A stretch of DNA of 58,778 nt from Hyphomicrobiales bacterium (GTDB lineage: Bacteria; Pseudomonadota; Alphaproteobacteria; Rhizobiales; OSC116). Shown piece after piece: positions 1 to 58,778 of this stretch (position 1 is the first letter of the stretch; each line of letters begins with the position of its first letter). The notes under the pieces are model-generated. The model was given only the letters and a program-made list of their open reading frames with translations, was not told the origin of the DNA and searched no databases. Location: positions 1 to 58,778 of the forward strand of contig NVUH01000035.1 of NCBI GenBank assembly GCA_002401855.1, given 5' to 3'. The position numbers and the translations under genes were made by a program.

Positions 1-4
1 AATA

Positions 5-1018
5 GTGAAATTATCTAAATTAATACCCGTCGCCATCGCCACCGCGCTGATGGCCACAAGCGCATTTGCTGAAGATTACAAACTTCGCATGCAAACTCAT
101 TATGCACCTGAAACCGTATCCGGCAAACTTGCCCAAGGCTTTATTGACGACGTAAATGTTATGTCTAGTGGCCGCATTCAGATCGAAATGTTCTGGTCAT
201 CTTCATTGGTTGCAACAGTCGAAGGCTTCACTGCCGCTGCAACAGGCATTCTAGATGGCGAAATGCATGGCGGTTCATACCAAACTGGTAAAAACCCAGC
301 ATTCCAATTTGTATCTGACCCAATGGGCGCATATGATAACCCTTGGCAAATGTATTCATTCTTCCAAGATGGTGGCGGCGAAGAAGCTGCTAACGAACTA
401 TATCACGCGTTTAATATGCATCTCGTAGGTTGGTGGGCTGGTGGCCATGAAGCTATGGTTTCAAGCAAACCACTTAGAGGTCCAGAAGATCTAAAAGGTT
501 GGAAATTCCGTTCACCTCCAGGCTTAGAAACAGAAATTTTCCAAGAATTAGGTGCATCGCCAATTGTTATGGATTTCACTGACATCTTTACCGCACTTGA
601 AACAGGTGTGATTGATGGCGCTGATGCATCTTCACTTGCTAACAATGTTGGCCTTGGTCTTTATGACATTGTAAAACACACTACATTCCCAGGCTTCCAT
701 TCTATGCCTATGGATCATGTGACGTTTAACCTTGATGTTTGGAATGCATTCCCAGACGACATCAAACGCATACTTGAAGTGGCAACACAAAAACTAGCAC
801 TACAAACAACATTGACGTTTGAAATTGCTAACCTTGAAGCCGCCAAAGATCTAAAAGCCGCTGGTGTTGAATTCTACGATTGGTCACCTGAAGATCGCCG
901 TGTATTCCGCGACGCTGCACAACGTGCTTGGGATGACTGGTCTACAAGAACACCTGAAGCTGGTGCATTGGTAAAATCACATCGTGATTTCTTACGCCGC
1001 ATTGGCCGTATTGATTAA
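5..1018 (+). CDS. dctP: TRAP transporter substrate-binding protein (DctP family)
   Basis: Periplasmic solute-binding subunit of a tripartite ATP-independent transporter; it captures an organic acid and hands it to the DctQM membrane complex. The 337-residue protein has a clear signal peptide, with cleavage expected after AFA at residue 22. The family's substrate-carboxylate arginine is probably Arg169 in the GWKFRS segment, and the ETGVIDGAD segment near residue 200 is typical. The start is a GTG four bases from the window edge; the complete signal peptide supports it. It heads a dctPQM unit whose permeases are of the large mannitol/chloroaromatic (FcbT) type, so the binding protein probably belongs to that branch. 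The uronate catabolic genes downstream make a uronate or related sugar acid a reasonable substrate, but that is inference. Confidence 0.9.
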   Translation: MKLSKLIPVAIATALMATSAFAEDYKLRMQTHYAPETVSGKLAQGFIDDVNVMSSGRIQIEMFWSSSLVATVEGFTAAATGILDGEMHGGSYQTGKNPAFQFVSDPMGAYDNPWQMYSFFQDGGGEEAANELYHAFNMHLVGWWAGGHEAMVSSKPLRGPEDLKGWKFRSPPGLETEIFQELGASPIVMDFTDIFTALETGVIDGADASSLANNVGLGLYDIVKHTTFPGFHSMPMDHVTFNLDVWNAFPDDIKRILEVATQKLALQTTLTFEIANLEAAKDLKAAGVEFYDWSPEDRRVFRDAAQRAWDDWSTRTPEAGALVKSHRDFLRRIGRID

Positions 1019-1041
1019 TTTCAATCGCACAACACTTAATG

Positions 1042-1071
1042 TAACGACAAGCTATAACTGGCTTGTCGTTA
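1042..1071 (+). terminator. Intercistronic stem-loop after dctP
   Basis: A perfect 11-bp stem (TAACGACAAGC at 1042-1052, GCTTGTCGTTA at 1061-1071) with an 8-base loop lies in the 83-base gap between dctP and dctQ. The following TTTAAATAA is only weakly U-rich, so it may act as a partial terminator or as an mRNA-stabilising end. Either would let the binding protein be made in excess over the permease, as is common in TRAP and ABC operons. Confidence 0.6.
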
Positions 1072-1101
1072 TTTAAATAATCCTTTGTCTGAGGTGGACG
1101 G

Positions 1102-1914
1102 ATGAACCAACAAGATAGCATTTGGCTTGGAGAAATCGGCCGAAATATTGTGCGCAAAGTAATGTGGCCAAGTCTATATATTACCATTGCGCTCGTTATA
1201 TGGGTTACAATTGGTGATATGATTTTTGATCTTGGTGTTGAGCTTAGATCGCCGTTAAACCCCTCGCAAAATATACATGTAATGCTCACCCTAATAGCAG
1301 GTTTAATTTCACTGTTTTCGGCCAGCATTTATTTTTCAGATTTTCAAGGCACCATCGAAATTAAGCCGACTGGCTTCATCGATGTATTTAGCCTTATATG
1401 GTCACGCGTCACTATGTTTGGTGTGGCGGCTATTGTTGTGGTTATGTTTTACGAAGTTATATCACGCTATTTATTTGACGCCCCAACCCTATGGGCAAAC
1501 GAGCTGTCATTGTGGATTGCAGGCTTTGTATTCCTACTTTCGGGGCTGTACACAATGCAGCAGCGCAGCCACATCCGCATTTATATTATATATGATATGT
1601 TTCCAATTTGGCTGCAAAAAGCCTCGGATATTTTCACCGTCATACTTCTTTGGATATTCACAATTTCAGTTTTTTGGGGCTCTTATGGCGAAGCATTAGA
1701 CAAATTCGAACGAATGGAAACATTTGGCACCGCGTGGGATCCGCCACTGCCTGCCACACTTAAAACAGGCATTCTCATCATCATATTTATGGTGGCGGTT
1801 CAGGCATTGTCTAATCTGATTGCAGATTGGCACAAAGTCCCCGAAGTTCATACCCCAATGGACGATATAGACCAGACTGAGATAGATCACATTCGCGAAA
1901 GCATTAAAGATTAA
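1102..1914 (+). CDS. dctQ: TRAP transporter small permease subunit DctQ, N-terminally extended
   Basis: Inner-membrane small subunit of the TRAP transporter; it pairs with DctM to drive cation-coupled uptake. The recognisable DctQ core occupies about residues 95-245, with four membrane segments and conserved features such as YEVISRYLF, WANELS and HIRI. An extra N-terminal region of about 95 residues adds two hydrophobic segments (about 20-40 and 60-80), so the protein is 270 residues rather than the usual 160-200. That size is typical of the FcbT2-like (mannitol/chloroaromatic) branch. A GAGGTGG ribosome-binding site precedes the ATG. It sits 20 bases upstream of dctM. Confidence 0.85.
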   Translation: MNQQDSIWLGEIGRNIVRKVMWPSLYITIALVIWVTIGDMIFDLGVELRSPLNPSQNIHVMLTLIAGLISLFSASIYFSDFQGTIEIKPTGFIDVFSLIWSRVTMFGVAAIVVVMFYEVISRYLFDAPTLWANELSLWIAGFVFLLSGLYTMQQRSHIRIYIIYDMFPIWLQKASDIFTVILLWIFTISVFWGSYGEALDKFERMETFGTAWDPPLPATLKTGILIIIFMVAVQALSNLIADWHKVPEVHTPMDDIDQTEIDHIRESIKD

Positions 1915-1934
1915 GAATATCAAGGATTAGGCGC

Positions 1935-3599
1935 ATGGTAGACATTAGCACACTTTCAATATTGCTCCTTTTAGGAATGTTTTTATTGTTAGCAATTGGC
2001 ATGCCGCTGGGGTTTGCTTCGGCAACCTTGGCCGTTGGCGTATTGGTGTTAAAATTTGGCCCCAATGTGCTATATGGCAATGTGGTTGGCGGTTTTGAAA
2101 TGATGATAGACGGCGAGTTAGCCGCTGGCGTTGACACCGCATTCGCCAAATTCGGTCGAGGGCCGCTCGGGGTCATCAGCCAAGCCGTCTACCGACAGAT
2201 GACCAATTATATTCTAATCTCAGTGCCTCTATTTATTTTTATGGCCGCGATATTAGAGCGCTCTGGCATTGCCAAAGACATGTATTCATCTATCAATGTT
2301 TGGCTATCTCGCACCCGTGGCGGCATCGCCATTGTGACATCTATCATGGCGGTGGTTATGGCCGCAATGTCAGGCATTATTGGCGGCGAAGTGGTGCTTT
2401 TAGGCCTCATCGCCCTGCCCCAAATGTTGCGTTTGGGCTACAATCAAAATCTAGCCATTGGTACAATTTGCGCCAGTGGCTCATTAGGCACGATGATTCC
2501 GCCTTCCATTGTTCTCATTTTCTACGGTTTAATCACCGAAACCTCAATTAAAGCCTTATTTACCGCAGCCTTTTTACCCGGCTTTATTTTGGCTTCATCT
2601 TTCATTCTTTACATCATCATCCGTACCCGCTTGCGCCCTGAAGATGCCCCATTGCCCGAACCAGTCGAAGGCGACCCAGAAGTTGGTGAAAAACGCATTC
2701 TATTTTTAACATTTCTAACCATTTTAGTGACTGGCTTTTTTACCCTTATGTTAGGGCGGGCATTATTCTTAACTGTCATTGGTTCAAACACCATCACCGA
2801 AGATGTCGCCCCCATTTCTTGGGGCATGGTTGCCGACCTTCCTATGCTGTTTGGGATGACAATTGCTGGCCTTGGTTTGCTGTGGTTTGTATTCAAAAAA
2901 CACCGCGTATTGCAAGCGTGGGATATGGGCAAAGGCCTTGTCGCGCCGATTATCGTCATTGGCGTTGTGCTTGGCTCTATTTATGGCGGCATCACGGGCA
3001 TTACCGAAGCGGCTGGTATGGGCGTGGTTGCTGTATTCCTGCTATCAGTACTGCGTGGTGAAATGACTTTTAATGTGGTTTGGGATTCGCTGATGCGCAC
3101 CATGAAATCCACAGGCACAATCATCTGGGTAACCATTGGCGCAGCCTCTTTAGCAGCGGCTTACACCCTAGTTGGCGGGCCGACTTATATTGCCAACTTA
3201 ATCGTCGGGCAAAATCTTCCGACAATGGGTATTATATTGGCCATGATGTTTGTATTCCTCATCATGGGCATGTTTATGGATTGGGTCGGCATCGTATTGT
3301 TAATCATGCCTGTTTTTTTACCCATCGTGTTACGCCTACCTGTCGCAGAACTCGGGTTTTGGGGGCATATCGAACCCAAATATGTTGGCATTTGGTTTGG
3401 CGTGGTATTCTGTATGAATATGCAAGTGAGTTTTTTATCACCGCCCTTTGGGCCTGCGGCCTTCTACCTCAAATCTGTCGCCCCAGCACACATTTCGCTG
3501 ACCGATATTTTTAAAGGTTTCATGCCGTTCATTGCTTTGCAATTATTCTCTCTGGCAATTTTGCTGACTTGGCCAAATTTAGTGACTGTATTTCTATAA
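1935..3599 (+). CDS. dctM: TRAP transporter large permease subunit DctM (FcbT3-like)
   Basis: Large membrane subunit that forms the transport path of the TRAP system. At 554 residues it is about 120 longer than a standard DctM; the additions lie at about residues 48-80 and 230-310, again typical of the FcbT3 branch. Family hallmarks are visible: the GSLGTMIPPSI segment near residue 180, GGITGITEAAGMG near 355, and FLSPPFGPAAFYLK near 500. It is hydrophobic throughout, with well over ten membrane segments. It follows dctQ by 20 bases and ends the transporter unit. Confidence 0.9.
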   Translation: MVDISTLSILLLLGMFLLLAIGMPLGFASATLAVGVLVLKFGPNVLYGNVVGGFEMMIDGELAAGVDTAFAKFGRGPLGVISQAVYRQMTNYILISVPLFIFMAAILERSGIAKDMYSSINVWLSRTRGGIAIVTSIMAVVMAAMSGIIGGEVVLLGLIALPQMLRLGYNQNLAIGTICASGSLGTMIPPSIVLIFYGLITETSIKALFTAAFLPGFILASSFILYIIIRTRLRPEDAPLPEPVEGDPEVGEKRILFLTFLTILVTGFFTLMLGRALFLTVIGSNTITEDVAPISWGMVADLPMLFGMTIAGLGLLWFVFKKHRVLQAWDMGKGLVAPIIVIGVVLGSIYGGITGITEAAGMGVVAVFLLSVLRGEMTFNVVWDSLMRTMKSTGTIIWVTIGAASLAAAYTLVGGPTYIANLIVGQNLPTMGIILAMMFVFLIMGMFMDWVGIVLLIMPVFLPIVLRLPVAELGFWGHIEPKYVGIWFGVVFCMNMQVSFLSPPFGPAAFYLKSVAPAHISLTDIFKGFMPFIALQLFSLAILLTWPNLVTVFL

Positions 3600-3691
3600 T
3601 CGATCCAAGCTCCCAAACGTCATAAAACAATTATAATGTTTTGCTATGCAGAAGGTGTTTTTACTCACCTAAACATCTTCATGGAGACATT

Positions 3692-5005
3692 ATGAAAAAG
3701 CTCACAATACTCATCGCCGCCCTCATGTTAAGCAACACTGCCCTTGCAGCAGATGCATTTACCAGCACCTTAAGAGGCCATTTAATCATCAACCCTCACA
3801 CCTATGTGGCACCGCCAAAAGATGCCCCATATGCATTTAATAAATCTGGCCGCTTCACTGGCAAAGGCAATATACGTGTTGAAAAAATCGGCACAATTAT
3901 AAACAAAACGGGCGTACCAACACCGTTTGCGGGACAGCCTTTGCAAGGTTTTTCGGGCATTAAAACCCTCCGCAATGATAAGTTTTTATTATTAACCGAC
4001 AATGGTTTTGGTTCAAAACGCAATTCTGCCGATGCTATGTTAATGTTTCACATCGCAACATTAGATTTTGCCAATGACATTGCCAATATTGACCAAACTA
4101 TATTTGTCAAAGATCCCAATCGCATCATCCCCTTCCCTATTCTGACTGAATTTTCAGAAACCCGCTATTTAACTGGTGGTGATTTTGACCTCGAATCAAT
4201 TCAACCGATTAAAGATGGATATATGGTTGGCGAAGAATTTGGCCCTTATCTAATCAAGCTTGATACCAATGGTGTGGTGACTGATTTTTATGAAACTATT
4301 GTCAATGGCAAGATATATACAGGCCGCGACAACCCAACTATAGATTTCACCAAAGAAGATGCCAGCTATAATGTACCGCGCTCAGGTGGTTATGAAGGCA
4401 TGGCAGCCAGCCCAGATGGTACAAAATTATACCCTCTACTCGAAAAACCAACGCTTGAAGATGGCAGACCCGCAACCATTAACGGCCAACGTTATTTAAA
4501 CATTTTTGAATTTGACGTTGCCAAAGGTGAGTTCACCGATAAAGTCGTAAAATATCCACTTGAAGATGGCGCAACCGCCATTGGCGATTTCAACTTGATT
4601 GATGAGACCCGTGGCCTGATCATTGAGCGTGATAATCACCAAGGTGATGCAGATCTATCTTGTGAAAAACAACCAGAACCTTGTTTTCAAAAACCAGCTA
4701 AATTCAAACGCATCTATTTAATTGATATGGCACAAACTGATGAAAATGGTTTGGTCAAAAAACTCGGCTATATTGACTTGCTCAACATTCAAGACCCCAA
4801 TGGTTTGGCAAAAGTTGGCAAACGCGATGATAACGTGTTTAAACTGCCTTATTTCACCATCGAAGATGTTGATATAATTGATGATGAAAACATCATTGTC
4901 GGCAATGACAATAATTTCCCCTTCACTCAAGGTCGTGATTTAAATGGTCCTGATTTGAACGAATTTATCTTGCTGCATGTTGGCGATTTCTTAAAGCAAA
5001 AATAA
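3692..5005 (+). CDS. Secreted esterase-like protein of the phytase-like family
   Basis: A 437-residue exported protein with a signal peptide ending near residue 20 (ALAA). The mature part resembles the phytase-like esterase domain (Pfam PF13449), whose real substrates are mostly unknown. Visible features are LTDNGFGSKRN near residue 105 and the DFDLESIQ and GEEFGPYL segments typical of this beta-propeller-like family, plus acidic patches that could bind metal. An upstream in-frame start at 3641 was not used, because GGAG at 3683-3686 and the signal peptide both point to the ATG at 3692. It lies between the TRAP transporter and the uronate genes, so a periplasmic ester or lactone hydrolase role would fit; this is speculative. 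Confidence 0.75.
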   Translation: MKKLTILIAALMLSNTALAADAFTSTLRGHLIINPHTYVAPPKDAPYAFNKSGRFTGKGNIRVEKIGTIINKTGVPTPFAGQPLQGFSGIKTLRNDKFLLLTDNGFGSKRNSADAMLMFHIATLDFANDIANIDQTIFVKDPNRIIPFPILTEFSETRYLTGGDFDLESIQPIKDGYMVGEEFGPYLIKLDTNGVVTDFYETIVNGKIYTGRDNPTIDFTKEDASYNVPRSGGYEGMAASPDGTKLYPLLEKPTLEDGRPATINGQRYLNIFEFDVAKGEFTDKVVKYPLEDGATAIGDFNLIDETRGLIIERDNHQGDADLSCEKQPEPCFQKPAKFKRIYLIDMAQTDENGLVKKLGYIDLLNIQDPNGLAKVGKRDDNVFKLPYFTIEDVDIIDDENIIVGNDNNFPFTQGRDLNGPDLNEFILLHVGDFLKQK

Positions 5006-5021
5006 CCTGACAATCATATAT

Positions 5022-5053
5022 TGCCACCATTGAAAATTATATCAATGGTGGCA
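5022..5053. terminator. Bidirectional terminator between convergent genes
   Basis: A perfect 12-bp stem (TGCCACCATTGA at 5022-5033 and TCAATGGTGGCA at 5042-5053) with an 8-base A/T loop sits in the 51-base gap between the esterase gene (plus strand) and the GntR gene (minus strand). AT-rich sequence flanks both sides, so it can serve both transcripts. Confidence 0.75.
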
Positions 5054-5056
5054 TAT

Positions 5057-5782
5057 TTATGAGTTCTGCGCCAAACGTGCCAAGGCACGATAACGCTGCG
5101 CCCCATCATTTAAATGCATCTTCATCGCCAACCGTGCGGCTTCGCTGTCCTTATTAAAAATAGCTTCCATAATCACCCGATGCTGCTCCAATATAAGCCT
5201 TTCAACATCGCCATCCAGCTTCATATCCGCTTCAATACGCAATTGCGAGCGTGGAATGATGTTGCGGCCAATCAAAGTTAAAAACTCTACAAATTTAGGA
5301 TTATTTGAGGCTTCAGCAATCGCCACATGAAATGCAAAATCTTGCTTTTCTGAAATCTCGCCAGCTTCGACTGTCCGCCGAAAATCATTAAATACTGAAT
5401 AAATATTGGCTTCTTGCGCTGGCAAACATCGTTGCGCGGCCAATTCCACCGCCCCCATTTCCACCGATGCGCGCAGCTCCAGCGCCTCAATAACACTAGC
5501 AATGGTTTTGGGGTTACCACTCAGGAATGCGATGGTTTTTTTGACATCCGATGGCGCCGCCACATAAAAGCCCGAGCCTTGCCGTGAAGCCAACAGGCCA
5601 TCTGCTTTAAGACCCGATATTGCCTCCCTAATCACCGTGCGGCTTACCCCAAACTCATCCATAAGCTTTTGTTCTGTGGGCAATTTATCGCCAGGTAACA
5701 ATTTTTCTTGCTCGACTTTCAAACGCAACTCAGCCACAACTTTTTGGGTTAAATTCTGCCGTGGTTTTGCATCTATATTCAT
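5057..5782 (-). CDS. GntR-family transcriptional regulator (FadR/FCD subfamily)
   Basis: DNA-binding regulator of 241 residues. A winged helix-turn-helix occupies about residues 10-75 (LPTEQKLMDEFGVSRTVIRE followed by GSGFYV), and an all-helical FCD ligand domain occupies about 85-235, with the Asp/His metal-site pattern (DFAFHVAIAEA, later EQHR and KMHLNDG). Its ATG overlaps the udh stop as ATGA, so it is the second gene of a udh-gntR unit. FadR-type GntR proteins commonly control hexuronate genes and respond to a sugar acid or pathway intermediate. The dyads at 6628-6674 are the likely binding sites; this is inference from position. Confidence 0.9.
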   Translation of the reverse strand: MNIDAKPRQNLTQKVVAELRLKVEQEKLLPGDKLPTEQKLMDEFGVSRTVIREAISGLKADGLLASRQGSGFYVAAPSDVKKTIAFLSGNPKTIASVIEALELRASVEMGAVELAAQRCLPAQEANIYSVFNDFRRTVEAGEISEKQDFAFHVAIAEASNNPKFVEFLTLIGRNIIPRSQLRIEADMKLDGDVERLILEQHRVIMEAIFNKDSEAARLAMKMHLNDGAQRYRALARLAQNS

Positions 5783-6588
5783 ACGGTTCGAGACCCACTA
5801 TTATTGTAATCAAAATGACCATCAGCATTATAAACCCCGCCATGCAAACGCACAGCAATTTCGGTTTCTTCTTCAATCAAACTCGGGTCATCAGCATATT
5901 TATCGACACTATCTTTAGGTTGCCAACCTAACCCCTGCGCCAAACTATTATCCCACCAATTTTTAGCATTATCCGACACCGCGAATATGGTTTGAAAACC
6001 CAAATGCTCAATCTCCTGCACCCGTTTCACCAAACTAACAAAATCATCAAAGCTCAGCCATGTGGCCAGCATTCGTTTTTCGGTCGGCGGCTCAAAACAC
6101 GAGCCAATGCGCACACAGGCCGATTCTATGCCATATTTATCAAAATAATAACGCGCTAAAACTTCACCAAACCCCTTGGACACACCATAAAAACTATCAG
6201 GCCGAAACGGCATTTCTGTATTAACAATATCGCCGACTTCATAAGCGCCCATGGCATGGTTGGATGAGGCAAAGAATATACGTTTTACCCCTGCCTGCCG
6301 CGCCGCCTCATATATATTATAAGTGCCAACTATATTGCCATTTAAAATTTTCTCAAAACTATTCTCTTTAGCGATCCCACCAAGATGGACAATGAAATCA
6401 CAATCTTTAACCAACTCTAAAACCGCGCTCATATCCCCTAAATCGCACTGCACCAGATCTTCGTTTTCATCCGCCTCGCCTAATTCTGCCACATCAGACA
6501 GACGCAACGTCACTTGCTCACCCTTCATGCGATCTCGTAAAAGGCCACCAAGCCCACCGGCAGCGCCAGTAATTAAAATTCGAACCAT
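5779..6588 (-). CDS. udh: Uronate dehydrogenase
   Basis: NAD-dependent extended SDR that oxidises D-galacturonate or D-glucuronate to the aldarolactone, the first step of the oxidative uronate route. The N-terminal Rossmann motif is GAAGGLGG (residues 8-15). The catalytic pair is Tyr134 and Lys138 in YGVSK. The FASSNHAMG, RIGSCFEPP, WLSFDDFVSL and WWDNS segments match what I recall of Agrobacterium Udh. Length is 269 residues, as expected. A GAGG ribosome-binding site precedes the ATG. It is divergent from kdgD-gci-gli, which encode the following steps. Confidence 0.9.
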   Translation of the reverse strand: MVRILITGAAGGLGGLLRDRMKGEQVTLRLSDVAELGEADENEDLVQCDLGDMSAVLELVKDCDFIVHLGGIAKENSFEKILNGNIVGTYNIYEAARQAGVKRIFFASSNHAMGAYEVGDIVNTEMPFRPDSFYGVSKGFGEVLARYYFDKYGIESACVRIGSCFEPPTEKRMLATWLSFDDFVSLVKRVQEIEHLGFQTIFAVSDNAKNWWDNSLAQGLGWQPKDSVDKYADDPSLIEEETEIAVRLHGGVYNADGHFDYNNSGSRTV

Positions 6589-6627
6589 TTCACACCTCTT
6601 CTCGTTAACATCAGTTTAATGTGAAAA

Positions 6628-6642
6628 ATTGATACTATCAAT
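6628..6642. promoter_or_regulatory. Candidate GntR operator, 15-bp dyad
   Basis: ATTGATA-C-TATCAAT is a perfect dyad around one central base, placed 40 bases upstream of the udh start codon in the divergent udh/kdgD region. Odd-centred dyads of this size are usual for FadR-type GntR regulators, and such a gene lies in the same cluster. No binding data are available; the assignment is positional. Confidence 0.5.
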
Positions 6643-6649
6643 ATATTTT

Positions 6650-6674
6650 TATATAACCTAAATAATGTTATATA
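6650..6674. promoter_or_regulatory. Second inverted repeat in the udh/kdgD control region
   Basis: TATATAAC (6650-6657) and GTTATATA (6667-6674) are perfect 8-bp arms separated by 9 bases. The arms overlap AT-rich sequence that could contain promoter -10 elements for either direction. It could be an operator half-site pair or simply a low-complexity AT palindrome. Confidence 0.3.
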
Positions 6675-6756
6675 TAGCTATTAGTAAAATATTTGTCATA
6701 TTAATATTGACAATTCCAGCCTATTGTCATTATAAATTAACATCAAACAATAATAA

Positions 6757-7670
<914 letters not shown>

Positions 7671-7671
<1 letters not shown>

Positions 7672-8801
7672 TGATCATCAGTGAAATCAATACTCATATA
7701 TTATATCATGAATTAGAAACACCGTTTCAATCATCATTTTCGACCTTTGCAGCTCGGCATCATTGCTTAGTTGAGGTTATTTGCGACGATGGCATAATTG
7801 GTTGGGGTGAATGTTTAGGCCCTGCCGATATCAATGCTGCCACCGTTAAATCTATGGCCGCGATACTTATTGGCCGCAACCCACTCGACATTGAGCCTAT
7901 ATGGCTCGAGACTTACAATCAATTTCGCGATCAAGGCCAACGTGGCCCAATACACACCGCGCTTAGCGGTATCGACATTGCACTATGGGACATAGCGGGC
8001 AAACATTATAACGCACCCATTTATCAGCTAATGGGCGGCGCATACCGCACCGAAATCCCCGCTTATGCCACAGGTGGTTTTAAACCCGTCGGCGCTGACC
8101 ATGCCCAAGCCTGTGTGGAAGAAATGACCGCTTGCGTAAAAGATGGCTTTAAAGCCGTGAAAATAAAAATCGGTTTTGGGGTCGAAGCCGACATTGCCAC
8201 CATTAAAGCCGTGCGAAACGCCATCGGTACTAACATCACCCTGATGATTGACGCCAACCACGGTTATGACGCGATAGATGCAGCAACACTTGGCCGCCGC
8301 GCCGCAGAATTTAACATTGAATGGTTTGAAGAGCCTGTCATTCCAGAAGCGCTCACCTCTTATACCGATTTACGCCACAACCAACCGATACCCATTGCTG
8401 GGGGCGAAACATGGCACGGCAGATATGCCAACGAAGAAGCGCTTAAACAAAATTGTGTCGATATATTACAGCCCGATGTCTGCGGCGTTGGCGGCTTGAG
8501 CGAAGCCCGCAAGCTCATCACATTATGTGAAGTGCATCATGTTCGGCTCGTGCCACATGTGTGGGGCACGGCAGTGGCGTTAGCAGCTGGCCTGCATTTC
8601 CACGCCATCCTACCACCCTCACCGCCAAGCCATAATCAACGCTCGCCATTGTTAGAATTTGACCGCACATACAATCCGTTCAGGCAAGCCATCATCAAAA
8701 CGCCTATTGAGCATAAAAATGGCATAGTCAGCGTGCCCAATGGGCCGGGTTTAGGCATAGAGATTAATCGTGATGCATTGAAACAGTTTGCACCAGTTTA
8801 G
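7671..8801 (+). CDS. gci: D-galactarolactone cycloisomerase (enolase superfamily)
   Basis: Mandelate-racemase-type enolase-superfamily enzyme. In this pathway it opens galactaro-1,4-lactone to 3-deoxy-2-keto-hexarate. Counting from the ATG at 7671 (376 residues), the KxK motif is Lys164/Lys166, the metal ligands are Asp194, Glu220 and Glu246, and the general acid/base His296 lies in PHVWG. A TTG codon directly before the ATG is a less likely start, because the ATG overlaps the kdgD stop (TGATG). The neighbouring udh, kdgD and gli genes make galactarolactone cycloisomerase much more likely than mandelate racemase or glucarate dehydratase. Confidence 0.87.
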
Positions 8802-8812
8802 AGGAAGAAAAA

Positions 8813-9670
8813 GTGACATTCAGAAAATTAACTGGCACACCGCCCAAAATTGCATTGCCCAAAGGCGCGATCGACACTCATATTCATTTTTTTGACAACT
8901 CACGCTTTGGCGCCGAAGAAGGTGGCCCGGGCCTCGTAGCCGATGCGTTAATTGAGCATTATGAACAAGTGCAAAAATGGCTAGGCCTTGAACTCGTGGT
9001 CATCACCCAAGGCAATGGCTACCAATTTAACAACCGCTGCACATTAGATGCACTCTATCATTTTGGCAAAAATGCCCGCGCCATTGTCGCCATAAAACCA
9101 GATGAAATTACCGATGCAGAAATAGACTCAATGACCGAACAAGGCGTACGCGGCGCCCGCATTATGGACATTTGGCAAGGCGCCATCGGCCTAGAAGGCC
9201 TGCTTGCCGTCAACGCCCGTGTCAAACCTTTTGGCTGGAATCTCATCGTGCAATTTGATGGCAATGAAATGGTCGAACATGCACCATTATTATCCCAAAT
9301 TGAAGGCGAATATGTGCTCGATCATACAGCAAAATTTCTTGAACCCGTCACAGTCGATGACCCCGCTTTCATCGCTCTACTCAAACTAATCGATCGCGGC
9401 AATTGTTATGTGAAACTATCAGGTTATTATGAAACCTCAAAAGTAGGCGCACCTGGTTATGATGATGTCGCCGCGATGGCCAAAGCTTTAATTGCCCATG
9501 CACCCGAACGTATTCTTTGGGCAACAAATTGGCCACATAACATGGCAACAAATGCCGACATTTACCCCAATGACGCGCATATGATTGATCTTGTAAATGA
9601 ATGGGCAGATACAGACAAAGTCAGACAGCAGATTTTTGTCGACAACCCATCAAAACTTTACGGATTTTAA
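8813..9670 (+). CDS. gli: D-galactarolactone isomerase (amidohydrolase superfamily)
   Basis: TIM-barrel amidohydrolase that interconverts galactaro-1,5-lactone and the 1,4-lactone, linking uronate dehydrogenase to the cycloisomerase. The 285-residue protein has IDTHIHFF near residue 20, ITQGNGYQFNN near 65, ARIMD near 115, IVQFDGN near 145, LDHTAKF near 165, LLKLIDRGN near 190 and WATNWPHN near 240. These agree with what I recall of the Agrobacterium enzyme. The start is a GTG with GAGGAAG ahead of it, 11 bases after gci. It ends the operon. Confidence 0.87.
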   Translation: MTFRKLTGTPPKIALPKGAIDTHIHFFDNSRFGAEEGGPGLVADALIEHYEQVQKWLGLELVVITQGNGYQFNNRCTLDALYHFGKNARAIVAIKPDEITDAEIDSMTEQGVRGARIMDIWQGAIGLEGLLAVNARVKPFGWNLIVQFDGNEMVEHAPLLSQIEGEYVLDHTAKFLEPVTVDDPAFIALLKLIDRGNCYVKLSGYYETSKVGAPGYDDVAAMAKALIAHAPERILWATNWPHNMATNADIYPNDAHMIDLVNEWADTDKVRQQIFVDNPSKLYGF

Positions 9671-9832
9671 ATAAAAAATCATTCAACTTAAATTTATGAG
9701 CCGAGCATTCGTAGGTTAACCACAAATTATACATGGTCTAAAACCCGCAGAAAACCTGATTTCCATGTGAATTTTTTCACCAAAAACAATGCCACATAAA
9801 CCTCAAAAATAAAATTTCCCTTGTCATATTAG

Positions 9833-9861
9833 TTTCACAATAATAAGCTAAATTTGATAAT
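9833..9861 (+). promoter_or_regulatory. Candidate promoter of the sugar/phosphodiester ABC operon
   Basis: A -35-like TTTCAC (9833-9838) and a good -10 GATAAT (9856-9861) are spaced by 17 bases, directly ahead of the palindrome at 9861-9874. The rest of the 247-base gap from 9671 holds no ORF I would support; it contains ACATGG/CCATGT arms and a GTGAA/TTCAC hairpin of unclear meaning. Confidence 0.4.
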
Positions 9862-9874
9862 GCACACGTGTGCA
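9861..9874. promoter_or_regulatory. Candidate LacI-family operator
   Basis: TGCACACGTGTGCA is a perfect 14-bp palindrome with a central CG, the usual layout of LacI/GalR-family operators. It begins at the last base of a -10-like element and lies 44 bases upstream of the binding-protein start. The cluster encodes a LacI-family regulator at 15959-16975. Binding there would block transcription initiation. Confidence 0.6.
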
Positions 9875-9917
9875 ACATTCTTTGTGTAACTTCCTTACTT
9901 ATCATCAAAGGGGAAAA

Positions 9918-11273
9918 ATGATGACAATCTCTATACTGAAAAAAGCGCTTTTAGCTTCGGCTATGGTGCTATCAACCACGGCAGCATTTGCCGAAGACAT
10001 CACGATCACTGTTTGGGCGGGAGGCTCAAACGCATCGGATTCTTACCGCATGGACGCCATTGAAATGGCCGCAGACATTCTGTCAAAAGAACAAGCCATT
10101 CTGGGTAAGGAATTAAACATCACCGTTGAGAAAAAACGCGATTTTGGTGGCTGGTCTGAATTTAAACAAGCCGTAACATTAGCTGCTGAAGCAGGCACAG
10201 CGCCCAACATTGTGGTCACCAGCCATTTGGACATCGCGCCATGGTCAGAAGCTGGTTACATTGTACCTGTCGAAGATTATCTAGATCTAGACGCATGGCC
10301 TATCAACAATATTTACGACAACCTGTTAAAAATCGCTTCATTTGATGGCGTTCAATGGGGCATTCCGCAAGATGCAGAAAGCCGCCCTTTCTTCTTCTGG
10401 AAAGAAACCATGAGCAAAATCGGCTATAGCGATGCTGACATTGAAGCTCTACCTGCCAAAGTACAAGCGGGTGAATATACATTAGCCAATGTTTTGGAAG
10501 ACGCCAAAAAAGCCGTAGACATGGGCTTGGTCGAAAAAGGCTATGGCTTCTATCCACGTGCCTCTAATGGCCCAGATTTTGCACAATTCTACCTATCATT
10601 CGGTGGTGAACTGCAAGACCCTGCAACTGGCAAGCTTGTGTTAGATAAAACTGCCATGCAGGCTATGTATCAATTCTTTGTTGATGCTGTCGATGCAGGC
10701 ATCACTCGCAAAAACCACATCGGCACCGACGGTTCACAATGGTATGCCGATGTTGCCAACGGCAAAGTGGCAATGTGGCATGGTGGCACATGGCATTACG
10801 GCCGTTACACTGGCAAAGAAGGCAATAATGATTTCTTTGGCACCATTCAATTCTCGCTCATCCCAGCGGGTAATGACGCTGGCAAAGCCAATACGATCAC
10901 TCATCCATTGGTATATTTAATCACCAATCAGGAATCTGACCGTGCTGAAGAAATTGCTGCCCAGTTGATTAACATTGCGTCTGAACCACGCATCAACACG
11001 TTGCATGCCATTAAATCTTCACATCTTGGCATCACTAAACAACAAGCCAATATTGAGCTTTATTCAAGCAACCGTTGGGCGGCTGAAGCCACTGAACGCT
11101 TATTGCCATATGCTTCATCGCAACCGAACCATTTACAATATGGCGCTTTTTCTGAGGCGTTGTGGAAGGGTCTTGAAGCGTCTTGGACAGGTGTGCAAAC
11201 ACCAGCAGACGCGATCAAAGAAGTTGAAGCTGAATTAATAGCTATATTAGGTGATGAGCTTATTATACGCTGA
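9918..11273 (+). CDS. ABC transporter extracellular sugar-type binding protein
   Basis: Periplasmic binding protein of the UgpB/MalE type (family 1 solute-binding protein), 451 residues. The signal peptide runs to AAFA at about residue 25. The mature protein begins DITITVWAGG, typical of carbohydrate and glycerophosphodiester binders, with aromatic-rich stretches (WHGGTWHYGRY) that may line the ligand site. A start at 9870 would place the palindromic operator next to the coding start and has no ribosome-binding site; AGGGG just before the ATG at 9918 supports the shorter form. The linked phosphodiesterase suggests a glycerophosphodiester or phosphosugar ligand, but the binding protein alone does not prove it. 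Confidence 0.88.
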   Translation: MMTISILKKALLASAMVLSTTAAFAEDITITVWAGGSNASDSYRMDAIEMAADILSKEQAILGKELNITVEKKRDFGGWSEFKQAVTLAAEAGTAPNIVVTSHLDIAPWSEAGYIVPVEDYLDLDAWPINNIYDNLLKIASFDGVQWGIPQDAESRPFFFWKETMSKIGYSDADIEALPAKVQAGEYTLANVLEDAKKAVDMGLVEKGYGFYPRASNGPDFAQFYLSFGGELQDPATGKLVLDKTAMQAMYQFFVDAVDAGITRKNHIGTDGSQWYADVANGKVAMWHGGTWHYGRYTGKEGNNDFFGTIQFSLIPAGNDAGKANTITHPLVYLITNQESDRAEEIAAQLINIASEPRINTLHAIKSSHLGITKQQANIELYSSNRWAAEATERLLPYASSQPNHLQYGAFSEALWKGLEASWTGVQTPADAIKEVEAELIAILGDELIIR

Positions 11274-11293
11274 TTAAGTGGCTATAACTAATT

Positions 11294-11317
11294 GGGGGCG
11301 AAGTACGCTTCGCTCCT
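11294..11317 (+). other. Intercistronic hairpin between binding protein and permease genes
   Basis: Stem GGGGGCGAAG (11294-11303) pairs with CTTCGCTCCT (11308-11317), with G-U pairs, around a UACG tetraloop. There is no U-run, so a terminator is unlikely. It more likely protects the 3' end of the upstream binding-protein message. Its presence argues that 11274-11373 is untranslated and that the permease starts at 11374. Confidence 0.55.
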
Positions 11318-11373
11318 TAATTTATGCCTTACAGGCCAGCTACAACAGCCCTTTGGCATTACTGGAGACAATT

Positions 11374-12675
11374 GTGAAAAATTTTAATTGGCTTGCTTTG
11401 GGCTTTTTAGCTCCTGCACTCATCGTGATCACGGTATTTTTTCTTGCCCCCGTTATCCTCACGGGCATCTTTTCTTTCACCAGCATGAGCACCTCAACGG
11501 GCGTCACTGGTGGTGAATATTTGTTAAACCAAAGTGGTCTGCGGGCACTGGCCGACAAAGGCTTGAACCAAGTAACATTAGATCAACTGAACAATGCAGG
11601 CTATGTTGTCGATGAACAAGGCCTTGCCGCCTTAGCTGAAAAACATGGCACAGCAACTGCCGATGAAATGCGCAAATTGCATGACAACGGACAATTTAGC
11701 GCCCGCCGCGATATGGAACGCGCACTTAAAGATTTGAAAGCCAATAAAATCCGCTCAACTAAAGACCGCAAAGCCGCGGCCGAATTATTCAAACATTCTT
11801 TATTAAACGAGCGTTTTGAAGCAGAAGCTAATTTCCGCGTGGCCTTGGTCGAGGGCGACATCCCAATAGAAGATCACGAAATCATCGTCACTCAAGCCTA
11901 CACAGGCTGGGTTTGGACAGTTGACAATGTGAAACTATTATTCTCCCTGCCCTCAACCTTGCGTTATGCGGGCAACACCCTCATCTATGTCACATTGACG
12001 CTCATATTCAACATTGGATTTGGTTTGTTTCTTGCCATAACCACCTTTTATTTACCCGCAAAATCCGCATCAACGTTTCGCGCCATATGGTTTTTGCCGC
12101 GCATTTTACCACCCGTTATGTATGTCTTGTTGTGGAAATGGCTGACATGGGATACAGGCTTTATCGCCACCACATTAAGCTGGGTTGGTGTTGCGCCCAA
12201 AAACTGGATGCTCGACACATCCACCCATGCATGGGTGGTCGTGGTGCTCATCAATGGCTCATTCGGTGCGTCATTGGGCATGATTTTATTCTCATCAGCC
12301 ATCAAAGCCATCCCCTCATCCATTCTTTACTCTTCTGAAGTCGATGGCGCCAACCGTTGGCAACAAGTGAGATATATCATCTTACCACATTTACGTTGGC
12401 CAATCCTATTTGTGACATCCTATCAAACCCTGTCACTGCTGACTTCGTTCGAGCATATCTTACTCAGCACCGAAGGCGGCCCAGGCCGCGCTACCGAAGT
12501 ATGGTCACTCGCCGCCTATCACATCGCGTTAGACAATTATGGCGGCAATTTACAATATGGCTTGGGCGCAACCTTTGCGGTCGCTTTAGTCATCATTGGC
12601 ATCATTGCCAGCTTATTCTATCTGCGTTTCTTTAATTTCAACGAAATGGTTGCCAAGCCAAAGATTGAGGGTTAA
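11374..12675 (+). CDS. ABC transporter permease with a large periplasmic insertion
   Basis: Inner-membrane permease of the MalF/UgpA type, 433 residues from the GTG at 11374. GGAG at 11364-11367 gives correct spacing; an upstream GTG at 11278 lacks a ribosome-binding site and would read through the intercistronic hairpin. After the first membrane segment (about residues 5-30) comes a charged, helix-rich stretch of about 130 residues ending near WTVDNVKLL. Then come the usual five C-terminal segments with the EAA-type loop (SSEVDGANRWQQVRYIILPHLRW). Ordinary UgpA-type permeases are about 300 residues and lack this insertion. Confidence 0.87.
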   Translation: MKNFNWLALGFLAPALIVITVFFLAPVILTGIFSFTSMSTSTGVTGGEYLLNQSGLRALADKGLNQVTLDQLNNAGYVVDEQGLAALAEKHGTATADEMRKLHDNGQFSARRDMERALKDLKANKIRSTKDRKAAAELFKHSLLNERFEAEANFRVALVEGDIPIEDHEIIVTQAYTGWVWTVDNVKLLFSLPSTLRYAGNTLIYVTLTLIFNIGFGLFLAITTFYLPAKSASTFRAIWFLPRILPPVMYVLLWKWLTWDTGFIATTLSWVGVAPKNWMLDTSTHAWVVVVLINGSFGASLGMILFSSAIKAIPSSILYSSEVDGANRWQQVRYIILPHLRWPILFVTSYQTLSLLTSFEHILLSTEGGPGRATEVWSLAAYHIALDNYGGNLQYGLGATFAVALVIIGIIASLFYLRFFNFNEMVAKPKIEG

Positions 12676-12678
12676 TTC

Positions 12679-13506
12679 ATGAGCCATAATTTCCGCCACT
12701 GGCCGATCATCGTTATATTGAGCATTGTATCCTTGCCGCTCATCATCATGTTTGCGTTTCAGATCATTGACACTTTCACCACCCATCCGATTGATTCAAT
12801 GATACCTGATAGAATCACCTTTGAACAATTTAGCTTTTTATGGGATGAAGCTGAAACAGGTCGTGCCAACATTTGGAAAGTGACCTTAAATACTTTCATT
12901 TTCGCCACCACAACCGCGGTGGTTGTATGTTCTGTGTCGATGACCACTGCCTATGCATTGTCTCGACTTAATTTCCCTTTTCGTCGGTTTTTCTTAGGCG
13001 GGTTGATCATTTTACATGCTTTTCCAACCGTCACACTAATCATTGCTATTTTTCTCATCCTGCAAATCATCGGCCTGTATGACACTCTGCTAGGTGTGAT
13101 TATGGTCAAAGCCGCACTCGAATTGCCGTTTGGCATTTGGATCATGAAAGGTTTTTACGACAATGTACCGTGGGAAATCGAAATGGCAGGCGTGCAAGAT
13201 GGCGCCAGCCGCTTCACCGTATGGTGGAAATTGGTTCTGCCGCAAGTGCAACCTGGCATTTTTGCCTTAATGATTTTTTCATTCCTCTCTGGTTGGTCAG
13301 AATTCCTATTGCCGCAAGTGTTAGCACCGGGCAATGATGCCCAAGTTTTATCAACTTATCTAACCGCACTTATCGCTGATGATACCAAAATAGACTTTGC
13401 TTTATTCAAGGCTGTTGGCATGTTTTATGCAATTCCTGTCATCGCCATCTATCTTATTTTCCAAAACAAATTAATGAACATTTACGGTGGAGGCACCAAA
13501 GGCTAA
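12679..13506 (+). CDS. ABC transporter permease (MalG/UgpE type)
   Basis: Second permease subunit of the importer, 275 residues with six predicted membrane segments. The EAA loop that contacts the ATPase is EMAGVQDGASRFTVWWKL followed by VLPQVQPG, around residues 170-195. It begins 3 bases after the first permease and its stop overlaps the ATPase start, so translation is coupled. Confidence 0.92.
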   Translation: MSHNFRHWPIIVILSIVSLPLIIMFAFQIIDTFTTHPIDSMIPDRITFEQFSFLWDEAETGRANIWKVTLNTFIFATTTAVVVCSVSMTTAYALSRLNFPFRRFFLGGLIILHAFPTVTLIIAIFLILQIIGLYDTLLGVIMVKAALELPFGIWIMKGFYDNVPWEIEMAGVQDGASRFTVWWKLVLPQVQPGIFALMIFSFLSGWSEFLLPQVLAPGNDAQVLSTYLTALIADDTKIDFALFKAVGMFYAIPVIAIYLIFQNKLMNIYGGGTKG

Positions 13507-14552
13507 TGCAAATCACACTTCAAAATTTTACCAAAACATTTGATGATGTCACCGTCATTGAGGATATGAATTTAACCGTTAAGGACGGCGAAATGCTGGC
13601 TCTGCTTGGTCCATCTGGTTGCGGTAAATCAACCACATTATTTGCCATATGCGGCATTCACCGCGTCAATGGCGGCAAAATATTATTTGGCGACAGAGAT
13701 GTTTCAGACCTGCCCAGCCAAAAACGCAATGTCGGCGTGGTGTTTCAATCCTATGCGCTCTACCCGCATATGAATGCCTATGAAAACATCGCTTTTCCGC
13801 TTAAAGTTCGCAAAGATAAGCCTGCGGATATAAAACGACAAGTCCATGAAATCGCTAAACTAACTCATATCGAAGAATTACTCGAACGCAAACCCGGCCA
13901 ACTTTCGGGCGGTCAACAACAGCGTGTTGCCTTAGCGCGCGCCTTAGTTCGCAAGCCAGATATTTTATTGCTCGATGAGCCACTGGCCAATTTAGATGCC
14001 AAATTGCGTTTAGAAATGCGCGCCGAAATTCGCCGCATTCAACTAGAAACAGGCATCACCGCCATTTTAGTCACTCATGATCAAGTCGAAGCCATGTCAA
14101 TGTGTGACCGCATTGCTTTGATGCATGACGGCAAAATTGTTCAGCTCGACAAACCTTCCGAAATGTATAACAATCCTGCCAATAAATTTGTCGCCGATTT
14201 CTTGGGCAACCCACCAATTACATTCTTAGATGCAAAACATCAAGGCGATCTGCTGGTTCTGCCCAATGGTCATGAAATCAAAAACCCTAAATTAGCTGCT
14301 TCCATTCAATCCCTGCAAGTCGGCATACGCCCCGAATGCTTTGGCCCACAGTTTGGTACGGGCATAAAAGGCGTGGTAAAATTCATCGAGAAACAAGGCC
14401 GTGAAGAGTTATTCGACATTGAGCTTACCGATGGCTCACAACTCCGCTCTATCCAACCTTCTGGAGCTGATCTTTCGATCGGTGATGACGTTGACTGGGG
14501 CTTATCACTTGATGACTTACTGTTATTTGACTTACAAGGGGAGCGCCTATAA
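13506..14552 (+). CDS. ugpC: ABC transporter ATP-binding protein (MalK/UgpC type)
   Basis: Nucleotide-binding subunit that powers the importer, 348 residues. Walker A is GPSGCGKST (35-43), the signature motif LSGGQ (133-137), Walker B ILLLDE (ending Glu158) and the switch His191. The C-terminal part from about residue 235 is the OB-fold regulatory (TOBE) domain seen in MalK and UgpC. Start and stop overlap both neighbours by one base. The symbol reflects the family, not proven substrate. Confidence 0.9.
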   Translation: MQITLQNFTKTFDDVTVIEDMNLTVKDGEMLALLGPSGCGKSTTLFAICGIHRVNGGKILFGDRDVSDLPSQKRNVGVVFQSYALYPHMNAYENIAFPLKVRKDKPADIKRQVHEIAKLTHIEELLERKPGQLSGGQQQRVALARALVRKPDILLLDEPLANLDAKLRLEMRAEIRRIQLETGITAILVTHDQVEAMSMCDRIALMHDGKIVQLDKPSEMYNNPANKFVADFLGNPPITFLDAKHQGDLLVLPNGHEIKNPKLAASIQSLQVGIRPECFGPQFGTGIKGVVKFIEKQGREELFDIELTDGSQLRSIQPSGADLSIGDDVDWGLSLDDLLLFDLQGERL

Positions 14553-15952
14553 TGCAAGATTGGACTCAGCCTCAACTCCCCTATTCGATCGCCCATCGCG
14601 GCGCGAGCGCTTATGCTGAGCCCAACAGCTTGCAAGCTTTTATAGTCGCAGCACAACTAAACGCCGATTTCTGGGAAGTCGACATTCACCTTACCAGTGA
14701 CCAGAAACTAGTGGTTTTTCACGATGCAAAACTACCTGATGGCCGCGCCTTAAAAGACTTAACTTTCAAACAAATCAACGCCCCATCATTAGAAGAAATA
14801 CTCGCGTTCGCGCAAAAACACGACACGGGCATTTATGCCGATGTGAAAGATGTAGCCGCCACCCTGCCCGTTTATGAGGCATTAAAACGGGTAGGAATTG
14901 AAAAGGCCATCATCGGCGCATTTGACCCCAAAGCCGCTATATTACTCAAAGATGCGGGTTGCACCTATCCAAGTTCTGCCTTAGTGCCCGTCGGTGCCGA
15001 CCCATTTGAACACGCCAAACATGCCGATGTCATTCACCTATGTTGGGAGAGTTTAGACCGCCCACAAGACTTATTGGATGATGCGTTTTTTGCCCGTGTT
15101 AAAGCTGAAAATAAACTAGTAGTTTTATGGCATGAAGAAGACCCAAAACGCATGGCAGAATTACGCCATCTACCCATTTTAGGCATTTGCTCCGATCGTC
15201 CAGAATTGGTGCATCCATTTACCCCACCGGCCGAATGGTCTGTCGAGATTGTTTGCCATCGCGGAGCCAACAAAATAGCCCCCGAGAATACGCTCGAAGC
15301 TGCCCACTGCGCATTTGCCGCTGGTTTTCAATATGTAGAAATTGATGTCCATTCCACCCTTGATGACGAGCTAATTGTCATTCATGATCATATGCTAGAA
15401 CGCACTACCAATGGCACAGGGTTGATTGCTTATAAAAATTACGCAGACATAAAAAATCTTGATGCAGGCAGTTGGTTTTCAGCCCATTATAAACATCAAA
15501 AAATTCCAACATTTGACGAAATTCTACATGTGACGAATCAATATGGCGGCAAGCTTTATGTCGAGCTTAAAACTGCCAATGCTCAGCAAGTGTTCGACAC
15601 AGTGGTCAAACATAACATGTTGGAAAAATGCTTTTTTTGGGGCTTTAACGCCGCCCTGCTTAAGGATATACGTGAAATTTCCTCAAAAGCCAACATCATG
15701 ATCAGGCGGCAGGATTCTACTTCTTTAGACGAAACGCTTGCATTCCTTTCACCATCAATTATAGAATATACCATGGCAGAAGATTGGTCAGAGTTCGAGG
15801 CTTGCCGCGCGCATGGCGCAAAAGTCATGACTGCCTATATGGGGGAAGATAAAACCGAAATGCAGCGCATCATCTCTGCCCGCCCCGACATTGTTAATCT
15901 AAATCATCCATTTTTATTCCGCGATCTAATTCAACAAAACTTTAAAGGCTGA
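14552..15952 (+). CDS. Tandem-domain glycerophosphodiester phosphodiesterase
   Basis: Cytoplasmic enzyme predicted to hydrolyse glycerophosphodiesters to glycerol 3-phosphate and an alcohol. The 466-residue protein has two complete GDPD (PI-PLC-like TIM barrel) domains in a row. The first has His15-Arg16, Glu42, Asp44 and His57; the second has His236-Arg237, Glu263, Asp265 and His278. Both keep the HRGA, E-x-D and HD motifs, so both may be active. The second has the canonical APENT and the first a variant AEPNS. Standard bacterial GDPDs have a single domain of about 240 residues. Its ATG overlaps the ATPase stop, tying it to the importer. Confidence 0.88.
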   Translation: MQDWTQPQLPYSIAHRGASAYAEPNSLQAFIVAAQLNADFWEVDIHLTSDQKLVVFHDAKLPDGRALKDLTFKQINAPSLEEILAFAQKHDTGIYADVKDVAATLPVYEALKRVGIEKAIIGAFDPKAAILLKDAGCTYPSSALVPVGADPFEHAKHADVIHLCWESLDRPQDLLDDAFFARVKAENKLVVLWHEEDPKRMAELRHLPILGICSDRPELVHPFTPPAEWSVEIVCHRGANKIAPENTLEAAHCAFAAGFQYVEIDVHSTLDDELIVIHDHMLERTTNGTGLIAYKNYADIKNLDAGSWFSAHYKHQKIPTFDEILHVTNQYGGKLYVELKTANAQQVFDTVVKHNMLEKCFFWGFNAALLKDIREISSKANIMIRRQDSTSLDETLAFLSPSIIEYTMAEDWSEFEACRAHGAKVMTAYMGEDKTEMQRIISARPDIVNLNHPFLFRDLIQQNFKG

Positions 15953-15958
15953 GCGTTC

Positions 15959-16975
15959 ATGGCGAACATTCCGAGAAAAAAACCGACATCTTATGATGTG
16001 GCCAAACTGGCGGGTGTTCACCGCAGCGCGGTTTCGCGGGCTTTTTCTGATGGCGGTAGCATTTCTGCCAAAACCAAAGAAAAGGTTATGAAAGCCGCCG
16101 AAGTTTTGGAATATAGGGTTAACTTTTTTGCCCGTGGTTTGCAAAAACAAAATTCTGGTCTGGTCGGCATTGTCGCCTCACGGCTCGACACGCCCTACCG
16201 TGCCAAACAAGTCAAGCTCGCCAGTCATGAACTCATCAGAAATGGCTATACACCGATATTATTGACGGTCGATAAGTCAGACGATGTCAGCGGTCACATG
16301 TCAAACCTGCTCAACTACAATATAACGGGAATGATCGTCACATCCGACACGCCGCCCGCTAAAATTATTGAAGAATGCATTCAATATAACGTGCCCATCG
16401 TGCTGATTAACCGCGACCCATCCATCACTGGCACTGACCGCATACAACTTGATATAGAACATGCAGGGCAAATGGCATTTGACATGCTGCGCCGCGGCGG
16501 AGCAAAAAAATTTGGCGTGTTGATGCCGCAGAGCCAAACCTATACTGTGGTTGGCCGTGCTGAAGTTTTCGCCCAAAAATGTCGCGACGCTGGCCTGCCC
16601 ATCAGCATCATTAAAACTTCTGGCCAAAGCTATACAGCGGGCATAGAATCCACACAAATAGTATACGAAAACTTGGCCAATATTGATGCCATATTCTGCA
16701 CCACTGACCTTATGGCGTTCGGTCTGCTAGATGGATTACGCACCCGATATAATATTGCCGTGCCAGAGCGGCTAGAAATGCTTGGCTTTGACGACATCGA
16801 ACAAGCAAGTTGGGCAGGTTACAACCTCTCCACCATCAATCAAGACATACAAGAAAGTGCAGTTGCAGCGGTTAGTTTAATGATGAAAAGATTAGAACAA
16901 CCTGAAAAACCGCTTGAAACCATAAGCATTTTGCTGAAACCCATGCACCGTAGCACCACCTTAATTAACGTTTAA
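15959..16975 (+). CDS. LacI-family transcriptional regulator
   Basis: Repressor-type regulator of 338 residues. The N-terminal helix-turn-helix is at about residues 11-35 (SYDVAKLAGVHRSAVSRAF), followed by the hinge helix, and a periplasmic-binding-protein-like effector domain fills the rest (DTPPAKIIEE, FDDIEQASWAG near 275). It is 6 bases after the phosphodiesterase and is probably cotranscribed with the importer. The palindrome at 9861-9874 is its likely operator, giving feedback control of its own operon. Confidence 0.92.
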   Translation: MANIPRKKPTSYDVAKLAGVHRSAVSRAFSDGGSISAKTKEKVMKAAEVLEYRVNFFARGLQKQNSGLVGIVASRLDTPYRAKQVKLASHELIRNGYTPILLTVDKSDDVSGHMSNLLNYNITGMIVTSDTPPAKIIEECIQYNVPIVLINRDPSITGTDRIQLDIEHAGQMAFDMLRRGGAKKFGVLMPQSQTYTVVGRAEVFAQKCRDAGLPISIIKTSGQSYTAGIESTQIVYENLANIDAIFCTTDLMAFGLLDGLRTRYNIAVPERLEMLGFDDIEQASWAGYNLSTINQDIQESAVAAVSLMMKRLEQPEKPLETISILLKPMHRSTTLINV

Positions 16976-16996
16976 ACTAGACTCGAATGGAATAAA

Positions 16997-17764
16997 ATGG
17001 CCACCACTGATTTAAGATTAAATTTCTGCCAGACAATCGCGAAGCAGGCTGGCGCGCTTGCGGTTAAAATGCGTCAGCAATCTGGCACTAATTTCATCGC
17101 CAACAAAGGTCATCAAGATTTTGTAACCGAAGCTGACCATGCCGTCGAGCGGTTCATACGCGAGCGGATAGAGGCCGAATTCCCCAATGAGGCCATTGTG
17201 GGCGAAGAAGAAGGCGTAACAGGCCAAAGCGACACATGCTGGGTGATTGACCCGATTGATGGCACCGCGAATTATATGCGCGGCCTGCCTGAATGGGCAA
17301 TATCTATAGCCTGCGTGCAAAATGACCGCATCACCCATGCCGTGCTTGATATGCCAGACATAAGCAAAACCGCCAGCGCCCAAATAGGCTGCGGCGCCTT
17401 TGTTAACGGCGAAAGATTAAAGGTATCAGAGACACAAAGCCCCGCCAATTCGCTCATCATATTGGGGCATTCGGATCGCTTGCCGCTTGAAACCCACATT
17501 TCGGCCATTAATGACCTGCTCAGCGCTGGGTATGAGTATCGCCGCCAAGGCTCTGCATGCTTTGGCCTATTCAGTGTGTCGGCTGGTTGGGCAGAGGCCT
17601 ATCACGAGCTACATTTAAACCCGTGGGATGCCTTTGCAGGCATGTTGCTCATCACTGAAGCAGGTGGCACAGTCACCTGCAAACCCTTGGCAGAATTCTT
17701 AAAATCCGGCAGTGCTTTTACCGCCACAAATGGTCAAATCAAGTTGCCAATGTTAGACTTTTAA
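16997..17764 (+). CDS. Inositol monophosphatase family protein
   Basis: Mg2+-dependent phosphatase of 255 residues with the family signature WVIDPIDGTANY near residue 82 and the C-terminal motif LNPWDAFAG near 208; a glutamate in GEEEG near residue 65 completes the metal site. Family members hydrolyse inositol phosphate, histidinol phosphate, fructose bisphosphate or 3'-phosphoadenosine phosphate. Its place 21 bases after the LacI gene, downstream of an importer and a glycerophosphodiesterase, suggests it dephosphorylates a sugar or inositol phosphate from imported material. Confidence 0.88.
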   Translation: MATTDLRLNFCQTIAKQAGALAVKMRQQSGTNFIANKGHQDFVTEADHAVERFIRERIEAEFPNEAIVGEEEGVTGQSDTCWVIDPIDGTANYMRGLPEWAISIACVQNDRITHAVLDMPDISKTASAQIGCGAFVNGERLKVSETQSPANSLIILGHSDRLPLETHISAINDLLSAGYEYRRQGSACFGLFSVSAGWAEAYHELHLNPWDAFAGMLLITEAGGTVTCKPLAEFLKSGSAFTATNGQIKLPMLDF

Positions 17765-17806
17765 ATCATGATGTCATTAACTGATCACTGATTCTGAAAG
17801 CAAAAT

Positions 17807-18235
17807 ATGTCAATCTGGAAAACTGAAATCTCACTTGAGCTGGCCAATAAACGAGCGCAAAATACTGCTGTCGGCCATATGGGCATAGAATTAACTGAAG
17901 TGGGCGATGATTATTTTAAAGGCCGCATGCCAGTTGACAAACGCACTCATCAGCCAACGGGCATATTACACGGTGGCGCATCCATTCTATTCGCCGAGAC
18001 TTTAGGCTCTTTTGCCGCTCAATATGCAGCAGGAGAAGATTTTTATTGTGTTGGCCAAGAAGTCAATGGCAACCATTTGCGCGGCGTGTCCGAAGGTTGG
18101 GTTTATGGCATTGCCAAGCCCCATCATATTGGCCGTAAATCACAAGTCTGGGGCATTGAGATTACCAACGAGCAAGGCAAAATGGTGTGTATTGCCCGCT
18201 TAACCATGGCGGTTTTGCCCAAACTCAAAAAATAA
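17807..18235 (+). CDS. PaaI-type hotdog-fold thioesterase
   Basis: Small acyl-CoA thioesterase-like protein of 142 residues with the characteristic QPTGILHGGASILFAET segment (about 47-63), in which the acidic residue after the HGG loop is the usual catalytic position. The HLRGVSEG segment follows the family pattern. Paralogues hydrolyse aromatic or medium-chain acyl-CoA. It follows the phosphatase by 42 bases and may share its transcript, though function links it better to the acyl-CoA genes downstream. Confidence 0.87.
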   Translation: MSIWKTEISLELANKRAQNTAVGHMGIELTEVGDDYFKGRMPVDKRTHQPTGILHGGASILFAETLGSFAAQYAAGEDFYCVGQEVNGNHLRGVSEGWVYGIAKPHHIGRKSQVWGIEITNEQGKMVCIARLTMAVLPKLKK

Positions 18236-18264
18236 ACCCCAGAACAACCAAGCCATTCTGGGGT
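18236..18264. terminator. Bidirectional terminator
   Basis: A perfect 9-bp stem (ACCCCAGAA at 18236-18244, TTCTGGGGT at 18256-18264) with an 11-base loop, followed by CATTTATATTAT, lies between the convergent thioesterase and livK genes. Confidence 0.75.
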
Positions 18265-18288
18265 CATTTATATTATAGAGTGAGTGGA

Positions 18289-19446
18289 TTAATCATTCAC
18301 CACAACCCAGCCACCATCTTTAACCACTGATAGCACCACGTCATCAGCACCTTGATGGTCGCCAGTGCCATAGGTGATTTGCGCACTCATCAGATCATCC
18401 ATATAATCGACAGTTTCCATGCCAGCAATAAAGCTGTCCGTGGTCAAATCTTTACCCGCAGCTTCCAAAGCCATAATGGTTTGGTTGGCAGCAGAATAAC
18501 CCAGCATCGCAAAGCCGCCCGGTGCAGAGCCATATTGGGCGGTATAATCGGCAATAAATTTAGCGGGTGCAGCATCAGAAGCACGAGCGGCCAAATCCAC
18601 CCAACCTGATGAGGCATAAAGCCCTTCAGTCACACCACCTGGCACGGCCGCAACCACGCCCAAAAAGCCTGCTGATGTGTTGAGAAATTGCATGTCGGTT
18701 AAGCCCATTTTTTTGGCTGTGCCGACCACTGTGATGCTTTGGCGCACGCCCAAAGCCATAATTACAACTTCGCATTCAGCAGCTTTTAATTTACTCAATG
18801 AGCCAACAAAATCAGCTTCATCGCCTTTATGTGTGGTTTCAGCAGCAAAATTCAGGCTCAATTTTTCAATCGCGCTTTTGGCACCATCAACCACTTCATT
18901 GCCATATTCAGATGGCAAATACATGGCGCAGATATTTTTGGCGTCATATTTGTCGGCAAGGAAGGTAATGCCCGCTGCAGCTTGGTCAAAATAACTAGAG
19001 AAGCCAGAAAATTTGTTATGCATCGGTTCACCTAGCATTTTAAGCGATGCAGACAATGGTGAAATATTCGGTATACCCTTAGGGTCAAGCAATCTAAAGC
19101 CCGCAATATTCATTGGCGTGCCTAAAGACAATAACATGGCAAAAACTTTATCGCGGTTAAGCAATTTATTATAGCCCTGCATTGCGCGGGGTAGCTGATA
19201 GCCATTGTCTTCGACAATAAACTTAACCATACGGCCATGCACGCCGCCAGCGGCATTGGCTTCATCAAAGCGCAAATTCGCGCCATTAACCGCAGGCACA
19301 CCCACCGCAGCAAATATGCCCGATAAATCACTCACTGAACCAAATGTCACTTCGGTATCAGACACACCTTGGGTTTCAGCAAGCGCTGTTGACGTCATCA
19401 TTAAAGCGGCAACACCCGCAATGGCTAATTTTAATTTCTGTTTCAT
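18289..19446 (-). CDS. livK: LIV-type ABC transporter substrate-binding protein
   Basis: Periplasmic type I binding protein (Peripla_BP_6) of 385 residues with a signal peptide ending ALAE. The mature part begins GVSDTEVTFGSVSDLSG, typical of branched-chain amino acid and related amide or carboxylate binders. The upstream in-frame extension to 19506 was rejected, because GGAGGGAAAT precedes the ATG at 19446. It is the last gene of the livHMGF-synthetase-livK unit. The acyl-CoA synthetase within the operon suggests a carboxylic acid ligand rather than leucine. Confidence 0.88.
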   Translation of the reverse strand: MKQKLKLAIAGVAALMMTSTALAETQGVSDTEVTFGSVSDLSGIFAAVGVPAVNGANLRFDEANAAGGVHGRMVKFIVEDNGYQLPRAMQGYNKLLNRDKVFAMLLSLGTPMNIAGFRLLDPKGIPNISPLSASLKMLGEPMHNKFSGFSSYFDQAAAGITFLADKYDAKNICAMYLPSEYGNEVVDGAKSAIEKLSLNFAAETTHKGDEADFVGSLSKLKAAECEVVIMALGVRQSITVVGTAKKMGLTDMQFLNTSAGFLGVVAAVPGGVTEGLYASSGWVDLAARASDAAPAKFIADYTAQYGSAPGGFAMLGYSAANQTIMALEAAGKDLTTDSFIAGMETVDYMDDLMSAQITYGTGDHQGADDVVLSVVKDGGWVVVND

Positions 19447-19502
19447 ATTTCCCTCCCTGGAAATGGTTACATTATACTTTTTTCGTTTGGTTCTACCTTT
19501 AT

Positions 19503-21392
19503 TCATTCATACATCTGGTCGATGAGAGCTTTATATTTCTTCTCAACCAAACCTCGTTTTAATTTCATTGTGGCGGTTAGTTCATCATCCTCGGCAGTCA
19601 ACAATATGTCAATCAGTTTGAATTTTTTAATCTGCTCAACCCGCGCGAATGACTTATTGACCCGCTCGACCTCGTCACCAATCAGCTTGGTCACCTCGCT
19701 AGCGGCGCATAGTGATGCAAAATCACTAAATGGCACTTTTTGTTCTTGGGCAAATTTTTCAACATTTTCTTGGTCAATCATAATCAACACTGTCAAATAT
19801 TTTCTACGGTCGCCAATCACCACGGCATCAGAAATAAAACTCGAAAACTTAAGCTCACTTTCAATCTCCGCGGGTGTGATATTTTTGCCGCCTGCGGTGA
19901 TGATGATGTCTTTAATTCTGCCCGTCACTTTAACAAAACCCGCTTCATCTATCTCGCCCAAATCACCCGTCATCAACCAGCCATCTTCGGTAAATGTTTC
20001 GGCAGTTTTTTCAGGGTTATTCCAATATCCAGGAAATGTATTCAAACCATTAGTCTGTATCTCACCGGTTGCCGAAATACGCACTTGCGTGCCACTTATT
20101 GGCCGCCCAACACTACCCAAATGACGCGGCGCCGCCGTATTGAGCGTACAAACAGCAGTATTCTCGGTCATGCCATAACCTTCAAAAATCGGCACCCCAA
20201 TGGCATAAAACCATTTCAGCAATTCTGGTGATACAGGCGCTGCGCCCGATATCGCGCGGCGCACTCTATCTAGCCCCAACATCACCCGCAAATTGCGAAA
20301 AACCAAAAAATCCCAAAACCTATAACGGAGTTTTAACAGCAAGCCAATTGGCTTGCCTTGCTGCGCTAATTCGGCTTTTTGCATACCCGTTTTTATGGCT
20401 TGGCCAAATGACCAACGGCCAAGGCTAGTGGCATCTTTAACCAAAATCAACACGCCCGAATATATCTTCTCCCACACCCGCGGCACAGCCGAAAATACAT
20501 GCGGCGAAACCTCGCGCAAATTATCAAACACCGTTTCAGGGCTTTCAGCAAAATTAACAATAGACGACGCTAAAATTGAGCCAAAAATACTGGTTCCACG
20601 CTCAAAAACATGGCTCAGTGGCAAAAAGCACAATTGCTCATCCGTATCATAACTCGGGCAATAAGAGCACAGGCTCGCTGTGCCCGCAACAATATTCTCA
20701 TGGCTCAACATCGCGCCTTTCGGCTTGCCTGTGGTGCCCGAAGTATAAATTAGCAAAGCCACATCCGCAGGTTGGCCAGCTTCTACAGCATCAGTAAATA
20801 GCGCAGGCTCGTCGGCTAAAGCCGCCGCACCTAACGCATAAAAATCATCCAAAAATATAATCTGTTCATCATCAAGCGCATGCAGACCCTCTGGGTCCAA
20901 TACAATCACCTTTTTCACCAATCGCACTTGATCACGTATTTTTAAAAACTTATCCAGCTGTTCGTCATTTTCAACCACCAAAAACGGGCTTTGGCTATCT
21001 TGTAACAAAAACGCCAATTGCGATGAACTATCCGTGGTATAAACGCCGCTACATATGCCGCCAATACCCTGAATACCCATATCCAGATAACACCATTCTT
21101 TATTATCTTCTGACAATACCGAGACCACCTGCCCGCGCTTAAGCCCCAATGCATGAAACGCCGCGCCCATGCGTGATGCGCCCGCCCAATATTCATCCCA
21201 ACTATATGACTTCCAAATGCCGAGGTCTTTTTCGCGATGTGCGGTGCGTTTTCCGTTGGTTTTACAACGCAAGGCAAATAACTTGGCCATCGTGTCACAA
21301 CCATCTATCAAAGCTGGCCGCACGCTAAGATCGACGTTCAACCTCACCTTGTTCACAATATGAGTTTCGGGCAATGTTATATGTTTATTCAT
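19503..21392 (-). CDS. Long-chain acyl-CoA synthetase (AMP-binding)
   Basis: Adenylate-forming enzyme that activates a carboxylic acid to its CoA thioester. The 629-residue protein belongs to the long-chain (COG1022-like) branch. The ATP-binding P-loop is YTSGTTGKPKGAMLSHEN near residue 220, the second motif is GYGMTENTA near 395, and the adenylation hinge region is GDLGEIDEAGFVKVTGR with the catalytic Lys region GGKNITPAEIE near 510. GGAGGAG precedes the ATG at 21392; a longer in-frame start would overlap livF. It lies inside the transporter operon, so it probably activates the imported acid. Confidence 0.92.
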   Translation of the reverse strand: MNKHITLPETHIVNKVRLNVDLSVRPALIDGCDTMAKLFALRCKTNGKRTAHREKDLGIWKSYSWDEYWAGASRMGAAFHALGLKRGQVVSVLSEDNKEWCYLDMGIQGIGGICSGVYTTDSSSQLAFLLQDSQSPFLVVENDEQLDKFLKIRDQVRLVKKVIVLDPEGLHALDDEQIIFLDDFYALGAAALADEPALFTDAVEAGQPADVALLIYTSGTTGKPKGAMLSHENIVAGTASLCSYCPSYDTDEQLCFLPLSHVFERGTSIFGSILASSIVNFAESPETVFDNLREVSPHVFSAVPRVWEKIYSGVLILVKDATSLGRWSFGQAIKTGMQKAELAQQGKPIGLLLKLRYRFWDFLVFRNLRVMLGLDRVRRAISGAAPVSPELLKWFYAIGVPIFEGYGMTENTAVCTLNTAAPRHLGSVGRPISGTQVRISATGEIQTNGLNTFPGYWNNPEKTAETFTEDGWLMTGDLGEIDEAGFVKVTGRIKDIIITAGGKNITPAEIESELKFSSFISDAVVIGDRRKYLTVLIMIDQENVEKFAQEQKVPFSDFASLCAASEVTKLIGDEVERVNKSFARVEQIKKFKLIDILLTAEDDELTATMKLKRGLVEKKYKALIDQMYE

Positions 21393-21408
21393 GCAGCTCC
21401 TCCCATAA

Positions 21409-22182
21409 TCATCTCCAAGTTTTCTTGCGTTTCCAGCGGCGTTCTTCACGCTCGCCTTCTTCCTGCACACCCAAATAAAAATTCTGAATGTCTTCGGACT
21501 GCATCAATTCATCAGCGCTGCCGTGCATCACAATGCGCCCGACTTCCATCACATAACCCACATCGGCAAGCTCCAAAGCAATCGCCGCATTTTGTTCGAC
21601 AAGCATCATGGTTACCTTCTGCTCCTCATTCAAACGCTTTAAAATTTCGAATATTTCTTGCACCAATATCGGACTGAGGCCAAGGCTAGGCTCATCCAGC
21701 AGCATAATTTTTGGCCGTGCCATCAAGCCGCGGCCAATGGCTAACATTTGCTGCTCACCACCCGAGAGAAAACCCGCTTCTTGGTTGCGCCTCTCTCTTA
21801 AAATTGGAAAGTAGGAAAAAACCATTTCGCGGTCTTGCTCAATATCAGCTTTATCATTGCGCGTAAAAGCCCCAAGGCTAAGATTATCATTGACCGACAT
21901 AAGCGGAAACACCTCCCGCCCTTCAGGAACATGCACCACTCCCTGCGCCACCACTTTATGCGGCTCCATGCCCTGTATCTGCACACCATCAAAGGTAATC
22001 TGGCCTTTTTCAGGATCCATAACCCCAGATATAGTTTTCATAAGAGTGGTCTTGCCCGCACCATTCGCCCCTAACACGGTGACAATCTGCCCGCGCTCAA
22101 CTTCAAGGCTCACGCCTCTAATGGCCATTATCGGTCCATAATAGCTTTCGATATTTTGGATATTTAATAAAACATCACTCAT
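21409..22182 (-). CDS. livF: LIV-type ABC transporter ATPase LivF
   Basis: ATP-binding subunit of 257 residues: Walker A GANGAGKTT near residue 38, signature LSGGEQQMLAIGR near 140, Walker B IMLLDEPS near 160. The QGVVHVPEGREVFP segment is typical of LivF. Its start overlaps the livG stop by one base. The arginine-rich C-terminal tail (EREERRWKRKKTWR) is a common feature of such proteins next to acyl-CoA synthetases. Confidence 0.92.
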   Translation of the reverse strand: MSDVLLNIQNIESYYGPIMAIRGVSLEVERGQIVTVLGANGAGKTTLMKTISGVMDPEKGQITFDGVQIQGMEPHKVVAQGVVHVPEGREVFPLMSVNDNLSLGAFTRNDKADIEQDREMVFSYFPILRERRNQEAGFLSGGEQQMLAIGRGLMARPKIMLLDEPSLGLSPILVQEIFEILKRLNEEQKVTMMLVEQNAAIALELADVGYVMEVGRIVMHGSADELMQSEDIQNFYLGVQEEGEREERRWKRKKTWR

Positions 22183-22946
22183 TAGGCTGCACCTCCTAGA
22201 TAAGCTTCAACCACAGCTGGGTTGGTCTGCACCTGCTCAGGCGTGCCTTCGGCCAATTTTGCGCCATTAGCCAACGCCAACACACGGTCACAAACTGATG
22301 AAACCAAGCCCATATCATGCTCAACCATCAAAACCGTAATGCCCATTTGCCGTCTAATGTCATCTATCCACCAACGCATATCGGCGGTTTCTTCGACCGA
22401 CAGGCCAGAGGCTGGCTCATCCAACATCAATATTTTCGGCCCTGTCGCCAATGCCCGCGCCAACTCAACCACTTTGCGCACGCCGTAAGGCAATCCAGCA
22501 ATCATCTTATCCCGATAGGGTTGCAAATCTAAAAAATCAATAATTTCCTCGACCATATGGCGGTTCTGCAACTCTTGTTTGCGCACATTAGGACTAAAAA
22601 ATATTTCGGCCAGAAAATTAGTTTGCCGATGCCGATGCCGACCGATTAACAAGTTTTGCAACACGGTTGAATGATCGAATAATTCATTATTCTGAAAGGT
22701 GCGCGCCACACCCAATGCAGCCACTTCCGATGGTTTATGTGCCAACAAGTCATGCCCATCAAACTGTATACGACCAGCAGAAGGTTCGTAAAAACGCGAG
22801 ATCAAGTTAAACGCTGTCGATTTACCCGCGCCATTTGGCCCAACAAGCGCAAACACTTCGCCTTCTTCCACATTAAATGACAGGTCATTAACCGCAATCA
22901 CCCCACCAAACTTAAGCGTTACATTTTCAAACTCTAACAAACTCAT
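22182..22946 (-). CDS. livG: LIV-type ABC transporter ATPase LivG
   Basis: Second ATPase subunit, 254 residues: Walker A GPNGAGKST near residue 36, the LivG hallmark GVARTFQNNELF near 80, PYGVRKVVELARAL near 150 in place of the usual LSGGQ signature, and Walker B ILMLDEP near 170. It overlaps livM by 4 bases and livF by 1, showing tight translational coupling. Confidence 0.92.
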   Translation of the reverse strand: MSLLEFENVTLKFGGVIAVNDLSFNVEEGEVFALVGPNGAGKSTAFNLISRFYEPSAGRIQFDGHDLLAHKPSEVAALGVARTFQNNELFDHSTVLQNLLIGRHRHRQTNFLAEIFFSPNVRKQELQNRHMVEEIIDFLDLQPYRDKMIAGLPYGVRKVVELARALATGPKILMLDEPASGLSVEETADMRWWIDDIRRQMGITVLMVEHDMGLVSSVCDRVLALANGAKLAEGTPEQVQTNPAVVEAYLGGAA

Positions 22947-24040
22947 TGCAACCGCTCCGTTTTCAGGAAAGATTTTTGGCGTTTAAACATCCCCTTACGA
23001 TAAAATGGAAACAACTCAAGCCAAGTTCGAATTTTAATCCAGCGGCCATATATGCCCGCAGGCTCAAATAAGATAAAAGCAATCAATATCATGCCAAACA
23101 CTCCAAATTCTAGCCCTGGAATGGCCACGGCGCTACCGCCAATCATATCACCCACCCAGCCTTTGGAAATGGACAAGAATTGCGGCAAAAAGCCAATCAC
23201 AATCGCTCCGAAAAACGCCCCATGAATAGAGCCTAAGCCACCAATCACAATCATCATCAACAATTGCACTGAGATCACCACCGAAAATGTCTCATTGTTA
23301 AACACACCGCTAAACATGCCCATCAACGCGCCTGCTAAGCCAGTCACGCCGCACGACAAAGCAAAAGATAGCATTTTGGTTCTGGCAATATCCACCCCCA
23401 TCGCCTGTGCCGAAACTTCACTATCACGCACCGCCACAAATGAACGGCCAGTTGGTGAGCGCAAGATGTTGGCATAGCCAATTGTCACCAATACAATCAC
23501 AATTAACACCACATAATAAAACGCAACGGGTGTACCCCAACGATCAATCTGTATCCAATAAAGATTTAACGGGTCAGAAAACATACCAGACACACCACCG
23601 CTCCACGGCGCGGTTAGCACAATAATATCATCGACCAAAATAGACATCGCCATGGTGGCAATAGCCAAATATATACCGCGCAACCTAAGCGCAGGTATAG
23701 CGATAATCATACCCAACCCGCCTGTGATAATGCCCGCCAACGGAAAGGCAATAATGAAGGTAACCCCGTATTTCACCAAGATATGATAAGCATAACATCC
23801 CATCGCCAAGAATGCTGCGTGACCTAAACTAGCCTGACCTGTATGGCCTGTGAGTAACATCAGCCCAAGACCAGCAACTGCCCATATAAGAACATTGGTC
23901 ATTTCGCCCAAATAAAAATCATCGATTAAATAAGGCAAAGCAAACGCCAAAATCACCAAGCTGGCATAAAGGAACAAAGTCCATCTATCTTCGAAAAACC
24001 GAATGTCTTGCTCATAGCTAGTTTTAAAATGCACACGCAT
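22943..24040 (-). CDS. livM: LIV-type ABC transporter permease LivM
   Basis: Membrane permease of 365 residues with about nine hydrophobic segments. Family features are GHTGQASLGHAAFLAMG near residue 70, RLRGIYLAIATMAM near 125, and GGLGSIHGAFFGA near 268, the loop that meets the ATPases. The long charged C-terminus is normal for LivM. It lies 3 bases from livH. Confidence 0.92.
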   Translation of the reverse strand: MRVHFKTSYEQDIRFFEDRWTLFLYASLVILAFALPYLIDDFYLGEMTNVLIWAVAGLGLMLLTGHTGQASLGHAAFLAMGCYAYHILVKYGVTFIIAFPLAGIITGGLGMIIAIPALRLRGIYLAIATMAMSILVDDIIVLTAPWSGGVSGMFSDPLNLYWIQIDRWGTPVAFYYVVLIVIVLVTIGYANILRSPTGRSFVAVRDSEVSAQAMGVDIARTKMLSFALSCGVTGLAGALMGMFSGVFNNETFSVVISVQLLMMIVIGGLGSIHGAFFGAIVIGFLPQFLSISKGWVGDMIGGSAVAIPGLEFGVFGMILIAFILFEPAGIYGRWIKIRTWLELFPFYRKGMFKRQKSFLKTERLQ

Positions 24041-24043
24041 AAA

Positions 24044-24919
24044 TCAAACTTTCTTATTACGAAGTTGAGAGAATAATCCGCTCGGGCGGAACACCAGCAC
24101 AATCAGCAACAAGGCATAAGGCGCTATTTGGCTATAACCCGCAGGCATATAACGTGATGCGAATGGCTCAATAATGCCAATCACCAAACCACCCAGCAAC
24201 GCCCCTGGCAGGCTACCAAAGCCGCCGATTACCGCCGCTGCAAAAGCTTTAATGCCAATCAAACCCGTTGTTGGGTCGACCGAACCTTTGGTGGCAAATA
24301 ATATGCCCGCAATGCCCGCCACAACGCCGCTCAGCGCCCAAATAAACCCTTGCACTCGCTTAACGGGAATGCCCATGTAATAGGCCGCAAGTTGGTTTTG
24401 CGATGCCGCTTGCATCGCCAAACCCAATTTGGTACGCCCAAAGAAAAAGAACAAAGCGACAGTCAACGCCACCGTCACCAAAATTACCGCCACATCTTCC
24501 ATGCCCAGCGCAATGCCGCCTAAATGCAGCTCTTGCCCAGCAAGAGGGTTTTCGAGCGATTGCGGGCTATGCCCCCATATAAGACCTGCGAAAAACCGCA
24601 TCACAAAGCCCAAAGCGATGGTTAAAATAATAATTGCAGTCTGGCTTTCACCCGCCACACGGCGCAGCAATAACCGGTCGATCAAATAACCAACCGCACC
24701 CATAACCACCAATGTCAGGACAATCGCCACCCCAAATGGCAGCCCCATATAATCTGTATTGCCAAAGCCAATCATCACAAAGGCGCCCAGCATCATAAGA
24801 TCGCCTTGCGCGAAATTAACCGCCTCGGTGGCTTTGTAAATCATCACAAAACCCAATGCAATCAGGCCATATACGCAGCCATTTGCAATCCCGCTAACCA
24901 GTAGCTGAAAAAAGTCCAA
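24044..24919 (-). CDS. livH: LIV-type ABC transporter permease LivH
   Basis: First gene of the importer operon, 291 residues, with the LivH signature NGCVYGLIALGFVMIYKAT near residue 12, NFAQGDLMMLGAF near 35, and GGFGSLPGALLGGLVIG near 230. A GAGGGAGAAT ribosome-binding site precedes it. The promoter and TetR-type dyad at 24974-25008 lie directly upstream, so the operon down to livK is likely repressible together with the other acyl-CoA operons. Confidence 0.93.
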   Translation of the reverse strand: MDFFQLLVSGIANGCVYGLIALGFVMIYKATEAVNFAQGDLMMLGAFVMIGFGNTDYMGLPFGVAIVLTLVVMGAVGYLIDRLLLRRVAGESQTAIIILTIALGFVMRFFAGLIWGHSPQSLENPLAGQELHLGGIALGMEDVAVILVTVALTVALFFFFGRTKLGLAMQAASQNQLAAYYMGIPVKRVQGFIWALSGVVAGIAGILFATKGSVDPTTGLIGIKAFAAAVIGGFGSLPGALLGGLVIGIIEPFASRYMPAGYSQIAPYALLLIVLVFRPSGLFSQLRNKKV

Positions 24920-24973
24920 ATTATTCTCCCTCTTTAGATGCCAATCGGTCTTGTTGCCAATTCAGGATCTATG

Positions 24974-24997
24974 CAAACATACTATGCAGTATGTTTG
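24974..24997. promoter_or_regulatory. TetR-type operator, site A (livH operon)
   Basis: Perfect 10-bp arms CAAACATACT (24974-24983) and AGTATGTTTG (24988-24997) are separated by 4 bases. On the minus strand TTGACA (25003-25008) and TAGTAT (24979-24984) are spaced by 18 bases, so the dyad covers the promoter of livH. The core CATACT-N4-AGTATG recurs at 28962-28979 and 39658-39673. The TetR protein at 43129-43737 is the proposed ligand-responsive repressor. Confidence 0.75.
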
Positions 24998-25041
24998 TCA
25001 TTTGTCAATTGCTAAAACACACAATATTTATGTTCATTAAT

Positions 25042-25923
25042 TCATATAAAACTGCGTATTTCTGCCGCTATTTTTTGCGATTGTTGATGGTGCAACCAAT
25101 GATCTGCCGCCTCAAGTTCCACAATCCTCACATCATCGGCCAAATCAAATATACCGTTACGGCTTTCTACCAATAGAGCGGTATCATTCTCACCCCAAAT
25201 GATCAAATGCGGCATGGCAACACGCATTTTTTGGGCATCAATCACCACCATATCTTCATCACTTAAAACCTGACCCAAAGACGGCACTTTAAGCGGGCTC
25301 GCCTTATACCAATTAATCATGGCCTCCAAACAATATTCCCGCTCCCATTCGGTTTTATAAAGCGCGGCTTTTCGGTCATCAAACCATGCGCTATCCATAT
25401 CTTGGCGCAATAAATTAATTAGTTTTTCAAAATCATCGGCAGCCAATAAATCTGCACTATCCTCGCGCCGCAACCAATTTATATATTGGCTGGCTTTGGC
25501 CTGTGCCTCCCCCTTAGCAAGCTCAGCTTGGAACGGAATCGGATGCACGCCATTTAAAATAATCAATTTCGAAATCATATTTGGCACCGCGGAGGCCACA
25601 ACATAGGCCGCCGCCGCCCCCCAATCATGCGCCAAAAGATGGATTGGTTCATCTGGCGAATAATGCGCCATCAAACCAATGACATCTTGCACCACCAATG
25701 ACATGCGATAATTTTCCACACCCCGTGGTTTGTAGGATTGCCCAAAACCCCGTAAATCTGGTGCAATGCAATAAAAGTCATCACACAAATAAGCCGCTAA
25801 CTCTTCCCACGCGCCGCCATATTCTGGAAAACCATGCAACAACATAAGCTTTGGTTTGCTGGCATCACCCCATAACCGCACAAAAAACTCATTGCCATTT
25901 ATGCTTACAAATTCACTTTCCAT
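25042..25923 (-). CDS. Alpha/beta hydrolase, epoxide hydrolase/haloalkane dehalogenase-like
   Basis: A 293-residue alpha/beta hydrolase. The oxyanion loop is HGFPE (30-34), the nucleophile is Asp100 in AHDWGAA rather than a serine, a likely acid is Asp247 in WGENDTA, and the base is His275 in ADHW. An Asp nucleophile in H-D-W-G is the pattern of soluble epoxide hydrolases and dehalogenases. It ends the five-gene operon begun at 28898, so its substrate is probably an intermediate or side product of the same acyl-CoA pathway. Confidence 0.85.
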   Translation of the reverse strand: MESEFVSINGNEFFVRLWGDASKPKLMLLHGFPEYGGAWEELAAYLCDDFYCIAPDLRGFGQSYKPRGVENYRMSLVVQDVIGLMAHYSPDEPIHLLAHDWGAAAAYVVASAVPNMISKLIILNGVHPIPFQAELAKGEAQAKASQYINWLRREDSADLLAADDFEKLINLLRQDMDSAWFDDRKAALYKTEWEREYCLEAMINWYKASPLKVPSLGQVLSDEDMVVIDAQKMRVAMPHLIIWGENDTALLVESRNGIFDLADDVRIVELEAADHWLHHQQSQKIAAEIRSFI

Positions 25924-25924
25924 A

Positions 25925-26710
25925 TTAATATTTCATGTCAGGCAAATTTAGTGAGGCGCTGTTACCGCCATCCACCGCCAAAGTCTGACCCGTTATATAA
26001 CTAGCGTCATCACTAGCCAAAAACGCCACAACCGAGGCAATCTCCGACGCATGCCCAAAACGTCGCAATTCGCACCGCGCACCAAGCCGATCTTCCTTGC
26101 CCTTGCTACGGGCATAATCAAACACTGGCTTGGTCATATTAGATTCAACCAACCCGGGGCATATGGCGTTGACCCTGATGCCGTGGCTGCCAAAATCACA
26201 AGCAGCAGTTTTGGTCATATTAATCACCGCAGCTTTCGAGGCCGAATAAGCATTGCCACCCGCCCCTGCCCTAATGCCCGCCACCGATGCCGTGTTGACA
26301 ATCGCGCCACATTTAGCCGCAATCATATAGGGCGCAACGGCATCCATAAACATCATGCCGCCATAAACATTGACCTCCATCACCCGCTTCCAATTATCAA
26401 GGCTTTGTGCGCCCATCGGCTTGGCTTCGCACACCATGCCCGCATTGTTAAACAGCACATCAATCTGCCCAAAAACCTCTACCACATGTTTAACGCATTG
26501 CTTCACCTCGGCTTCGCTGGCGATATCCACCTTATATAGCTCACTTTTTACATCATCAGACAAAGCAGCCTGTGTGGCCTTAAGACCATCCGCGTCAATA
26601 TCCACCAATGCCAAACTCGCGCCTTCCTCGGCCAACCTAATAGCGGTAGCGCGGCCTATCGCCCCACCCGCGCCTGTTACAATCGCAATTTTCCCATCAA
26701 ATCTCTGCAT
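25925..26710 (-). CDS. SDR-family NAD(P)-dependent oxidoreductase
   Basis: Classical short-chain dehydrogenase, 261 residues from the ATG at 26710. It has the nucleotide motif TGAGGAIGRA near residue 13, NNAG near 88, and the catalytic YSASK near 155. An ATG at 26740 would overlap the upstream SDR stop and adds residues atypical of the family. It could act as a 3-hydroxyacyl-CoA or hydroxysteroid-type dehydrogenase; the sequence alone does not decide. Confidence 0.88.
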   Translation of the reverse strand: MQRFDGKIAIVTGAGGAIGRATAIRLAEEGASLALVDIDADGLKATQAALSDDVKSELYKVDIASEAEVKQCVKHVVEVFGQIDVLFNNAGMVCEAKPMGAQSLDNWKRVMEVNVYGGMMFMDAVAPYMIAAKCGAIVNTASVAGIRAGAGGNAYSASKAAVINMTKTAACDFGSHGIRVNAICPGLVESNMTKPVFDYARSKGKEDRLGARCELRRFGHASEIASVVAFLASDDASYITGQTLAVDGGNSASLNLPDMKY

Positions 26711-26711
26711 A

Positions 26712-27464
26712 TTAAATCGTCTCGCCACCATCGGCCACAATCACTTGGCCCGTTACAAATGATGCCGCTTTGCTGGCAAGGAAATGCGCCACACCAGCAA
26801 TTTCATCAGGCATGCCAATCCGCCCCATTGGAGTGTCTTTCTCTTGCCTTGCCATGATTTTAGGATTCTCCCATAATGCACGGGCAAACTCAGTTTTAAT
26901 CAAACCTGGCGCGATGGCATTCACCCGTATGTTATGCCGCCCCAATTCATGGGCTAAATTACGCGCAAGCTGCGCCTCGGCAGCTTTAGACATGCCATAA
27001 GCCCCAATCACTGTATTGCCCTTAAGCGCGGTGATTGATGACATAAGAATTATAGACCCACCGCCATTTTCAATCATCACAGGCTGCACCAAATTGCTCA
27101 GCCATATAGTGCTTTGCACATTAACGCACATCACTTTTTCGAACGCACTGTCTTCAAGGCTCGACATTGGACCAAATGATGGGTTGGTGGCCGCATTACA
27201 TACCAATATATCCACCTTGCCCCATTTACTCATCGTCTCGTTGAAGAGGTTTTGCACCTGTGCTTTATCACCCACATTACACGCCACGGCAATCGCTTGC
27301 CCCCCTGCATCGCGTATGCCAGCCGCAACCTCTTCACAAGGCTCCAAATTGCGGCTCGAAATCACCACTTTTGCGCCGGCTTTGGCATATTGTTCGGCGA
27401 TCGCTTGGCCAATGCCACGTGATGAGCCTGTGATAATTGCCACTTTATCAGTTAAATCAAACAT
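26712..27464 (-). CDS. SDR-family NAD(P)-dependent oxidoreductase
   Basis: A second short-chain dehydrogenase, 250 residues, with TGSSRGIGQA near residue 12, CNAATNP near 88, catalytic Ser in LMSSIT and YGMSK near 155. The start at 27464 has GGAG at good spacing and overlaps the thioesterase stop as TAATG, which excludes the 27476 start. It differs enough from its neighbour to have a separate substrate; two SDRs in one acyl-CoA operon are compatible with stereospecific hydroxyacyl oxidation. Confidence 0.88.
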   Translation of the reverse strand: MFDLTDKVAIITGSSRGIGQAIAEQYAKAGAKVVISSRNLEPCEEVAAGIRDAGGQAIAVACNVGDKAQVQNLFNETMSKWGKVDILVCNAATNPSFGPMSSLEDSAFEKVMCVNVQSTIWLSNLVQPVMIENGGGSIILMSSITALKGNTVIGAYGMSKAAEAQLARNLAHELGRHNIRVNAIAPGLIKTEFARALWENPKIMARQEKDTPMGRIGMPDEIAGVAHFLASKAASFVTGQVIVADGGETI

Positions 27465-27916
27465 TATTTTCTCCATTCTGCAGGTGTAGGAACACCTTCT
27501 GGCAAATGACTACCTTTGCCCCATTTAAAAGTGCCAGTTGCGGTGGCAATCAAATCACCATTATCGTTTTTTATGGTGCCATTGCTGGTATAAAGCGATC
27601 GACCGCCACTAATCTGATGTGCTTCTAACCAAATGACTTTGCTTGTGGCTCGGCCAACAAAATTTGTGGTCAAAGACACCGTTAGCATGGTGCGTATATT
27701 GCCTTTAACGGTGCAATAATTACCCGCCAGGCCACAAATCATATCTAAACCAGAGGCAATCACCCCCCCATGCAAAATGCCAACGGGGTTTAAATGCCGT
27801 TCGGTCAGCTCAATCCGCGCTTTGGCATATTCTAGCGACCATTCAACAATATCAATGCCAACCAGCTTGCTAAATCCATCACCAAAAGCGTAATTTATTT
27901 GCTCTAATTCATTCAT
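27464..27916 (-). CDS. PaaI-type hotdog-fold thioesterase
   Basis: Acyl-CoA thioesterase-like protein of 150 residues with the signature LNPVGILHGGVIASGLD near residues 43-60. AGGAG six bases upstream supports the ATG at 27916; the alternative two codons earlier sits directly against that site. It overlaps the MDR reductase by 8 bases. It probably releases CoA from dead-end acyl-CoA species produced by this pathway. Confidence 0.87.
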   Translation of the reverse strand: MNELEQINYAFGDGFSKLVGIDIVEWSLEYAKARIELTERHLNPVGILHGGVIASGLDMICGLAGNYCTVKGNIRTMLTVSLTTNFVGRATSKVIWLEAHQISGGRSLYTSNGTIKNDNGDLIATATGTFKWGKGSHLPEGVPTPAEWRK

Positions 27917-28898
27917 CCGCATCTCCTGTTGTCAGCACTATTTTGCCAATGGCACGGCGCTGCTTTAAATCATTCAATGCCAAAGCCGCATCTTTAAGCG
28001 CATAAGCTTTGCTGATATGCGGGTTTAATTTACCCTGCGCATACCATTCAAACATTTGTGCAAAATTTTCATTATCCAAAGCCAATTCCTTGCCTCTAAA
28101 TGCCCCCCAAAACACCCCCACCACAGAGCAACCCTTGAGCAGCATTAAGTTGACAGGAACTTTGGGTATATCGCCCGAGGCAAAACCAACCACCAACACC
28201 CGTCCACGCCAAGCGGTCGAGCGCAATGCCAATTCAAACATGTCTCCTCCAACGGGATCGTAGACCACATCAACACCCTTGCCTTGGGTCAATGCTTTAA
28301 TGGCATCACGTAGTGGCGTGTCGGTATAATTAATCAGCTCATCAGCACCCGCCGCTTTGGCAGCAGCCAATTTTGCATCGCTACTGGCAGCAGCAATCAC
28401 CCGTGCCCCCATAAGCTTGCCCAATTCAACAGCAGCAAGGCCAACCCCGCCGCCTGCGCCGAGCACCAGCAAAGTCTCGCCCGCTTTAAGTTCTGCCCGT
28501 TGTTTTAACGCATGCATGCTTGTCCCGTAAGTCATCGCAAAGCCTGCAGCAGTTTTGCCATCCATGCCTTTAGGCCGTGGCAATAATTTCTCTTGCTCAA
28601 TCACCATTTGCTCGGCAAAGCCGCCATAAGGCACCATAGCAATCACCGATTCGCCAATGCAATCAGCCGACACGCCGTCGCCCACCGCATCAATAACCCC
28701 TGCCACCTCACCGCCGGGTGAGAATGGAAATTCTGGCTTAAATTGATACTTGCCTTCAATGATCAAAGTGTCAGGAAAGTTACAGCCACAGGCCTCTATA
28801 GCAATGCGCACCTGCCCTGCAGCAGGAGTTAAATCATCAACTTCTTTTAGAGATAGCTTTTCTGGCGGCCCAACCTCGGTGCATAAAACAGCTTTCAT
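27909..28898 (-). CDS. NADPH:quinone oxidoreductase-like MDR protein
   Basis: Zinc-free medium-chain dehydrogenase/reductase of 329 residues. The cofactor motif is GAGGGVGLAAVELGK near residue 148, and the PVGGDMFELALR segment near 245 is typical of the quinone-oxidoreductase/acyl-CoA reductase branch. GGAGG ahead of the ATG at 28898 excludes the longer start at 28934. It is the first gene of the operon to 25042 and is divergent from the FadJ gene, with operator site B between them. Confidence 0.88.
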   Translation of the reverse strand: MKAVLCTEVGPPEKLSLKEVDDLTPAAGQVRIAIEACGCNFPDTLIIEGKYQFKPEFPFSPGGEVAGVIDAVGDGVSADCIGESVIAMVPYGGFAEQMVIEQEKLLPRPKGMDGKTAAGFAMTYGTSMHALKQRAELKAGETLLVLGAGGGVGLAAVELGKLMGARVIAAASSDAKLAAAKAAGADELINYTDTPLRDAIKALTQGKGVDVVYDPVGGDMFELALRSTAWRGRVLVVGFASGDIPKVPVNLMLLKGCSVVGVFWGAFRGKELALDNENFAQMFEWYAQGKLNPHISKAYALKDAALALNDLKQRRAIGKIVLTTGDADE

Positions 28899-28947
28899 TA
28901 TGAATATCCTCCCAAATATGAAATCATTAAACATGACGGTTGACGGC

Positions 28948-28977
28948 TTGTCAATAAAACAACATACTAAGTAGTAT
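28948..28977 (+). promoter_or_regulatory. Candidate promoter of the FadJ operon
   Basis: TTGTCA (28948-28953) and TAGTAT (28972-28977) are separated by 18 bases, the same spacing and -10 hexamer as the promoter at site A. The -10 lies inside the dyad at 28962-28979. Confidence 0.5.
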
Positions 28978-28979
28978 GT
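28962..28979. promoter_or_regulatory. TetR-type operator, site B (FadJ operon and divergent MDR operon)
   Basis: Perfect 7-bp arms ACATACT (28962-28968) and AGTATGT (28973-28979) with a 4-base centre. It lies 24 bases upstream of the FadJ start and 63 bases upstream of the divergent MDR start, so one site can serve both operons. It matches sites A and C in core and spacing. Confidence 0.75.
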
Positions 28980-29003
28980 AAAAAAAATTAAGAAAGAAAA
29001 CGC

Positions 29004-31106
29004 ATGACGAATCCAGTGACATTATTGGTAAAAGACCATATTGGCATCATCACCATTGACAACCCACCGATCAACGCCTTGGGCATAGATGTGCGCAAGG
29101 GTTTAATAAATTGCATAGATGAAGCCGAAGCAAATACCGATGTAAAAGCCGTGATTATCCATGCCAATGGCCGCACATTCCCCCCGGGAGCAGACATTAA
29201 AGAATTTGGCAAACCACCGTTGGAGCCACATTTAGTGATCACTTGCAGTCATGTAGAAAATTGCAGCAAACCAGTGATTGCAGCTTTGCACGGCACGGCA
29301 TTGGGCGGCGGCTTCGAGATTGCTTTGAGCGCACATTTTCGCATCGCCATGCCCAAAACCAAATTCGGCCTACCCGAAGTTGGGTTAGGCATATTACCTG
29401 GCGCCAGTGGCACCCAACGCGTACCACGCATCACAGGTGCCGCAGCAGCTCTAGATATGATGATTTCGGGCAAACCATTCAACGCCAAAAAAGCCCTAGA
29501 TTTAGGCCTAATCGACAGAATTACCGACAATGACGATATATTAAGCGCCGCGATTGAATATGCCACAGACATCATCGCCAATAACACGCCCATCAGCCGC
29601 GTTTGTGACCGCACGGATGGTTTTGCCGATGCCGATAAATACGCCGCAGAGATTGCCGCCACCCGCGCCCAATTGGATAAAAAAGGCGGACTATTTTGCC
29701 AATATGCCATTGTAGATTGCGTTGAGACCGCCGCTAAATTGCCATTTAATGAGGGGTTGATATACGAACGCGAAAAAATCACCGCCTGCATGCAAACTGA
29801 TGAACACACAGCTTTAGTACATGTGTTTTTTGCCGAACGCAAAAGCCCCAAACCACCTGAAGCCCTACGTGCTAAACCGCTAAACATTCAGCAATTGGGC
29901 ATTGTCGGTGGCGGCACCATGGGCGCTGGCATTGCCGTTGCCGCTTTAAATGGCGGCTTAAATGTCACCTTGATTGAACGAGACGCAGACAGCATTAAAC
30001 GCGGCATTCAAAATGTCGAAAAAGTCTATTTACGCAACATCGAAAAAGGCCGCATGAATGAACAGCAAATGGCTGCGGTCATGGCGCGTTTCACGCCTTC
30101 TACTGATTATAGTGATTTATCAGGCGTCGATATGGTGATCGAAGCGGTGTTTGAGCAAATGGATGTTAAGAAAGCAGTGTTTGCAGAATTAGACAAAGTG
30201 CTAAAACCCAACGCCATTCTAGCCAGCAACACATCATATTTAGATGTCAATGAACTAGCTGCCACCACCAAACGACCTGAGAATGTGATAGGTTTGCATT
30301 TCTTCTCACCAGCCAACATCATGCGCCTACTCGAAATTGTCGTACCCGATAATGTATCCGATCAAACCGTATCGACCGCTTTCTCTTTCGCCAAACAACT
30401 TGGCAAAGTGGCGGTACGTGCGGGTGTCTGCGATGGCTTTATCGGCAACCGCATCCTCGGCAAATATGCCCAAGCCGCCACCAATATGATGGAAGATGGC
30501 GCCTCGCCATATCACATGGATAAAGTCATTCGTGGTTTCGGCTACCCAATAGGCGTTTATCAAATGTTTGATTTAGCAGGTGGTGACATTGGCTGGGACA
30601 CACGCAAACGCCTTGCCGAAACACGCGACCCCGCCGAGCGTTATGTACATGTTGATGACCGAATTTGTGAAAATGGCTGGTTTGGCCAAAAGACAGGACG
30701 TGGCTATTATATCTACGAAAATGGCGCCCGCATTGGCAAAGAAGACCCCGAAATTTTAGCCATTATCGACAAAGAGCGCAAAATTGCAGGCATCACACCC
30801 CATGATTTTAGCGAAGAAGAAATCATCGAAACCTATATGGCAGCAATGATTAACGAAGCCGCCAATGTGTTGCACGAAGGCATCGCGCTGCGGCCATCTG
30901 ACATAGATGTCACCGCAATTTATGGCTATGGCTTCCCTCGCCATAAGGGCGGCCCCATGCAATATGCAGACAGCATTGGCTTGAATAAAATACTTGCCAC
31001 CGTTGTGCGTTTAAGCGAAACTGATGCCAATTTTTGGGTGGTATCACCCCTGCTAAGACAGCTAGTGGCCGATGGTGAAAATTTTGCCAGTTTAAATAAC
31101 GTTTAA
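29004..31106 (+). CDS. fadJ: Bifunctional enoyl-CoA hydratase / 3-hydroxyacyl-CoA dehydrogenase
   Basis: Beta-oxidation fusion enzyme of 700 residues that hydrates a 2-enoyl-CoA and oxidises the 3-hydroxyacyl-CoA with NAD. The N-terminal crotonase domain (about 1-190) keeps both catalytic glutamates, Glu105 (GGGFE) and Glu125 (GLPE). The dehydrogenase domain begins near 290 with LGIVGGGTMGAGIA; HFFSPANIMRLLEIV carries the catalytic histidine, and FIGNRI follows. The C-terminal helical repeat includes YGYGFPRHKGGPM. It resembles the FadJ/peroxisomal-bifunctional type rather than the FadB complex subunit. Only a weak purine-rich ribosome-binding site is visible. Confidence 0.92.
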   Translation: MTNPVTLLVKDHIGIITIDNPPINALGIDVRKGLINCIDEAEANTDVKAVIIHANGRTFPPGADIKEFGKPPLEPHLVITCSHVENCSKPVIAALHGTALGGGFEIALSAHFRIAMPKTKFGLPEVGLGILPGASGTQRVPRITGAAAALDMMISGKPFNAKKALDLGLIDRITDNDDILSAAIEYATDIIANNTPISRVCDRTDGFADADKYAAEIAATRAQLDKKGGLFCQYAIVDCVETAAKLPFNEGLIYEREKITACMQTDEHTALVHVFFAERKSPKPPEALRAKPLNIQQLGIVGGGTMGAGIAVAALNGGLNVTLIERDADSIKRGIQNVEKVYLRNIEKGRMNEQQMAAVMARFTPSTDYSDLSGVDMVIEAVFEQMDVKKAVFAELDKVLKPNAILASNTSYLDVNELAATTKRPENVIGLHFFSPANIMRLLEIVVPDNVSDQTVSTAFSFAKQLGKVAVRAGVCDGFIGNRILGKYAQAATNMMEDGASPYHMDKVIRGFGYPIGVYQMFDLAGGDIGWDTRKRLAETRDPAERYVHVDDRICENGWFGQKTGRGYYIYENGARIGKEDPEILAIIDKERKIAGITPHDFSEEEIIETYMAAMINEAANVLHEGIALRPSDIDVTAIYGYGFPRHKGGPMQYADSIGLNKILATVVRLSETDANFWVVSPLLRQLVADGENFASLNNV

Positions 31107-31118
31107 TGGGAGTCTAAT

Positions 31119-31922
31119 ATGAAAGATTACGCCGATAGTGAGCGCCAAGGCAACTGCATTGTGGTGACCATTAACCGCCCCAAAGAGCGTAATCCCATCT
31201 CGGCCGAATTATTCGCCGAGATGAAAAAAGCACTCAAAACGGCGCAAGATGACCCAACTATCGGCGCGGTTATTCTCACTGGCGCATCGCTCGAAAACGG
31301 CCAAGGCTTTTTTTGCGCAGGCGGCAACTTAAATGATTTGGCAGCTTCCGCCGACCGCACGCCCGATGAACGGCGTGAATTATTAGAAAAATTACATAAT
31401 TTCACCCGCATGGTGCGTGACGGCGATGTACCTGTCATTGCCGCGGTCGAAGGCGAGGCAGCCGGCGCAGGTTGCTCTATTGCCCTCACCTGCGATTTTG
31501 TGGTCAGCGCCGAAGATGCCAAATTTTCTGTCGCCTATGTCAATGTCGGCCTCACCCCTGACGGCGGAGTCACCTCATTTTTAGCCGATATCCTACCGCG
31601 TCAATTGGCCAATGAAATGTGTCTACTCGGCAAACAAGTCAGCGCCCAAAGATTTTACGATTTGGGCGTGGTAAACGTGGTAACAGAAAATGGCAACGCC
31701 CTACAAGCCGCGCTAAAACTAGGCGAACGACTAGCCCAAGGCCCGCGCAACACCATTGCCACCATTAAACATTTATGCAGCGCAGCAATTTCCAATGATC
31801 TTGACGCACAATTAGAATTAGAAGCAGTCAAAATGGTCGAAGCCCAAGGCCTGCCCGAGGCCAAAGAAGGCATCGCAGCCTTCTTCGCCAAACGCAAACC
31901 AGATTATGTGAAATTACGCTGA
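31119..31922 (+). CDS. Enoyl-CoA hydratase/isomerase family protein (PaaG-like active site)
   Basis: Crotonase-fold protein of 267 residues, 12 bases after the FadJ gene. The oxyanion-hole segment FFCAGGNLNDL is intact. The first catalytic glutamate position is Ser in GAGCSIAL, and the second region reads VNVGLTPDGG, with an Asp as in PaaG and enoyl-CoA isomerases. It is therefore more likely an isomerase, or a hydratase acting on an unusual substrate, than a standard short-chain hydratase. Confidence 0.87.
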   Translation: MKDYADSERQGNCIVVTINRPKERNPISAELFAEMKKALKTAQDDPTIGAVILTGASLENGQGFFCAGGNLNDLAASADRTPDERRELLEKLHNFTRMVRDGDVPVIAAVEGEAAGAGCSIALTCDFVVSAEDAKFSVAYVNVGLTPDGGVTSFLADILPRQLANEMCLLGKQVSAQRFYDLGVVNVVTENGNALQAALKLGERLAQGPRNTIATIKHLCSAAISNDLDAQLELEAVKMVEAQGLPEAKEGIAAFFAKRKPDYVKLR

Positions 31923-31932
31923 TATTACAATA

Positions 31933-32532
31933 TTATGACCTTGGTTTTTCAAGCTGCCATGTCAAATTAGCTTTTATGGCTGGCCATTCAGAAGCGATGA
32001 CCGAATAAACCGCTGTGTCCCGAACGGTGCCATTGGCCATCACCATATGCGAGCGAAGAACGCCATCAAGCTTAGCCCCAAGCCGTTCAATTGCCCGCCG
32101 GCTCTGAACATTCATAAAATGTGTTCTGAATTCCACGCAATTGCAATCTAACGTCTCAAAAGCATGTTGCAACAATAGTAATTTACACTCGGTATTCAGT
32201 GGCGTTTTTTGAACCGATTGGCGGCACCATGTCGCCCCAATTTCAAGCCTTTTATGTTCGGCCTCAATATTCATATAGGTGGTCATCCCAACCGCCTTAC
32301 CGCTTGCTGCCTCCACAATGGCAAAAGCAAATATAGTGCCCGCTTTATGAAGACCAATGCGCCGTTCAATTTCAGCCACAACATTTTCAGGTTTAGGCAC
32401 GGCAGTATACCACAGACGGTGTAATTCACCATCCGCAGCGGCTTCAACCAAATCATCACAATGCTGCACTGAAAGTGGCACCACCGACACAGAATTACCT
32501 TTAACCGTAAAATCTTCTATCCAGACTGACAT
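31933..32532 (-). CDS. GNAT-family N-acetyltransferase (RimJ/RimL-like)
   Basis: A 199-residue acetyltransferase of the Acetyltransf_3 type. Visible features are the beta-strand GKAVGMTTYMNI, the EIGATW strand that precedes the acetyl-CoA loop, and NVQSRRAIERLGAKLDGVLR, the typical last helix and strand. Members acetylate ribosomal-protein N-termini, aminoacyl groups or small molecules; the substrate here is unknown. It is convergent with the crotonase gene and separated from the dehydrogenase operon by 62 bases, so its link to lipid catabolism is uncertain. Confidence 0.82.
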   Translation of the reverse strand: MSVWIEDFTVKGNSVSVVPLSVQHCDDLVEAAADGELHRLWYTAVPKPENVVAEIERRIGLHKAGTIFAFAIVEAASGKAVGMTTYMNIEAEHKRLEIGATWCRQSVQKTPLNTECKLLLLQHAFETLDCNCVEFRTHFMNVQSRRAIERLGAKLDGVLRSHMVMANGTVRDTAVYSVIASEWPAIKANLTWQLEKPRS

Positions 32533-32594
32533 TTGAATAACTCCGAAATGTAATTTACAAACCCAAAGCTACGCCAAGATTGTTCCGATTACAA

Positions 32595-33719
32595 TTAAGA
32601 TTTAGACAATTCTATATAACGCGCCAAATGATAATCCTCATCACCAAATTGATGATCAATCATCACCAAACGTTTCGCATAGTGACTAACAGGCATTTCC
32701 CATGTCATGCCGATCCCACCATGCAATTGTATGGCCTCTTCGGCAACTTTATGCCCCGTTTCACCAATGGTCAGCTTAGCAGCCGATAGGTTTTTACCAC
32801 GAACAACCGCGTCATCAGACAAAGTTGCCGCATTGATCACTGCCGATCTGGCTTGCTCAATTTCTAGCACCAAATCAACCATACGATGCTGCAACACTTG
32901 AAATTTGCCAATCGGCACACCAAATTGAGTGCGTAATTTTAAAAACTCCAGAGTTTGCAATTTCATCACTTCCATAATGCCCAAGCCTTCGGCTGACAAA
33001 GCCAAATGCGCATAACCCGCCAATGTTTCAAGCAGATCAAATGCCGCCTCACCTCCAGCGATCAGCGCATTTGCGGCAAGCTTAACCTTGGATAAAACCA
33101 CTTCTCCTGAGCGGCCACCATCAACATTGTTATAATCGCGAATTGACAAGCCATCGACACCTGCAGGCACAGCAAATAATGCCAAACCAGTCGCGTCATC
33201 CACACCCCCGCTTAACCGCGCCGAAATAATAATCACATCAGCAATCTGCGCATGTGTAACCACTGATTTCACACCATCTAGCTCATAACCACCAGCGGTT
33301 TTAGTCGCCTTGGTTACCACATGAGCCAGTTCATAATGGCTGGCCTCCTCTTCAAATCCCACCGCACCAATTTTTGCACCTGTCACAATGTCTTCAAGCA
33401 TTGCAGCATGCTCTGCACCACCCGCTGCCAAAGCTTTACCAGCTAACAATGCCCCTAAAAATGGTTCTGGGCACAGAGCCTTACCTAAGGCTTCAAACAC
33501 CAAAGCAATGTCAAATCCTTCACCACTAAACCCGCCTTCATCTTCAGTAAACAACGCACCAATAATGCCCAATTCAACAATTTCTTGCCAAATTTTAGCA
33601 TCATGTCCAGCTTCAGAATAAGCAATCTCATTACGTTTAGTAATTTCATATTTATCAGCCAAAAACCGTGTCAGGGTTTCGTCCAACATACGCCTATCTT
33701 CATTCAATTTAAAATCCAT
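32595..33719 (-). CDS. Acyl-CoA dehydrogenase, small partner of a heteromeric pair
   Basis: FAD-dependent acyl-CoA dehydrogenase family member of 374 residues. The end of the C-terminal domain reads AIQLHGGIGMTWEMPVSHY and it stops soon after, without the YEGT-type segment that carries the catalytic glutamate in medium-chain enzymes. Proteins of this shape pair with a longer partner encoded next door (here 33734-34927), as in the alpha2beta2 dehydrogenases of steroid side-chain degradation. It is the last gene of the six-gene operon. Confidence 0.88.
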   Translation of the reverse strand: MDFKLNEDRRMLDETLTRFLADKYEITKRNEIAYSEAGHDAKIWQEIVELGIIGALFTEDEGGFSGEGFDIALVFEALGKALCPEPFLGALLAGKALAAGGAEHAAMLEDIVTGAKIGAVGFEEEASHYELAHVVTKATKTAGGYELDGVKSVVTHAQIADVIIISARLSGGVDDATGLALFAVPAGVDGLSIRDYNNVDGGRSGEVVLSKVKLAANALIAGGEAAFDLLETLAGYAHLALSAEGLGIMEVMKLQTLEFLKLRTQFGVPIGKFQVLQHRMVDLVLEIEQARSAVINAATLSDDAVVRGKNLSAAKLTIGETGHKVAEEAIQLHGGIGMTWEMPVSHYAKRLVMIDHQFGDEDYHLARYIELSKS

Positions 33720-33733
33720 AATCGCCTCCTTCC

Positions 33734-34927
33734 CTATAGCCCAAGCATCATTTTAGATACAATATTGCGTTGAATCTCATTCGATCCGCCGAAAATAGAC
33801 AATTTACGATGGTTGAAATAATCTTCCGCCGCATGCAAAGCCTCATCTGGCCCCACTTGTCCATTAAAACCTTCATCTGCTGCCTCAGGAAAATAGGGCG
33901 CAGCATAAGCCCCCATCGCACGGCGCATCAGGCTGGTTAATTCTTGATAAATAACCGTGCCCTTAATTTTAAGCAAACTACTCTCAGCCCCAGGCGCACC
34001 GCCTGCTGCCACGTCGGCCAATACACGCAAATTAGTGGTTTTCATATTCTCTAACGCAATCTCCACCCGCGCCACCCGCGCCGCAAAATATGGCTCATCA
34101 AGCAAAGGCTTGCCATGTTTTTTGCGCTTTCGAGCCGCTTGTTTTAAATGCCCTAGCAAAGCAATAGACCCGCCAATACCCGCAATATTCGTACGTTCAT
34201 AAGTCAGCAGATATTTAGCATATGTCCAACCTTTATTCTCTTCACCAACCAAATTCTCAATTGGCACTTTTACATCGGTGAAAAACACTTCATTCACCTC
34301 ATGCCCACCTTCAATTGTAATCACAGGCTTCACATCAATGCCTGCTGTTTTCATATCAATCAGTAAAAACGAAATGCCTTCTTGGCGTTTGCCTTCTTTT
34401 GACGTGCGCACAAGGCAAAAAATCATGTCAGCATGTTGCGCCATGGTCGTCCACGCCTTTTGCCCGTTGACAATGTAATGATCGCCCTCACGCACCGCAG
34501 ATGTTTTCAGTGATGCAAGGTCAGAACCCGCACCAGGTTCAGAATACCCTTGGCACCACCAATCAGAACCATCCAAAATACGCGGCAACCAATGTTTCTT
34601 CTGCGCATCCGAGCCATATTTTATCAGCACAGGCGCCAACATGCTCACCCCAAACGGCACAATACGCGGCGCAAAAGCCAATTCACTTTCCAATTCAAAT
34701 ATAAACTTTTTAACTGGCGTCCAACCCGCGCCGCCATATTCTTTTGGCCAATGATTGGCCAACCAACCACGCTCATTCAATAAAGCGTGCCACTCTTCCA
34801 TTTCAGCTTTACTCGGCGCGCCGCCCAACTTCATTTTAGCCGACAATTCAGGCCGCAATTTTTCTTTTAAAAACGCTTGCACTTCACCGCGGAACGCCTC
34901 TTCTTCAGCACTAAAACTTAAATCCAT
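33734..34927 (-). CDS. Acyl-CoA dehydrogenase, large partner of a heteromeric pair
   Basis: A 397-residue acyl-CoA dehydrogenase with the FAD/substrate segment CQGYSEPGAGSDLASLKT near residue 120 and WTTMAQHAD near 155. The C-terminus reads KLSIFGGSNEIQRN, where Gly stands in the position of the usual catalytic Glu, so the base must lie elsewhere or on the partner. It is 14 bases upstream of the short partner. Together they likely form one active heteromer. Confidence 0.88.
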   Translation of the reverse strand: MDLSFSAEEEAFRGEVQAFLKEKLRPELSAKMKLGGAPSKAEMEEWHALLNERGWLANHWPKEYGGAGWTPVKKFIFELESELAFAPRIVPFGVSMLAPVLIKYGSDAQKKHWLPRILDGSDWWCQGYSEPGAGSDLASLKTSAVREGDHYIVNGQKAWTTMAQHADMIFCLVRTSKEGKRQEGISFLLIDMKTAGIDVKPVITIEGGHEVNEVFFTDVKVPIENLVGEENKGWTYAKYLLTYERTNIAGIGGSIALLGHLKQAARKRKKHGKPLLDEPYFAARVARVEIALENMKTTNLRVLADVAAGGAPGAESSLLKIKGTVIYQELTSLMRRAMGAYAAPYFPEAADEGFNGQVGPDEALHAAEDYFNHRKLSIFGGSNEIQRNIVSKMMLGL

Positions 34928-34938
34928 ATTAAATTCTC

Positions 34939-36069
34939 CTATATCTTTTGCTCACGCAATAACCATTCAATATGGCAAGCCGCATCGCCCAAAAACTCGG
35001 TCAAAACCCGATCACGTTTCATAAACAAACCTAAATCCAATTCATCCGTCATGCCAATACCACCATGCATTTGCACCGCCTCTTCAGTTGCCAATTTGCC
35101 CAATTTTGCAACCTTAGCTTTGGCAGCACGTGATAATTTCTCACACTCTTCGGCATTTTCATCAATAGCATTTAACGCCTGTGCCACCAAAGATGACGTC
35201 TGCTCAATCTCGCAATATAAATGTGCCATACGGTGCTGCAATGTCTGAAACACCCCAATCAGCACACCAAATTGCTTACGCGTGTTTAAATATTCCACCG
35301 TGCGTGCCGCGCATTCCTTTGCCATACCCAATTGCTCAGCCGCCACCACCGCGCGCCCTGCACACAATGCTTTGGCCAAAGCCTTTTCAGCCACCTCGCC
35401 TTTGGCGATCAGTGTATTTTCGTTCAAGCGACAATTCTTTATGTAGAAACTTGCATAATTACGATGATCCAACAGTTTTTGCGGCGCAATGTCACAACAA
35501 GATGTACCAAAACAAGCTTCTAATGGATCCAACCAAAACAATGTCAATTCACCTTCAAGCATAGCGCTCACGATCAGCCTGTCCGCACCCATACCGTCAG
35601 CAATAAAACTCTTATCTCCACTCAGCAAATAACCATCGCCATCACGCACCGCTTGGGTTTTAATTTGCCCAGGCCTATGTTTCGCGCCCTCGTCTATCGC
35701 CAACGCCACCACACATTCACCCATGGCAATTTTCATGCCCCATTCGGTCAACATATCGCCGCCTATTTCGCGCAATATGGTCGCTGACAATATGGCAGTC
35801 GAAACAAACGGCATAGCGGTTAAATTTCGCCCCATCTGTTCGGCAATCAAACCTGCCGCTCGATAACCAAAATCGCTACCACCGTATTCTTCAGGCAACA
35901 CCAAACCCATCCAGCCCAAATCAGCCATCTGCCTATATGCGGTAGCATCATAACCGAGTGGTTCGTCACCATCTCGCAATGCCCGAAACGCCGCCACACT
36001 TTGTTTTTTAGCCAAATAGCCTGTGGCGCTATTCAATAACATTTGATGATCTTCTATTAAAATTTCCAT
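34939..36069 (-). CDS. Acyl-CoA dehydrogenase, small partner of a second heteromeric pair
   Basis: A 376-residue dehydrogenase of the same short type: it has EEAVQMHGGIGMTDELDLG near the C-terminus and no catalytic-Glu segment after it. The start is the ATG at 36069; a TTG two codons earlier overlaps the upstream stop and is less likely. It pairs by position with 36072-37250, from which it is separated by 2 bases. Confidence 0.88.
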   Translation of the reverse strand: MEILIEDHQMLLNSATGYLAKKQSVAAFRALRDGDEPLGYDATAYRQMADLGWMGLVLPEEYGGSDFGYRAAGLIAEQMGRNLTAMPFVSTAILSATILREIGGDMLTEWGMKIAMGECVVALAIDEGAKHRPGQIKTQAVRDGDGYLLSGDKSFIADGMGADRLIVSAMLEGELTLFWLDPLEACFGTSCCDIAPQKLLDHRNYASFYIKNCRLNENTLIAKGEVAEKALAKALCAGRAVVAAEQLGMAKECAARTVEYLNTRKQFGVLIGVFQTLQHRMAHLYCEIEQTSSLVAQALNAIDENAEECEKLSRAAKAKVAKLGKLATEEAVQMHGGIGMTDELDLGLFMKRDRVLTEFLGDAACHIEWLLREQKI

Positions 36070-36071
36070 AA

Positions 36072-37250
36072 TCAACTCGGTATTTTTAAAATTGCTTTAG
36101 ATAATATTGACAACATAATTTCAGACGTACCGCCCTCAATTGAATTGCCTTTAGAGCGCAGCCATGAGCGCGGAGCTTGCGGCGCTAAATTGCCTACATC
36201 CTCCCACGTTAAAGCATCTACCCCACCGCTAGCCATTAGTAAATTTTGGCGGGTTTTGTTCAGCTCTGTGCCCAAATATTTTAGCTCGGCCGAACGCGCC
36301 CCCAACTGATTGCCCGCTCGCATATAGGCCTTGGTCATATCCATATGAGCATCAAATGCCATCTCATCAACAATAAAACCGCCAATTTCAGCACGCAATA
36401 TTGGATCATCCAATTGTCCGTCGTCATCAAGACCAATGGCATCCCGAGCCGTGCCGCACACATCATCACCGCCAAATAACAGGTCAGAACTGCCAATCAT
36501 TTCGCGTTCATGCGTCAACAGATATTTGGCAATCGTCCACCCCTCGCCGCGACCACCAATAATATTGGTTTTAGGCACCCGCACCTCATCAAAAAACGTT
36601 TCGCAAAATGGTGAAGAACCTGAAATAAGTTTGATTGGTTTGGTGCTGACACCCTTGCTTTTCATATCAAATAATAAAAACGAAATGCCTTTATGTTTGG
36701 GTTCATCTGGCTCAGTGCGCACCAAACAGAAAATCCAATCGGCTTGGTCAGCATAAGATGTCCAAACCTTTTGACCTGAGACAATAAAATCATCACCGTC
36801 ATCCACACCTTTGGTTTTTACCGAAGCCAAATCAGACCCTGCATCTGGCTCAGAATAACCTTGGCACCATCTAATCTCACCACGCGCAATTTGTGGCAAA
36901 TATAGAAGTTTTTGTTGCTCACTGCCATATTCCAACAATGCAGGCCCCAACATGCTGATACCAAAACTTTGCAATGGCGAACGGGCATTTATGTTTGTCA
37001 ATTCTTCGGCCAATATCTTTTGCTTATCACCGTTTAAACCGCCACCACCATAGGATTTCGGCCATGCGGGTACAGTCCAACCTCTTGCCGCCATATCATT
37101 CAACCAACTATGCTGTGCATTATTGATAAACACAAAATCACGCCCGCCCCAACAAATCTCGTCATCGGTGATCGGCATACGCATTTCAGGCGGGCAATGA
37201 TCGGCCAGCCATGTTTTCACTTCACTTCTAAATATTTCAACTTCGTTCAT
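36072..37250 (-). CDS. Acyl-CoA dehydrogenase, large partner of a second heteromeric pair
   Basis: A 392-residue dehydrogenase with CQGYSEPDAGSDLASVKT near residue 125 and WTSYADQAD near 160. The C-terminus GNSIEGGTSEIMLSIL has Gly where medium-chain enzymes have the catalytic Glu. The ATG at 37250 was preferred over a TTG at 37262. The order large then small repeats the arrangement of the first pair, suggesting duplication followed by specialisation for a different acyl intermediate. Confidence 0.88.
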   Translation of the reverse strand: MNEVEIFRSEVKTWLADHCPPEMRMPITDDEICWGGRDFVFINNAQHSWLNDMAARGWTVPAWPKSYGGGGLNGDKQKILAEELTNINARSPLQSFGISMLGPALLEYGSEQQKLLYLPQIARGEIRWCQGYSEPDAGSDLASVKTKGVDDGDDFIVSGQKVWTSYADQADWIFCLVRTEPDEPKHKGISFLLFDMKSKGVSTKPIKLISGSSPFCETFFDEVRVPKTNIIGGRGEGWTIAKYLLTHEREMIGSSDLLFGGDDVCGTARDAIGLDDDGQLDDPILRAEIGGFIVDEMAFDAHMDMTKAYMRAGNQLGARSAELKYLGTELNKTRQNLLMASGGVDALTWEDVGNLAPQAPRSWLRSKGNSIEGGTSEIMLSILSKAILKIPS

Positions 37251-37271
37251 AATGTCTTTCAATTAAGTCTC

Positions 37272-38324
37272 TCAATAAGTAATGATAATTTTACCATCAG
37301 TCTTTTTTGTCGCCGCAGCTAAACCTGTCACAATGTCTTTCAACGGCAACTTAGTCGCCACATCGGTAGTCCATTTTTTCGTTGCAAATCGCGTTTGCAC
37401 TTGGGTAAATACTTTTACCTTTTCCTCATAGGGCGTATCGTGCATCCAATTGACCAACCAAAACCCTTCAATCTTTTTATTCATAAATATCATCTGCCCC
37501 ATTTGTTCTATCTTCGGCGCTTCTGGGCTTAATTTGCCATAACCAACCCAACGGGTAAAGGCAGGCATGGCAGTAAAAATATCGGCCGAGATTTGGTCAC
37601 AAACTGCATCCAACATCATCCGCGGTTTAAGTGATTTCATCACCACTTGCGTTTTATCTGCAAAATCAGCATCAGCTGTCACCAACACTCCTTCTGCACC
37701 CAAGCTTTTAAGATTATCCGCAACGTCAGCCCGCCTAACCACCGCAATTGGCTTTAACCCCAAATCACGCCCCAAACCAATCATCAATTTGCCCAATTGG
37801 CTAGACGCCGCCGTGATGACAAACGCATCACCTTTTTGCTGTTCATAATGCTGCACCACCAAATCAACCATCGCCACCGCGGTTAGCGGGTTAACAATCA
37901 ATGCCGCACCATCAACATCACTCACCTCTGGCGCCAGTGGCACACATGTATTGCCATTGGTCAAAGCATATTCAGCCCATGTGCCGCTGCCATCGAGCGA
38001 AACCGCAAATGCCACCCGCTGGCCAAGCAAGCTTTTCGGCGCTTCATCACCCAAAGCCACAACAGTGCCGCAGCCTTCAAACCCAGCAGGCAAACCCTTG
38101 CGCCGTGGCTGACCATATTCACCTTTAATAAAATGTAAATCAGATGGGTTGACTGACGAAGCAATCATCTGAATCAACACTTGTTTGCCTTCTGGTTTCG
38201 GCACAGCAATGGTCGCGTCTTTAACATAATCTCCGGCATCATCAATAATCGGCCCTTCGGCTGTGCCTGAATATCCATCTTCAAGCTGTATCACTGCATG
38301 CATTTCTTCTGCTATATTTGTCAT
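37272..38324 (-). CDS. Zinc-free MDR oxidoreductase (enoyl reductase/quinone oxidoreductase-like)
   Basis: Medium-chain reductase of 350 residues with SSVNPSDLHFIKGEYG near residue 55, the GFEGCGTVVALG segment near 82, and the cofactor-binding segment ITAASSQLGKLMIGLGRD near 175, a variant of the usual Gly-rich motif. AGAGGTAG before the ATG at 38324 excludes a much longer in-frame start that would overlap the upstream gene. Embedded among acyl-CoA dehydrogenases, it may reduce an unsaturated acyl or keto intermediate. Confidence 0.86.
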   Translation of the reverse strand: MTNIAEEMHAVIQLEDGYSGTAEGPIIDDAGDYVKDATIAVPKPEGKQVLIQMIASSVNPSDLHFIKGEYGQPRRKGLPAGFEGCGTVVALGDEAPKSLLGQRVAFAVSLDGSGTWAEYALTNGNTCVPLAPEVSDVDGAALIVNPLTAVAMVDLVVQHYEQQKGDAFVITAASSQLGKLMIGLGRDLGLKPIAVVRRADVADNLKSLGAEGVLVTADADFADKTQVVMKSLKPRMMLDAVCDQISADIFTAMPAFTRWVGYGKLSPEAPKIEQMGQMIFMNKKIEGFWLVNWMHDTPYEEKVKVFTQVQTRFATKKWTTDVATKLPLKDIVTGLAAATKKTDGKIIITY

Positions 38325-38334
38325 ATTTCTACCT

Positions 38335-39579
38335 CTACCACTTTTCTTGCGAATGTTTTCTAAGTTCAGCCCGCGCCACTTGCATACGATGCACCGCATC
38401 TGGGCCATCAGCAAGGCGTAAAGTGCGCAAATGAGTCCATTGCAGCGCCAACATCGTGTCTTGCGAAACGCCCTGCCCGCCAAACATTTGAATCGCTTCA
38501 TCTGTTACTTTAAGTGCCACCCGAGGCGCCACAACTTTAATCTGGCTAATCCACGGTGCAGCGGCGCGGGCATTGCCTTGGTCCATCATCCATGCAGCTT
38601 TCAGGCACAACAACCGCGCTTGCTCAATTTCCATGCGGCATTCGGCAATAATATCATAATTCGCACCCAGTTTAATGACAGGTTTGCCAAATGCCTCACG
38701 CGCCATGCCGCGCTTGCACATCAGCTCCAACGCCATTTCTGCTTGCCCAATCGCCCGCATACAATGGTGAATCCTCCCAGGGCCTAAACGACCTTGGCTA
38801 ATCTCAAACCCGCGTCCTTCGCCCAATAATAAATTTTCAGCAGGCACGCGTACATTTTCAAATTTTATATGCAAATGCCCGTGCGGCGCGTCATCATGGC
38901 CAAACACTTGCATCGGGCGCAGCTTCATAATGCCCGCCGTTTCCGCATCCACCACAATCATCGAATGGCGCTGATGCTTGGGCGCATCGTCATCACCCGT
39001 TTTAACCATCACAATATAAACCTTACAACGAGGGTCACCCGCACCTGATGACCACCATTTTTCACCATTCAGAATATATTCATCACCATCTCGCACACAT
39101 GTCATGGCGATATTGGTCGCGTCAGATGACGCCACATCAGGCTCAGTCATCAAATAAGCCGATCTGATCTCGCCATTCAATAAGGGTTGCAACCATTGTT
39201 TTTTATGCGTCTCGTTGCCATAACGCTCCAACACTTCCATATTACCCGTGTCAGGCGCGCTGCAATTAAATATCTCGGCCGCCAACATGCATTTACCCAT
39301 TTCTTCGGCCAAATACGCATATTCGACAGTCGATAAACCATAACCACGTTCAGAATCAGTCAGCCAAAAATTCCACAACCCTGCTTTTTTGGCTTTGGTT
39401 TTGAGTGTCTGCAATATCTCTGTCTGCCGCGCGGTATGCGTCCACCTATCGCCAACATTTGTTTCGGCGTAAAATTCATCATTCAACGGCGCTATGTCGT
39501 CCCGCACCATATTGGCCACTTGCTCAACCAAATCTTGCGCCCGCTCCGTCATACCCAGAGCCATTACATTACCATTCAT
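38335..39579 (-). CDS. Acyl-CoA dehydrogenase, ACAD10/11-like
   Basis: A 414-residue dehydrogenase distinct from its neighbours. Segments such as FNCSAPDTGNMEVL, MTEPDVASSDATNI, KWWSSGAGDPRC, VFGHDDAPHGH and GPGRIHHCMRAIG match, as I recall them, the dehydrogenase half of animal ACAD10/ACAD11 and its bacterial relatives. In those systems this domain acts on 4-phosphooxy-acyl-CoA made by an APH-like kinase. Such a kinase is encoded nearby at 42060-43085. AAGGA precedes the ATG. It is the first gene of the operon to 32595, immediately behind operator site C. Confidence 0.88.
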   Translation of the reverse strand: MNGNVMALGMTERAQDLVEQVANMVRDDIAPLNDEFYAETNVGDRWTHTARQTEILQTLKTKAKKAGLWNFWLTDSERGYGLSTVEYAYLAEEMGKCMLAAEIFNCSAPDTGNMEVLERYGNETHKKQWLQPLLNGEIRSAYLMTEPDVASSDATNIAMTCVRDGDEYILNGEKWWSSGAGDPRCKVYIVMVKTGDDDAPKHQRHSMIVVDAETAGIMKLRPMQVFGHDDAPHGHLHIKFENVRVPAENLLLGEGRGFEISQGRLGPGRIHHCMRAIGQAEMALELMCKRGMAREAFGKPVIKLGANYDIIAECRMEIEQARLLCLKAAWMMDQGNARAAAPWISQIKVVAPRVALKVTDEAIQMFGGQGVSQDTMLALQWTHLRTLRLADGPDAVHRMQVARAELRKHSQEKW

Positions 39580-39657
39580 AATAAATTCCTTCAGCTACTA
39601 ATTCTTTGCTTATTCATAAAATTTCGAAATTGCTTTACACAGCATGGCTTAATCAAG

Positions 39658-39673
39658 CATACTACGGAGTATG
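39658..39673. promoter_or_regulatory. TetR-type operator, site C (dehydrogenase operon and divergent maoC operon)
   Basis: CATACT (39658-39663) and AGTATG (39668-39673) form 6-bp arms around 4 bases, the same core and spacing as sites A and B. It lies between the divergent starts at 39579 and 39705. Nearby promoter-like elements are TTTACA (39634-39639) with CATACT 18 bases later on the plus strand, and TTGACA (39675-39680) on the minus strand. Confidence 0.7.
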
Positions 39674-39704
39674 TTGTCAACCAGATCTATCAAGGAATTT
39701 ATCG

Positions 39705-40163
39705 GTGAATAAAAGCATTTCACTACCCCAATTAGAGAATCAAAACGGCCAACATGTCGGCACGTCCGATTGGATTGATGTCAACCAAACTATGATTGAT
39801 GAATTTGCCGAAGTGACGCAAGACAAACAATATATTCACATCGACCCAGTTCGCGCTGCACAAACCCCATTTGGCGGCACCATAGCACACGGGTTTTTAA
39901 CCTTGTCATTATCATCCAAAATGTCAAAATGCCTGCCAAAAGTTGAGAACAGCATTATGACGGTTAATTATGGCCTCGAAAAACTGCGCTTCATTGCAGC
40001 TGTGCCATCAGGCTCAAAAATACGCGGTCATTTTAAACAGCTAAAACTAGAACAAAAATCAGCCAATCAACGCCTCATTCATTATGAGCTGACAATCGAG
40101 ATCGAAAACCACCCAAAACCCGCCCTCATTGCAGAATTAATCACCATGATCGCACTAGCATAA
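39705..40163 (+). CDS. MaoC-family (R)-enoyl-CoA hydratase
   Basis: Hotdog-fold hydratase of 152 residues. The hydratase motif is visible as the FAEVTQDKQYIHIDPVRA segment (Asp and His) followed by FGGTIAHGFLTLSL. The GTG at 39705 has AAGGAA at correct spacing; an in-frame ATG at 39606 would put operator site C inside the coding region, so it was rejected. It starts the plus-strand operon with thiolase, phosphatase, kinase and probably TetR. Confidence 0.88.
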   Translation: MNKSISLPQLENQNGQHVGTSDWIDVNQTMIDEFAEVTQDKQYIHIDPVRAAQTPFGGTIAHGFLTLSLSSKMSKCLPKVENSIMTVNYGLEKLRFIAAVPSGSKIRGHFKQLKLEQKSANQRLIHYELTIEIENHPKPALIAELITMIALA

Positions 40164-40189
40164 TCCCTCTACCACTAAGGAAATAACCC

Positions 40190-41395
40190 ATGAGCCAAGA
40201 CATCGTAATCGTCTCCACCGCCCGCACCCCCATTGGCAAAGCCTATCGCGGTGCATTTAACGACACCGCTGCCCAAACTTTGGCAGGCCACGCAATCGAA
40301 CATGCGGTTGCCCGTGCAGGTGTTGATGGTGCAGAAATTGAAGATGTGATTATGGGCGCTGCCCTACAACAAGGCGCAACAGGCGGCAACATCGCCCGCC
40401 AAGCCGCCTTACGTGCTGGCTTGCCAACCTCAGTTTCTGGCATGTCGCTCGATCGCCAATGCGCATCTGGCCTGATGGCCATTGCGGTCGCCGCAGGGCG
40501 TATATCAGCAGGCGAAGTAGACATCGTCATTGGCGGCGGTGTAGAATCAGTATCCTTGGTACAAAATGATAAAATGAACATGTTCAGAGCTGCCGACCCG
40601 TGGCTCAAGCAAAACAAACCCGCCATCTATATGAGCATGCTAGAAACCGCCGAGATTGTCGCCGAACGTTATGGCATCAGCCGTGATGCGCAGGATGAAT
40701 ATGCCTACCAATCACAAATGCGCACAGCAAAAGCTCAAGCCGATGGCCGTTTAGATGCCGAAATCATACCCATCAGCACCAGCATGAAAGTGCAAGACCG
40801 CGAGACCAAAGAAATCAGCGATCACAAAATCACTCTCAGCAAAGATGAGGGCAATCGAGCTTCAACCACAGTCGAAAACCTCAATGGCCTAAAGCTAGTT
40901 TTCAATGACGGCCTACAAGTCAAACAAGGCAAATATATCACCGCGGGCAACGCCTCACAATTATCCGATGGCGCATCAGCTTGTGTATTGATGACCGCCA
41001 AAATGGCCGAACAACGCGGCTTAAAACCCCTAGGCTATTTCCGCGGTATATCAGTTGCAGGTTGTGAGCCAGACGAAATGGGCATTGGGCCAATTTTAGC
41101 CGTGCCAAAATTACTCGCCAAACACGGCCTAACCATTGATGACATCGGCATCTGGGAGCTAAACGAAGCCTTCGCCTCTCAAGCCCTTTATTGCCGCAAT
41201 AAGCTGGGCATTGACCCCGCTAAATTTAACGTCAATGGCGGCGCAATATCCATCGGCCACCCATACGGCATGTCAGGCGCACGCATGGCTGGCCACGTAA
41301 TGATTGAAGGCAAACGCCAAGGTGTAAAATATGGCGTCGTCACCATGTGTGTCGGCGGTGGCATGGGCGCGGCTGGCCTGTTTGAAATGGCGTAA
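40190..41395 (+). CDS. Thiolase (acetyl-CoA C-acyltransferase)
   Basis: Degradative thiolase of 401 residues, cleaving 3-ketoacyl-CoA to acetyl-CoA (or propionyl-CoA) and a shortened acyl-CoA. The nucleophile is Cys91 (DRQCASGL), with His357 (IGHPYGMSG) and Cys387 ([11 protein letters not shown]) completing the active site. It provides the last beta-oxidation step for the island. It follows maoC by 26 bases. Confidence 0.93.
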
Positions 41396-41407
41396 ACGAG
41401 GGCATTG

Positions 41408-42067
41408 ATGCAAGAAATATTATTGGTCAGGCATGGTCAGGCATCATATGGTGCACATGATTATGACAATTTATCAGAATTGGGACACCAACAAAGCTTT
41501 TGGCTGGGCGCGCACTTGCAGCAACTCGGCTTTGTGCCTTCGCTCGCTGTAGATGGCACACTCAAACGCCATGTGCAAACTCTCGACCAAGTCGCAAAAT
41601 CTCTGCACATCAGCAACCAAGCCAGCGACAAAGCCTTCAGCGAAATAAATATAAAAGCCATATTCACCGCATACCGCAATAAATATGATAACTTACCTGC
41701 TTTTGAGCAAGACACAAAATTACTGAATGCAGCTCTGCGCATGGTGCTAACCGCATGGTTTGAAGCGCGGATTAGTACAGGCGGCGAGACATGGCAAGGT
41801 TATATAATGCGCATCAACCAAGGCTTAGAGCGGTTCAAAAACCAAGGTGACAACATTTTGCTCATCACCTCAGGCGGGGCAATCGCCGCTGCTGTTGGCG
41901 CCACGCTCAACCTAGATGCCGCGACACAAGTGGCTATCTTCACCAAATTGCACAATAGCTCAGTCACCAAATTAATCCGCACCAAATCTGGCCTTGAGCT
42001 GCACAGCCTTAACAATGTCGCGCATTTAGAAACCGCAGATCGCAAAGGAGCCTTAACCTATGTCTAG
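41408..42067 (+). CDS. Histidine phosphatase family protein
   Basis: Phosphoglycerate-mutase-like phosphatase of 219 residues with the catalytic LVRHGQAS at residues 5-12 and the second histidine region reduced to ITSGGAIAAA, where members usually have a His; this may lower or change activity. The ATG at 41408 is preferred over the adjacent TTG. Its last 8 bases overlap the kinase gene, implying coupled translation with a kinase of acyl-CoA metabolism. Confidence 0.83.
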   Translation: MQEILLVRHGQASYGAHDYDNLSELGHQQSFWLGAHLQQLGFVPSLAVDGTLKRHVQTLDQVAKSLHISNQASDKAFSEINIKAIFTAYRNKYDNLPAFEQDTKLLNAALRMVLTAWFEARISTGGETWQGYIMRINQGLERFKNQGDNILLITSGGAIAAAVGATLNLDAATQVAIFTKLHNSSVTKLIRTKSGLELHSLNNVAHLETADRKGALTYV

Positions 42068-43085
42068 CAATCTTTATGATTTTGATTTGGCCGAATTAGA
42101 AACCTACCTAAATGACAACATCACTGGTTTTGGCACATTAACTAGCATGGATAAATTCTCCGACGGCCAATCTAACCCAACCTATAAGCTGCAAACGGCA
42201 AACAAAGCCTATGTATTACGTGCCAAACCGCCCGGCAAATTATTAGGCTCCGCCCATCAAGTCGACCGCGAATATCGCGTGATGAACGCCCTCGCCGCAT
42301 CAAATGTGCCCGTGCCACAAATGCATCATTTATCAACTAACGACAACCCGTTAGGGGTCATGTTCCTTGTTATGGAATTTATCGATGGCCGTATATTTTG
42401 GGATCCCGCCCTGCCCAATGCCACAAATGCCGACCGCACCGCAATTTTCAACCAGATGAATAACACCCTCGCCGCGTTGCACAGTGTCAATATAGAAGCC
42501 GCAGGCTTGGCTGATTACGGAAAGCCTGGCAATTATTTTGTCCGCCAAACAGGCCGTTGGATCAAACAATATCACGCGTCTGAGCTGGTCGCCAATCCCC
42601 AAATTGACCGCATCATCGATTGGCTCAATGACCATATGGTCGAAGATGATGGCCAAATCTCACTGGTACATGGCGATTTTCGCATCGACAACATGGTATT
42701 TAACACCGATCACCCCCAATTATTAGCCGTGCTAGATTGGGAATTATCCACTCTCGGCCATGGCCTTGCCGATTTATCTTACCAATGCATGCAATGGCGC
42801 TTGCCCGCATCCGCAGCTTTGGGCGGTTTAGGCGGGTTAGACCGTGCAGAGTTGGGCATACCTAGCGAACAAGATTATATCGGCCAATATCTCGACAAGT
42901 GCAGTCTGCCGCCGATAGACAATTGGGATTTCTATTTAATCTTTAGTATATTCAGGCTCATTGCCATTGTCCAAGGCGTCATAAAACGCAGCCAAGATGG
43001 CAATGCATCTGACCCGAAAAGCACCAACCGCATGCAAAAAGTCAGCACCCACCTTACCGAAATGGCAATTGGCTTGATAAAATAG
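42060..43085 (+). CDS. APH-family kinase, ACAD10/11 and LvaA-like
   Basis: Aminoglycoside-phosphotransferase-fold kinase of 341 residues: the catalytic loop is HGDFRIDN (Asp206, Asn211), the metal-binding motif is LDWELSTLG (Asp226), and the N-lobe has GQSNPTYKL. Family members of this shape include the kinase domain of ACAD11 and, as I recall, LvaA of the levulinate operon, which phosphorylate 4-hydroxyacyl-CoA so that the hydroxyl can be eliminated. An antibiotic-resistance role is unlikely given the operon. It overlaps the phosphatase gene by 8 bases. Confidence 0.87.
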   Translation: MSSNLYDFDLAELETYLNDNITGFGTLTSMDKFSDGQSNPTYKLQTANKAYVLRAKPPGKLLGSAHQVDREYRVMNALAASNVPVPQMHHLSTNDNPLGVMFLVMEFIDGRIFWDPALPNATNADRTAIFNQMNNTLAALHSVNIEAAGLADYGKPGNYFVRQTGRWIKQYHASELVANPQIDRIIDWLNDHMVEDDGQISLVHGDFRIDNMVFNTDHPQLLAVLDWELSTLGHGLADLSYQCMQWRLPASAALGGLGGLDRAELGIPSEQDYIGQYLDKCSLPPIDNWDFYLIFSIFRLIAIVQGVIKRSQDGNASDPKSTNRMQKVSTHLTEMAIGLIK

Positions 43086-43128
43086 CAACCATCTGCTATG
43101 TCAAGCAACAGCCAAGAATAGAGAAAAA

Positions 43129-43737
43129 ATGTTAGATAGAAAAACTTCATCAAAAACCGAGATTTTAGACGCCGCCGCCAATTGCTTTATGGAACTTGGC
43201 TCTGACGTCGCGTCAATTGATGACATTGCCCGCACATTAGGTGCCACCAAAGGTCGTATCTATCATCATTTTTCATCCAAAGGTGCGTTATTAAGCGCCG
43301 TGCGCATGCGGGCGATTATGTTTATATTGGATGAAGTAACCCCGATTGTTAATAACAGTGAAGCTCCCATCAACACTTTGCATGACATGGCTTACACTCA
43401 TGTATTAAAAATACTAGAAACCTTACCTTATCATCGGGTTGTATTGCAGCATTATCGTAAAAACGCCGCCAAATCGACCACCGATTATGAACGCAAACTC
43501 ATCTCGGAAATTGAAGCCAAGCGTCAATTATATGAAAACCTATATCGCGATATTTTAGAGCAAGGCATGAAAACTGGAGATTTCATCAAACGCGATATAT
43601 CGGTGGCTTTGCATTCAGTTTTGCTAATGCTCAACTCGCCCGTTTTTTGGTTCACCCCGCTAAAAAAGAATGAACGCAAAAACCGCGAAGAAATAGCCAA
43701 ACAATTGGCCGATATGGCTGTCGCCTGCTTACGCTAA
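43129..43737 (+). CDS. TetR/AcrR-family transcriptional regulator
   Basis: Regulator of 202 residues. The helix-turn-helix is at about residues 25-50 (ASIDDIARTLGATKGRIYHHF), and the C-terminal helical domain shows no close family signature I can name. It lies 43 bases after the kinase, in the same direction, so it is probably expressed from the site C promoter and autoregulated. The shared dyads A, B and C make it the candidate repressor of the whole island, probably released by an acyl-CoA intermediate. Confidence 0.92.
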   Translation: MLDRKTSSKTEILDAAANCFMELGSDVASIDDIARTLGATKGRIYHHFSSKGALLSAVRMRAIMFILDEVTPIVNNSEAPINTLHDMAYTHVLKILETLPYHRVVLQHYRKNAAKSTTDYERKLISEIEAKRQLYENLYRDILEQGMKTGDFIKRDISVALHSVLLMLNSPVFWFTPLKKNERKNREEIAKQLADMAVACLR

Positions 43738-43766
43738 ACAGCAGACCTCATTTCATCAAAACCATA

Positions 43767-44267
43767 TTAAGATAGAGCTGCCAAAGCCGCTGCATAATCA
43801 GGCTCATCAGTCACTTCACCAACCAATTCGGCATATTGCACAATGCCAGCTTTATCCAAAACAACCACCGCGCGGGCGCTGATATTTCTCAATGCACCTT
43901 CAGTAATTTTCACCCCATAATCTTCAAGCACTTCTTGGTTGCGAAAGGTCGAGCCAGTTTTAACCGCTTCAATGCCTTCTGCACCACAAAACCGCCCCGC
44001 CGCAAATGGTAAATCTTGCGAAATAGCCAATATCACTGTATCGGTAAGATTTGCAGCTTCTTCATTAAATTTACGCATGCCTGCCGCACACACACCTGTA
44101 TCAACACTCGGAAAAAAACTTAAAACAATATTTTGTCCTTTAAGCGATGCCAAAGTGATGTCAGCCAAATCGGCTCCCGTCACCGTAAAATCTGGAGCTT
44201 GATTGCCTTTTTGTGGAAATTCACCCGCCAAAGCGGTTTTTTCGCCATTCAATGTAACTGATGCCAT
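43767..44267 (-). CDS. tpx: Thiol peroxidase
   Basis: Periredoxin-family lipid/alkyl hydroperoxide peroxidase of 166 residues. The peroxidatic Cys60 lies in SVDTGVC and the resolving Cys94 in DLPFAAGRFC, as in E. coli Tpx. AGGAAG precedes the ATG at 44267, excluding the upstream start at 44291. It is convergent with the TetR gene and its own promoter region is short; it acts in the cytoplasm against peroxides with thioredoxin as the usual reductant. Confidence 0.93.
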   Translation of the reverse strand: MASVTLNGEKTALAGEFPQKGNQAPDFTVTGADLADITLASLKGQNIVLSFFPSVDTGVCAAGMRKFNEEAANLTDTVILAISQDLPFAAGRFCGAEGIEAVKTGSTFRNQEVLEDYGVKITEGALRNISARAVVVLDKAGIVQYAELVGEVTDEPDYAAALAALS

Positions 44268-44366
44268 TAGTCTTCCTTTTTCAATGCACACGAAAGTGCA
44301 AATTTAACAGATTAATGGCTAGACTATATCAACACACTGATTCTTGCACTCACTATTCCCCTTAAA

Positions 44367-45062
44367 TCACTTCCTATTCACCATACGCATAAAGGCGCCG
44401 GCATACAGAAAACAAAACACACCCCACGGAATGAGCGATAAAAAAGCCATGCTCATGCCAACAATGCCAAAACTTGCTGGCACCGTCATCAACAAGCCGG
44501 CCATCATGCCACTATGGGCATTCATACGGCTAAAATGAGCGCTTCCATACATCGCAAAAGCAAATAACAACAGTGCAATTGCATTCAACATATAATAGAC
44601 AACATAAGCCGTGCCCGTAAATATTGCCATCGCCCCATGCCCCGCAGCCAACAATTGATTTCGAACATCAATGTCACTAGTTGCAGCATATTGCCCGCTC
44701 AAATTCAGCATTTCAAAACTAGGATTAGATGCAAAATACAGGGCCAAGCCCATAAACCCAGAAACCATTGCCAGCAATATCAAAGCTTTATTTTCCAGCC
44801 ATAAAACCACCGCCAAGCCCAAATAAATCAAAGCCACAAAAATAATCTGCAACATAAATAATAAATCAAGGCTAATCATCCCGCGTATCGGGTTTTGCGC
44901 AAAGACCTCAAACCAAGCCTCTACATCTGTCGGCAACGGCCAAATGATAAAAAATACCGTCTGAATGGGCATAAAAGCAATAGAGCCAAAGGCCGCAATC
45001 ACCGCCATCACATATATCAACCGCCAATCCGTATTTTCATCATTCCCCTCTGAGTTTTGCAT
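44367..45062 (-). CDS. Multi-pass membrane protein, DUF4386-like
   Basis: Hydrophobic protein of 231 residues with six predicted membrane segments. The overall pattern (short polar N-terminus, a periplasmic loop after the first segment, a conserved HG in AAGHGAMAIF) is reminiscent of DUF4386 proteins, but I am not certain of the family and no function is known. Of several in-frame starts, the ATG at 45062 has GGAGG at the best spacing. An FNR-like box lies 54 bases upstream of the coding start, so oxygen-linked regulation is possible. Confidence 0.75.
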   Translation of the reverse strand: MQNSEGNDENTDWRLIYVMAVIAAFGSIAFMPIQTVFFIIWPLPTDVEAWFEVFAQNPIRGMISLDLLFMLQIIFVALIYLGLAVVLWLENKALILLAMVSGFMGLALYFASNPSFEMLNLSGQYAATSDIDVRNQLLAAGHGAMAIFTGTAYVVYYMLNAIALLLFAFAMYGSAHFSRMNAHSGMMAGLLMTVPASFGIVGMSMAFLSLIPWGVFCFLYAGAFMRMVNRK

Positions 45063-45115
45063 CATCACCTCCAGTTAAACCAGCTTATCAATAACATGTG
45101 CAAGCAACTATCTAG

Positions 45116-45129
45116 TTGACTTAAATCAA
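45116..45129. promoter_or_regulatory. FNR/CRP-family box
   Basis: TTGAC-TTAA-ATCAA matches the FNR/FnrL consensus TTGAT-N4-ATCAA in 9 of 10 positions. Relative to the minus-strand gene a TATTGA hexamer (45088-45093) is centred 32 bases away, which is class II activator geometry. Relative to the plus-strand gene it lies just upstream of a TATAAT at 45132-45137, a repressing position. Confidence 0.5.
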
Positions 45130-45194
45130 CATATAATTCTCTGTTCCTTTTAAAATTATTAACCTATAATTTAAGAAAATAAATGGGGAATCAT

Positions 45195-45959
45195 ATGAAA
45201 TTTTCGGCTTGCATTGAAATGTTATTTGTCAATGAAACAGACAGCCATGCCGAGCGCATTAAGCTAGCCCGTGAAGCGGGGCTAGATGCCGTAGAGTTTT
45301 GGAGGTGGGTGAATAAAGACATCGATATTATTGAGCAAGCGCTTAAAGATAATAATATAAAACTAGCCGCCATGATTGCCGAGCCAATGCTCGACTTAAC
45401 AAAGCAAGAAAATATTGAGCCATATTTAAATGCCATAGATGCCAGCGTTAAAACAGCGCAAAGACTTGGCGCAAATATCCTAATTGCCCAATCAGGCAAT
45501 CGCGATATATCCCGCTCGTTTCACGATCAACGCAGCTGCCTTGTGCAAACACTCCAAGCCGTGGGCAAACAGCTTGAAGGCACAGGAGTAAAATTAGCGC
45601 TCGAACCACTCAACACCCGTTATGATCACCCAGGTTATTTCCTCAACTCAACAGTTGAAGCGTTGGACATTATTGACGAGGTGAACAGCGCTAATATTGG
45701 CTTGCTATATGATGTCTATCATTCGATGGTTATGGATGAACATCCCGCCACAGTCATTGGCAATCGAGTGGATAGAATATTGCACATTCACATCGCCGAT
45801 CACCCAGGCCGTAATGAACCAGGCAGTGGCATATTAGATTTAAAAACATCTTTAAATTGGCTAGCAGACAATGGTTATAATGGCCTAATCGGGCTGGAAT
45901 ATAGACCAACCAAAGCCACAACTAAAACACTAGATAAAATATATAACATATTGAAGTGA
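45195..45959 (+). CDS. hyi: Hydroxypyruvate isomerase family protein
   Basis: TIM-barrel sugar-phosphate-isomerase-like enzyme of 254 residues. The likely metal ligands are Glu137 (ALEPLNTR), Asp173/His176 (LYDVYH), His199 (HIHIADHPGR) and Glu235 (GLEYRP). These segments follow the Hyi/Gip and OtnI pattern, so it interconverts hydroxypyruvate and tartronate semialdehyde or isomerises a 2-oxotetronate. A start at 45183 is possible, but GGGGA places the ribosome at 45195 and MKFSACIEMLF aligns with family N-termini. Confidence 0.85.
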   Translation: MKFSACIEMLFVNETDSHAERIKLAREAGLDAVEFWRWVNKDIDIIEQALKDNNIKLAAMIAEPMLDLTKQENIEPYLNAIDASVKTAQRLGANILIAQSGNRDISRSFHDQRSCLVQTLQAVGKQLEGTGVKLALEPLNTRYDHPGYFLNSTVEALDIIDEVNSANIGLLYDVYHSMVMDEHPATVIGNRVDRILHIHIADHPGRNEPGSGILDLKTSLNWLADNGYNGLIGLEYRPTKATTKTLDKIYNILK

Positions 45960-46048
45960 TTCAAAATATATAATAATTAAAATCACGTCATCATGCAACC
46001 CCGCCTTAAACATCTACCTGTTTGACTAAGCAAAAACAAAGACCATAT

Positions 46049-46753
46049 ATGCAACCCAAATTAGTGATATTCGATCTAGATGGCACGTTAATTGATGGCG
46101 CTCGTGCTGCCATACCCGCCATGCAACATGCTTTTGATATGGTCGGCTTACCACAACCAAATGACGCGCAAGTGATGGATATGATTGGTCTTTCGATTAC
46201 CCCCGCAATCAAGCATATCATAAATAATTTCAACGAGATACGCGAAGTAAGCGATTCAGAAATTGAACAAATTGGCGATATATATAAAAACTACTTCTAC
46301 CACGCGCGTATTGCCGAAAAACACCCCATGCCTTTATATGATGGCACACTTAAAGCTCTGCTAGAACTACAGACCAAAGATGAAATATTGTTAGCCATTG
46401 CAACAGGCAATAGTCGCCGCGGCGTCAACGCGTTTTTAGACAAACATAATTTGCACGACACTTTCTTCACCACCCAATGCGCCTCAGAATGCCCATCAAA
46501 ACCCCACCCCGAAATGATCTTACAAGCCATGCGTGATACAGGCGTTGAAGCCGCACAAACCATCATGATAGGCGATACAAGTTTCGACATGCAAATGGCC
46601 AAAGCCGCCAATGTGTATGCCATTGGCGTGAATTGGGGATATCATAGCCATGATGTCATGCAACAGGCAGGAGCAGATATAATTGTCGGTAATTTCGAGC
46701 AATTAACCGGCCATATTCTTAAGCATTTAAAAGTTGGTGATAATAAGCCTTGA
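46049..46753 (+). CDS. HAD-superfamily hydrolase, phosphoglycolate phosphatase-like
   Basis: Phosphatase of 234 residues with nucleophile Asp9 and Asp11 in FDLDGTLID, the second motif ATGNSRRG near residue 122, Lys in CPSKPHPE near 155, and GDTSFDMQMA near 178. A helical cap domain lies between motifs I and II. The ATG at 46049 is preferred to a TTG at 46022. The HAD gene followed by ATP12 is, as I recall, a common alphaproteobacterial pair near rluC, so this is likely a housekeeping gene and not part of the acyl-CoA island. Confidence 0.87.
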   Translation: MQPKLVIFDLDGTLIDGARAAIPAMQHAFDMVGLPQPNDAQVMDMIGLSITPAIKHIINNFNEIREVSDSEIEQIGDIYKNYFYHARIAEKHPMPLYDGTLKALLELQTKDEILLAIATGNSRRGVNAFLDKHNLHDTFFTTQCASECPSKPHPEMILQAMRDTGVEAAQTIMIGDTSFDMQMAKAANVYAIGVNWGYHSHDVMQQAGADIIVGNFEQLTGHILKHLKVGDNKP

Positions 46754-46775
46754 TATCTTCCCATTTAATTTCCAT
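46719..46775 (-). CDS. Very short ORF (18 residues) with an ideal ribosome-binding site
   Basis: An ATG at 46775 is preceded by AGGAGG at correct spacing and by a MerR-type promoter at 46802-46832. It encodes MEIKWEDIKAYYHQLLNA and overlaps the 3' end of the HAD gene in antisense. Such a strong start ahead of so short an ORF suggests either a genuine small protein or the remnant of a longer gene lost downstream. No homology is recognised. Confidence 0.35.
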   Translation of the reverse strand: MEIKWEDIKAYYHQLLNA

Positions 46776-46801
46776 TTTCACCTCCTCAGTTGAATATGTA
46801 C

Positions 46802-46833
46802 AAGCTAAGGGTTGGCCTAAGATCTAGGTCAAG
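46802..46833 (-). promoter_or_regulatory. MerR-type promoter/operator, copy 1
   Basis: On the minus strand TTGACC (46827-46832) and TAGCTT (46802-46807) are separated by 19 bases, the long spacer used by MerR-family activators. The spacer holds an imperfect dyad (TTGGCCTA / TAGGTCAA on the plus strand, one mismatch). The 22 bases at 46812-46833 match copy 2 (47795-47816) at 16 positions. Confidence 0.45.
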
Positions 46834-46902
46834 TTGAAAATTAAAGCTTATCAACGCAGCGATTAAATGCTATCAGAAGGTAACCAAATTGGATATAAAA
46901 TG

Positions 46903-47715
46903 ACTGACGACAAAACCCCAAACCCTTCTACAATTTTTGATTATCTGCCAATGGGCGATATTGATACCGATACAATTCAACAAGATGTTAAACAACAGTT
47001 CAAACGTAAATTCCCCAAAAAATTCTTTAAGTTAGCGGCATATGAGGAATCAGAATCACAAGACGGTTACATCATCAATCTCGACGGCCGCCCCCTAAAA
47101 ACTCCGATGAAAAACCTACTCACTTTGCCAACCGAAAACCTCGCCAAAGCTGTTGCTGATGAATGGAATGCACTGGGTAAATTAATCAATCCCGACCATT
47201 TACCGCTCACCAAAACCGCCAATTCCGCAATCGAAAAAACCGCGCCCAATATGTTACATGTACTGGCCGAAATGGTACGTTTTGGCGAAACCGATCTGCT
47301 CTTTTACCAACAAAATGATCCAGATGGCCTGTTTAAAATGCAAGAACTACACTGGAACCCCATCATTCTTTGGGCCGAAAATCTATGGAATGTTAAATAT
47401 AAAATCACCTATGGCATCAGCCATGTGTCGCAAGATATTAAAATCCTCACCCAATATGAAGCCGATATAAGCGCTTTAAATGAACATCAATTATCAGCCC
47501 TTTACCTGCTCACCACATCATGCGGCTCACTACTCATTGCACTGGCTTATCAAGCCAATATTTTAAGCAAAGACGGTGTCGCAAAAGCCGCCTTTGTCGA
47601 TGAAGACTGGCAAATCAGCCAATGGGGCGAAGATGAGGAAGCCAAAGAAATCCGTCAATTCAAATTGGCCGAGATAAACAGTTTCTGCACCTATCTCGAC
47701 CTATTGAAAAGCTAA
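46903..47715 (+). CDS. ATP12-family F1-ATPase assembly chaperone
   Basis: Protein of 270 residues from the ATG at 46903 (an ATG at 46867 would add 12 residues and has no clear ribosome-binding site). The ATP12 pattern is plain: FFKLAAYEE, INLDGRPLKTPMKN, LAKAVADEWNAL, LPLTKTANSAIEK, then FGETDLLFY and LTTSCGSLLIALAY. In mitochondria ATP12 assists assembly of the F1 alpha subunit; alphaproteobacterial homologues are presumed to do likewise. MerR-type elements lie on both sides. Confidence 0.9.
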   Translation, partial: TDDKTPNPSTIFDYLPMGDIDTDTIQQDVKQQFKRKFPKKFFKLAAYEESESQDGYIINLDGRPLKTPMKNLLTLPTENLAKAVADEWNALGKLINPDHLPLTKTANSAIEKTAPNMLHVLAEMVRFGETDLLFYQQNDPDGLFKMQELHWNPIILWAENLWNVKYKITYGISHVSQDIKILTQYEADISALNEHQLSALYLLTTSCGSLLIALAYQANILSKDGVAKAAFVDEDWQISQWGEDEEAKEIRQFKLAEINSFCTYLDLLKS

Positions 47716-47755
47716 CCAGTTTGGTAAATTCTCCAATGGAATAAATATCAGTCAT
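47660..47755 (-). pseudogene. Possible MerR-family regulator remnant (5' end only)
   Basis: A 31-codon minus-strand ORF opens with MTDIYSIGEFTKL, which resembles the first residues of MerR-type regulators (Y-S/T-I-G/S-E-x-x-K-L), then loses the pattern where it runs antisense into the ATP12 gene. It has a GGTAGTGAG leader and the MerR-type promoter copy 2 upstream. The simplest reading is a regulator gene truncated after about 14 codons; chance resemblance is possible. Confidence 0.35.
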
Positions 47756-47784
47756 AATCTCACTACCTTTTTAACAATAAACCC

Positions 47785-47816
47785 GTTGTAAATGCTGACC
47801 TAAGGCATGGGTCAAG
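47785..47816 (-). promoter_or_regulatory. MerR-type promoter/operator, copy 2
   Basis: On the minus strand TTGACC (47810-47815) and TACAAC (47785-47790) are separated by 19 bases, with a TGACC/GGTCA dyad. The layout, sequence and distance to the following ATG (29 bases, against 26) closely match copy 1. It also lies about 80 bases upstream of pccB on the other strand and may affect it. Confidence 0.45.
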
Positions 47817-47844
47817 CCAATTTATTAAATTTCTATTCCCTTTA

Positions 47845-47859
47845 ACCATACGGTATGGT
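47845..47859. promoter_or_regulatory. Dyad upstream of pccB
   Basis: ACCATAC-G-GTATGGT is a perfect dyad with 7-bp arms, followed by a second GTATGGT so that GTATG is tandemly repeated. It is 38 bases upstream of the pccB start, with TATAAT at 47881-47886 between. The odd centre separates it from the TetR sites A-C; a local operator for the carboxylase operon is likely, its regulator unknown. Confidence 0.45.
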
Positions 47860-47897
47860 ATGGTACTTGCAGAATCAAATTATAATATAGGCAAAAC

Positions 47898-49430
47898 ATG
47901 CAAAATATATTAGATCAATTGGAACAACGCCGCAAGATAGCCCGCTTAGGCGGCGGCCAACAACGCATCGACACGCAACATAAAAAAGGCAAGCTCACCG
48001 CCCGCGAGCGCGTCGATTTGCTGTTAGATGAAGGCAGTTTCGAAGAATTTGATATGTTTGTTGATCATAAATGCACCGATTTTGGCATGGCTGACAAAAA
48101 AATACCCGGCGATGGCGTGGTCACAGGCTGGGGCAAGGTCAACGGCCGCATCATCTATCTATTCGCTAAAGATTTTACCGTTTTTGGCGGATCTTTATCC
48201 GAAACCCATGCCAAAAAAATCCAAAAAGTCCAAGACATGGCCTTGCGCAACCGCGCCCCCATCATCGGCCTGTTTGATGCAGGCGGCGCGCGCATTCAAG
48301 AAGGCGTGGCAGCTTTAGGCGGCTATGGCGAAGTGTTTAAACGCAATGTCGAAGCCTCAGGCATCATCCCGCAAATATCACTCATCATGGGGCCATGTGC
48401 AGGTGGCGATGTTTACAGCCCCGCCATGACTGATTTTATTTTCATGGTCAAAGACACTTCATACATGTTTGTCACCGGTCCAGATGTAGTCAAAACCGTA
48501 ACCAACGAGACCGTAACCGCCGAAGAACTAGGCGGTGCATCAGTCCACGCCGTTAAATCATCAGTGGTGGATGGCGCATTTGAGAACGATGTCGAGGCTC
48601 TATTGCAACTCCGCAGGTTCATCGACTTCCTACCCGCCAGCAATCTAGTCCCTGCACCGCAATTTCCAGCAACCGACAGCATCACGCGGCTCGATAATGC
48701 AATGGACACGCTAATACCCGATAATGCCAACCAACCCTATGATATGAAAGAGCTGATTTACAGTGTGATTGATGACGAAGATTTCTTTGAAATTCAAGAG
48801 AAACACGCCCCCAACATCATCACAGGTTTTGGCCGCATAGAAGGCAAAACCGTCGGCTTTGTCGCCAACCAACCAATGGCTTTGGCAGGCGTATTGGACA
48901 GCAATGCCAGCCGCAAGGCAGCACGTTTCATCCGTTTTTGCGATTGCTTCTCCATCCCAATAGTCACTTTCATCGATGTACCAGGCTTCCTGCCAGGCAC
49001 CGACCAAGAATATGGCGGCCTCATCAAACATGGCGCAAAACTACTTTTTGCTTATGCCGAAGCCACCGTGCCATTAATCAGCGTCATCACCCGCAAATCC
49101 TACGGCGGCGCATATGATGTGATGAGCAGCAAGCATATTGGCGGCGATATTAATTATGCATGGCCAAGCGCCGAGATTGCCGTTATGGGCGCCAAAGGCG
49201 CGGTCGAAATTATCTTCCGTCAAGACATCGGCAATGACGAGAAAATCGCCGAACATGTTGCCGATTATGAACAACGTTTTTGCTCACCTTTTGTGGCTGC
49301 CGAACGTGGCTATATTGATGATGTCATCATGCCGCATTCAACCCGGCGCCGCATTGCCAACGCGCTCAACTTACTGGCCAATAAAAAGGTAGAAACACCT
49401 TGGCGTAAACATGACAACATTCCTTTATGA
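47898..49430 (+). CDS. pccB: Propionyl-CoA carboxylase, carboxyltransferase (beta) subunit
   Basis: Biotin-dependent carboxyltransferase of 510 residues that carboxylates propionyl-CoA to methylmalonyl-CoA with PccA. Features include [19 protein letters not shown] near residue 32, [11 protein letters not shown] near 127, [12 protein letters not shown] near 157, and [15 protein letters not shown] near 402, whose Asp marks propionyl- rather than acetyl-CoA carboxylases in studied relatives. It can process propionyl-CoA from branched or odd-chain acids degraded by the nearby island. Confidence 0.9.
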
Positions 49431-49450
49431 AAACATTGACAATTAAAACT

Positions 49451-49527
49451 CCTCCGAACCCGTAGGGTGAGGCAAGGCCGTCGCCGTTAGGCGTAGCAAG
49501 CCGACGGAGGTCGGCGCCCGCAGGGGC
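49451..49527 (+). repeat. GC-rich cluster of four hairpins between pccB and pccA
   Basis: This 77-base stretch has 56 G or C, far above its AT-rich surroundings. It holds four perfect small stem-loops in tandem: ACCC-GTA-GGGT (49458-49468), CGCC-GTTA-GGCG (49482-49493), GCCGAC-GGAG-GTCGGC (49500-49515) and GCCC-GCAG-GGGC (49516-49527). CCTCCG (49451-49456) can also pair with CGGAGG (49505-49510). It looks like a REP-type palindromic repeat inserted between the two genes; it does not encode a tRNA or a plausible peptide. Confidence 0.55.
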
Positions 49528-49545
49528 TAAATTAAAGAGAAAAAA

Positions 49546-51543
49546 ATGATCAAGAAAATACTGATAGCCAATAGAGGCGAAATTGCTTGCCGCGTCATTA
49601 AATCTGCCAAGCGAATGGGCATAAAAACCGTGGCGGTTTATAGCGATGCCGATAAGAATGCCTTACATGTCTCTATGGCCGATGAAGCCGTACATATTGG
49701 CGCTTCGCCTGCGAGCGAGAGCTACTTGATTATCAACAAAATCCTCGATGCTTGCAAGCAAACAAATGCCGATGCGGTGCATCCAGGCTATGGCTTCCTA
49801 TCCGAGAACGCCCAATTTGCGAGCACCTTAGCTGATAATGACATTGCTTTCATCGGCCCCAACATAAAAGCCATAAAAGTGATGGGCGATAAAATCGCTA
49901 GCAAGCTATTTGCCGAAAAAGCCGGTGTTAATATCGTACCGGGCAATACCGACCTCATAGAGAGCCCCGAACAAGCAGTAAAAACCTCCAATCAAGTCGG
50001 CTATCCCGTGATGATTAAAGCATCTGCTGGCGGCGGTGGCAAAGGCATGCGTGTGGCCTATAATGATGCCGAAGCCGCACAAGGTTACACCCTCGCCAAA
50101 AGCGAAGCCATGTCAAGCTTTGGTGATGACCGTATTTTCATCGAAAAATTCATCGAAGACCCCCGCCATATCGAAATTCAAGTGTTGGCGGATAAGCATG
50201 GCACATGCCTTTATTTGGTCGAGCGTGAATGCTCCATCCAACGCAGAAATCAAAAAGTGGTCGAAGAAGCCCCAAGCTCCTTCCTCACGCCTGAAACCCG
50301 CAAAAAAATGGGTGAGCAATCCGTGGCTTTAGCCAAAGCGGTAGATTATGAAAGCGCAGGCACGGTCGAATTCATCGTCGACAAAGAACAAAATTTCTAT
50401 TTCCTAGAAATGAACACAAGATTGCAAGTTGAGCATCCTGTTACCGAACTCATCACAGGCATTGATCTGGTTAAGCAAATGATAAAAATCGCAGCAGGTG
50501 AAAAGCTCACCATCAAACAAAGCGATATTAAAATCAACGGCTGGGCGATTGAAAGCCGCATTTATGCCGAAGACCCATTCCGCAATTTCTTGCCTTCAAC
50601 AGGCCGTTTAACCAAATATTTTCCACCAGCGGAACAAATAAAAGACGGCCTAACAATACGTAACGACACTGGCGTTTATCACGGCGGCGAGATCGCCATC
50701 TATTATGACCCAATGATTGCCAAATTATGCACTCATGCCCCAACTCGGGCCGAAGCCATCAGCCATATGGCCGATGCGCTCGATCAATTTGTCATCAAAG
50801 GCATCTCGCACAACATCCCGTTTGTCGCGGCGCTTATGCAACATCCTGATTGGCAATCTGGTGACATTTCGACCAGTTTCATTGCCAAAACCTATCCAGA
50901 TGGGTTTGAACGCACAGAAATTCCCGCAGAAATTAAAGCAGAAATTTGCGCCATTGCTGTTTATTTAGATCACAAACAAAACATCAAAAAAGCCGCCATT
51001 TCTAAACAGAATTCACATCAGGTCTCGCAACATAGAGTGGTTAAAATTGATGACGAATATATCAATTTAACACTGGGTTCATCAGAGGAGAAAATTACGA
51101 TAAAGCGCGGAAATGATTCTTATATTTTAAATTCTGATTGGGTTTTAGGCACACCACTATGGAGCGGCCAAATCAATGGTTGCAATAAACATTTCAAAAT
51201 TGACACCATCCTAAACGGTTTTGAGATTGAGCATAAAGCTTATAAAGCCGTGGTAAAAGTATTCTCAAAACGCGAAGCTGAATTAGACGAAAAAATGCCA
51301 ATTAAAATCGCGCCGGATACATCCAATTTGTTACTCTGCCCCATGCCCGGCATGCTCAATTCTATTAATGTTAAGGTTGGAGATATAGTCGAAATTGGCC
51401 AAGCCCTCTGCGTGGTCGAAGCCATGAAAATGGAAAATGTCTTAACTGCTGAGAAAAATGCTACCGTCAAAGCGGTAAATTTTACCGCAGGCCAAAGCCT
51501 CAAAGTAGACGATGTAATTGTTGAGTTCGAGCGAAACGATTGA
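49546..51543 (+). CDS. pccA: Propionyl-CoA carboxylase, biotin carboxylase/carrier (alpha) subunit
   Basis: A 665-residue protein with an N-terminal biotin carboxylase (KILIANRGEIACRVI; ATP-grasp GGGGKGMR near residue 165; ERECSIQRRNQKVVEEAPS near 230; EMNTRLQVEHPVTE near 285), a middle BT-like linker, and a C-terminal biotin carrier domain with Lys628 in EAMKME as the biotin site. It follows pccB after the hairpin cluster and has a purine-rich AAAGAGA leader. Together they form the alpha6beta6-type carboxylase. Confidence 0.92.
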   Translation: MIKKILIANRGEIACRVIKSAKRMGIKTVAVYSDADKNALHVSMADEAVHIGASPASESYLIINKILDACKQTNADAVHPGYGFLSENAQFASTLADNDIAFIGPNIKAIKVMGDKIASKLFAEKAGVNIVPGNTDLIESPEQAVKTSNQVGYPVMIKASAGGGGKGMRVAYNDAEAAQGYTLAKSEAMSSFGDDRIFIEKFIEDPRHIEIQVLADKHGTCLYLVERECSIQRRNQKVVEEAPSSFLTPETRKKMGEQSVALAKAVDYESAGTVEFIVDKEQNFYFLEMNTRLQVEHPVTELITGIDLVKQMIKIAAGEKLTIKQSDIKINGWAIESRIYAEDPFRNFLPSTGRLTKYFPPAEQIKDGLTIRNDTGVYHGGEIAIYYDPMIAKLCTHAPTRAEAISHMADALDQFVIKGISHNIPFVAALMQHPDWQSGDISTSFIAKTYPDGFERTEIPAEIKAEICAIAVYLDHKQNIKKAAISKQNSHQVSQHRVVKIDDEYINLTLGSSEEKITIKRGNDSYILNSDWVLGTPLWSGQINGCNKHFKIDTILNGFEIEHKAYKAVVKVFSKREAELDEKMPIKIAPDTSNLLLCPMPGMLNSINVKVGDIVEIGQALCVVEAMKMENVLTAEKNATVKAVNFTAGQSLKVDDVIVEFERND

Positions 51544-51572
51544 CACATAACACTGAACCAATTATAGAGAGA

Positions 51573-51628
51573 GGCAAGGGAATTGACCCCTGCCGCTCGC
51601 TGGCACTTGCCATGGTGAAGTTCAATTT
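51573..51628 (+). terminator. Possible structured terminator after pccA
   Basis: Between pccA and the next gene, AATTGA (51581-51586) can pair with TCAATT near 51622-51628, followed by TTT, and GGCAAG (51573-51578) with CTTGCC (51606-51611); these two pairings exclude each other. The area is more GC-rich than its flanks. The 184-base gap 51544-51727 otherwise shows no gene. Confidence 0.3.
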
Positions 51629-51727
51629 TAGGCATAATGTCTAAGACAATCAGACCACTTTGTTTAGCGGTTGTTGGTAATGCGAGCCCCGACTTTATAT
51701 ACCGCATCTAAACGAAAGAGGTTTATG

Positions 51728-52159
51728 ATGTCCACTCGGCTATCTCTCGACACACTCAAAAAACAAGCCAAAATATTGCGCCAAAATATGGCCGATATCA
51801 ACCAGCCTATTAGCCATAGCCAATCGCTCGAAATATTAGCCAAGCAAAAAGGCTTTAAAGATTGGAACACGCTGCACGCCCATATCGGCAATCAACCCAC
51901 ACCGTCTTTTGAAGTCGGCCAGCGGGTCAGTGGCACATATTTGGGGCAAAAATTTACTGGTAAGCTGCTAAATGTCAGCTCTATCGTCAATACAAAGCGC
52001 TATGGCATCTCAGTTAAATTCGATGAACCTGTCGATGTTATCACCTTTAAAAGCATGTCCAATTGGCGTACGCAAGTAAAATTAATTGTTGATGAAGATG
52101 GCAAAACCAAAGAAAAAACCTCGAATGGTTTGCCGCACATGCTGATCGCACCCGCTTAA
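51728..52159 (+). CDS. Glyoxalase_8-domain protein of unknown function
   Basis: Protein of 143 residues with the short helical domain sometimes found attached to glyoxalases: LKKQAKILRQNMAD, then ISHSQSLEILAKQKGFKDWN, then LHAHI (residues about 8-60). The remainder (about 65-140) is beta-rich, beginning VGQRVSGTYLGQKFTGKLL, and may be a small nucleic-acid or ligand-binding barrel. AGAGG six bases before the ATG at 51728 sets the start. Function is not known. Confidence 0.8.
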   Translation: MSTRLSLDTLKKQAKILRQNMADINQPISHSQSLEILAKQKGFKDWNTLHAHIGNQPTPSFEVGQRVSGTYLGQKFTGKLLNVSSIVNTKRYGISVKFDEPVDVITFKSMSNWRTQVKLIVDEDGKTKEKTSNGLPHMLIAPA

Positions 52160-52164
52160 AACCA

Positions 52165-52881
52165 TCAGTCAATCATATTCAACTCACCGCCAAATATTTC
52201 GGTAAATTTAAGTTTTAGCACAATATCAAGTTCGGTCATGGTCACTGGCAGGCCAAGATCGACCAAGCTTGTCACCCCATGCCCGCTAATGCCACAAGGC
52301 ACAATGCCGCTAAAATGCTCAAGCTCTGGCTCAACATTAATGCTAATGCCATGAAAACTCACCCATTTGCGCAAGCGAATGCCCAAGGCGGCAATCTTAT
52401 CTTCTTTGCCCAAACTCAACGGCTCACGCTTCACCCACACGCCAACTCTATCTTCGCGCCGCTCACCCTCAACATTAAACGCCGCCAATGTCTCGATAAT
52501 CCAAGCCTCAAGCGCAGCTACAAAAGCTCTCACGTCTTTGCCGCGTTTATTGAGGTTTAACATCACATAAACCACCCGCTGCCCAGGCCCATGATAGGTA
52601 TATTCGCCGCCCCTGCCCGTTTGATACACAGGAAACCGCTCTGGCATTAGCAGGTCTTGGCTCTCAGCACTCGTACCTGCAGTGTATAAAGGTTCATGCT
52701 CAACAAACCAAATTAGCTCATTCGAATCACCCGCCGCAATTTGCGCCGCCCGCTGCGCCATATAGCTTTCAGCATATGTATAATCAACAAAATTTTGGGA
52801 TATTTGGCAATCAACGGTCAAATTAGCAAGTATTTTACTCATTTTTCGCGTTTTGCTGATTTCATCTCTTGAATTAACCAT
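52165..52881 (-). CDS. lipB: Octanoyltransferase LipB
   Basis: Transfers octanoyl from acyl carrier protein to lipoyl domains, the first step of lipoate attachment. Signature [12 protein letters not shown] at 90-101, catalytic Lys172 (LRKWVSFHG) and the acyl-accepting Cys196 ([14 protein letters not shown]). Counting is from the ATG at 52881 (238 residues); a start at 52842 is equally possible, as neither has a clear ribosome-binding site. Convergent with the gene at 51728. Confidence 0.93.
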
Positions 52882-52946
52882 CTGTTTACCATATTTAATG
52901 CATTAATAATTAGGTCAAATTTAATAGCAACTTATATCGACAGCAT

Positions 52947-53180
52947 ATGACATTTTTAAATGATATCCAAGTAGATCTATCAGTGGTTTTAGGCCGTTCA
53001 GAAATGCAAGTGCATCAACTATTACGCCTTGGCCGTGGTGCAATCATCGAACTGGACACTGGCGAAAACGGCGAAGTTGATATTTTAGCCAATGATCAAG
53101 TCGTAGCGCGTGGTGAAATTCAGGTCACGGATGATCACATTTCAATTAAAGTGACCGAGAAAATCGAAAAGAATTTCTAA
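52947..53180 (+). CDS. fliN: Small FliN-type flagellar motor switch protein
   Basis: A 77-residue protein that is almost entirely a SpoA (FliN C-terminal) domain: IQVDLSVVLGRSEMQVHQLL, LGRGAIIELD, then VDILANDQVVARGEIQV. In motile bacteria FliN forms the lower part of the C-ring with FliM. No other flagellar gene is present here, so either the flagellar genes are scattered, as in some alphaproteobacteria, or this is a relic. It lies between lipB (divergent) and the RluA-family gene (convergent). Confidence 0.87.
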   Translation: MTFLNDIQVDLSVVLGRSEMQVHQLLRLGRGAIIELDTGENGEVDILANDQVVARGEIQVTDDHISIKVTEKIEKNF

Positions 53181-53192
53181 ACCATACCTAAC

Positions 53193-54218
53193 TTATCGAT
53201 TTTCAAATCTCTCCATCACCAAATCACCCGCCTCTTCATCAAAACCCAATGAATGAAATGTATTCTTCATATGGCTTTCAATTGGTGCGGTAATCTCGAA
53301 TATTTCACCGGTTGAAGGATGCGGAATTTTAATGTGCCGCGCGTGCAAATGTAATTTACGCGAAATCTCACCACCAATATGCGCGTCTGTGCCTCCATAT
53401 TTACCATCGCCAATAATCACATTGCCCATTTCGGCCATATGTACCCGCAGCTGATGCGTACGACCAGTGATCGGCCGCAACACCATAAAACTAGCCAAAG
53501 CTGGCACGCTCGAAACGGTCGCAAATAAAGTAATGGCCGATTTAGCATCCTCAGAAGCATTCTCACCAGTTGGCGCAGCAATAACCTTCTCATGCCCTTT
53601 TCTACCCTGCTTAAGCAAAGGCATATTAATTTTGCCTTCACGTAATTTAGGCACACTCTTCACCACAGCCCAATAATATTTCTCAGTAGTTTTGGTCTGA
53701 AACGCTTTGGTCAACTTTTGTGCCGCCACCCGCGTACGGGCAATAATCAATATACCAGACGTGTCTTTATCCAACCGATGCACCAATTTTGGCTTTTCAG
53801 TCAAGTCATATTTAAGCGCGCTCAACATGCCATCAATATGGCGGTTAGTGTTCGAGCCGCCCTGCACGGCCAAGCCAGATGGCTTATTCAGCACTATTAT
53901 ATCATCATCAATATGCATAACCATATTTTGCATATAATAAATATCGTCTTGACTCAGTTCACCCTCAGGCTTTTTCGCGTAAATGCGGGTTTCCAAGTTA
54001 AGCGGCGGCACGCGAACGATCTGATCCGTCGCAATGCGCGTATTGCTTTTGGCGCGTTTGCCATCCAAACGAATGTGGCCTTTGCGCAATAATTTTTGCA
54101 ACATGCCAAAGGTTACATCTGGATAATGCTCTTTAAACCAGCGGTCTAACCGCATGTCATTTTCATCGGCAATCACAGCTATTTTAGCCACACCGCCAGT
54201 ATTTTGTGTTTCGGTCAT
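53193..54218 (-). CDS. RluA-family 23S rRNA pseudouridine synthase (RluC-like)
   Basis: An S4 RNA-binding domain (about residues 22-80) is followed by the catalytic domain with HRLDKDTSGIL, catalytic Asp150, and the RTHQLRVHMA segment near 275. Length is 341 residues. Such enzymes modify uridines in 23S rRNA; the neighbourhood crcB-rarA suggests the RluC/D group used in alphaproteobacteria. Its start overlaps the crcB stop by one base. Confidence 0.9.
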   Translation of the reverse strand: MTETQNTGGVAKIAVIADENDMRLDRWFKEHYPDVTFGMLQKLLRKGHIRLDGKRAKSNTRIATDQIVRVPPLNLETRIYAKKPEGELSQDDIYYMQNMVMHIDDDIIVLNKPSGLAVQGGSNTNRHIDGMLSALKYDLTEKPKLVHRLDKDTSGILIIARTRVAAQKLTKAFQTKTTEKYYWAVVKSVPKLREGKINMPLLKQGRKGHEKVIAAPTGENASEDAKSAITLFATVSSVPALASFMVLRPITGRTHQLRVHMAEMGNVIIGDGKYGGTDAHIGGEISRKLHLHARHIKIPHPSTGEIFEITAPIESHMKNTFHSLGFDEEAGDLVMERFENR

Positions 54219-54601
54219 TAGCTGACACTCCGTGTAATATAAATCGCCAATATCAGCGCACCAATTGACAATAAAAAGCTCAAAGCGATATAAGATAAGG
54301 CACTTATATAGGCTTGGCGTTCAATCAATTGCCATGCATCTAACGAAAAGGCACTAAATGTTGTAAAGCCGCCCAAAACGCCTGTCATCAATAAAACTTT
54401 CCACGCGTCTGATGAGAGGTTTAACTTTTCGGCAAACAATACAAATAATATTCCCATGATGAATGACCCGATGACATTAACCGCCATCGTACCGTATGGA
54501 AATAAATTACCCCATACCGAAGCCACATATGTGGTGGTCATATAGCGCAGCGAGGCACCAATGGCACCGCCCAAAGCGGCATATAATATATATCCAAACA
54601 T
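54218..54601 (-). CDS. crcB: Fluoride exporter CrcB/Fluc
   Basis: Four-helix fluoride channel subunit of 127 residues: GGAIGASLRY near residue 10, the NVIGSFIMGI helix with the conserved Asn near 40, and GGFTTFSAFS near 75 with the phenylalanine and threonine pattern of the pore. The start was set at 54601, which gives the family's usual length; an in-frame ATG at 54793 would overlap most of 200 bases of rarA. I see no fluoride riboswitch upstream, because rarA lies there. Confidence 0.92.
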   Translation of the reverse strand: MFGYILYAALGGAIGASLRYMTTTYVASVWGNLFPYGTMAVNVIGSFIMGILFVLFAEKLNLSSDAWKVLLMTGVLGGFTTFSAFSLDAWQLIERQAYISALSYIALSFLLSIGALILAIYITRSVS

Positions 54602-54617
54602 GATTGCATCATTTCGG

Positions 54618-55928
54618 TTAGCGATTATTTCTTGTCTGACGCAGCTTATGCCACCAATTGAGCCGTTTGGCAATGTCTCTCTCAAATCCACGTTCAACAG
54701 GTTGATAAAACTGCACCCGTTCAATCTCATCGGGGAAAAATTCCTGCCCCGAAAACGCGTCAGGGCAATCATGGTCATATTGATAGCCATCATTATAACC
54801 TTGATCTTTCATCATCTGAGTTGGAGCGTTGAGAATATGTTTCGGTGGCATATAATTACCATTCGCCTTCACAAAACTACGTGAAGCTTTATAGGCAGTA
54901 TAAACCGCGTTAGATTTTGGTGCGGTAGTTACATAAACCAGAGCTTGCGCCAAAGCCAATTCACCTTCAGGGCTGCCCAAAAACTCATAAGCTTCCATCG
55001 CCGCCAATGTTTGCGGCAACGCTTGCGGGTCAGCCATGCCCACCTCTTCTGATGCCATGCGCACAATGCGCCGCGCCAAAAAGCGTGGGTCCTCGCCCGC
55101 ATCTAACATCCGCCCAAACCAATAAAGCGCCCCATCAACATCCGAACCGCGTACCGATTTATGCAACGCGCTGATCAGATTATAATGCCCGTCTTTATTC
55201 TTATCATAATTCGCCGCACGTTTTTGAGTGATGATTTGCAACTGCTCAGCCGTAATTGCCTTATCGGCATCATTAACCGCAAACAATTGCTCCACCATAT
55301 TGAGCAAAAACCGCCCATCACCATCAGCCATATTCAGCAACATGTCCAACGCGCCATCTTCTATATTCAGCACCACGTCTTCAAGCTCTTCTGCCCGCAT
55401 CACCAATTGCTCTAAATCGGCATTCTCCAATCGGTTCAGCACCATAATTTGACAACGTGAAAGCAAAGCAGCATTTAAATCAAAGCTCGGATTCTCGGTC
55501 GTTGCGCCAAACAGGATGATCGTTCCGTCCTCAATATAAGGCAAAAACGTATCTTGCTGCGCGCGGTTAAAGCGGTGAATCTCATCAACAAATAACAAGG
55601 TCGATTTACCTTCTTGATGGCGCATCTTGGCCGCCGCAAATATCTTCTTAAGGTCAGCCACACCCGCTTGAATGGCACTCAATTGCTCAAAATAAAGTTC
55701 AGATTTTTGCGCGACAATACGCGCCAACGTGGTTTTACCCGTGCCGGGCGGCCCCCAAAACACCATAGATGGCGTGCGGCCCTGTGCCAAAAGCTGAGTG
55801 AGACTACCTTCAGGCCCAACCAAGCCCTCCTGCCCAACAATTTCATCTAATTCTTGCGGGCGGATACGGTCAGCCAACGGGCGCTTAAGGTCTTCCTTAG
55901 GCACATCTTTTAAAAATAAATCGCTCAA
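54618..55928 (-). CDS. rarA: Replication-associated recombination protein RarA
   Basis: AAA+ ATPase (MgsA/WRNIP1 family) of 436 residues that acts at stalled replication forks. Walker A is GPPGTGKT (59-66), Walker B is LLFVDEIHRFNR near 120, and the sensor region GATTENPSFDLN is near 150. The C-terminal tetramerisation domain contains EVGMADPQAL and MPPKHILNAP. It lies 16 bases upstream of crcB on the same strand. Confidence 0.94.
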   Translation of the reverse strand: MSDLFLKDVPKEDLKRPLADRIRPQELDEIVGQEGLVGPEGSLTQLLAQGRTPSMVFWGPPGTGKTTLARIVAQKSELYFEQLSAIQAGVADLKKIFAAAKMRHQEGKSTLLFVDEIHRFNRAQQDTFLPYIEDGTIILFGATTENPSFDLNAALLSRCQIMVLNRLENADLEQLVMRAEELEDVVLNIEDGALDMLLNMADGDGRFLLNMVEQLFAVNDADKAITAEQLQIITQKRAANYDKNKDGHYNLISALHKSVRGSDVDGALYWFGRMLDAGEDPRFLARRIVRMASEEVGMADPQALPQTLAAMEAYEFLGSPEGELALAQALVYVTTAPKSNAVYTAYKASRSFVKANGNYMPPKHILNAPTQMMKDQGYNDGYQYDHDCPDAFSGQEFFPDEIERVQFYQPVERGFERDIAKRLNWWHKLRQTRNNR

Positions 55929-55950
55929 ATTCTACACCCGTTTAAAATCT

Positions 55951-57339
55951 TTATCCATTGACAATAGAATTAATAATGCGGCCACCTCTATTGATTGACA
56001 AACGCCAAGTCTGCCTATTGGTTGCTGAGGCCTGTAGCAAATCAGCCACCTCTTTAATCTCAACTTCACCAACATATAAGATTATATCGCCAATTTCAAA
56101 GCCATATGCCTGCGCATTACTATTTATATTTATGTCGCTAATGATAACGCCAACACTACCCAATGGCAAAGACATTTCTTCAATAACCGCGGGGGAAATA
56201 TTCATAATCTCAGCCCCTGTAAATGGCGCATTGCCATCAATAATAGCGGTACGTCTTGGTGGCTCTTCAGGCGCGCCAAGCATCGCCACATCATATTCCA
56301 TTCTCTGCTCATCACGCAAAATCGACAGCGTGATACTATCGCCAATTTGTTTATTGCCCCATAAATATCTGAAATGCTTCTCATTCTTAACCGATATGCC
56401 ATCCATAGCGCTAATCACATCACCGCGTTTAATGCCCGCAGCATAAAGCGGGCTATCGCGATGTGCCGCCCGCACCAATATCCCGTCAGGCCGCTCTAAG
56501 CCTAAGCTCAATGCAATTTCAACATTCAACGATTGTATCTGCGCCCCAATCCACGGCCGCAAAACGCGGTTGCCTATTTTGGCGCTACTCACCACTCGTT
56601 TGACCATATTAGCGGGTATGGCAAACCCAATACCGTTAGAGCCACCAGAGCGCGTAAAAATAGCGGTATTCACCCCAATCAATCGCCCTAAACTATCCAC
56701 CAACGCCCCACCACTATTGCCGGGGTTAATGGCCGCATCAGTCTGAATAAAAAATTGAAAATCAGATATACCCACATTGGTGCGCGCAACGGCCGATACA
56801 ATGCCCGAGGTGACGGTTTGCCCTACACCAAATGGGTTGCCAATCGCCAATGCCAAATCACCCACTTCAACTTTATCACTATCGGCAAATTCTATATGAG
56901 TGAATGTTTCGCCTTTGGTAACGAGCTTAAGCACCGCAAGGTCAGAGCGTTCATCTTCCAAAATAATCTCAGCTTCATATTCTTGGCTGTCAGCCATCAC
57001 CACCCGCACGCTGTCAGCATCTTTAATCACATGATGATTGGTCACCACAATGCCCGATGCATCAACAATCACCCCACTACCCAGCGAGTTTTGCTCCCGC
57101 GGCTGGCTGCGGCCAAATCTATTGCCAAAAAACTGCTTAAAAAACGGATCATTATCAAACACAGACTTCCGCGCCGCCACCAATTTACGCGAATAAACAT
57201 TGACCACGGCAGGCGCCGCCTTTTTTACCGTTGTCGCAAAAGATAGCTGAATCTCTTGTGCCGATTCTGGCAGCTTTTTCGATGCCGCATAAACAAATGA
57301 AATGTTAAATATCAACATCAAGATAACAAAAAAACGCAT
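55951..57339 (-). CDS. degP: DegP/HtrA-family periplasmic serine protease
   Basis: Envelope quality-control protease of 462 residues with an N-terminal signal sequence (about 1-18). The triad is His103 (TNHHVI), Asp133 (RSDLAVLK) and Ser209 (GNSGGALVD). Two PDZ domains follow: about 255-345 (IKRGDVISAMDG) and 370-460 (GFEIGDIILYVG). The protein may be DegQ or DegS-like in role; the two PDZ domains favour DegP/DegQ. It lies 22 bases upstream of rarA. Confidence 0.92.
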   Translation of the reverse strand: MRFFVILMLIFNISFVYAASKKLPESAQEIQLSFATTVKKAAPAVVNVYSRKLVAARKSVFDNDPFFKQFFGNRFGRSQPREQNSLGSGVIVDASGIVVTNHHVIKDADSVRVVMADSQEYEAEIILEDERSDLAVLKLVTKGETFTHIEFADSDKVEVGDLALAIGNPFGVGQTVTSGIVSAVARTNVGISDFQFFIQTDAAINPGNSGGALVDSLGRLIGVNTAIFTRSGGSNGIGFAIPANMVKRVVSSAKIGNRVLRPWIGAQIQSLNVEIALSLGLERPDGILVRAAHRDSPLYAAGIKRGDVISAMDGISVKNEKHFRYLWGNKQIGDSITLSILRDEQRMEYDVAMLGAPEEPPRRTAIIDGNAPFTGAEIMNISPAVIEEMSLPLGSVGVIISDININSNAQAYGFEIGDIILYVGEVEIKEVADLLQASATNRQTWRLSINRGGRIINSIVNG

Positions 57340-57400
57340 ATCGACTCCTAAGTTGAGTCTAATATAAGCTTAAATTGGGCAAAAATAAGAACAAAAGTCC

Positions 57401-57431
57401 AAAAAAAAGATGACCGAAGCCATCTTTTTTT
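57401..57431 (-). terminator. Terminator of the rpoA-rplQ operon
   Basis: An A-run plus GATG (57401-57412) pairs with CATC plus a T-run (57421-57431) around an 8-base loop. Read on the minus strand, a stem ending in a U-run follows the rplQ stop by about 20 bases, a classic Rho-independent terminator. The symmetric A/T tracts would allow it to act in both directions. Confidence 0.8.
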
Positions 57432-57451
57432 AATCTGTATAAACGCATCAA

Positions 57452-57874
57452 TTATGCTGCATCTTGTCCGTCTTCAATATCTTGAGTTGGACCAGAATCT
57501 TTACCCTTAGCCGTTACATCACGGTCTACAAGTTCAATCACTGCCATTGGTGCATTATCACCATAACGGAAACCAGCTTTAAGCACACGTGTATAGCCAC
57601 CATTACGTTCTTTATAACGTGGGCCCAATACATCAAAAAGCTTTTTAGCTTGCTCTTTATCACGCATTTTAGCAATCGCATGACGACGAGCGTGTAGGTC
57701 ACCTTTTTTACCCAAAGTGATCAGACGATCAACAATAGCGCGAAGCTCTTTGGCTTTTGGCAAAGTGGTGGTGATTTGTTCATGTTTAATAAGCGCAGCA
57801 GCCATATTCGCAAATAATGCTTTACGGTGACTAGCGGTTCTATTTAATTTACGGCCTTTATTGCGATGACGCAT
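57452..57874 (-). CDS. rplQ: 50S ribosomal protein L17
   Basis: Large-subunit ribosomal protein of 140 residues, starting [20 protein letters not shown], the family hallmark, with [16 protein letters not shown] near 70 and [18 protein letters not shown] near 95. The acidic C-terminal tail is usual in alphaproteobacteria. GGAG precedes the start. It lies 39 bases after rpoA, the standard end of the alpha operon. Confidence 0.97.
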
Positions 57875-57913
57875 TGTAGGTCTCCTATAATTTATATTAG
57901 GCTTTTATCTGGC

Positions 57914-58778
57914 CTAAAAACGTTCTTCAAATTTCTTCGCAAGATCTTCGATATTCTCAGGCGGCCAATTCGGCACATCCATACCAAGATGGAGACCCAT
58001 CTGAGCCAGAACTTCTTTAATCTCATTTAATGATTTACGACCAAAGTTTGGTGTACGTAGCATTTCTGCTTCTGTTTTCAGGATAAGATCACCAATATAG
58101 ACAATGTTATCATTTTTCAGGCAGTTTGCAGAACGGACGCTCAACTCTAATTCGTCGACCTTTTTAAGCAATGCTGGGTTAAAGGCAAGATCTGGGCTTG
58201 GCTCTTCAACTTCTTTCACTTCAGGTTCTTCGAAATTCACAAACACTTGTAGTTGATCTTGGATGATGCGAGCAGAAAATGCCACAGCATCTTCAGGATT
58301 GATCACACCATTGGTTTCAACTTCAAGAGTCAATTTGTCATAATCAAGCACTTGGCCTTCGCGAGTGTCTTCAACTTTATAAGACACTTTACGCACTGGG
58401 CTAAACAGACTATCGACAGGTATAAAACCAACAGGGCTATCTTCAGCACGGTTTTCAACCGCCGTCACATAACCTTTACCAGTTTCAACTGTAAACTCCA
58501 TATGAAGGTGTCCACCTTCATCGACATTACAGATGAAATGTTCAGGGTTTAAAATTTCAATATCAGAACCCGCTTCAATATCACCAGCCGTGACCACACA
58601 AGGGCCTTGCTTATCGATAATCATGCGCTTGACGCTATCACTATGCTGCGCAACAGCAATTTCTTTAATGTTAAGCACAATGTTAGCCACATCTTCGCGA
58701 ACACCCGCGATAGATGAAAATTCATGCAAAACACTATCAATTTGTACGCCCGTAACAGCCGCACCTTGAAGAGATGAC
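57914..58778 (-). CDS. rpoA: DNA-directed RNA polymerase alpha subunit (5' end outside window)
   Basis: The reading frame is open to the window edge: upstream of the TTG at 58729 it continues as [16 protein letters not shown], the conserved alpha sequence, so the gene is cut by the window and not truncated. About 288 codons are visible. The N-terminal assembly domain runs to about the EVKEVEEPS linker, and the C-terminal DNA-contacting domain has [20 protein letters not shown] and [10 protein letters not shown]. This is the core transcription subunit. Confidence 0.97.

Follow-up and report, generated by a model that had tools for sequence, protein, structure and literature searches.

The acyl-CoA island and its three putative operators

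The window, a stretch of 58,778 nucleotides from a Hyphomicrobiales bacterium, carries a 25-kb acyl-CoA island (Table 1) in which one dyad, CATACT-N4-AGTATG, occurs three times: A precedes livH, B separates the MDR reductase from FadJ, and C lies between the ACAD and MaoC genes. All three are intergenic and occupy promoter or divergent promoter regions, as a sequence-only reading of this DNA had claimed; the positions and arm lengths that it gave were reproduced, and a TetR gene does close the last operon. The ORF-list TTG start of MaoC at 39606 would cover C; our own reading favours a GTG near 39705 instead. The listed start of MDR-family reductase 2 is probably too early, its domain matches beginning at about residue 85-106. 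Nothing at the related loci that were searched matches the GNAT acetyltransferase, which makes it a doubtful member of the regulon.

Table 1. Genes and operators of the island (positions in the window)
Feature	Position	Strand	Remarks
livK-type periplasmic binding protein	18289..19506	-	Peripla_BP_6
AMP-forming acyl-CoA synthetase, FadD11-like	19503..21470	-	
ABC transporter livF, livG, livM, livH	21409..24919	-	livF 21409-22182; livG 22182-22946; livM 22943-24040; livH 24044-24919
Operator A	24974..24997	.	CAAACATACT-N4-AGTATGTTTG; 10-bp perfect arms; over -10 of livH operon promoter
Alpha/beta hydrolase operon	25042..28934	-	alpha/beta hydrolase 25042-25923; SDR1 25925-26740; SDR2 26712-27476; hotdog thioesterase 27464-27922; MDR reductase 1 27909-28934
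Operator B	28962..28979	.	ACATACT-N4-AGTATGT; 7-bp arms; between divergent MDR1 and FadJ operons; over plus-strand -10
FadJ-type multifunctional enzyme, enoyl-CoA hydratase family protein	29004..31922	+	29004-31106; 31119-31922
GNAT acetyltransferase	31933..32532	-	
Two PimC/PimD-like acyl-CoA dehydrogenase pairs	32595..37262	-	32595-33719; 33734-34927; 34939-36075; 36072-37262
MDR-family reductase 2	37272..38501	-	
ACAD11-type 4-phosphoacyl-CoA dehydrogenase (predicted)	38335..39579	-	8v3u, E 4.7e-126; residues
Operator C	39658..39673	.	CATACT-N4-AGTATG; 6-bp arms; between divergent ACAD and MaoC-TetR operons
MaoC hydratase, acetyl-CoA C-acyltransferase	39705..41395	+	MaoC ends 40163; acyltransferase 40190-41395
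Histidine phosphatase family protein	41405..42067	+	
ACAD11-type 4-hydroxyacyl-CoA kinase (predicted)	42060..43085	+	8v3v, E 6.9e-70; residues
TetR-family regulator, DarR-like, 202 aa	43129..43737	+	last gene of MaoC operon; predicted repressor of A, B, C

At all three sites the dyad supplies a -10-like hexamer. The arrangement proposed earlier for A and B holds (TTGACA-18-TAGTAT on the minus strand at A, TTGTCA-18-TAGTAT on the plus strand at B) and recurs on the plus strand at C as TTTACA-18-CATACT (TTTGCA in the same-genus genome G001); the 18-base spacing at all three is kept in the own genome and two same-genus genomes. On the minus strand, neither B nor C shows a convincing -35.

How unusual are three such sites? 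The genome sequence (3,083,653 bases in 50 contigs, 94.69% complete) contains three exact dyads, all in the island, and no copy of the reversed control pattern; the earlier suggestion of a genome-wide scan thus returned no unrelated exact site. From the base composition of the window 0.25 exact dyads are expected by chance (P = 0.002 for at least three, with their clustering within 15 kb not yet counted). Within the window, only two further places match at up to two mismatches, each with two. When one mismatch is allowed genome-wide, seven additional places appear (10 in total) against three for the control, which is not clearly above background; the corresponding totals are 42 and 29 when 12 genomes are summed. 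Two of these seven (L004-L010) lie inside long ORFs (L004, L007) and four no more than 250 bases from where an ORF starts (L005, L008, L009, L010), so a weak further target may exist; we claim none. The bases flanking A, B and C are unlike each other, which argues against a mobile repeat.

The dyad follows the regulator

To follow the dyad through evolution, TetR loci from the best 80 of 190 relatives were compared. With at most one mismatch, the dyad is present in 69 of these 80 species loci, and in 61 it lies within 1 kb upstream of the TetR gene (permuted arms average 0.02). Eleven of the 80 lack it at this threshold in the DNA around TetR: five have a two-mismatch variant nearby (L050, L056, L061, L104, L126), and six have none even at two mismatches (L071, L073, L074, L076, L087, L103). 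Same-genus genomes retain the island sites; two genomes with a distant TetR (G032, G059) have only one- and two-mismatch variants, and a Sulfitobacter-type clade (35-38% identity) has kept operator variants with most island genes absent. Among 61 relatives, those that possess the ACAD11 enzyme and no close TetR serve as a negative control: the exact dyad is found in none of 17. The dyad thus tracks the island-type TetR, not the enzyme, although one genome (G013) has a single dyad and no close TetR. Retention of the dyads at orthologous loci that keep the TetR gene, which the sequence-only reading had named as a check, is borne out.

Sites elsewhere in a genome are a separate matter. The 18- and 12-genome sets were picked for an exact dyad at the TetR locus (plus G001 and G005, which belong to the same genus as the window), and a further set for a CATACY/RGTATG dyad there; presence at that locus is therefore no evidence, and what counts is how many other sites there are and where they lie. 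An exact off-locus site occurs in 3 of the 18. In a 15-genome scan only G069 has sites (two) off the contigs with TetR loci; the two sites of G076 lie at its two TetR loci. In rhizobia, 24 of 25 genomes have an extra dyad, distant from TetR, that heads a hydrolase-FadJ operon (20) or an ACAD11-kinase operon (4), and the genes behind these sites correspond to the remainder of the island. Three of 27 off-locus sites are unrelated, and a second site is missing from one genome of the rhizobia (G074).

Roseobacters show another arrangement. Their TetR adjoins livHMGF-FadD-livK and, in Shimia, also PimC/D, while the ACAD11 dehydrogenase (74-77% identity) lies away from TetR in all nine tested genomes in which it was found, with no dyad at up to two mismatches in the 3-4 kb around it in any of them; in the eight scanned genome-wide (all but G100), sites occur at TetR loci only. 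The roseobacter regulon would thus consist mainly of transporter and ligase, and the link between operator and ACAD11 step is not general; a regulon that includes ACAD11 in all clades is rejected on these nine genomes and on G074. The off-locus rhizobial sites and the negative control support the regulon proposed earlier. Its description as self-contained fits the own genome but neither the rhizobia, in which it is split over contigs, nor the nine roseobacters, in which the ACAD11 dehydrogenase stands outside.

A split ACAD11 and the predicted pathway

What would such a regulon degrade? Here ACAD11 is split into separate dehydrogenase and kinase genes, and site C lies between them. Dehydrogenase residues R264, H272, R275 and D391 correspond to R626, H634 and R637 (HCMR helix) and the catalytic D753 of mouse ACAD11, which have been tied to the 4-phospho group and catalysis (PMC12440821), and D206 and N211 of the APH3-type kinase correspond to the catalytic D220 and N225. 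Hallmark residues of both activities of the 4-hydroxy acid route of mammalian ACAD10/ACAD11 and LvaA/LvaC are thus kept, and kinase and ACAD occupy separate genes as in LvaA/LvaC of Pseudomonas putida. Unlike the latter system, the island surrounds them with a liv transporter, PimC/D pairs, FadJ, MaoC and a phosphatase, and its regulator is a TetR, whereas a study of levulinic acid names LvaR (PMC10164729). The split ACAD11 with its hallmark residues predicts 4-hydroxyacyl-CoA catabolism; the island substrates are predicted to be 4-hydroxy fatty acids, with a 4-hydroxy acid, a gamma-lactone or a 4-oxo acid as candidates.

Alternatively, operator and TetR may be truly paired but serve mainly another acid, such as a dicarboxylate or the side chain of a steroid or terpenoid, which the liv transporter, the ligase and heteromeric PimC/D enzymes would handle, the ACAD11-type pair being accessory in some lineages. 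The two PimC/D-like pairs resemble dicarboxylyl- and steroid-side-chain enzymes, and the nearest PDB chains of the one protein searched are Tcur3483 and 4x28, which we take to have a steroid role; the roseobacter loci point the same way. Against this stand the conserved ACAD11 residues, the location of the ACAD11-type pair at the operator in the window, several Pseudovibrio and rhizobia, and the island genes scanned, among which no ring-degradation gene was recognised. We consider this alternative rather unlikely and retain 4-hydroxy fatty acids as the predicted substrate. It is not evident, on the other hand, why PimC/D enzymes should be needed for a plain 4-hydroxy acid.

A DarR-like regulator

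The 43129-43737 protein matches PF00440 and PF17932 above cut-off, placing it in the TetR family, and is modelled as all-helical (mean pLDDT 89.2). Its matches on plasmids comprise 102 records, all below 60% identity (the best among those listed, from Sulfitobacter, at 38.7%); viral contigs yielded no relative. The nearest solved proteins, by sequence and by fold, are mycobacterial DarR. DarR touches DNA bases through Lys44-Gly45 and phosphates through Thr43, Tyr48, Tyr49, Ser53 and Lys54; in our own residue mapping the island TetR keeps T40, K41, G42, Y45, S50 and K51, with H46 in place of Tyr49. Such DNA-contact residues are common in TetR proteins, and their match alone is therefore weak evidence. 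The DNA site is more telling: the published DarR operator, ATACT-N4-AGTAT (PMC10636190), is also present in all three exact island sites.

Is the protein, then, a true DarR orthologue that couples the island to c-di-AMP or cAMP? Beyond the shared operator and the closeness in sequence and fold, the nucleotide pocket of DarR (W177, Q184, R165, L192, D159 and others) has left a trace: its W and D are kept, W177 as W174 in 26 of 26 aligned TetRs. The remaining changes argue otherwise, with Q184 replaced by N181, R165 by H162 and L192 by I; among the same 26, three have Q at position 181 and none has R at position 162. A domain search for diadenylate cyclase (PF02457) found it in 0 of 11 genomes (the control was detected in 11 of 14). 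With the cyclic-adenine pocket not preserved, the protein is classed as DarR-like, not DarR; a c-di-AMP- or cAMP-sensing orthologue is rejected as its class, and we regard that reading as improbable. Hosts and targets differ as well: DarR is a c-di-AMP/cAMP-binding TetR protein of Mycolicibacterium and Rhodococcus that is reported to control a transporter, cspA and genes for fatty acid synthesis (PMC10636190), whereas the island regulator is alphaproteobacterial, with a catabolic acyl-CoA island as its predicted target.

That another regulator binds the dyad beside a merely neighbouring TetR, or that the repeats are due to chance or mobility, is very improbable. In its favour, binding by this TetR is itself a prediction, the own genome has five other TetR matches (all weak), and in G002 the dyad occurs although a search for the TetR orthologue gave none. 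Against it, G002 is 71% complete and its contig stops at FadJ before site C, and the dyad follows the TetR among the 61 relatives and at most of the 80 loci and matches the operator published for DarR, the nearest solved relative. Chance and mobile repeats are rejected on the genome-wide count, the retention at related loci and this tracking. Assignment of the dyad to the island TetR is well supported.

Proposed mechanism and related systems

We consider it probable that the DarR-like TetR represses all five island operons, its own included, through the three operators and is released by an acyl-CoA of the pathway. A TetR dimer would bind the dyad through the recognition helix T40-K41-G42...Y45 and block RNA polymerase at the -10 until a CoA thioester, rather than c-di-AMP, releases it. 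The liv transporter would import the acid and the FadD-like ligase form its CoA ester; the kinase may then phosphorylate the 4-hydroxyl and the ACAD11-type dehydrogenase eliminate the phosphate to give 2-enoyl-CoA, leaving FadJ, MaoC, thiolase and PimC/D enzymes to finish beta-oxidation. On a broader view, to which we lean only slightly, this is a dedicated switch for ACAD11-type phosphorylate-then-eliminate hydroxy-acid catabolism: an alphaproteobacterial DarR lineage that has kept the DNA code exactly while an acyl-CoA of the pathway has replaced the second messenger as its input, with a single operator joining uptake, activation and beta-oxidation in one island or, in rhizobia, in split form, and with a reduced transporter-and-ligase form in roseobacters. 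Neither the kinship with DarR nor the splitting of ACAD11 had been noticed in the sequence-only reading.

Acyl-CoA-responsive TetR repressors (AibR, Bacillus FadR, KstR2 and PfmR) are less similar to the island TetR than is DarR in protein comparison. Among the matches listed from the open-access PMC literature, to which subscription journals are mostly external, there is no account of an island-type regulator or of TetR control of the ACAD11/Lva route. PA3973 of Pseudomonas aeruginosa is a TetR protein that represses an operon for an acyl-CoA dehydrogenase (with a thioesterase), as the island TetR is predicted to do, and has a palindrome over its own -10, but its motif (SAAGRNMTGAACG), its more than 300 sites and its AidB-like ACAD set it apart (PMC9736018). 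A TetR subfamily for which we found no description thus gains an operator, a regulon and a predicted pathway, all derived from sequence together with checks in trans. Because the DarR operator code here occurs in a lineage whose searched genomes yielded no c-di-AMP synthase, the question of which signal DarR-type proteins sensed first becomes directly testable. The dyad and its TetR may also mark bacteria that employ the 4-hydroxy-acid route described recently, and the pair is a possible biosensor part.

Predicted operator sites and promoters

The palindrome CATACT-N4-AGTATG occurs three times in the 25-kb acyl-CoA catabolic island, and the sequence-only reading, which proposed one TetR operator at three promoters of this island, was accurate as to the positions and arm lengths of all three copies. 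The span listed first in the table holds 25 genes in five apparent operons, each gene downstream of A, B or C, although the membership of a GNAT gene is doubtful; this arrangement would also place the gene for the predicted DarR-like TetR repressor under its own operator. At A (minus), B (plus) and C (plus) the dyad supplies the -10-like hexamer of a predicted promoter, with a spacing that is the same in three genomes; the TAGTAT that had been proposed as the -10 at A and B, 18 bases from TTGACA/TTGTCA, is present at both.

Features of the island (window positions)
Feature	Position	Strand	Context	Predicted promoter or remark
Gene set	18289-43737			
Site A	24974-24997		upstream of livHMGF-FadD-livK (minus)	minus, TTGACA-18-TAGTAT
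Site B	28962-28979		between MDR-thioesterase-SDR-SDR-alpha/beta hydrolase operon (minus) and FadJ-ECH (plus)	plus, TTGTCA-18-TAGTAT
Site C	39658-39673		between acyl-CoA dehydrogenases + MDR2 run (minus) and MaoC-thiolase-histidine phosphatase-kinase-TetR operon (plus)	plus, TTTACA or TTTGCA-18-CATACT
MDR2 ORF	37272-38501			start seems too early (167-base overlap with ACAD gene)
ACAD11-type dehydrogenase	38335-39579			matches C-terminal half of ACAD11, E 4.7e-126
MaoC ORF	39606-40163			TTG start seems too early, would cross operator C; GTG near 39705 better
Histidine phosphatase	41405-42067			
ACAD11-type kinase	42060-43085			matches N-terminal half of ACAD11, E 6.9e-70
TetR	43129-43737	plus		

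The dyad in its own genome and genus

A scan of the 3.08-Mb genome (50 contigs; completeness 94.69%), suggested with the sequence-only reading, returns just these three exact copies, all inside the island, against 0.25 expected from composition and none for the reversed control pattern. Allowing one mismatch adds 7 places for the dyad versus 3 for the control; judged by its exact sites, then, the regulon in this genome would consist of the island.

Retention of the dyads where TetR is kept, also proposed as a check, is seen in both TetR orthologues among the five genomes of the genus: all three sites are exact in G005 (TetR 94% identical), and B and C are exact in G001 (67%), with one mismatch in A. 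In G002 (71% complete), where no TetR orthologue was found, two exact dyads surrounded by FadJ, MDR1 to hydrolase and livH to livK genes lie 3985 bases apart, the A-B distance in the window. Neither a TetR orthologue nor an exact dyad was found in G003 and G004.

Does the dyad accompany the regulator or the enzyme? Six of 61 relatives carry an exact dyad (the window's own genome, G001, G005, G002, G024 and G013), and the control occurs in one of 61; G013 has no island gene that we could find, and its dyad is taken as chance. The ACAD11-type dehydrogenase is present at E<=1e-100 in 23 of the 61, and none of the 17 among these that are without a close TetR has an exact dyad.

Conservation beyond the genus

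A protein search recovered 114 proteins at E<=1e-10, the query counted, including one from an OCS116 cluster bacterium (79%); the host, an alphaproteobacterium, is probably marine. A scan of species genomes found 190 relatives, of which the best 80 were analyzed with up to 10 kb on each side. These 80 loci hold 29 exact and 42 one-mismatch dyads, compared to means of 0.08 (max 2) and 1.5 (max 23) for permuted arms. With spacings 0 to 10 tried, 6-base arms match at spacing 4 only, and 5-base arms give one match elsewhere, at spacing 3. At zero or one mismatch, the dyad lies within 1 kb upstream of TetR in 61 of the 80 loci (permuted mean 0.02, max 1) and anywhere in the surrounding DNA in 69 (permuted mean 1.5, max 23); it is missing from 11. 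The arms vary by clade: CATACT in Shimia, CAGACT in Phaeobacter relatives, CATACC in many rhizobia, and CATTCT in Sulfitobacter.

Three distant TetRs of the same order (31-33%) have an exact dyad (G024), a one-mismatch site (G032), and two-mismatch sites only (G059). In G024, from a distant family (TetR 32%), the exact dyad (L046:10967) adjoins PimC/D-MaoC-thiolase-kinase genes, which suggests that the link between regulator, operator and pathway is old.

A Sulfitobacter-type TetR clade (L100, L102, L104, L110, L116, L126, L127; 35-38% identity) has CATTCT- or CATTCC-type variants upstream and almost no adjoining island genes; Sulfitobacter plasmids carry TetR relatives at 38.7% identity.

Sites away from the TetR locus

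In three rhizobia (G072, G073, G075), the sole other exact dyad is on a separate contig and heads a FadJ-ligase-thiolase-PimC-PimD run, whose genes are relatives of the remaining island genes. Before 21 further rhizobial TetR genomes were scanned, the pattern CATACYNNNNRGTATG was set on the basis of their TetR loci. It matches two sites in 18 of these genomes and three sites in the other 3, with 2 control matches over all 21. Together, the 24 off-locus sites of these genomes and the first three make 27 sites in 24 genomes: (i) 20 head a FadJ operon; (ii) four (L181, L189, L194, L198) head an SDR-ACAD11-kinase operon, in the genomes whose TetR loci (L101, L113, L119, L124) have no kinase gene; and (iii) three (L182, L185, L196) head neither and adjoin no island gene set, being either chance matches or further targets. 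TetR loci L096 and L108 also have no kinase gene, but their contigs end there. At all 20 FadJ loci, an alpha/beta hydrolase gene directly follows the site (e.g., L147:9982-10836) and fills the 0.8 to 1.1 kb up to the start of FadJ, paralleling the hydrolase under site B; its product may act in the pathway as a lactonase, an esterase or a thioesterase. In G074, the 25th rhizobial genome, either pattern matches at the TetR locus alone.

G074 and 14 other genomes (Shimia, Antarcticimicrobium, Pseudovibrio, Thalassobacter and others) gave 1 control match over the 15. Sites in the 14 lie at the TetR locus or nearby on the same contig, except two in Pseudovibrio G069 (C53:475949 and C76:176647), again either chance or further targets. 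In the roseobacter loci covered, TetR neighbors livHMGF-FadD-livK, to which Shimia adds PimC/D. Genomes with the ACAD11 pair at TetR or at another dyad are those of the window's genus (G000, G001, G005), several Pseudovibrio and the rhizobia. The three dyads in the island are real and the regulon interpretation is right in outline. The link between operator and ACAD11 step stops at nine roseobacter genomes, in which the ACAD11 dehydrogenase (74-77%; L241-L249) is located away from TetR, with no dyad around it at up to 2 mismatches. In G070 and G071, this dehydrogenase was not found at E<=1e-100.

A predicted ACAD11-type pair with a DarR-like DNA code

One study lists R626, H634, R637 and D753 as key residues of the ACAD11 dehydrogenase, with R626, H634 and R637 absent from conventional ACADs, and D220 and N225 as those of the kinase (PMC12440821); the island pair keeps all six. 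The bacterial pair is LvaA and LvaC, according to a second source (PMC11342911). The best 80 of 190 TetR loci include a dehydrogenase in 33, a kinase in 28, and livH and livK in 53 each; the string GRLGPGRxHHCMR occurs in 32 of the 80. The ACAD11 matches, kept residues, LvaA/LvaC pair and gene counts lead us to predict 4-hydroxyacyl-CoA phosphorylation followed by phosphate elimination, under TetR control here; the substrate is one that we infer. As a kind, the circuit is ordinary: a TetR repressor with a catabolic regulon. What is unusual is its identity: an island that carries ACAD11-type kinase and dehydrogenase genes bears the DNA code of mycobacterial DarR, and the second messenger of DarR is apparently missing.

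The histidine phosphatase sits between the thiolase and the ACAD11-type kinase; adjoining a kinase of the same pathway, it may undo or salvage the phospho-intermediate.
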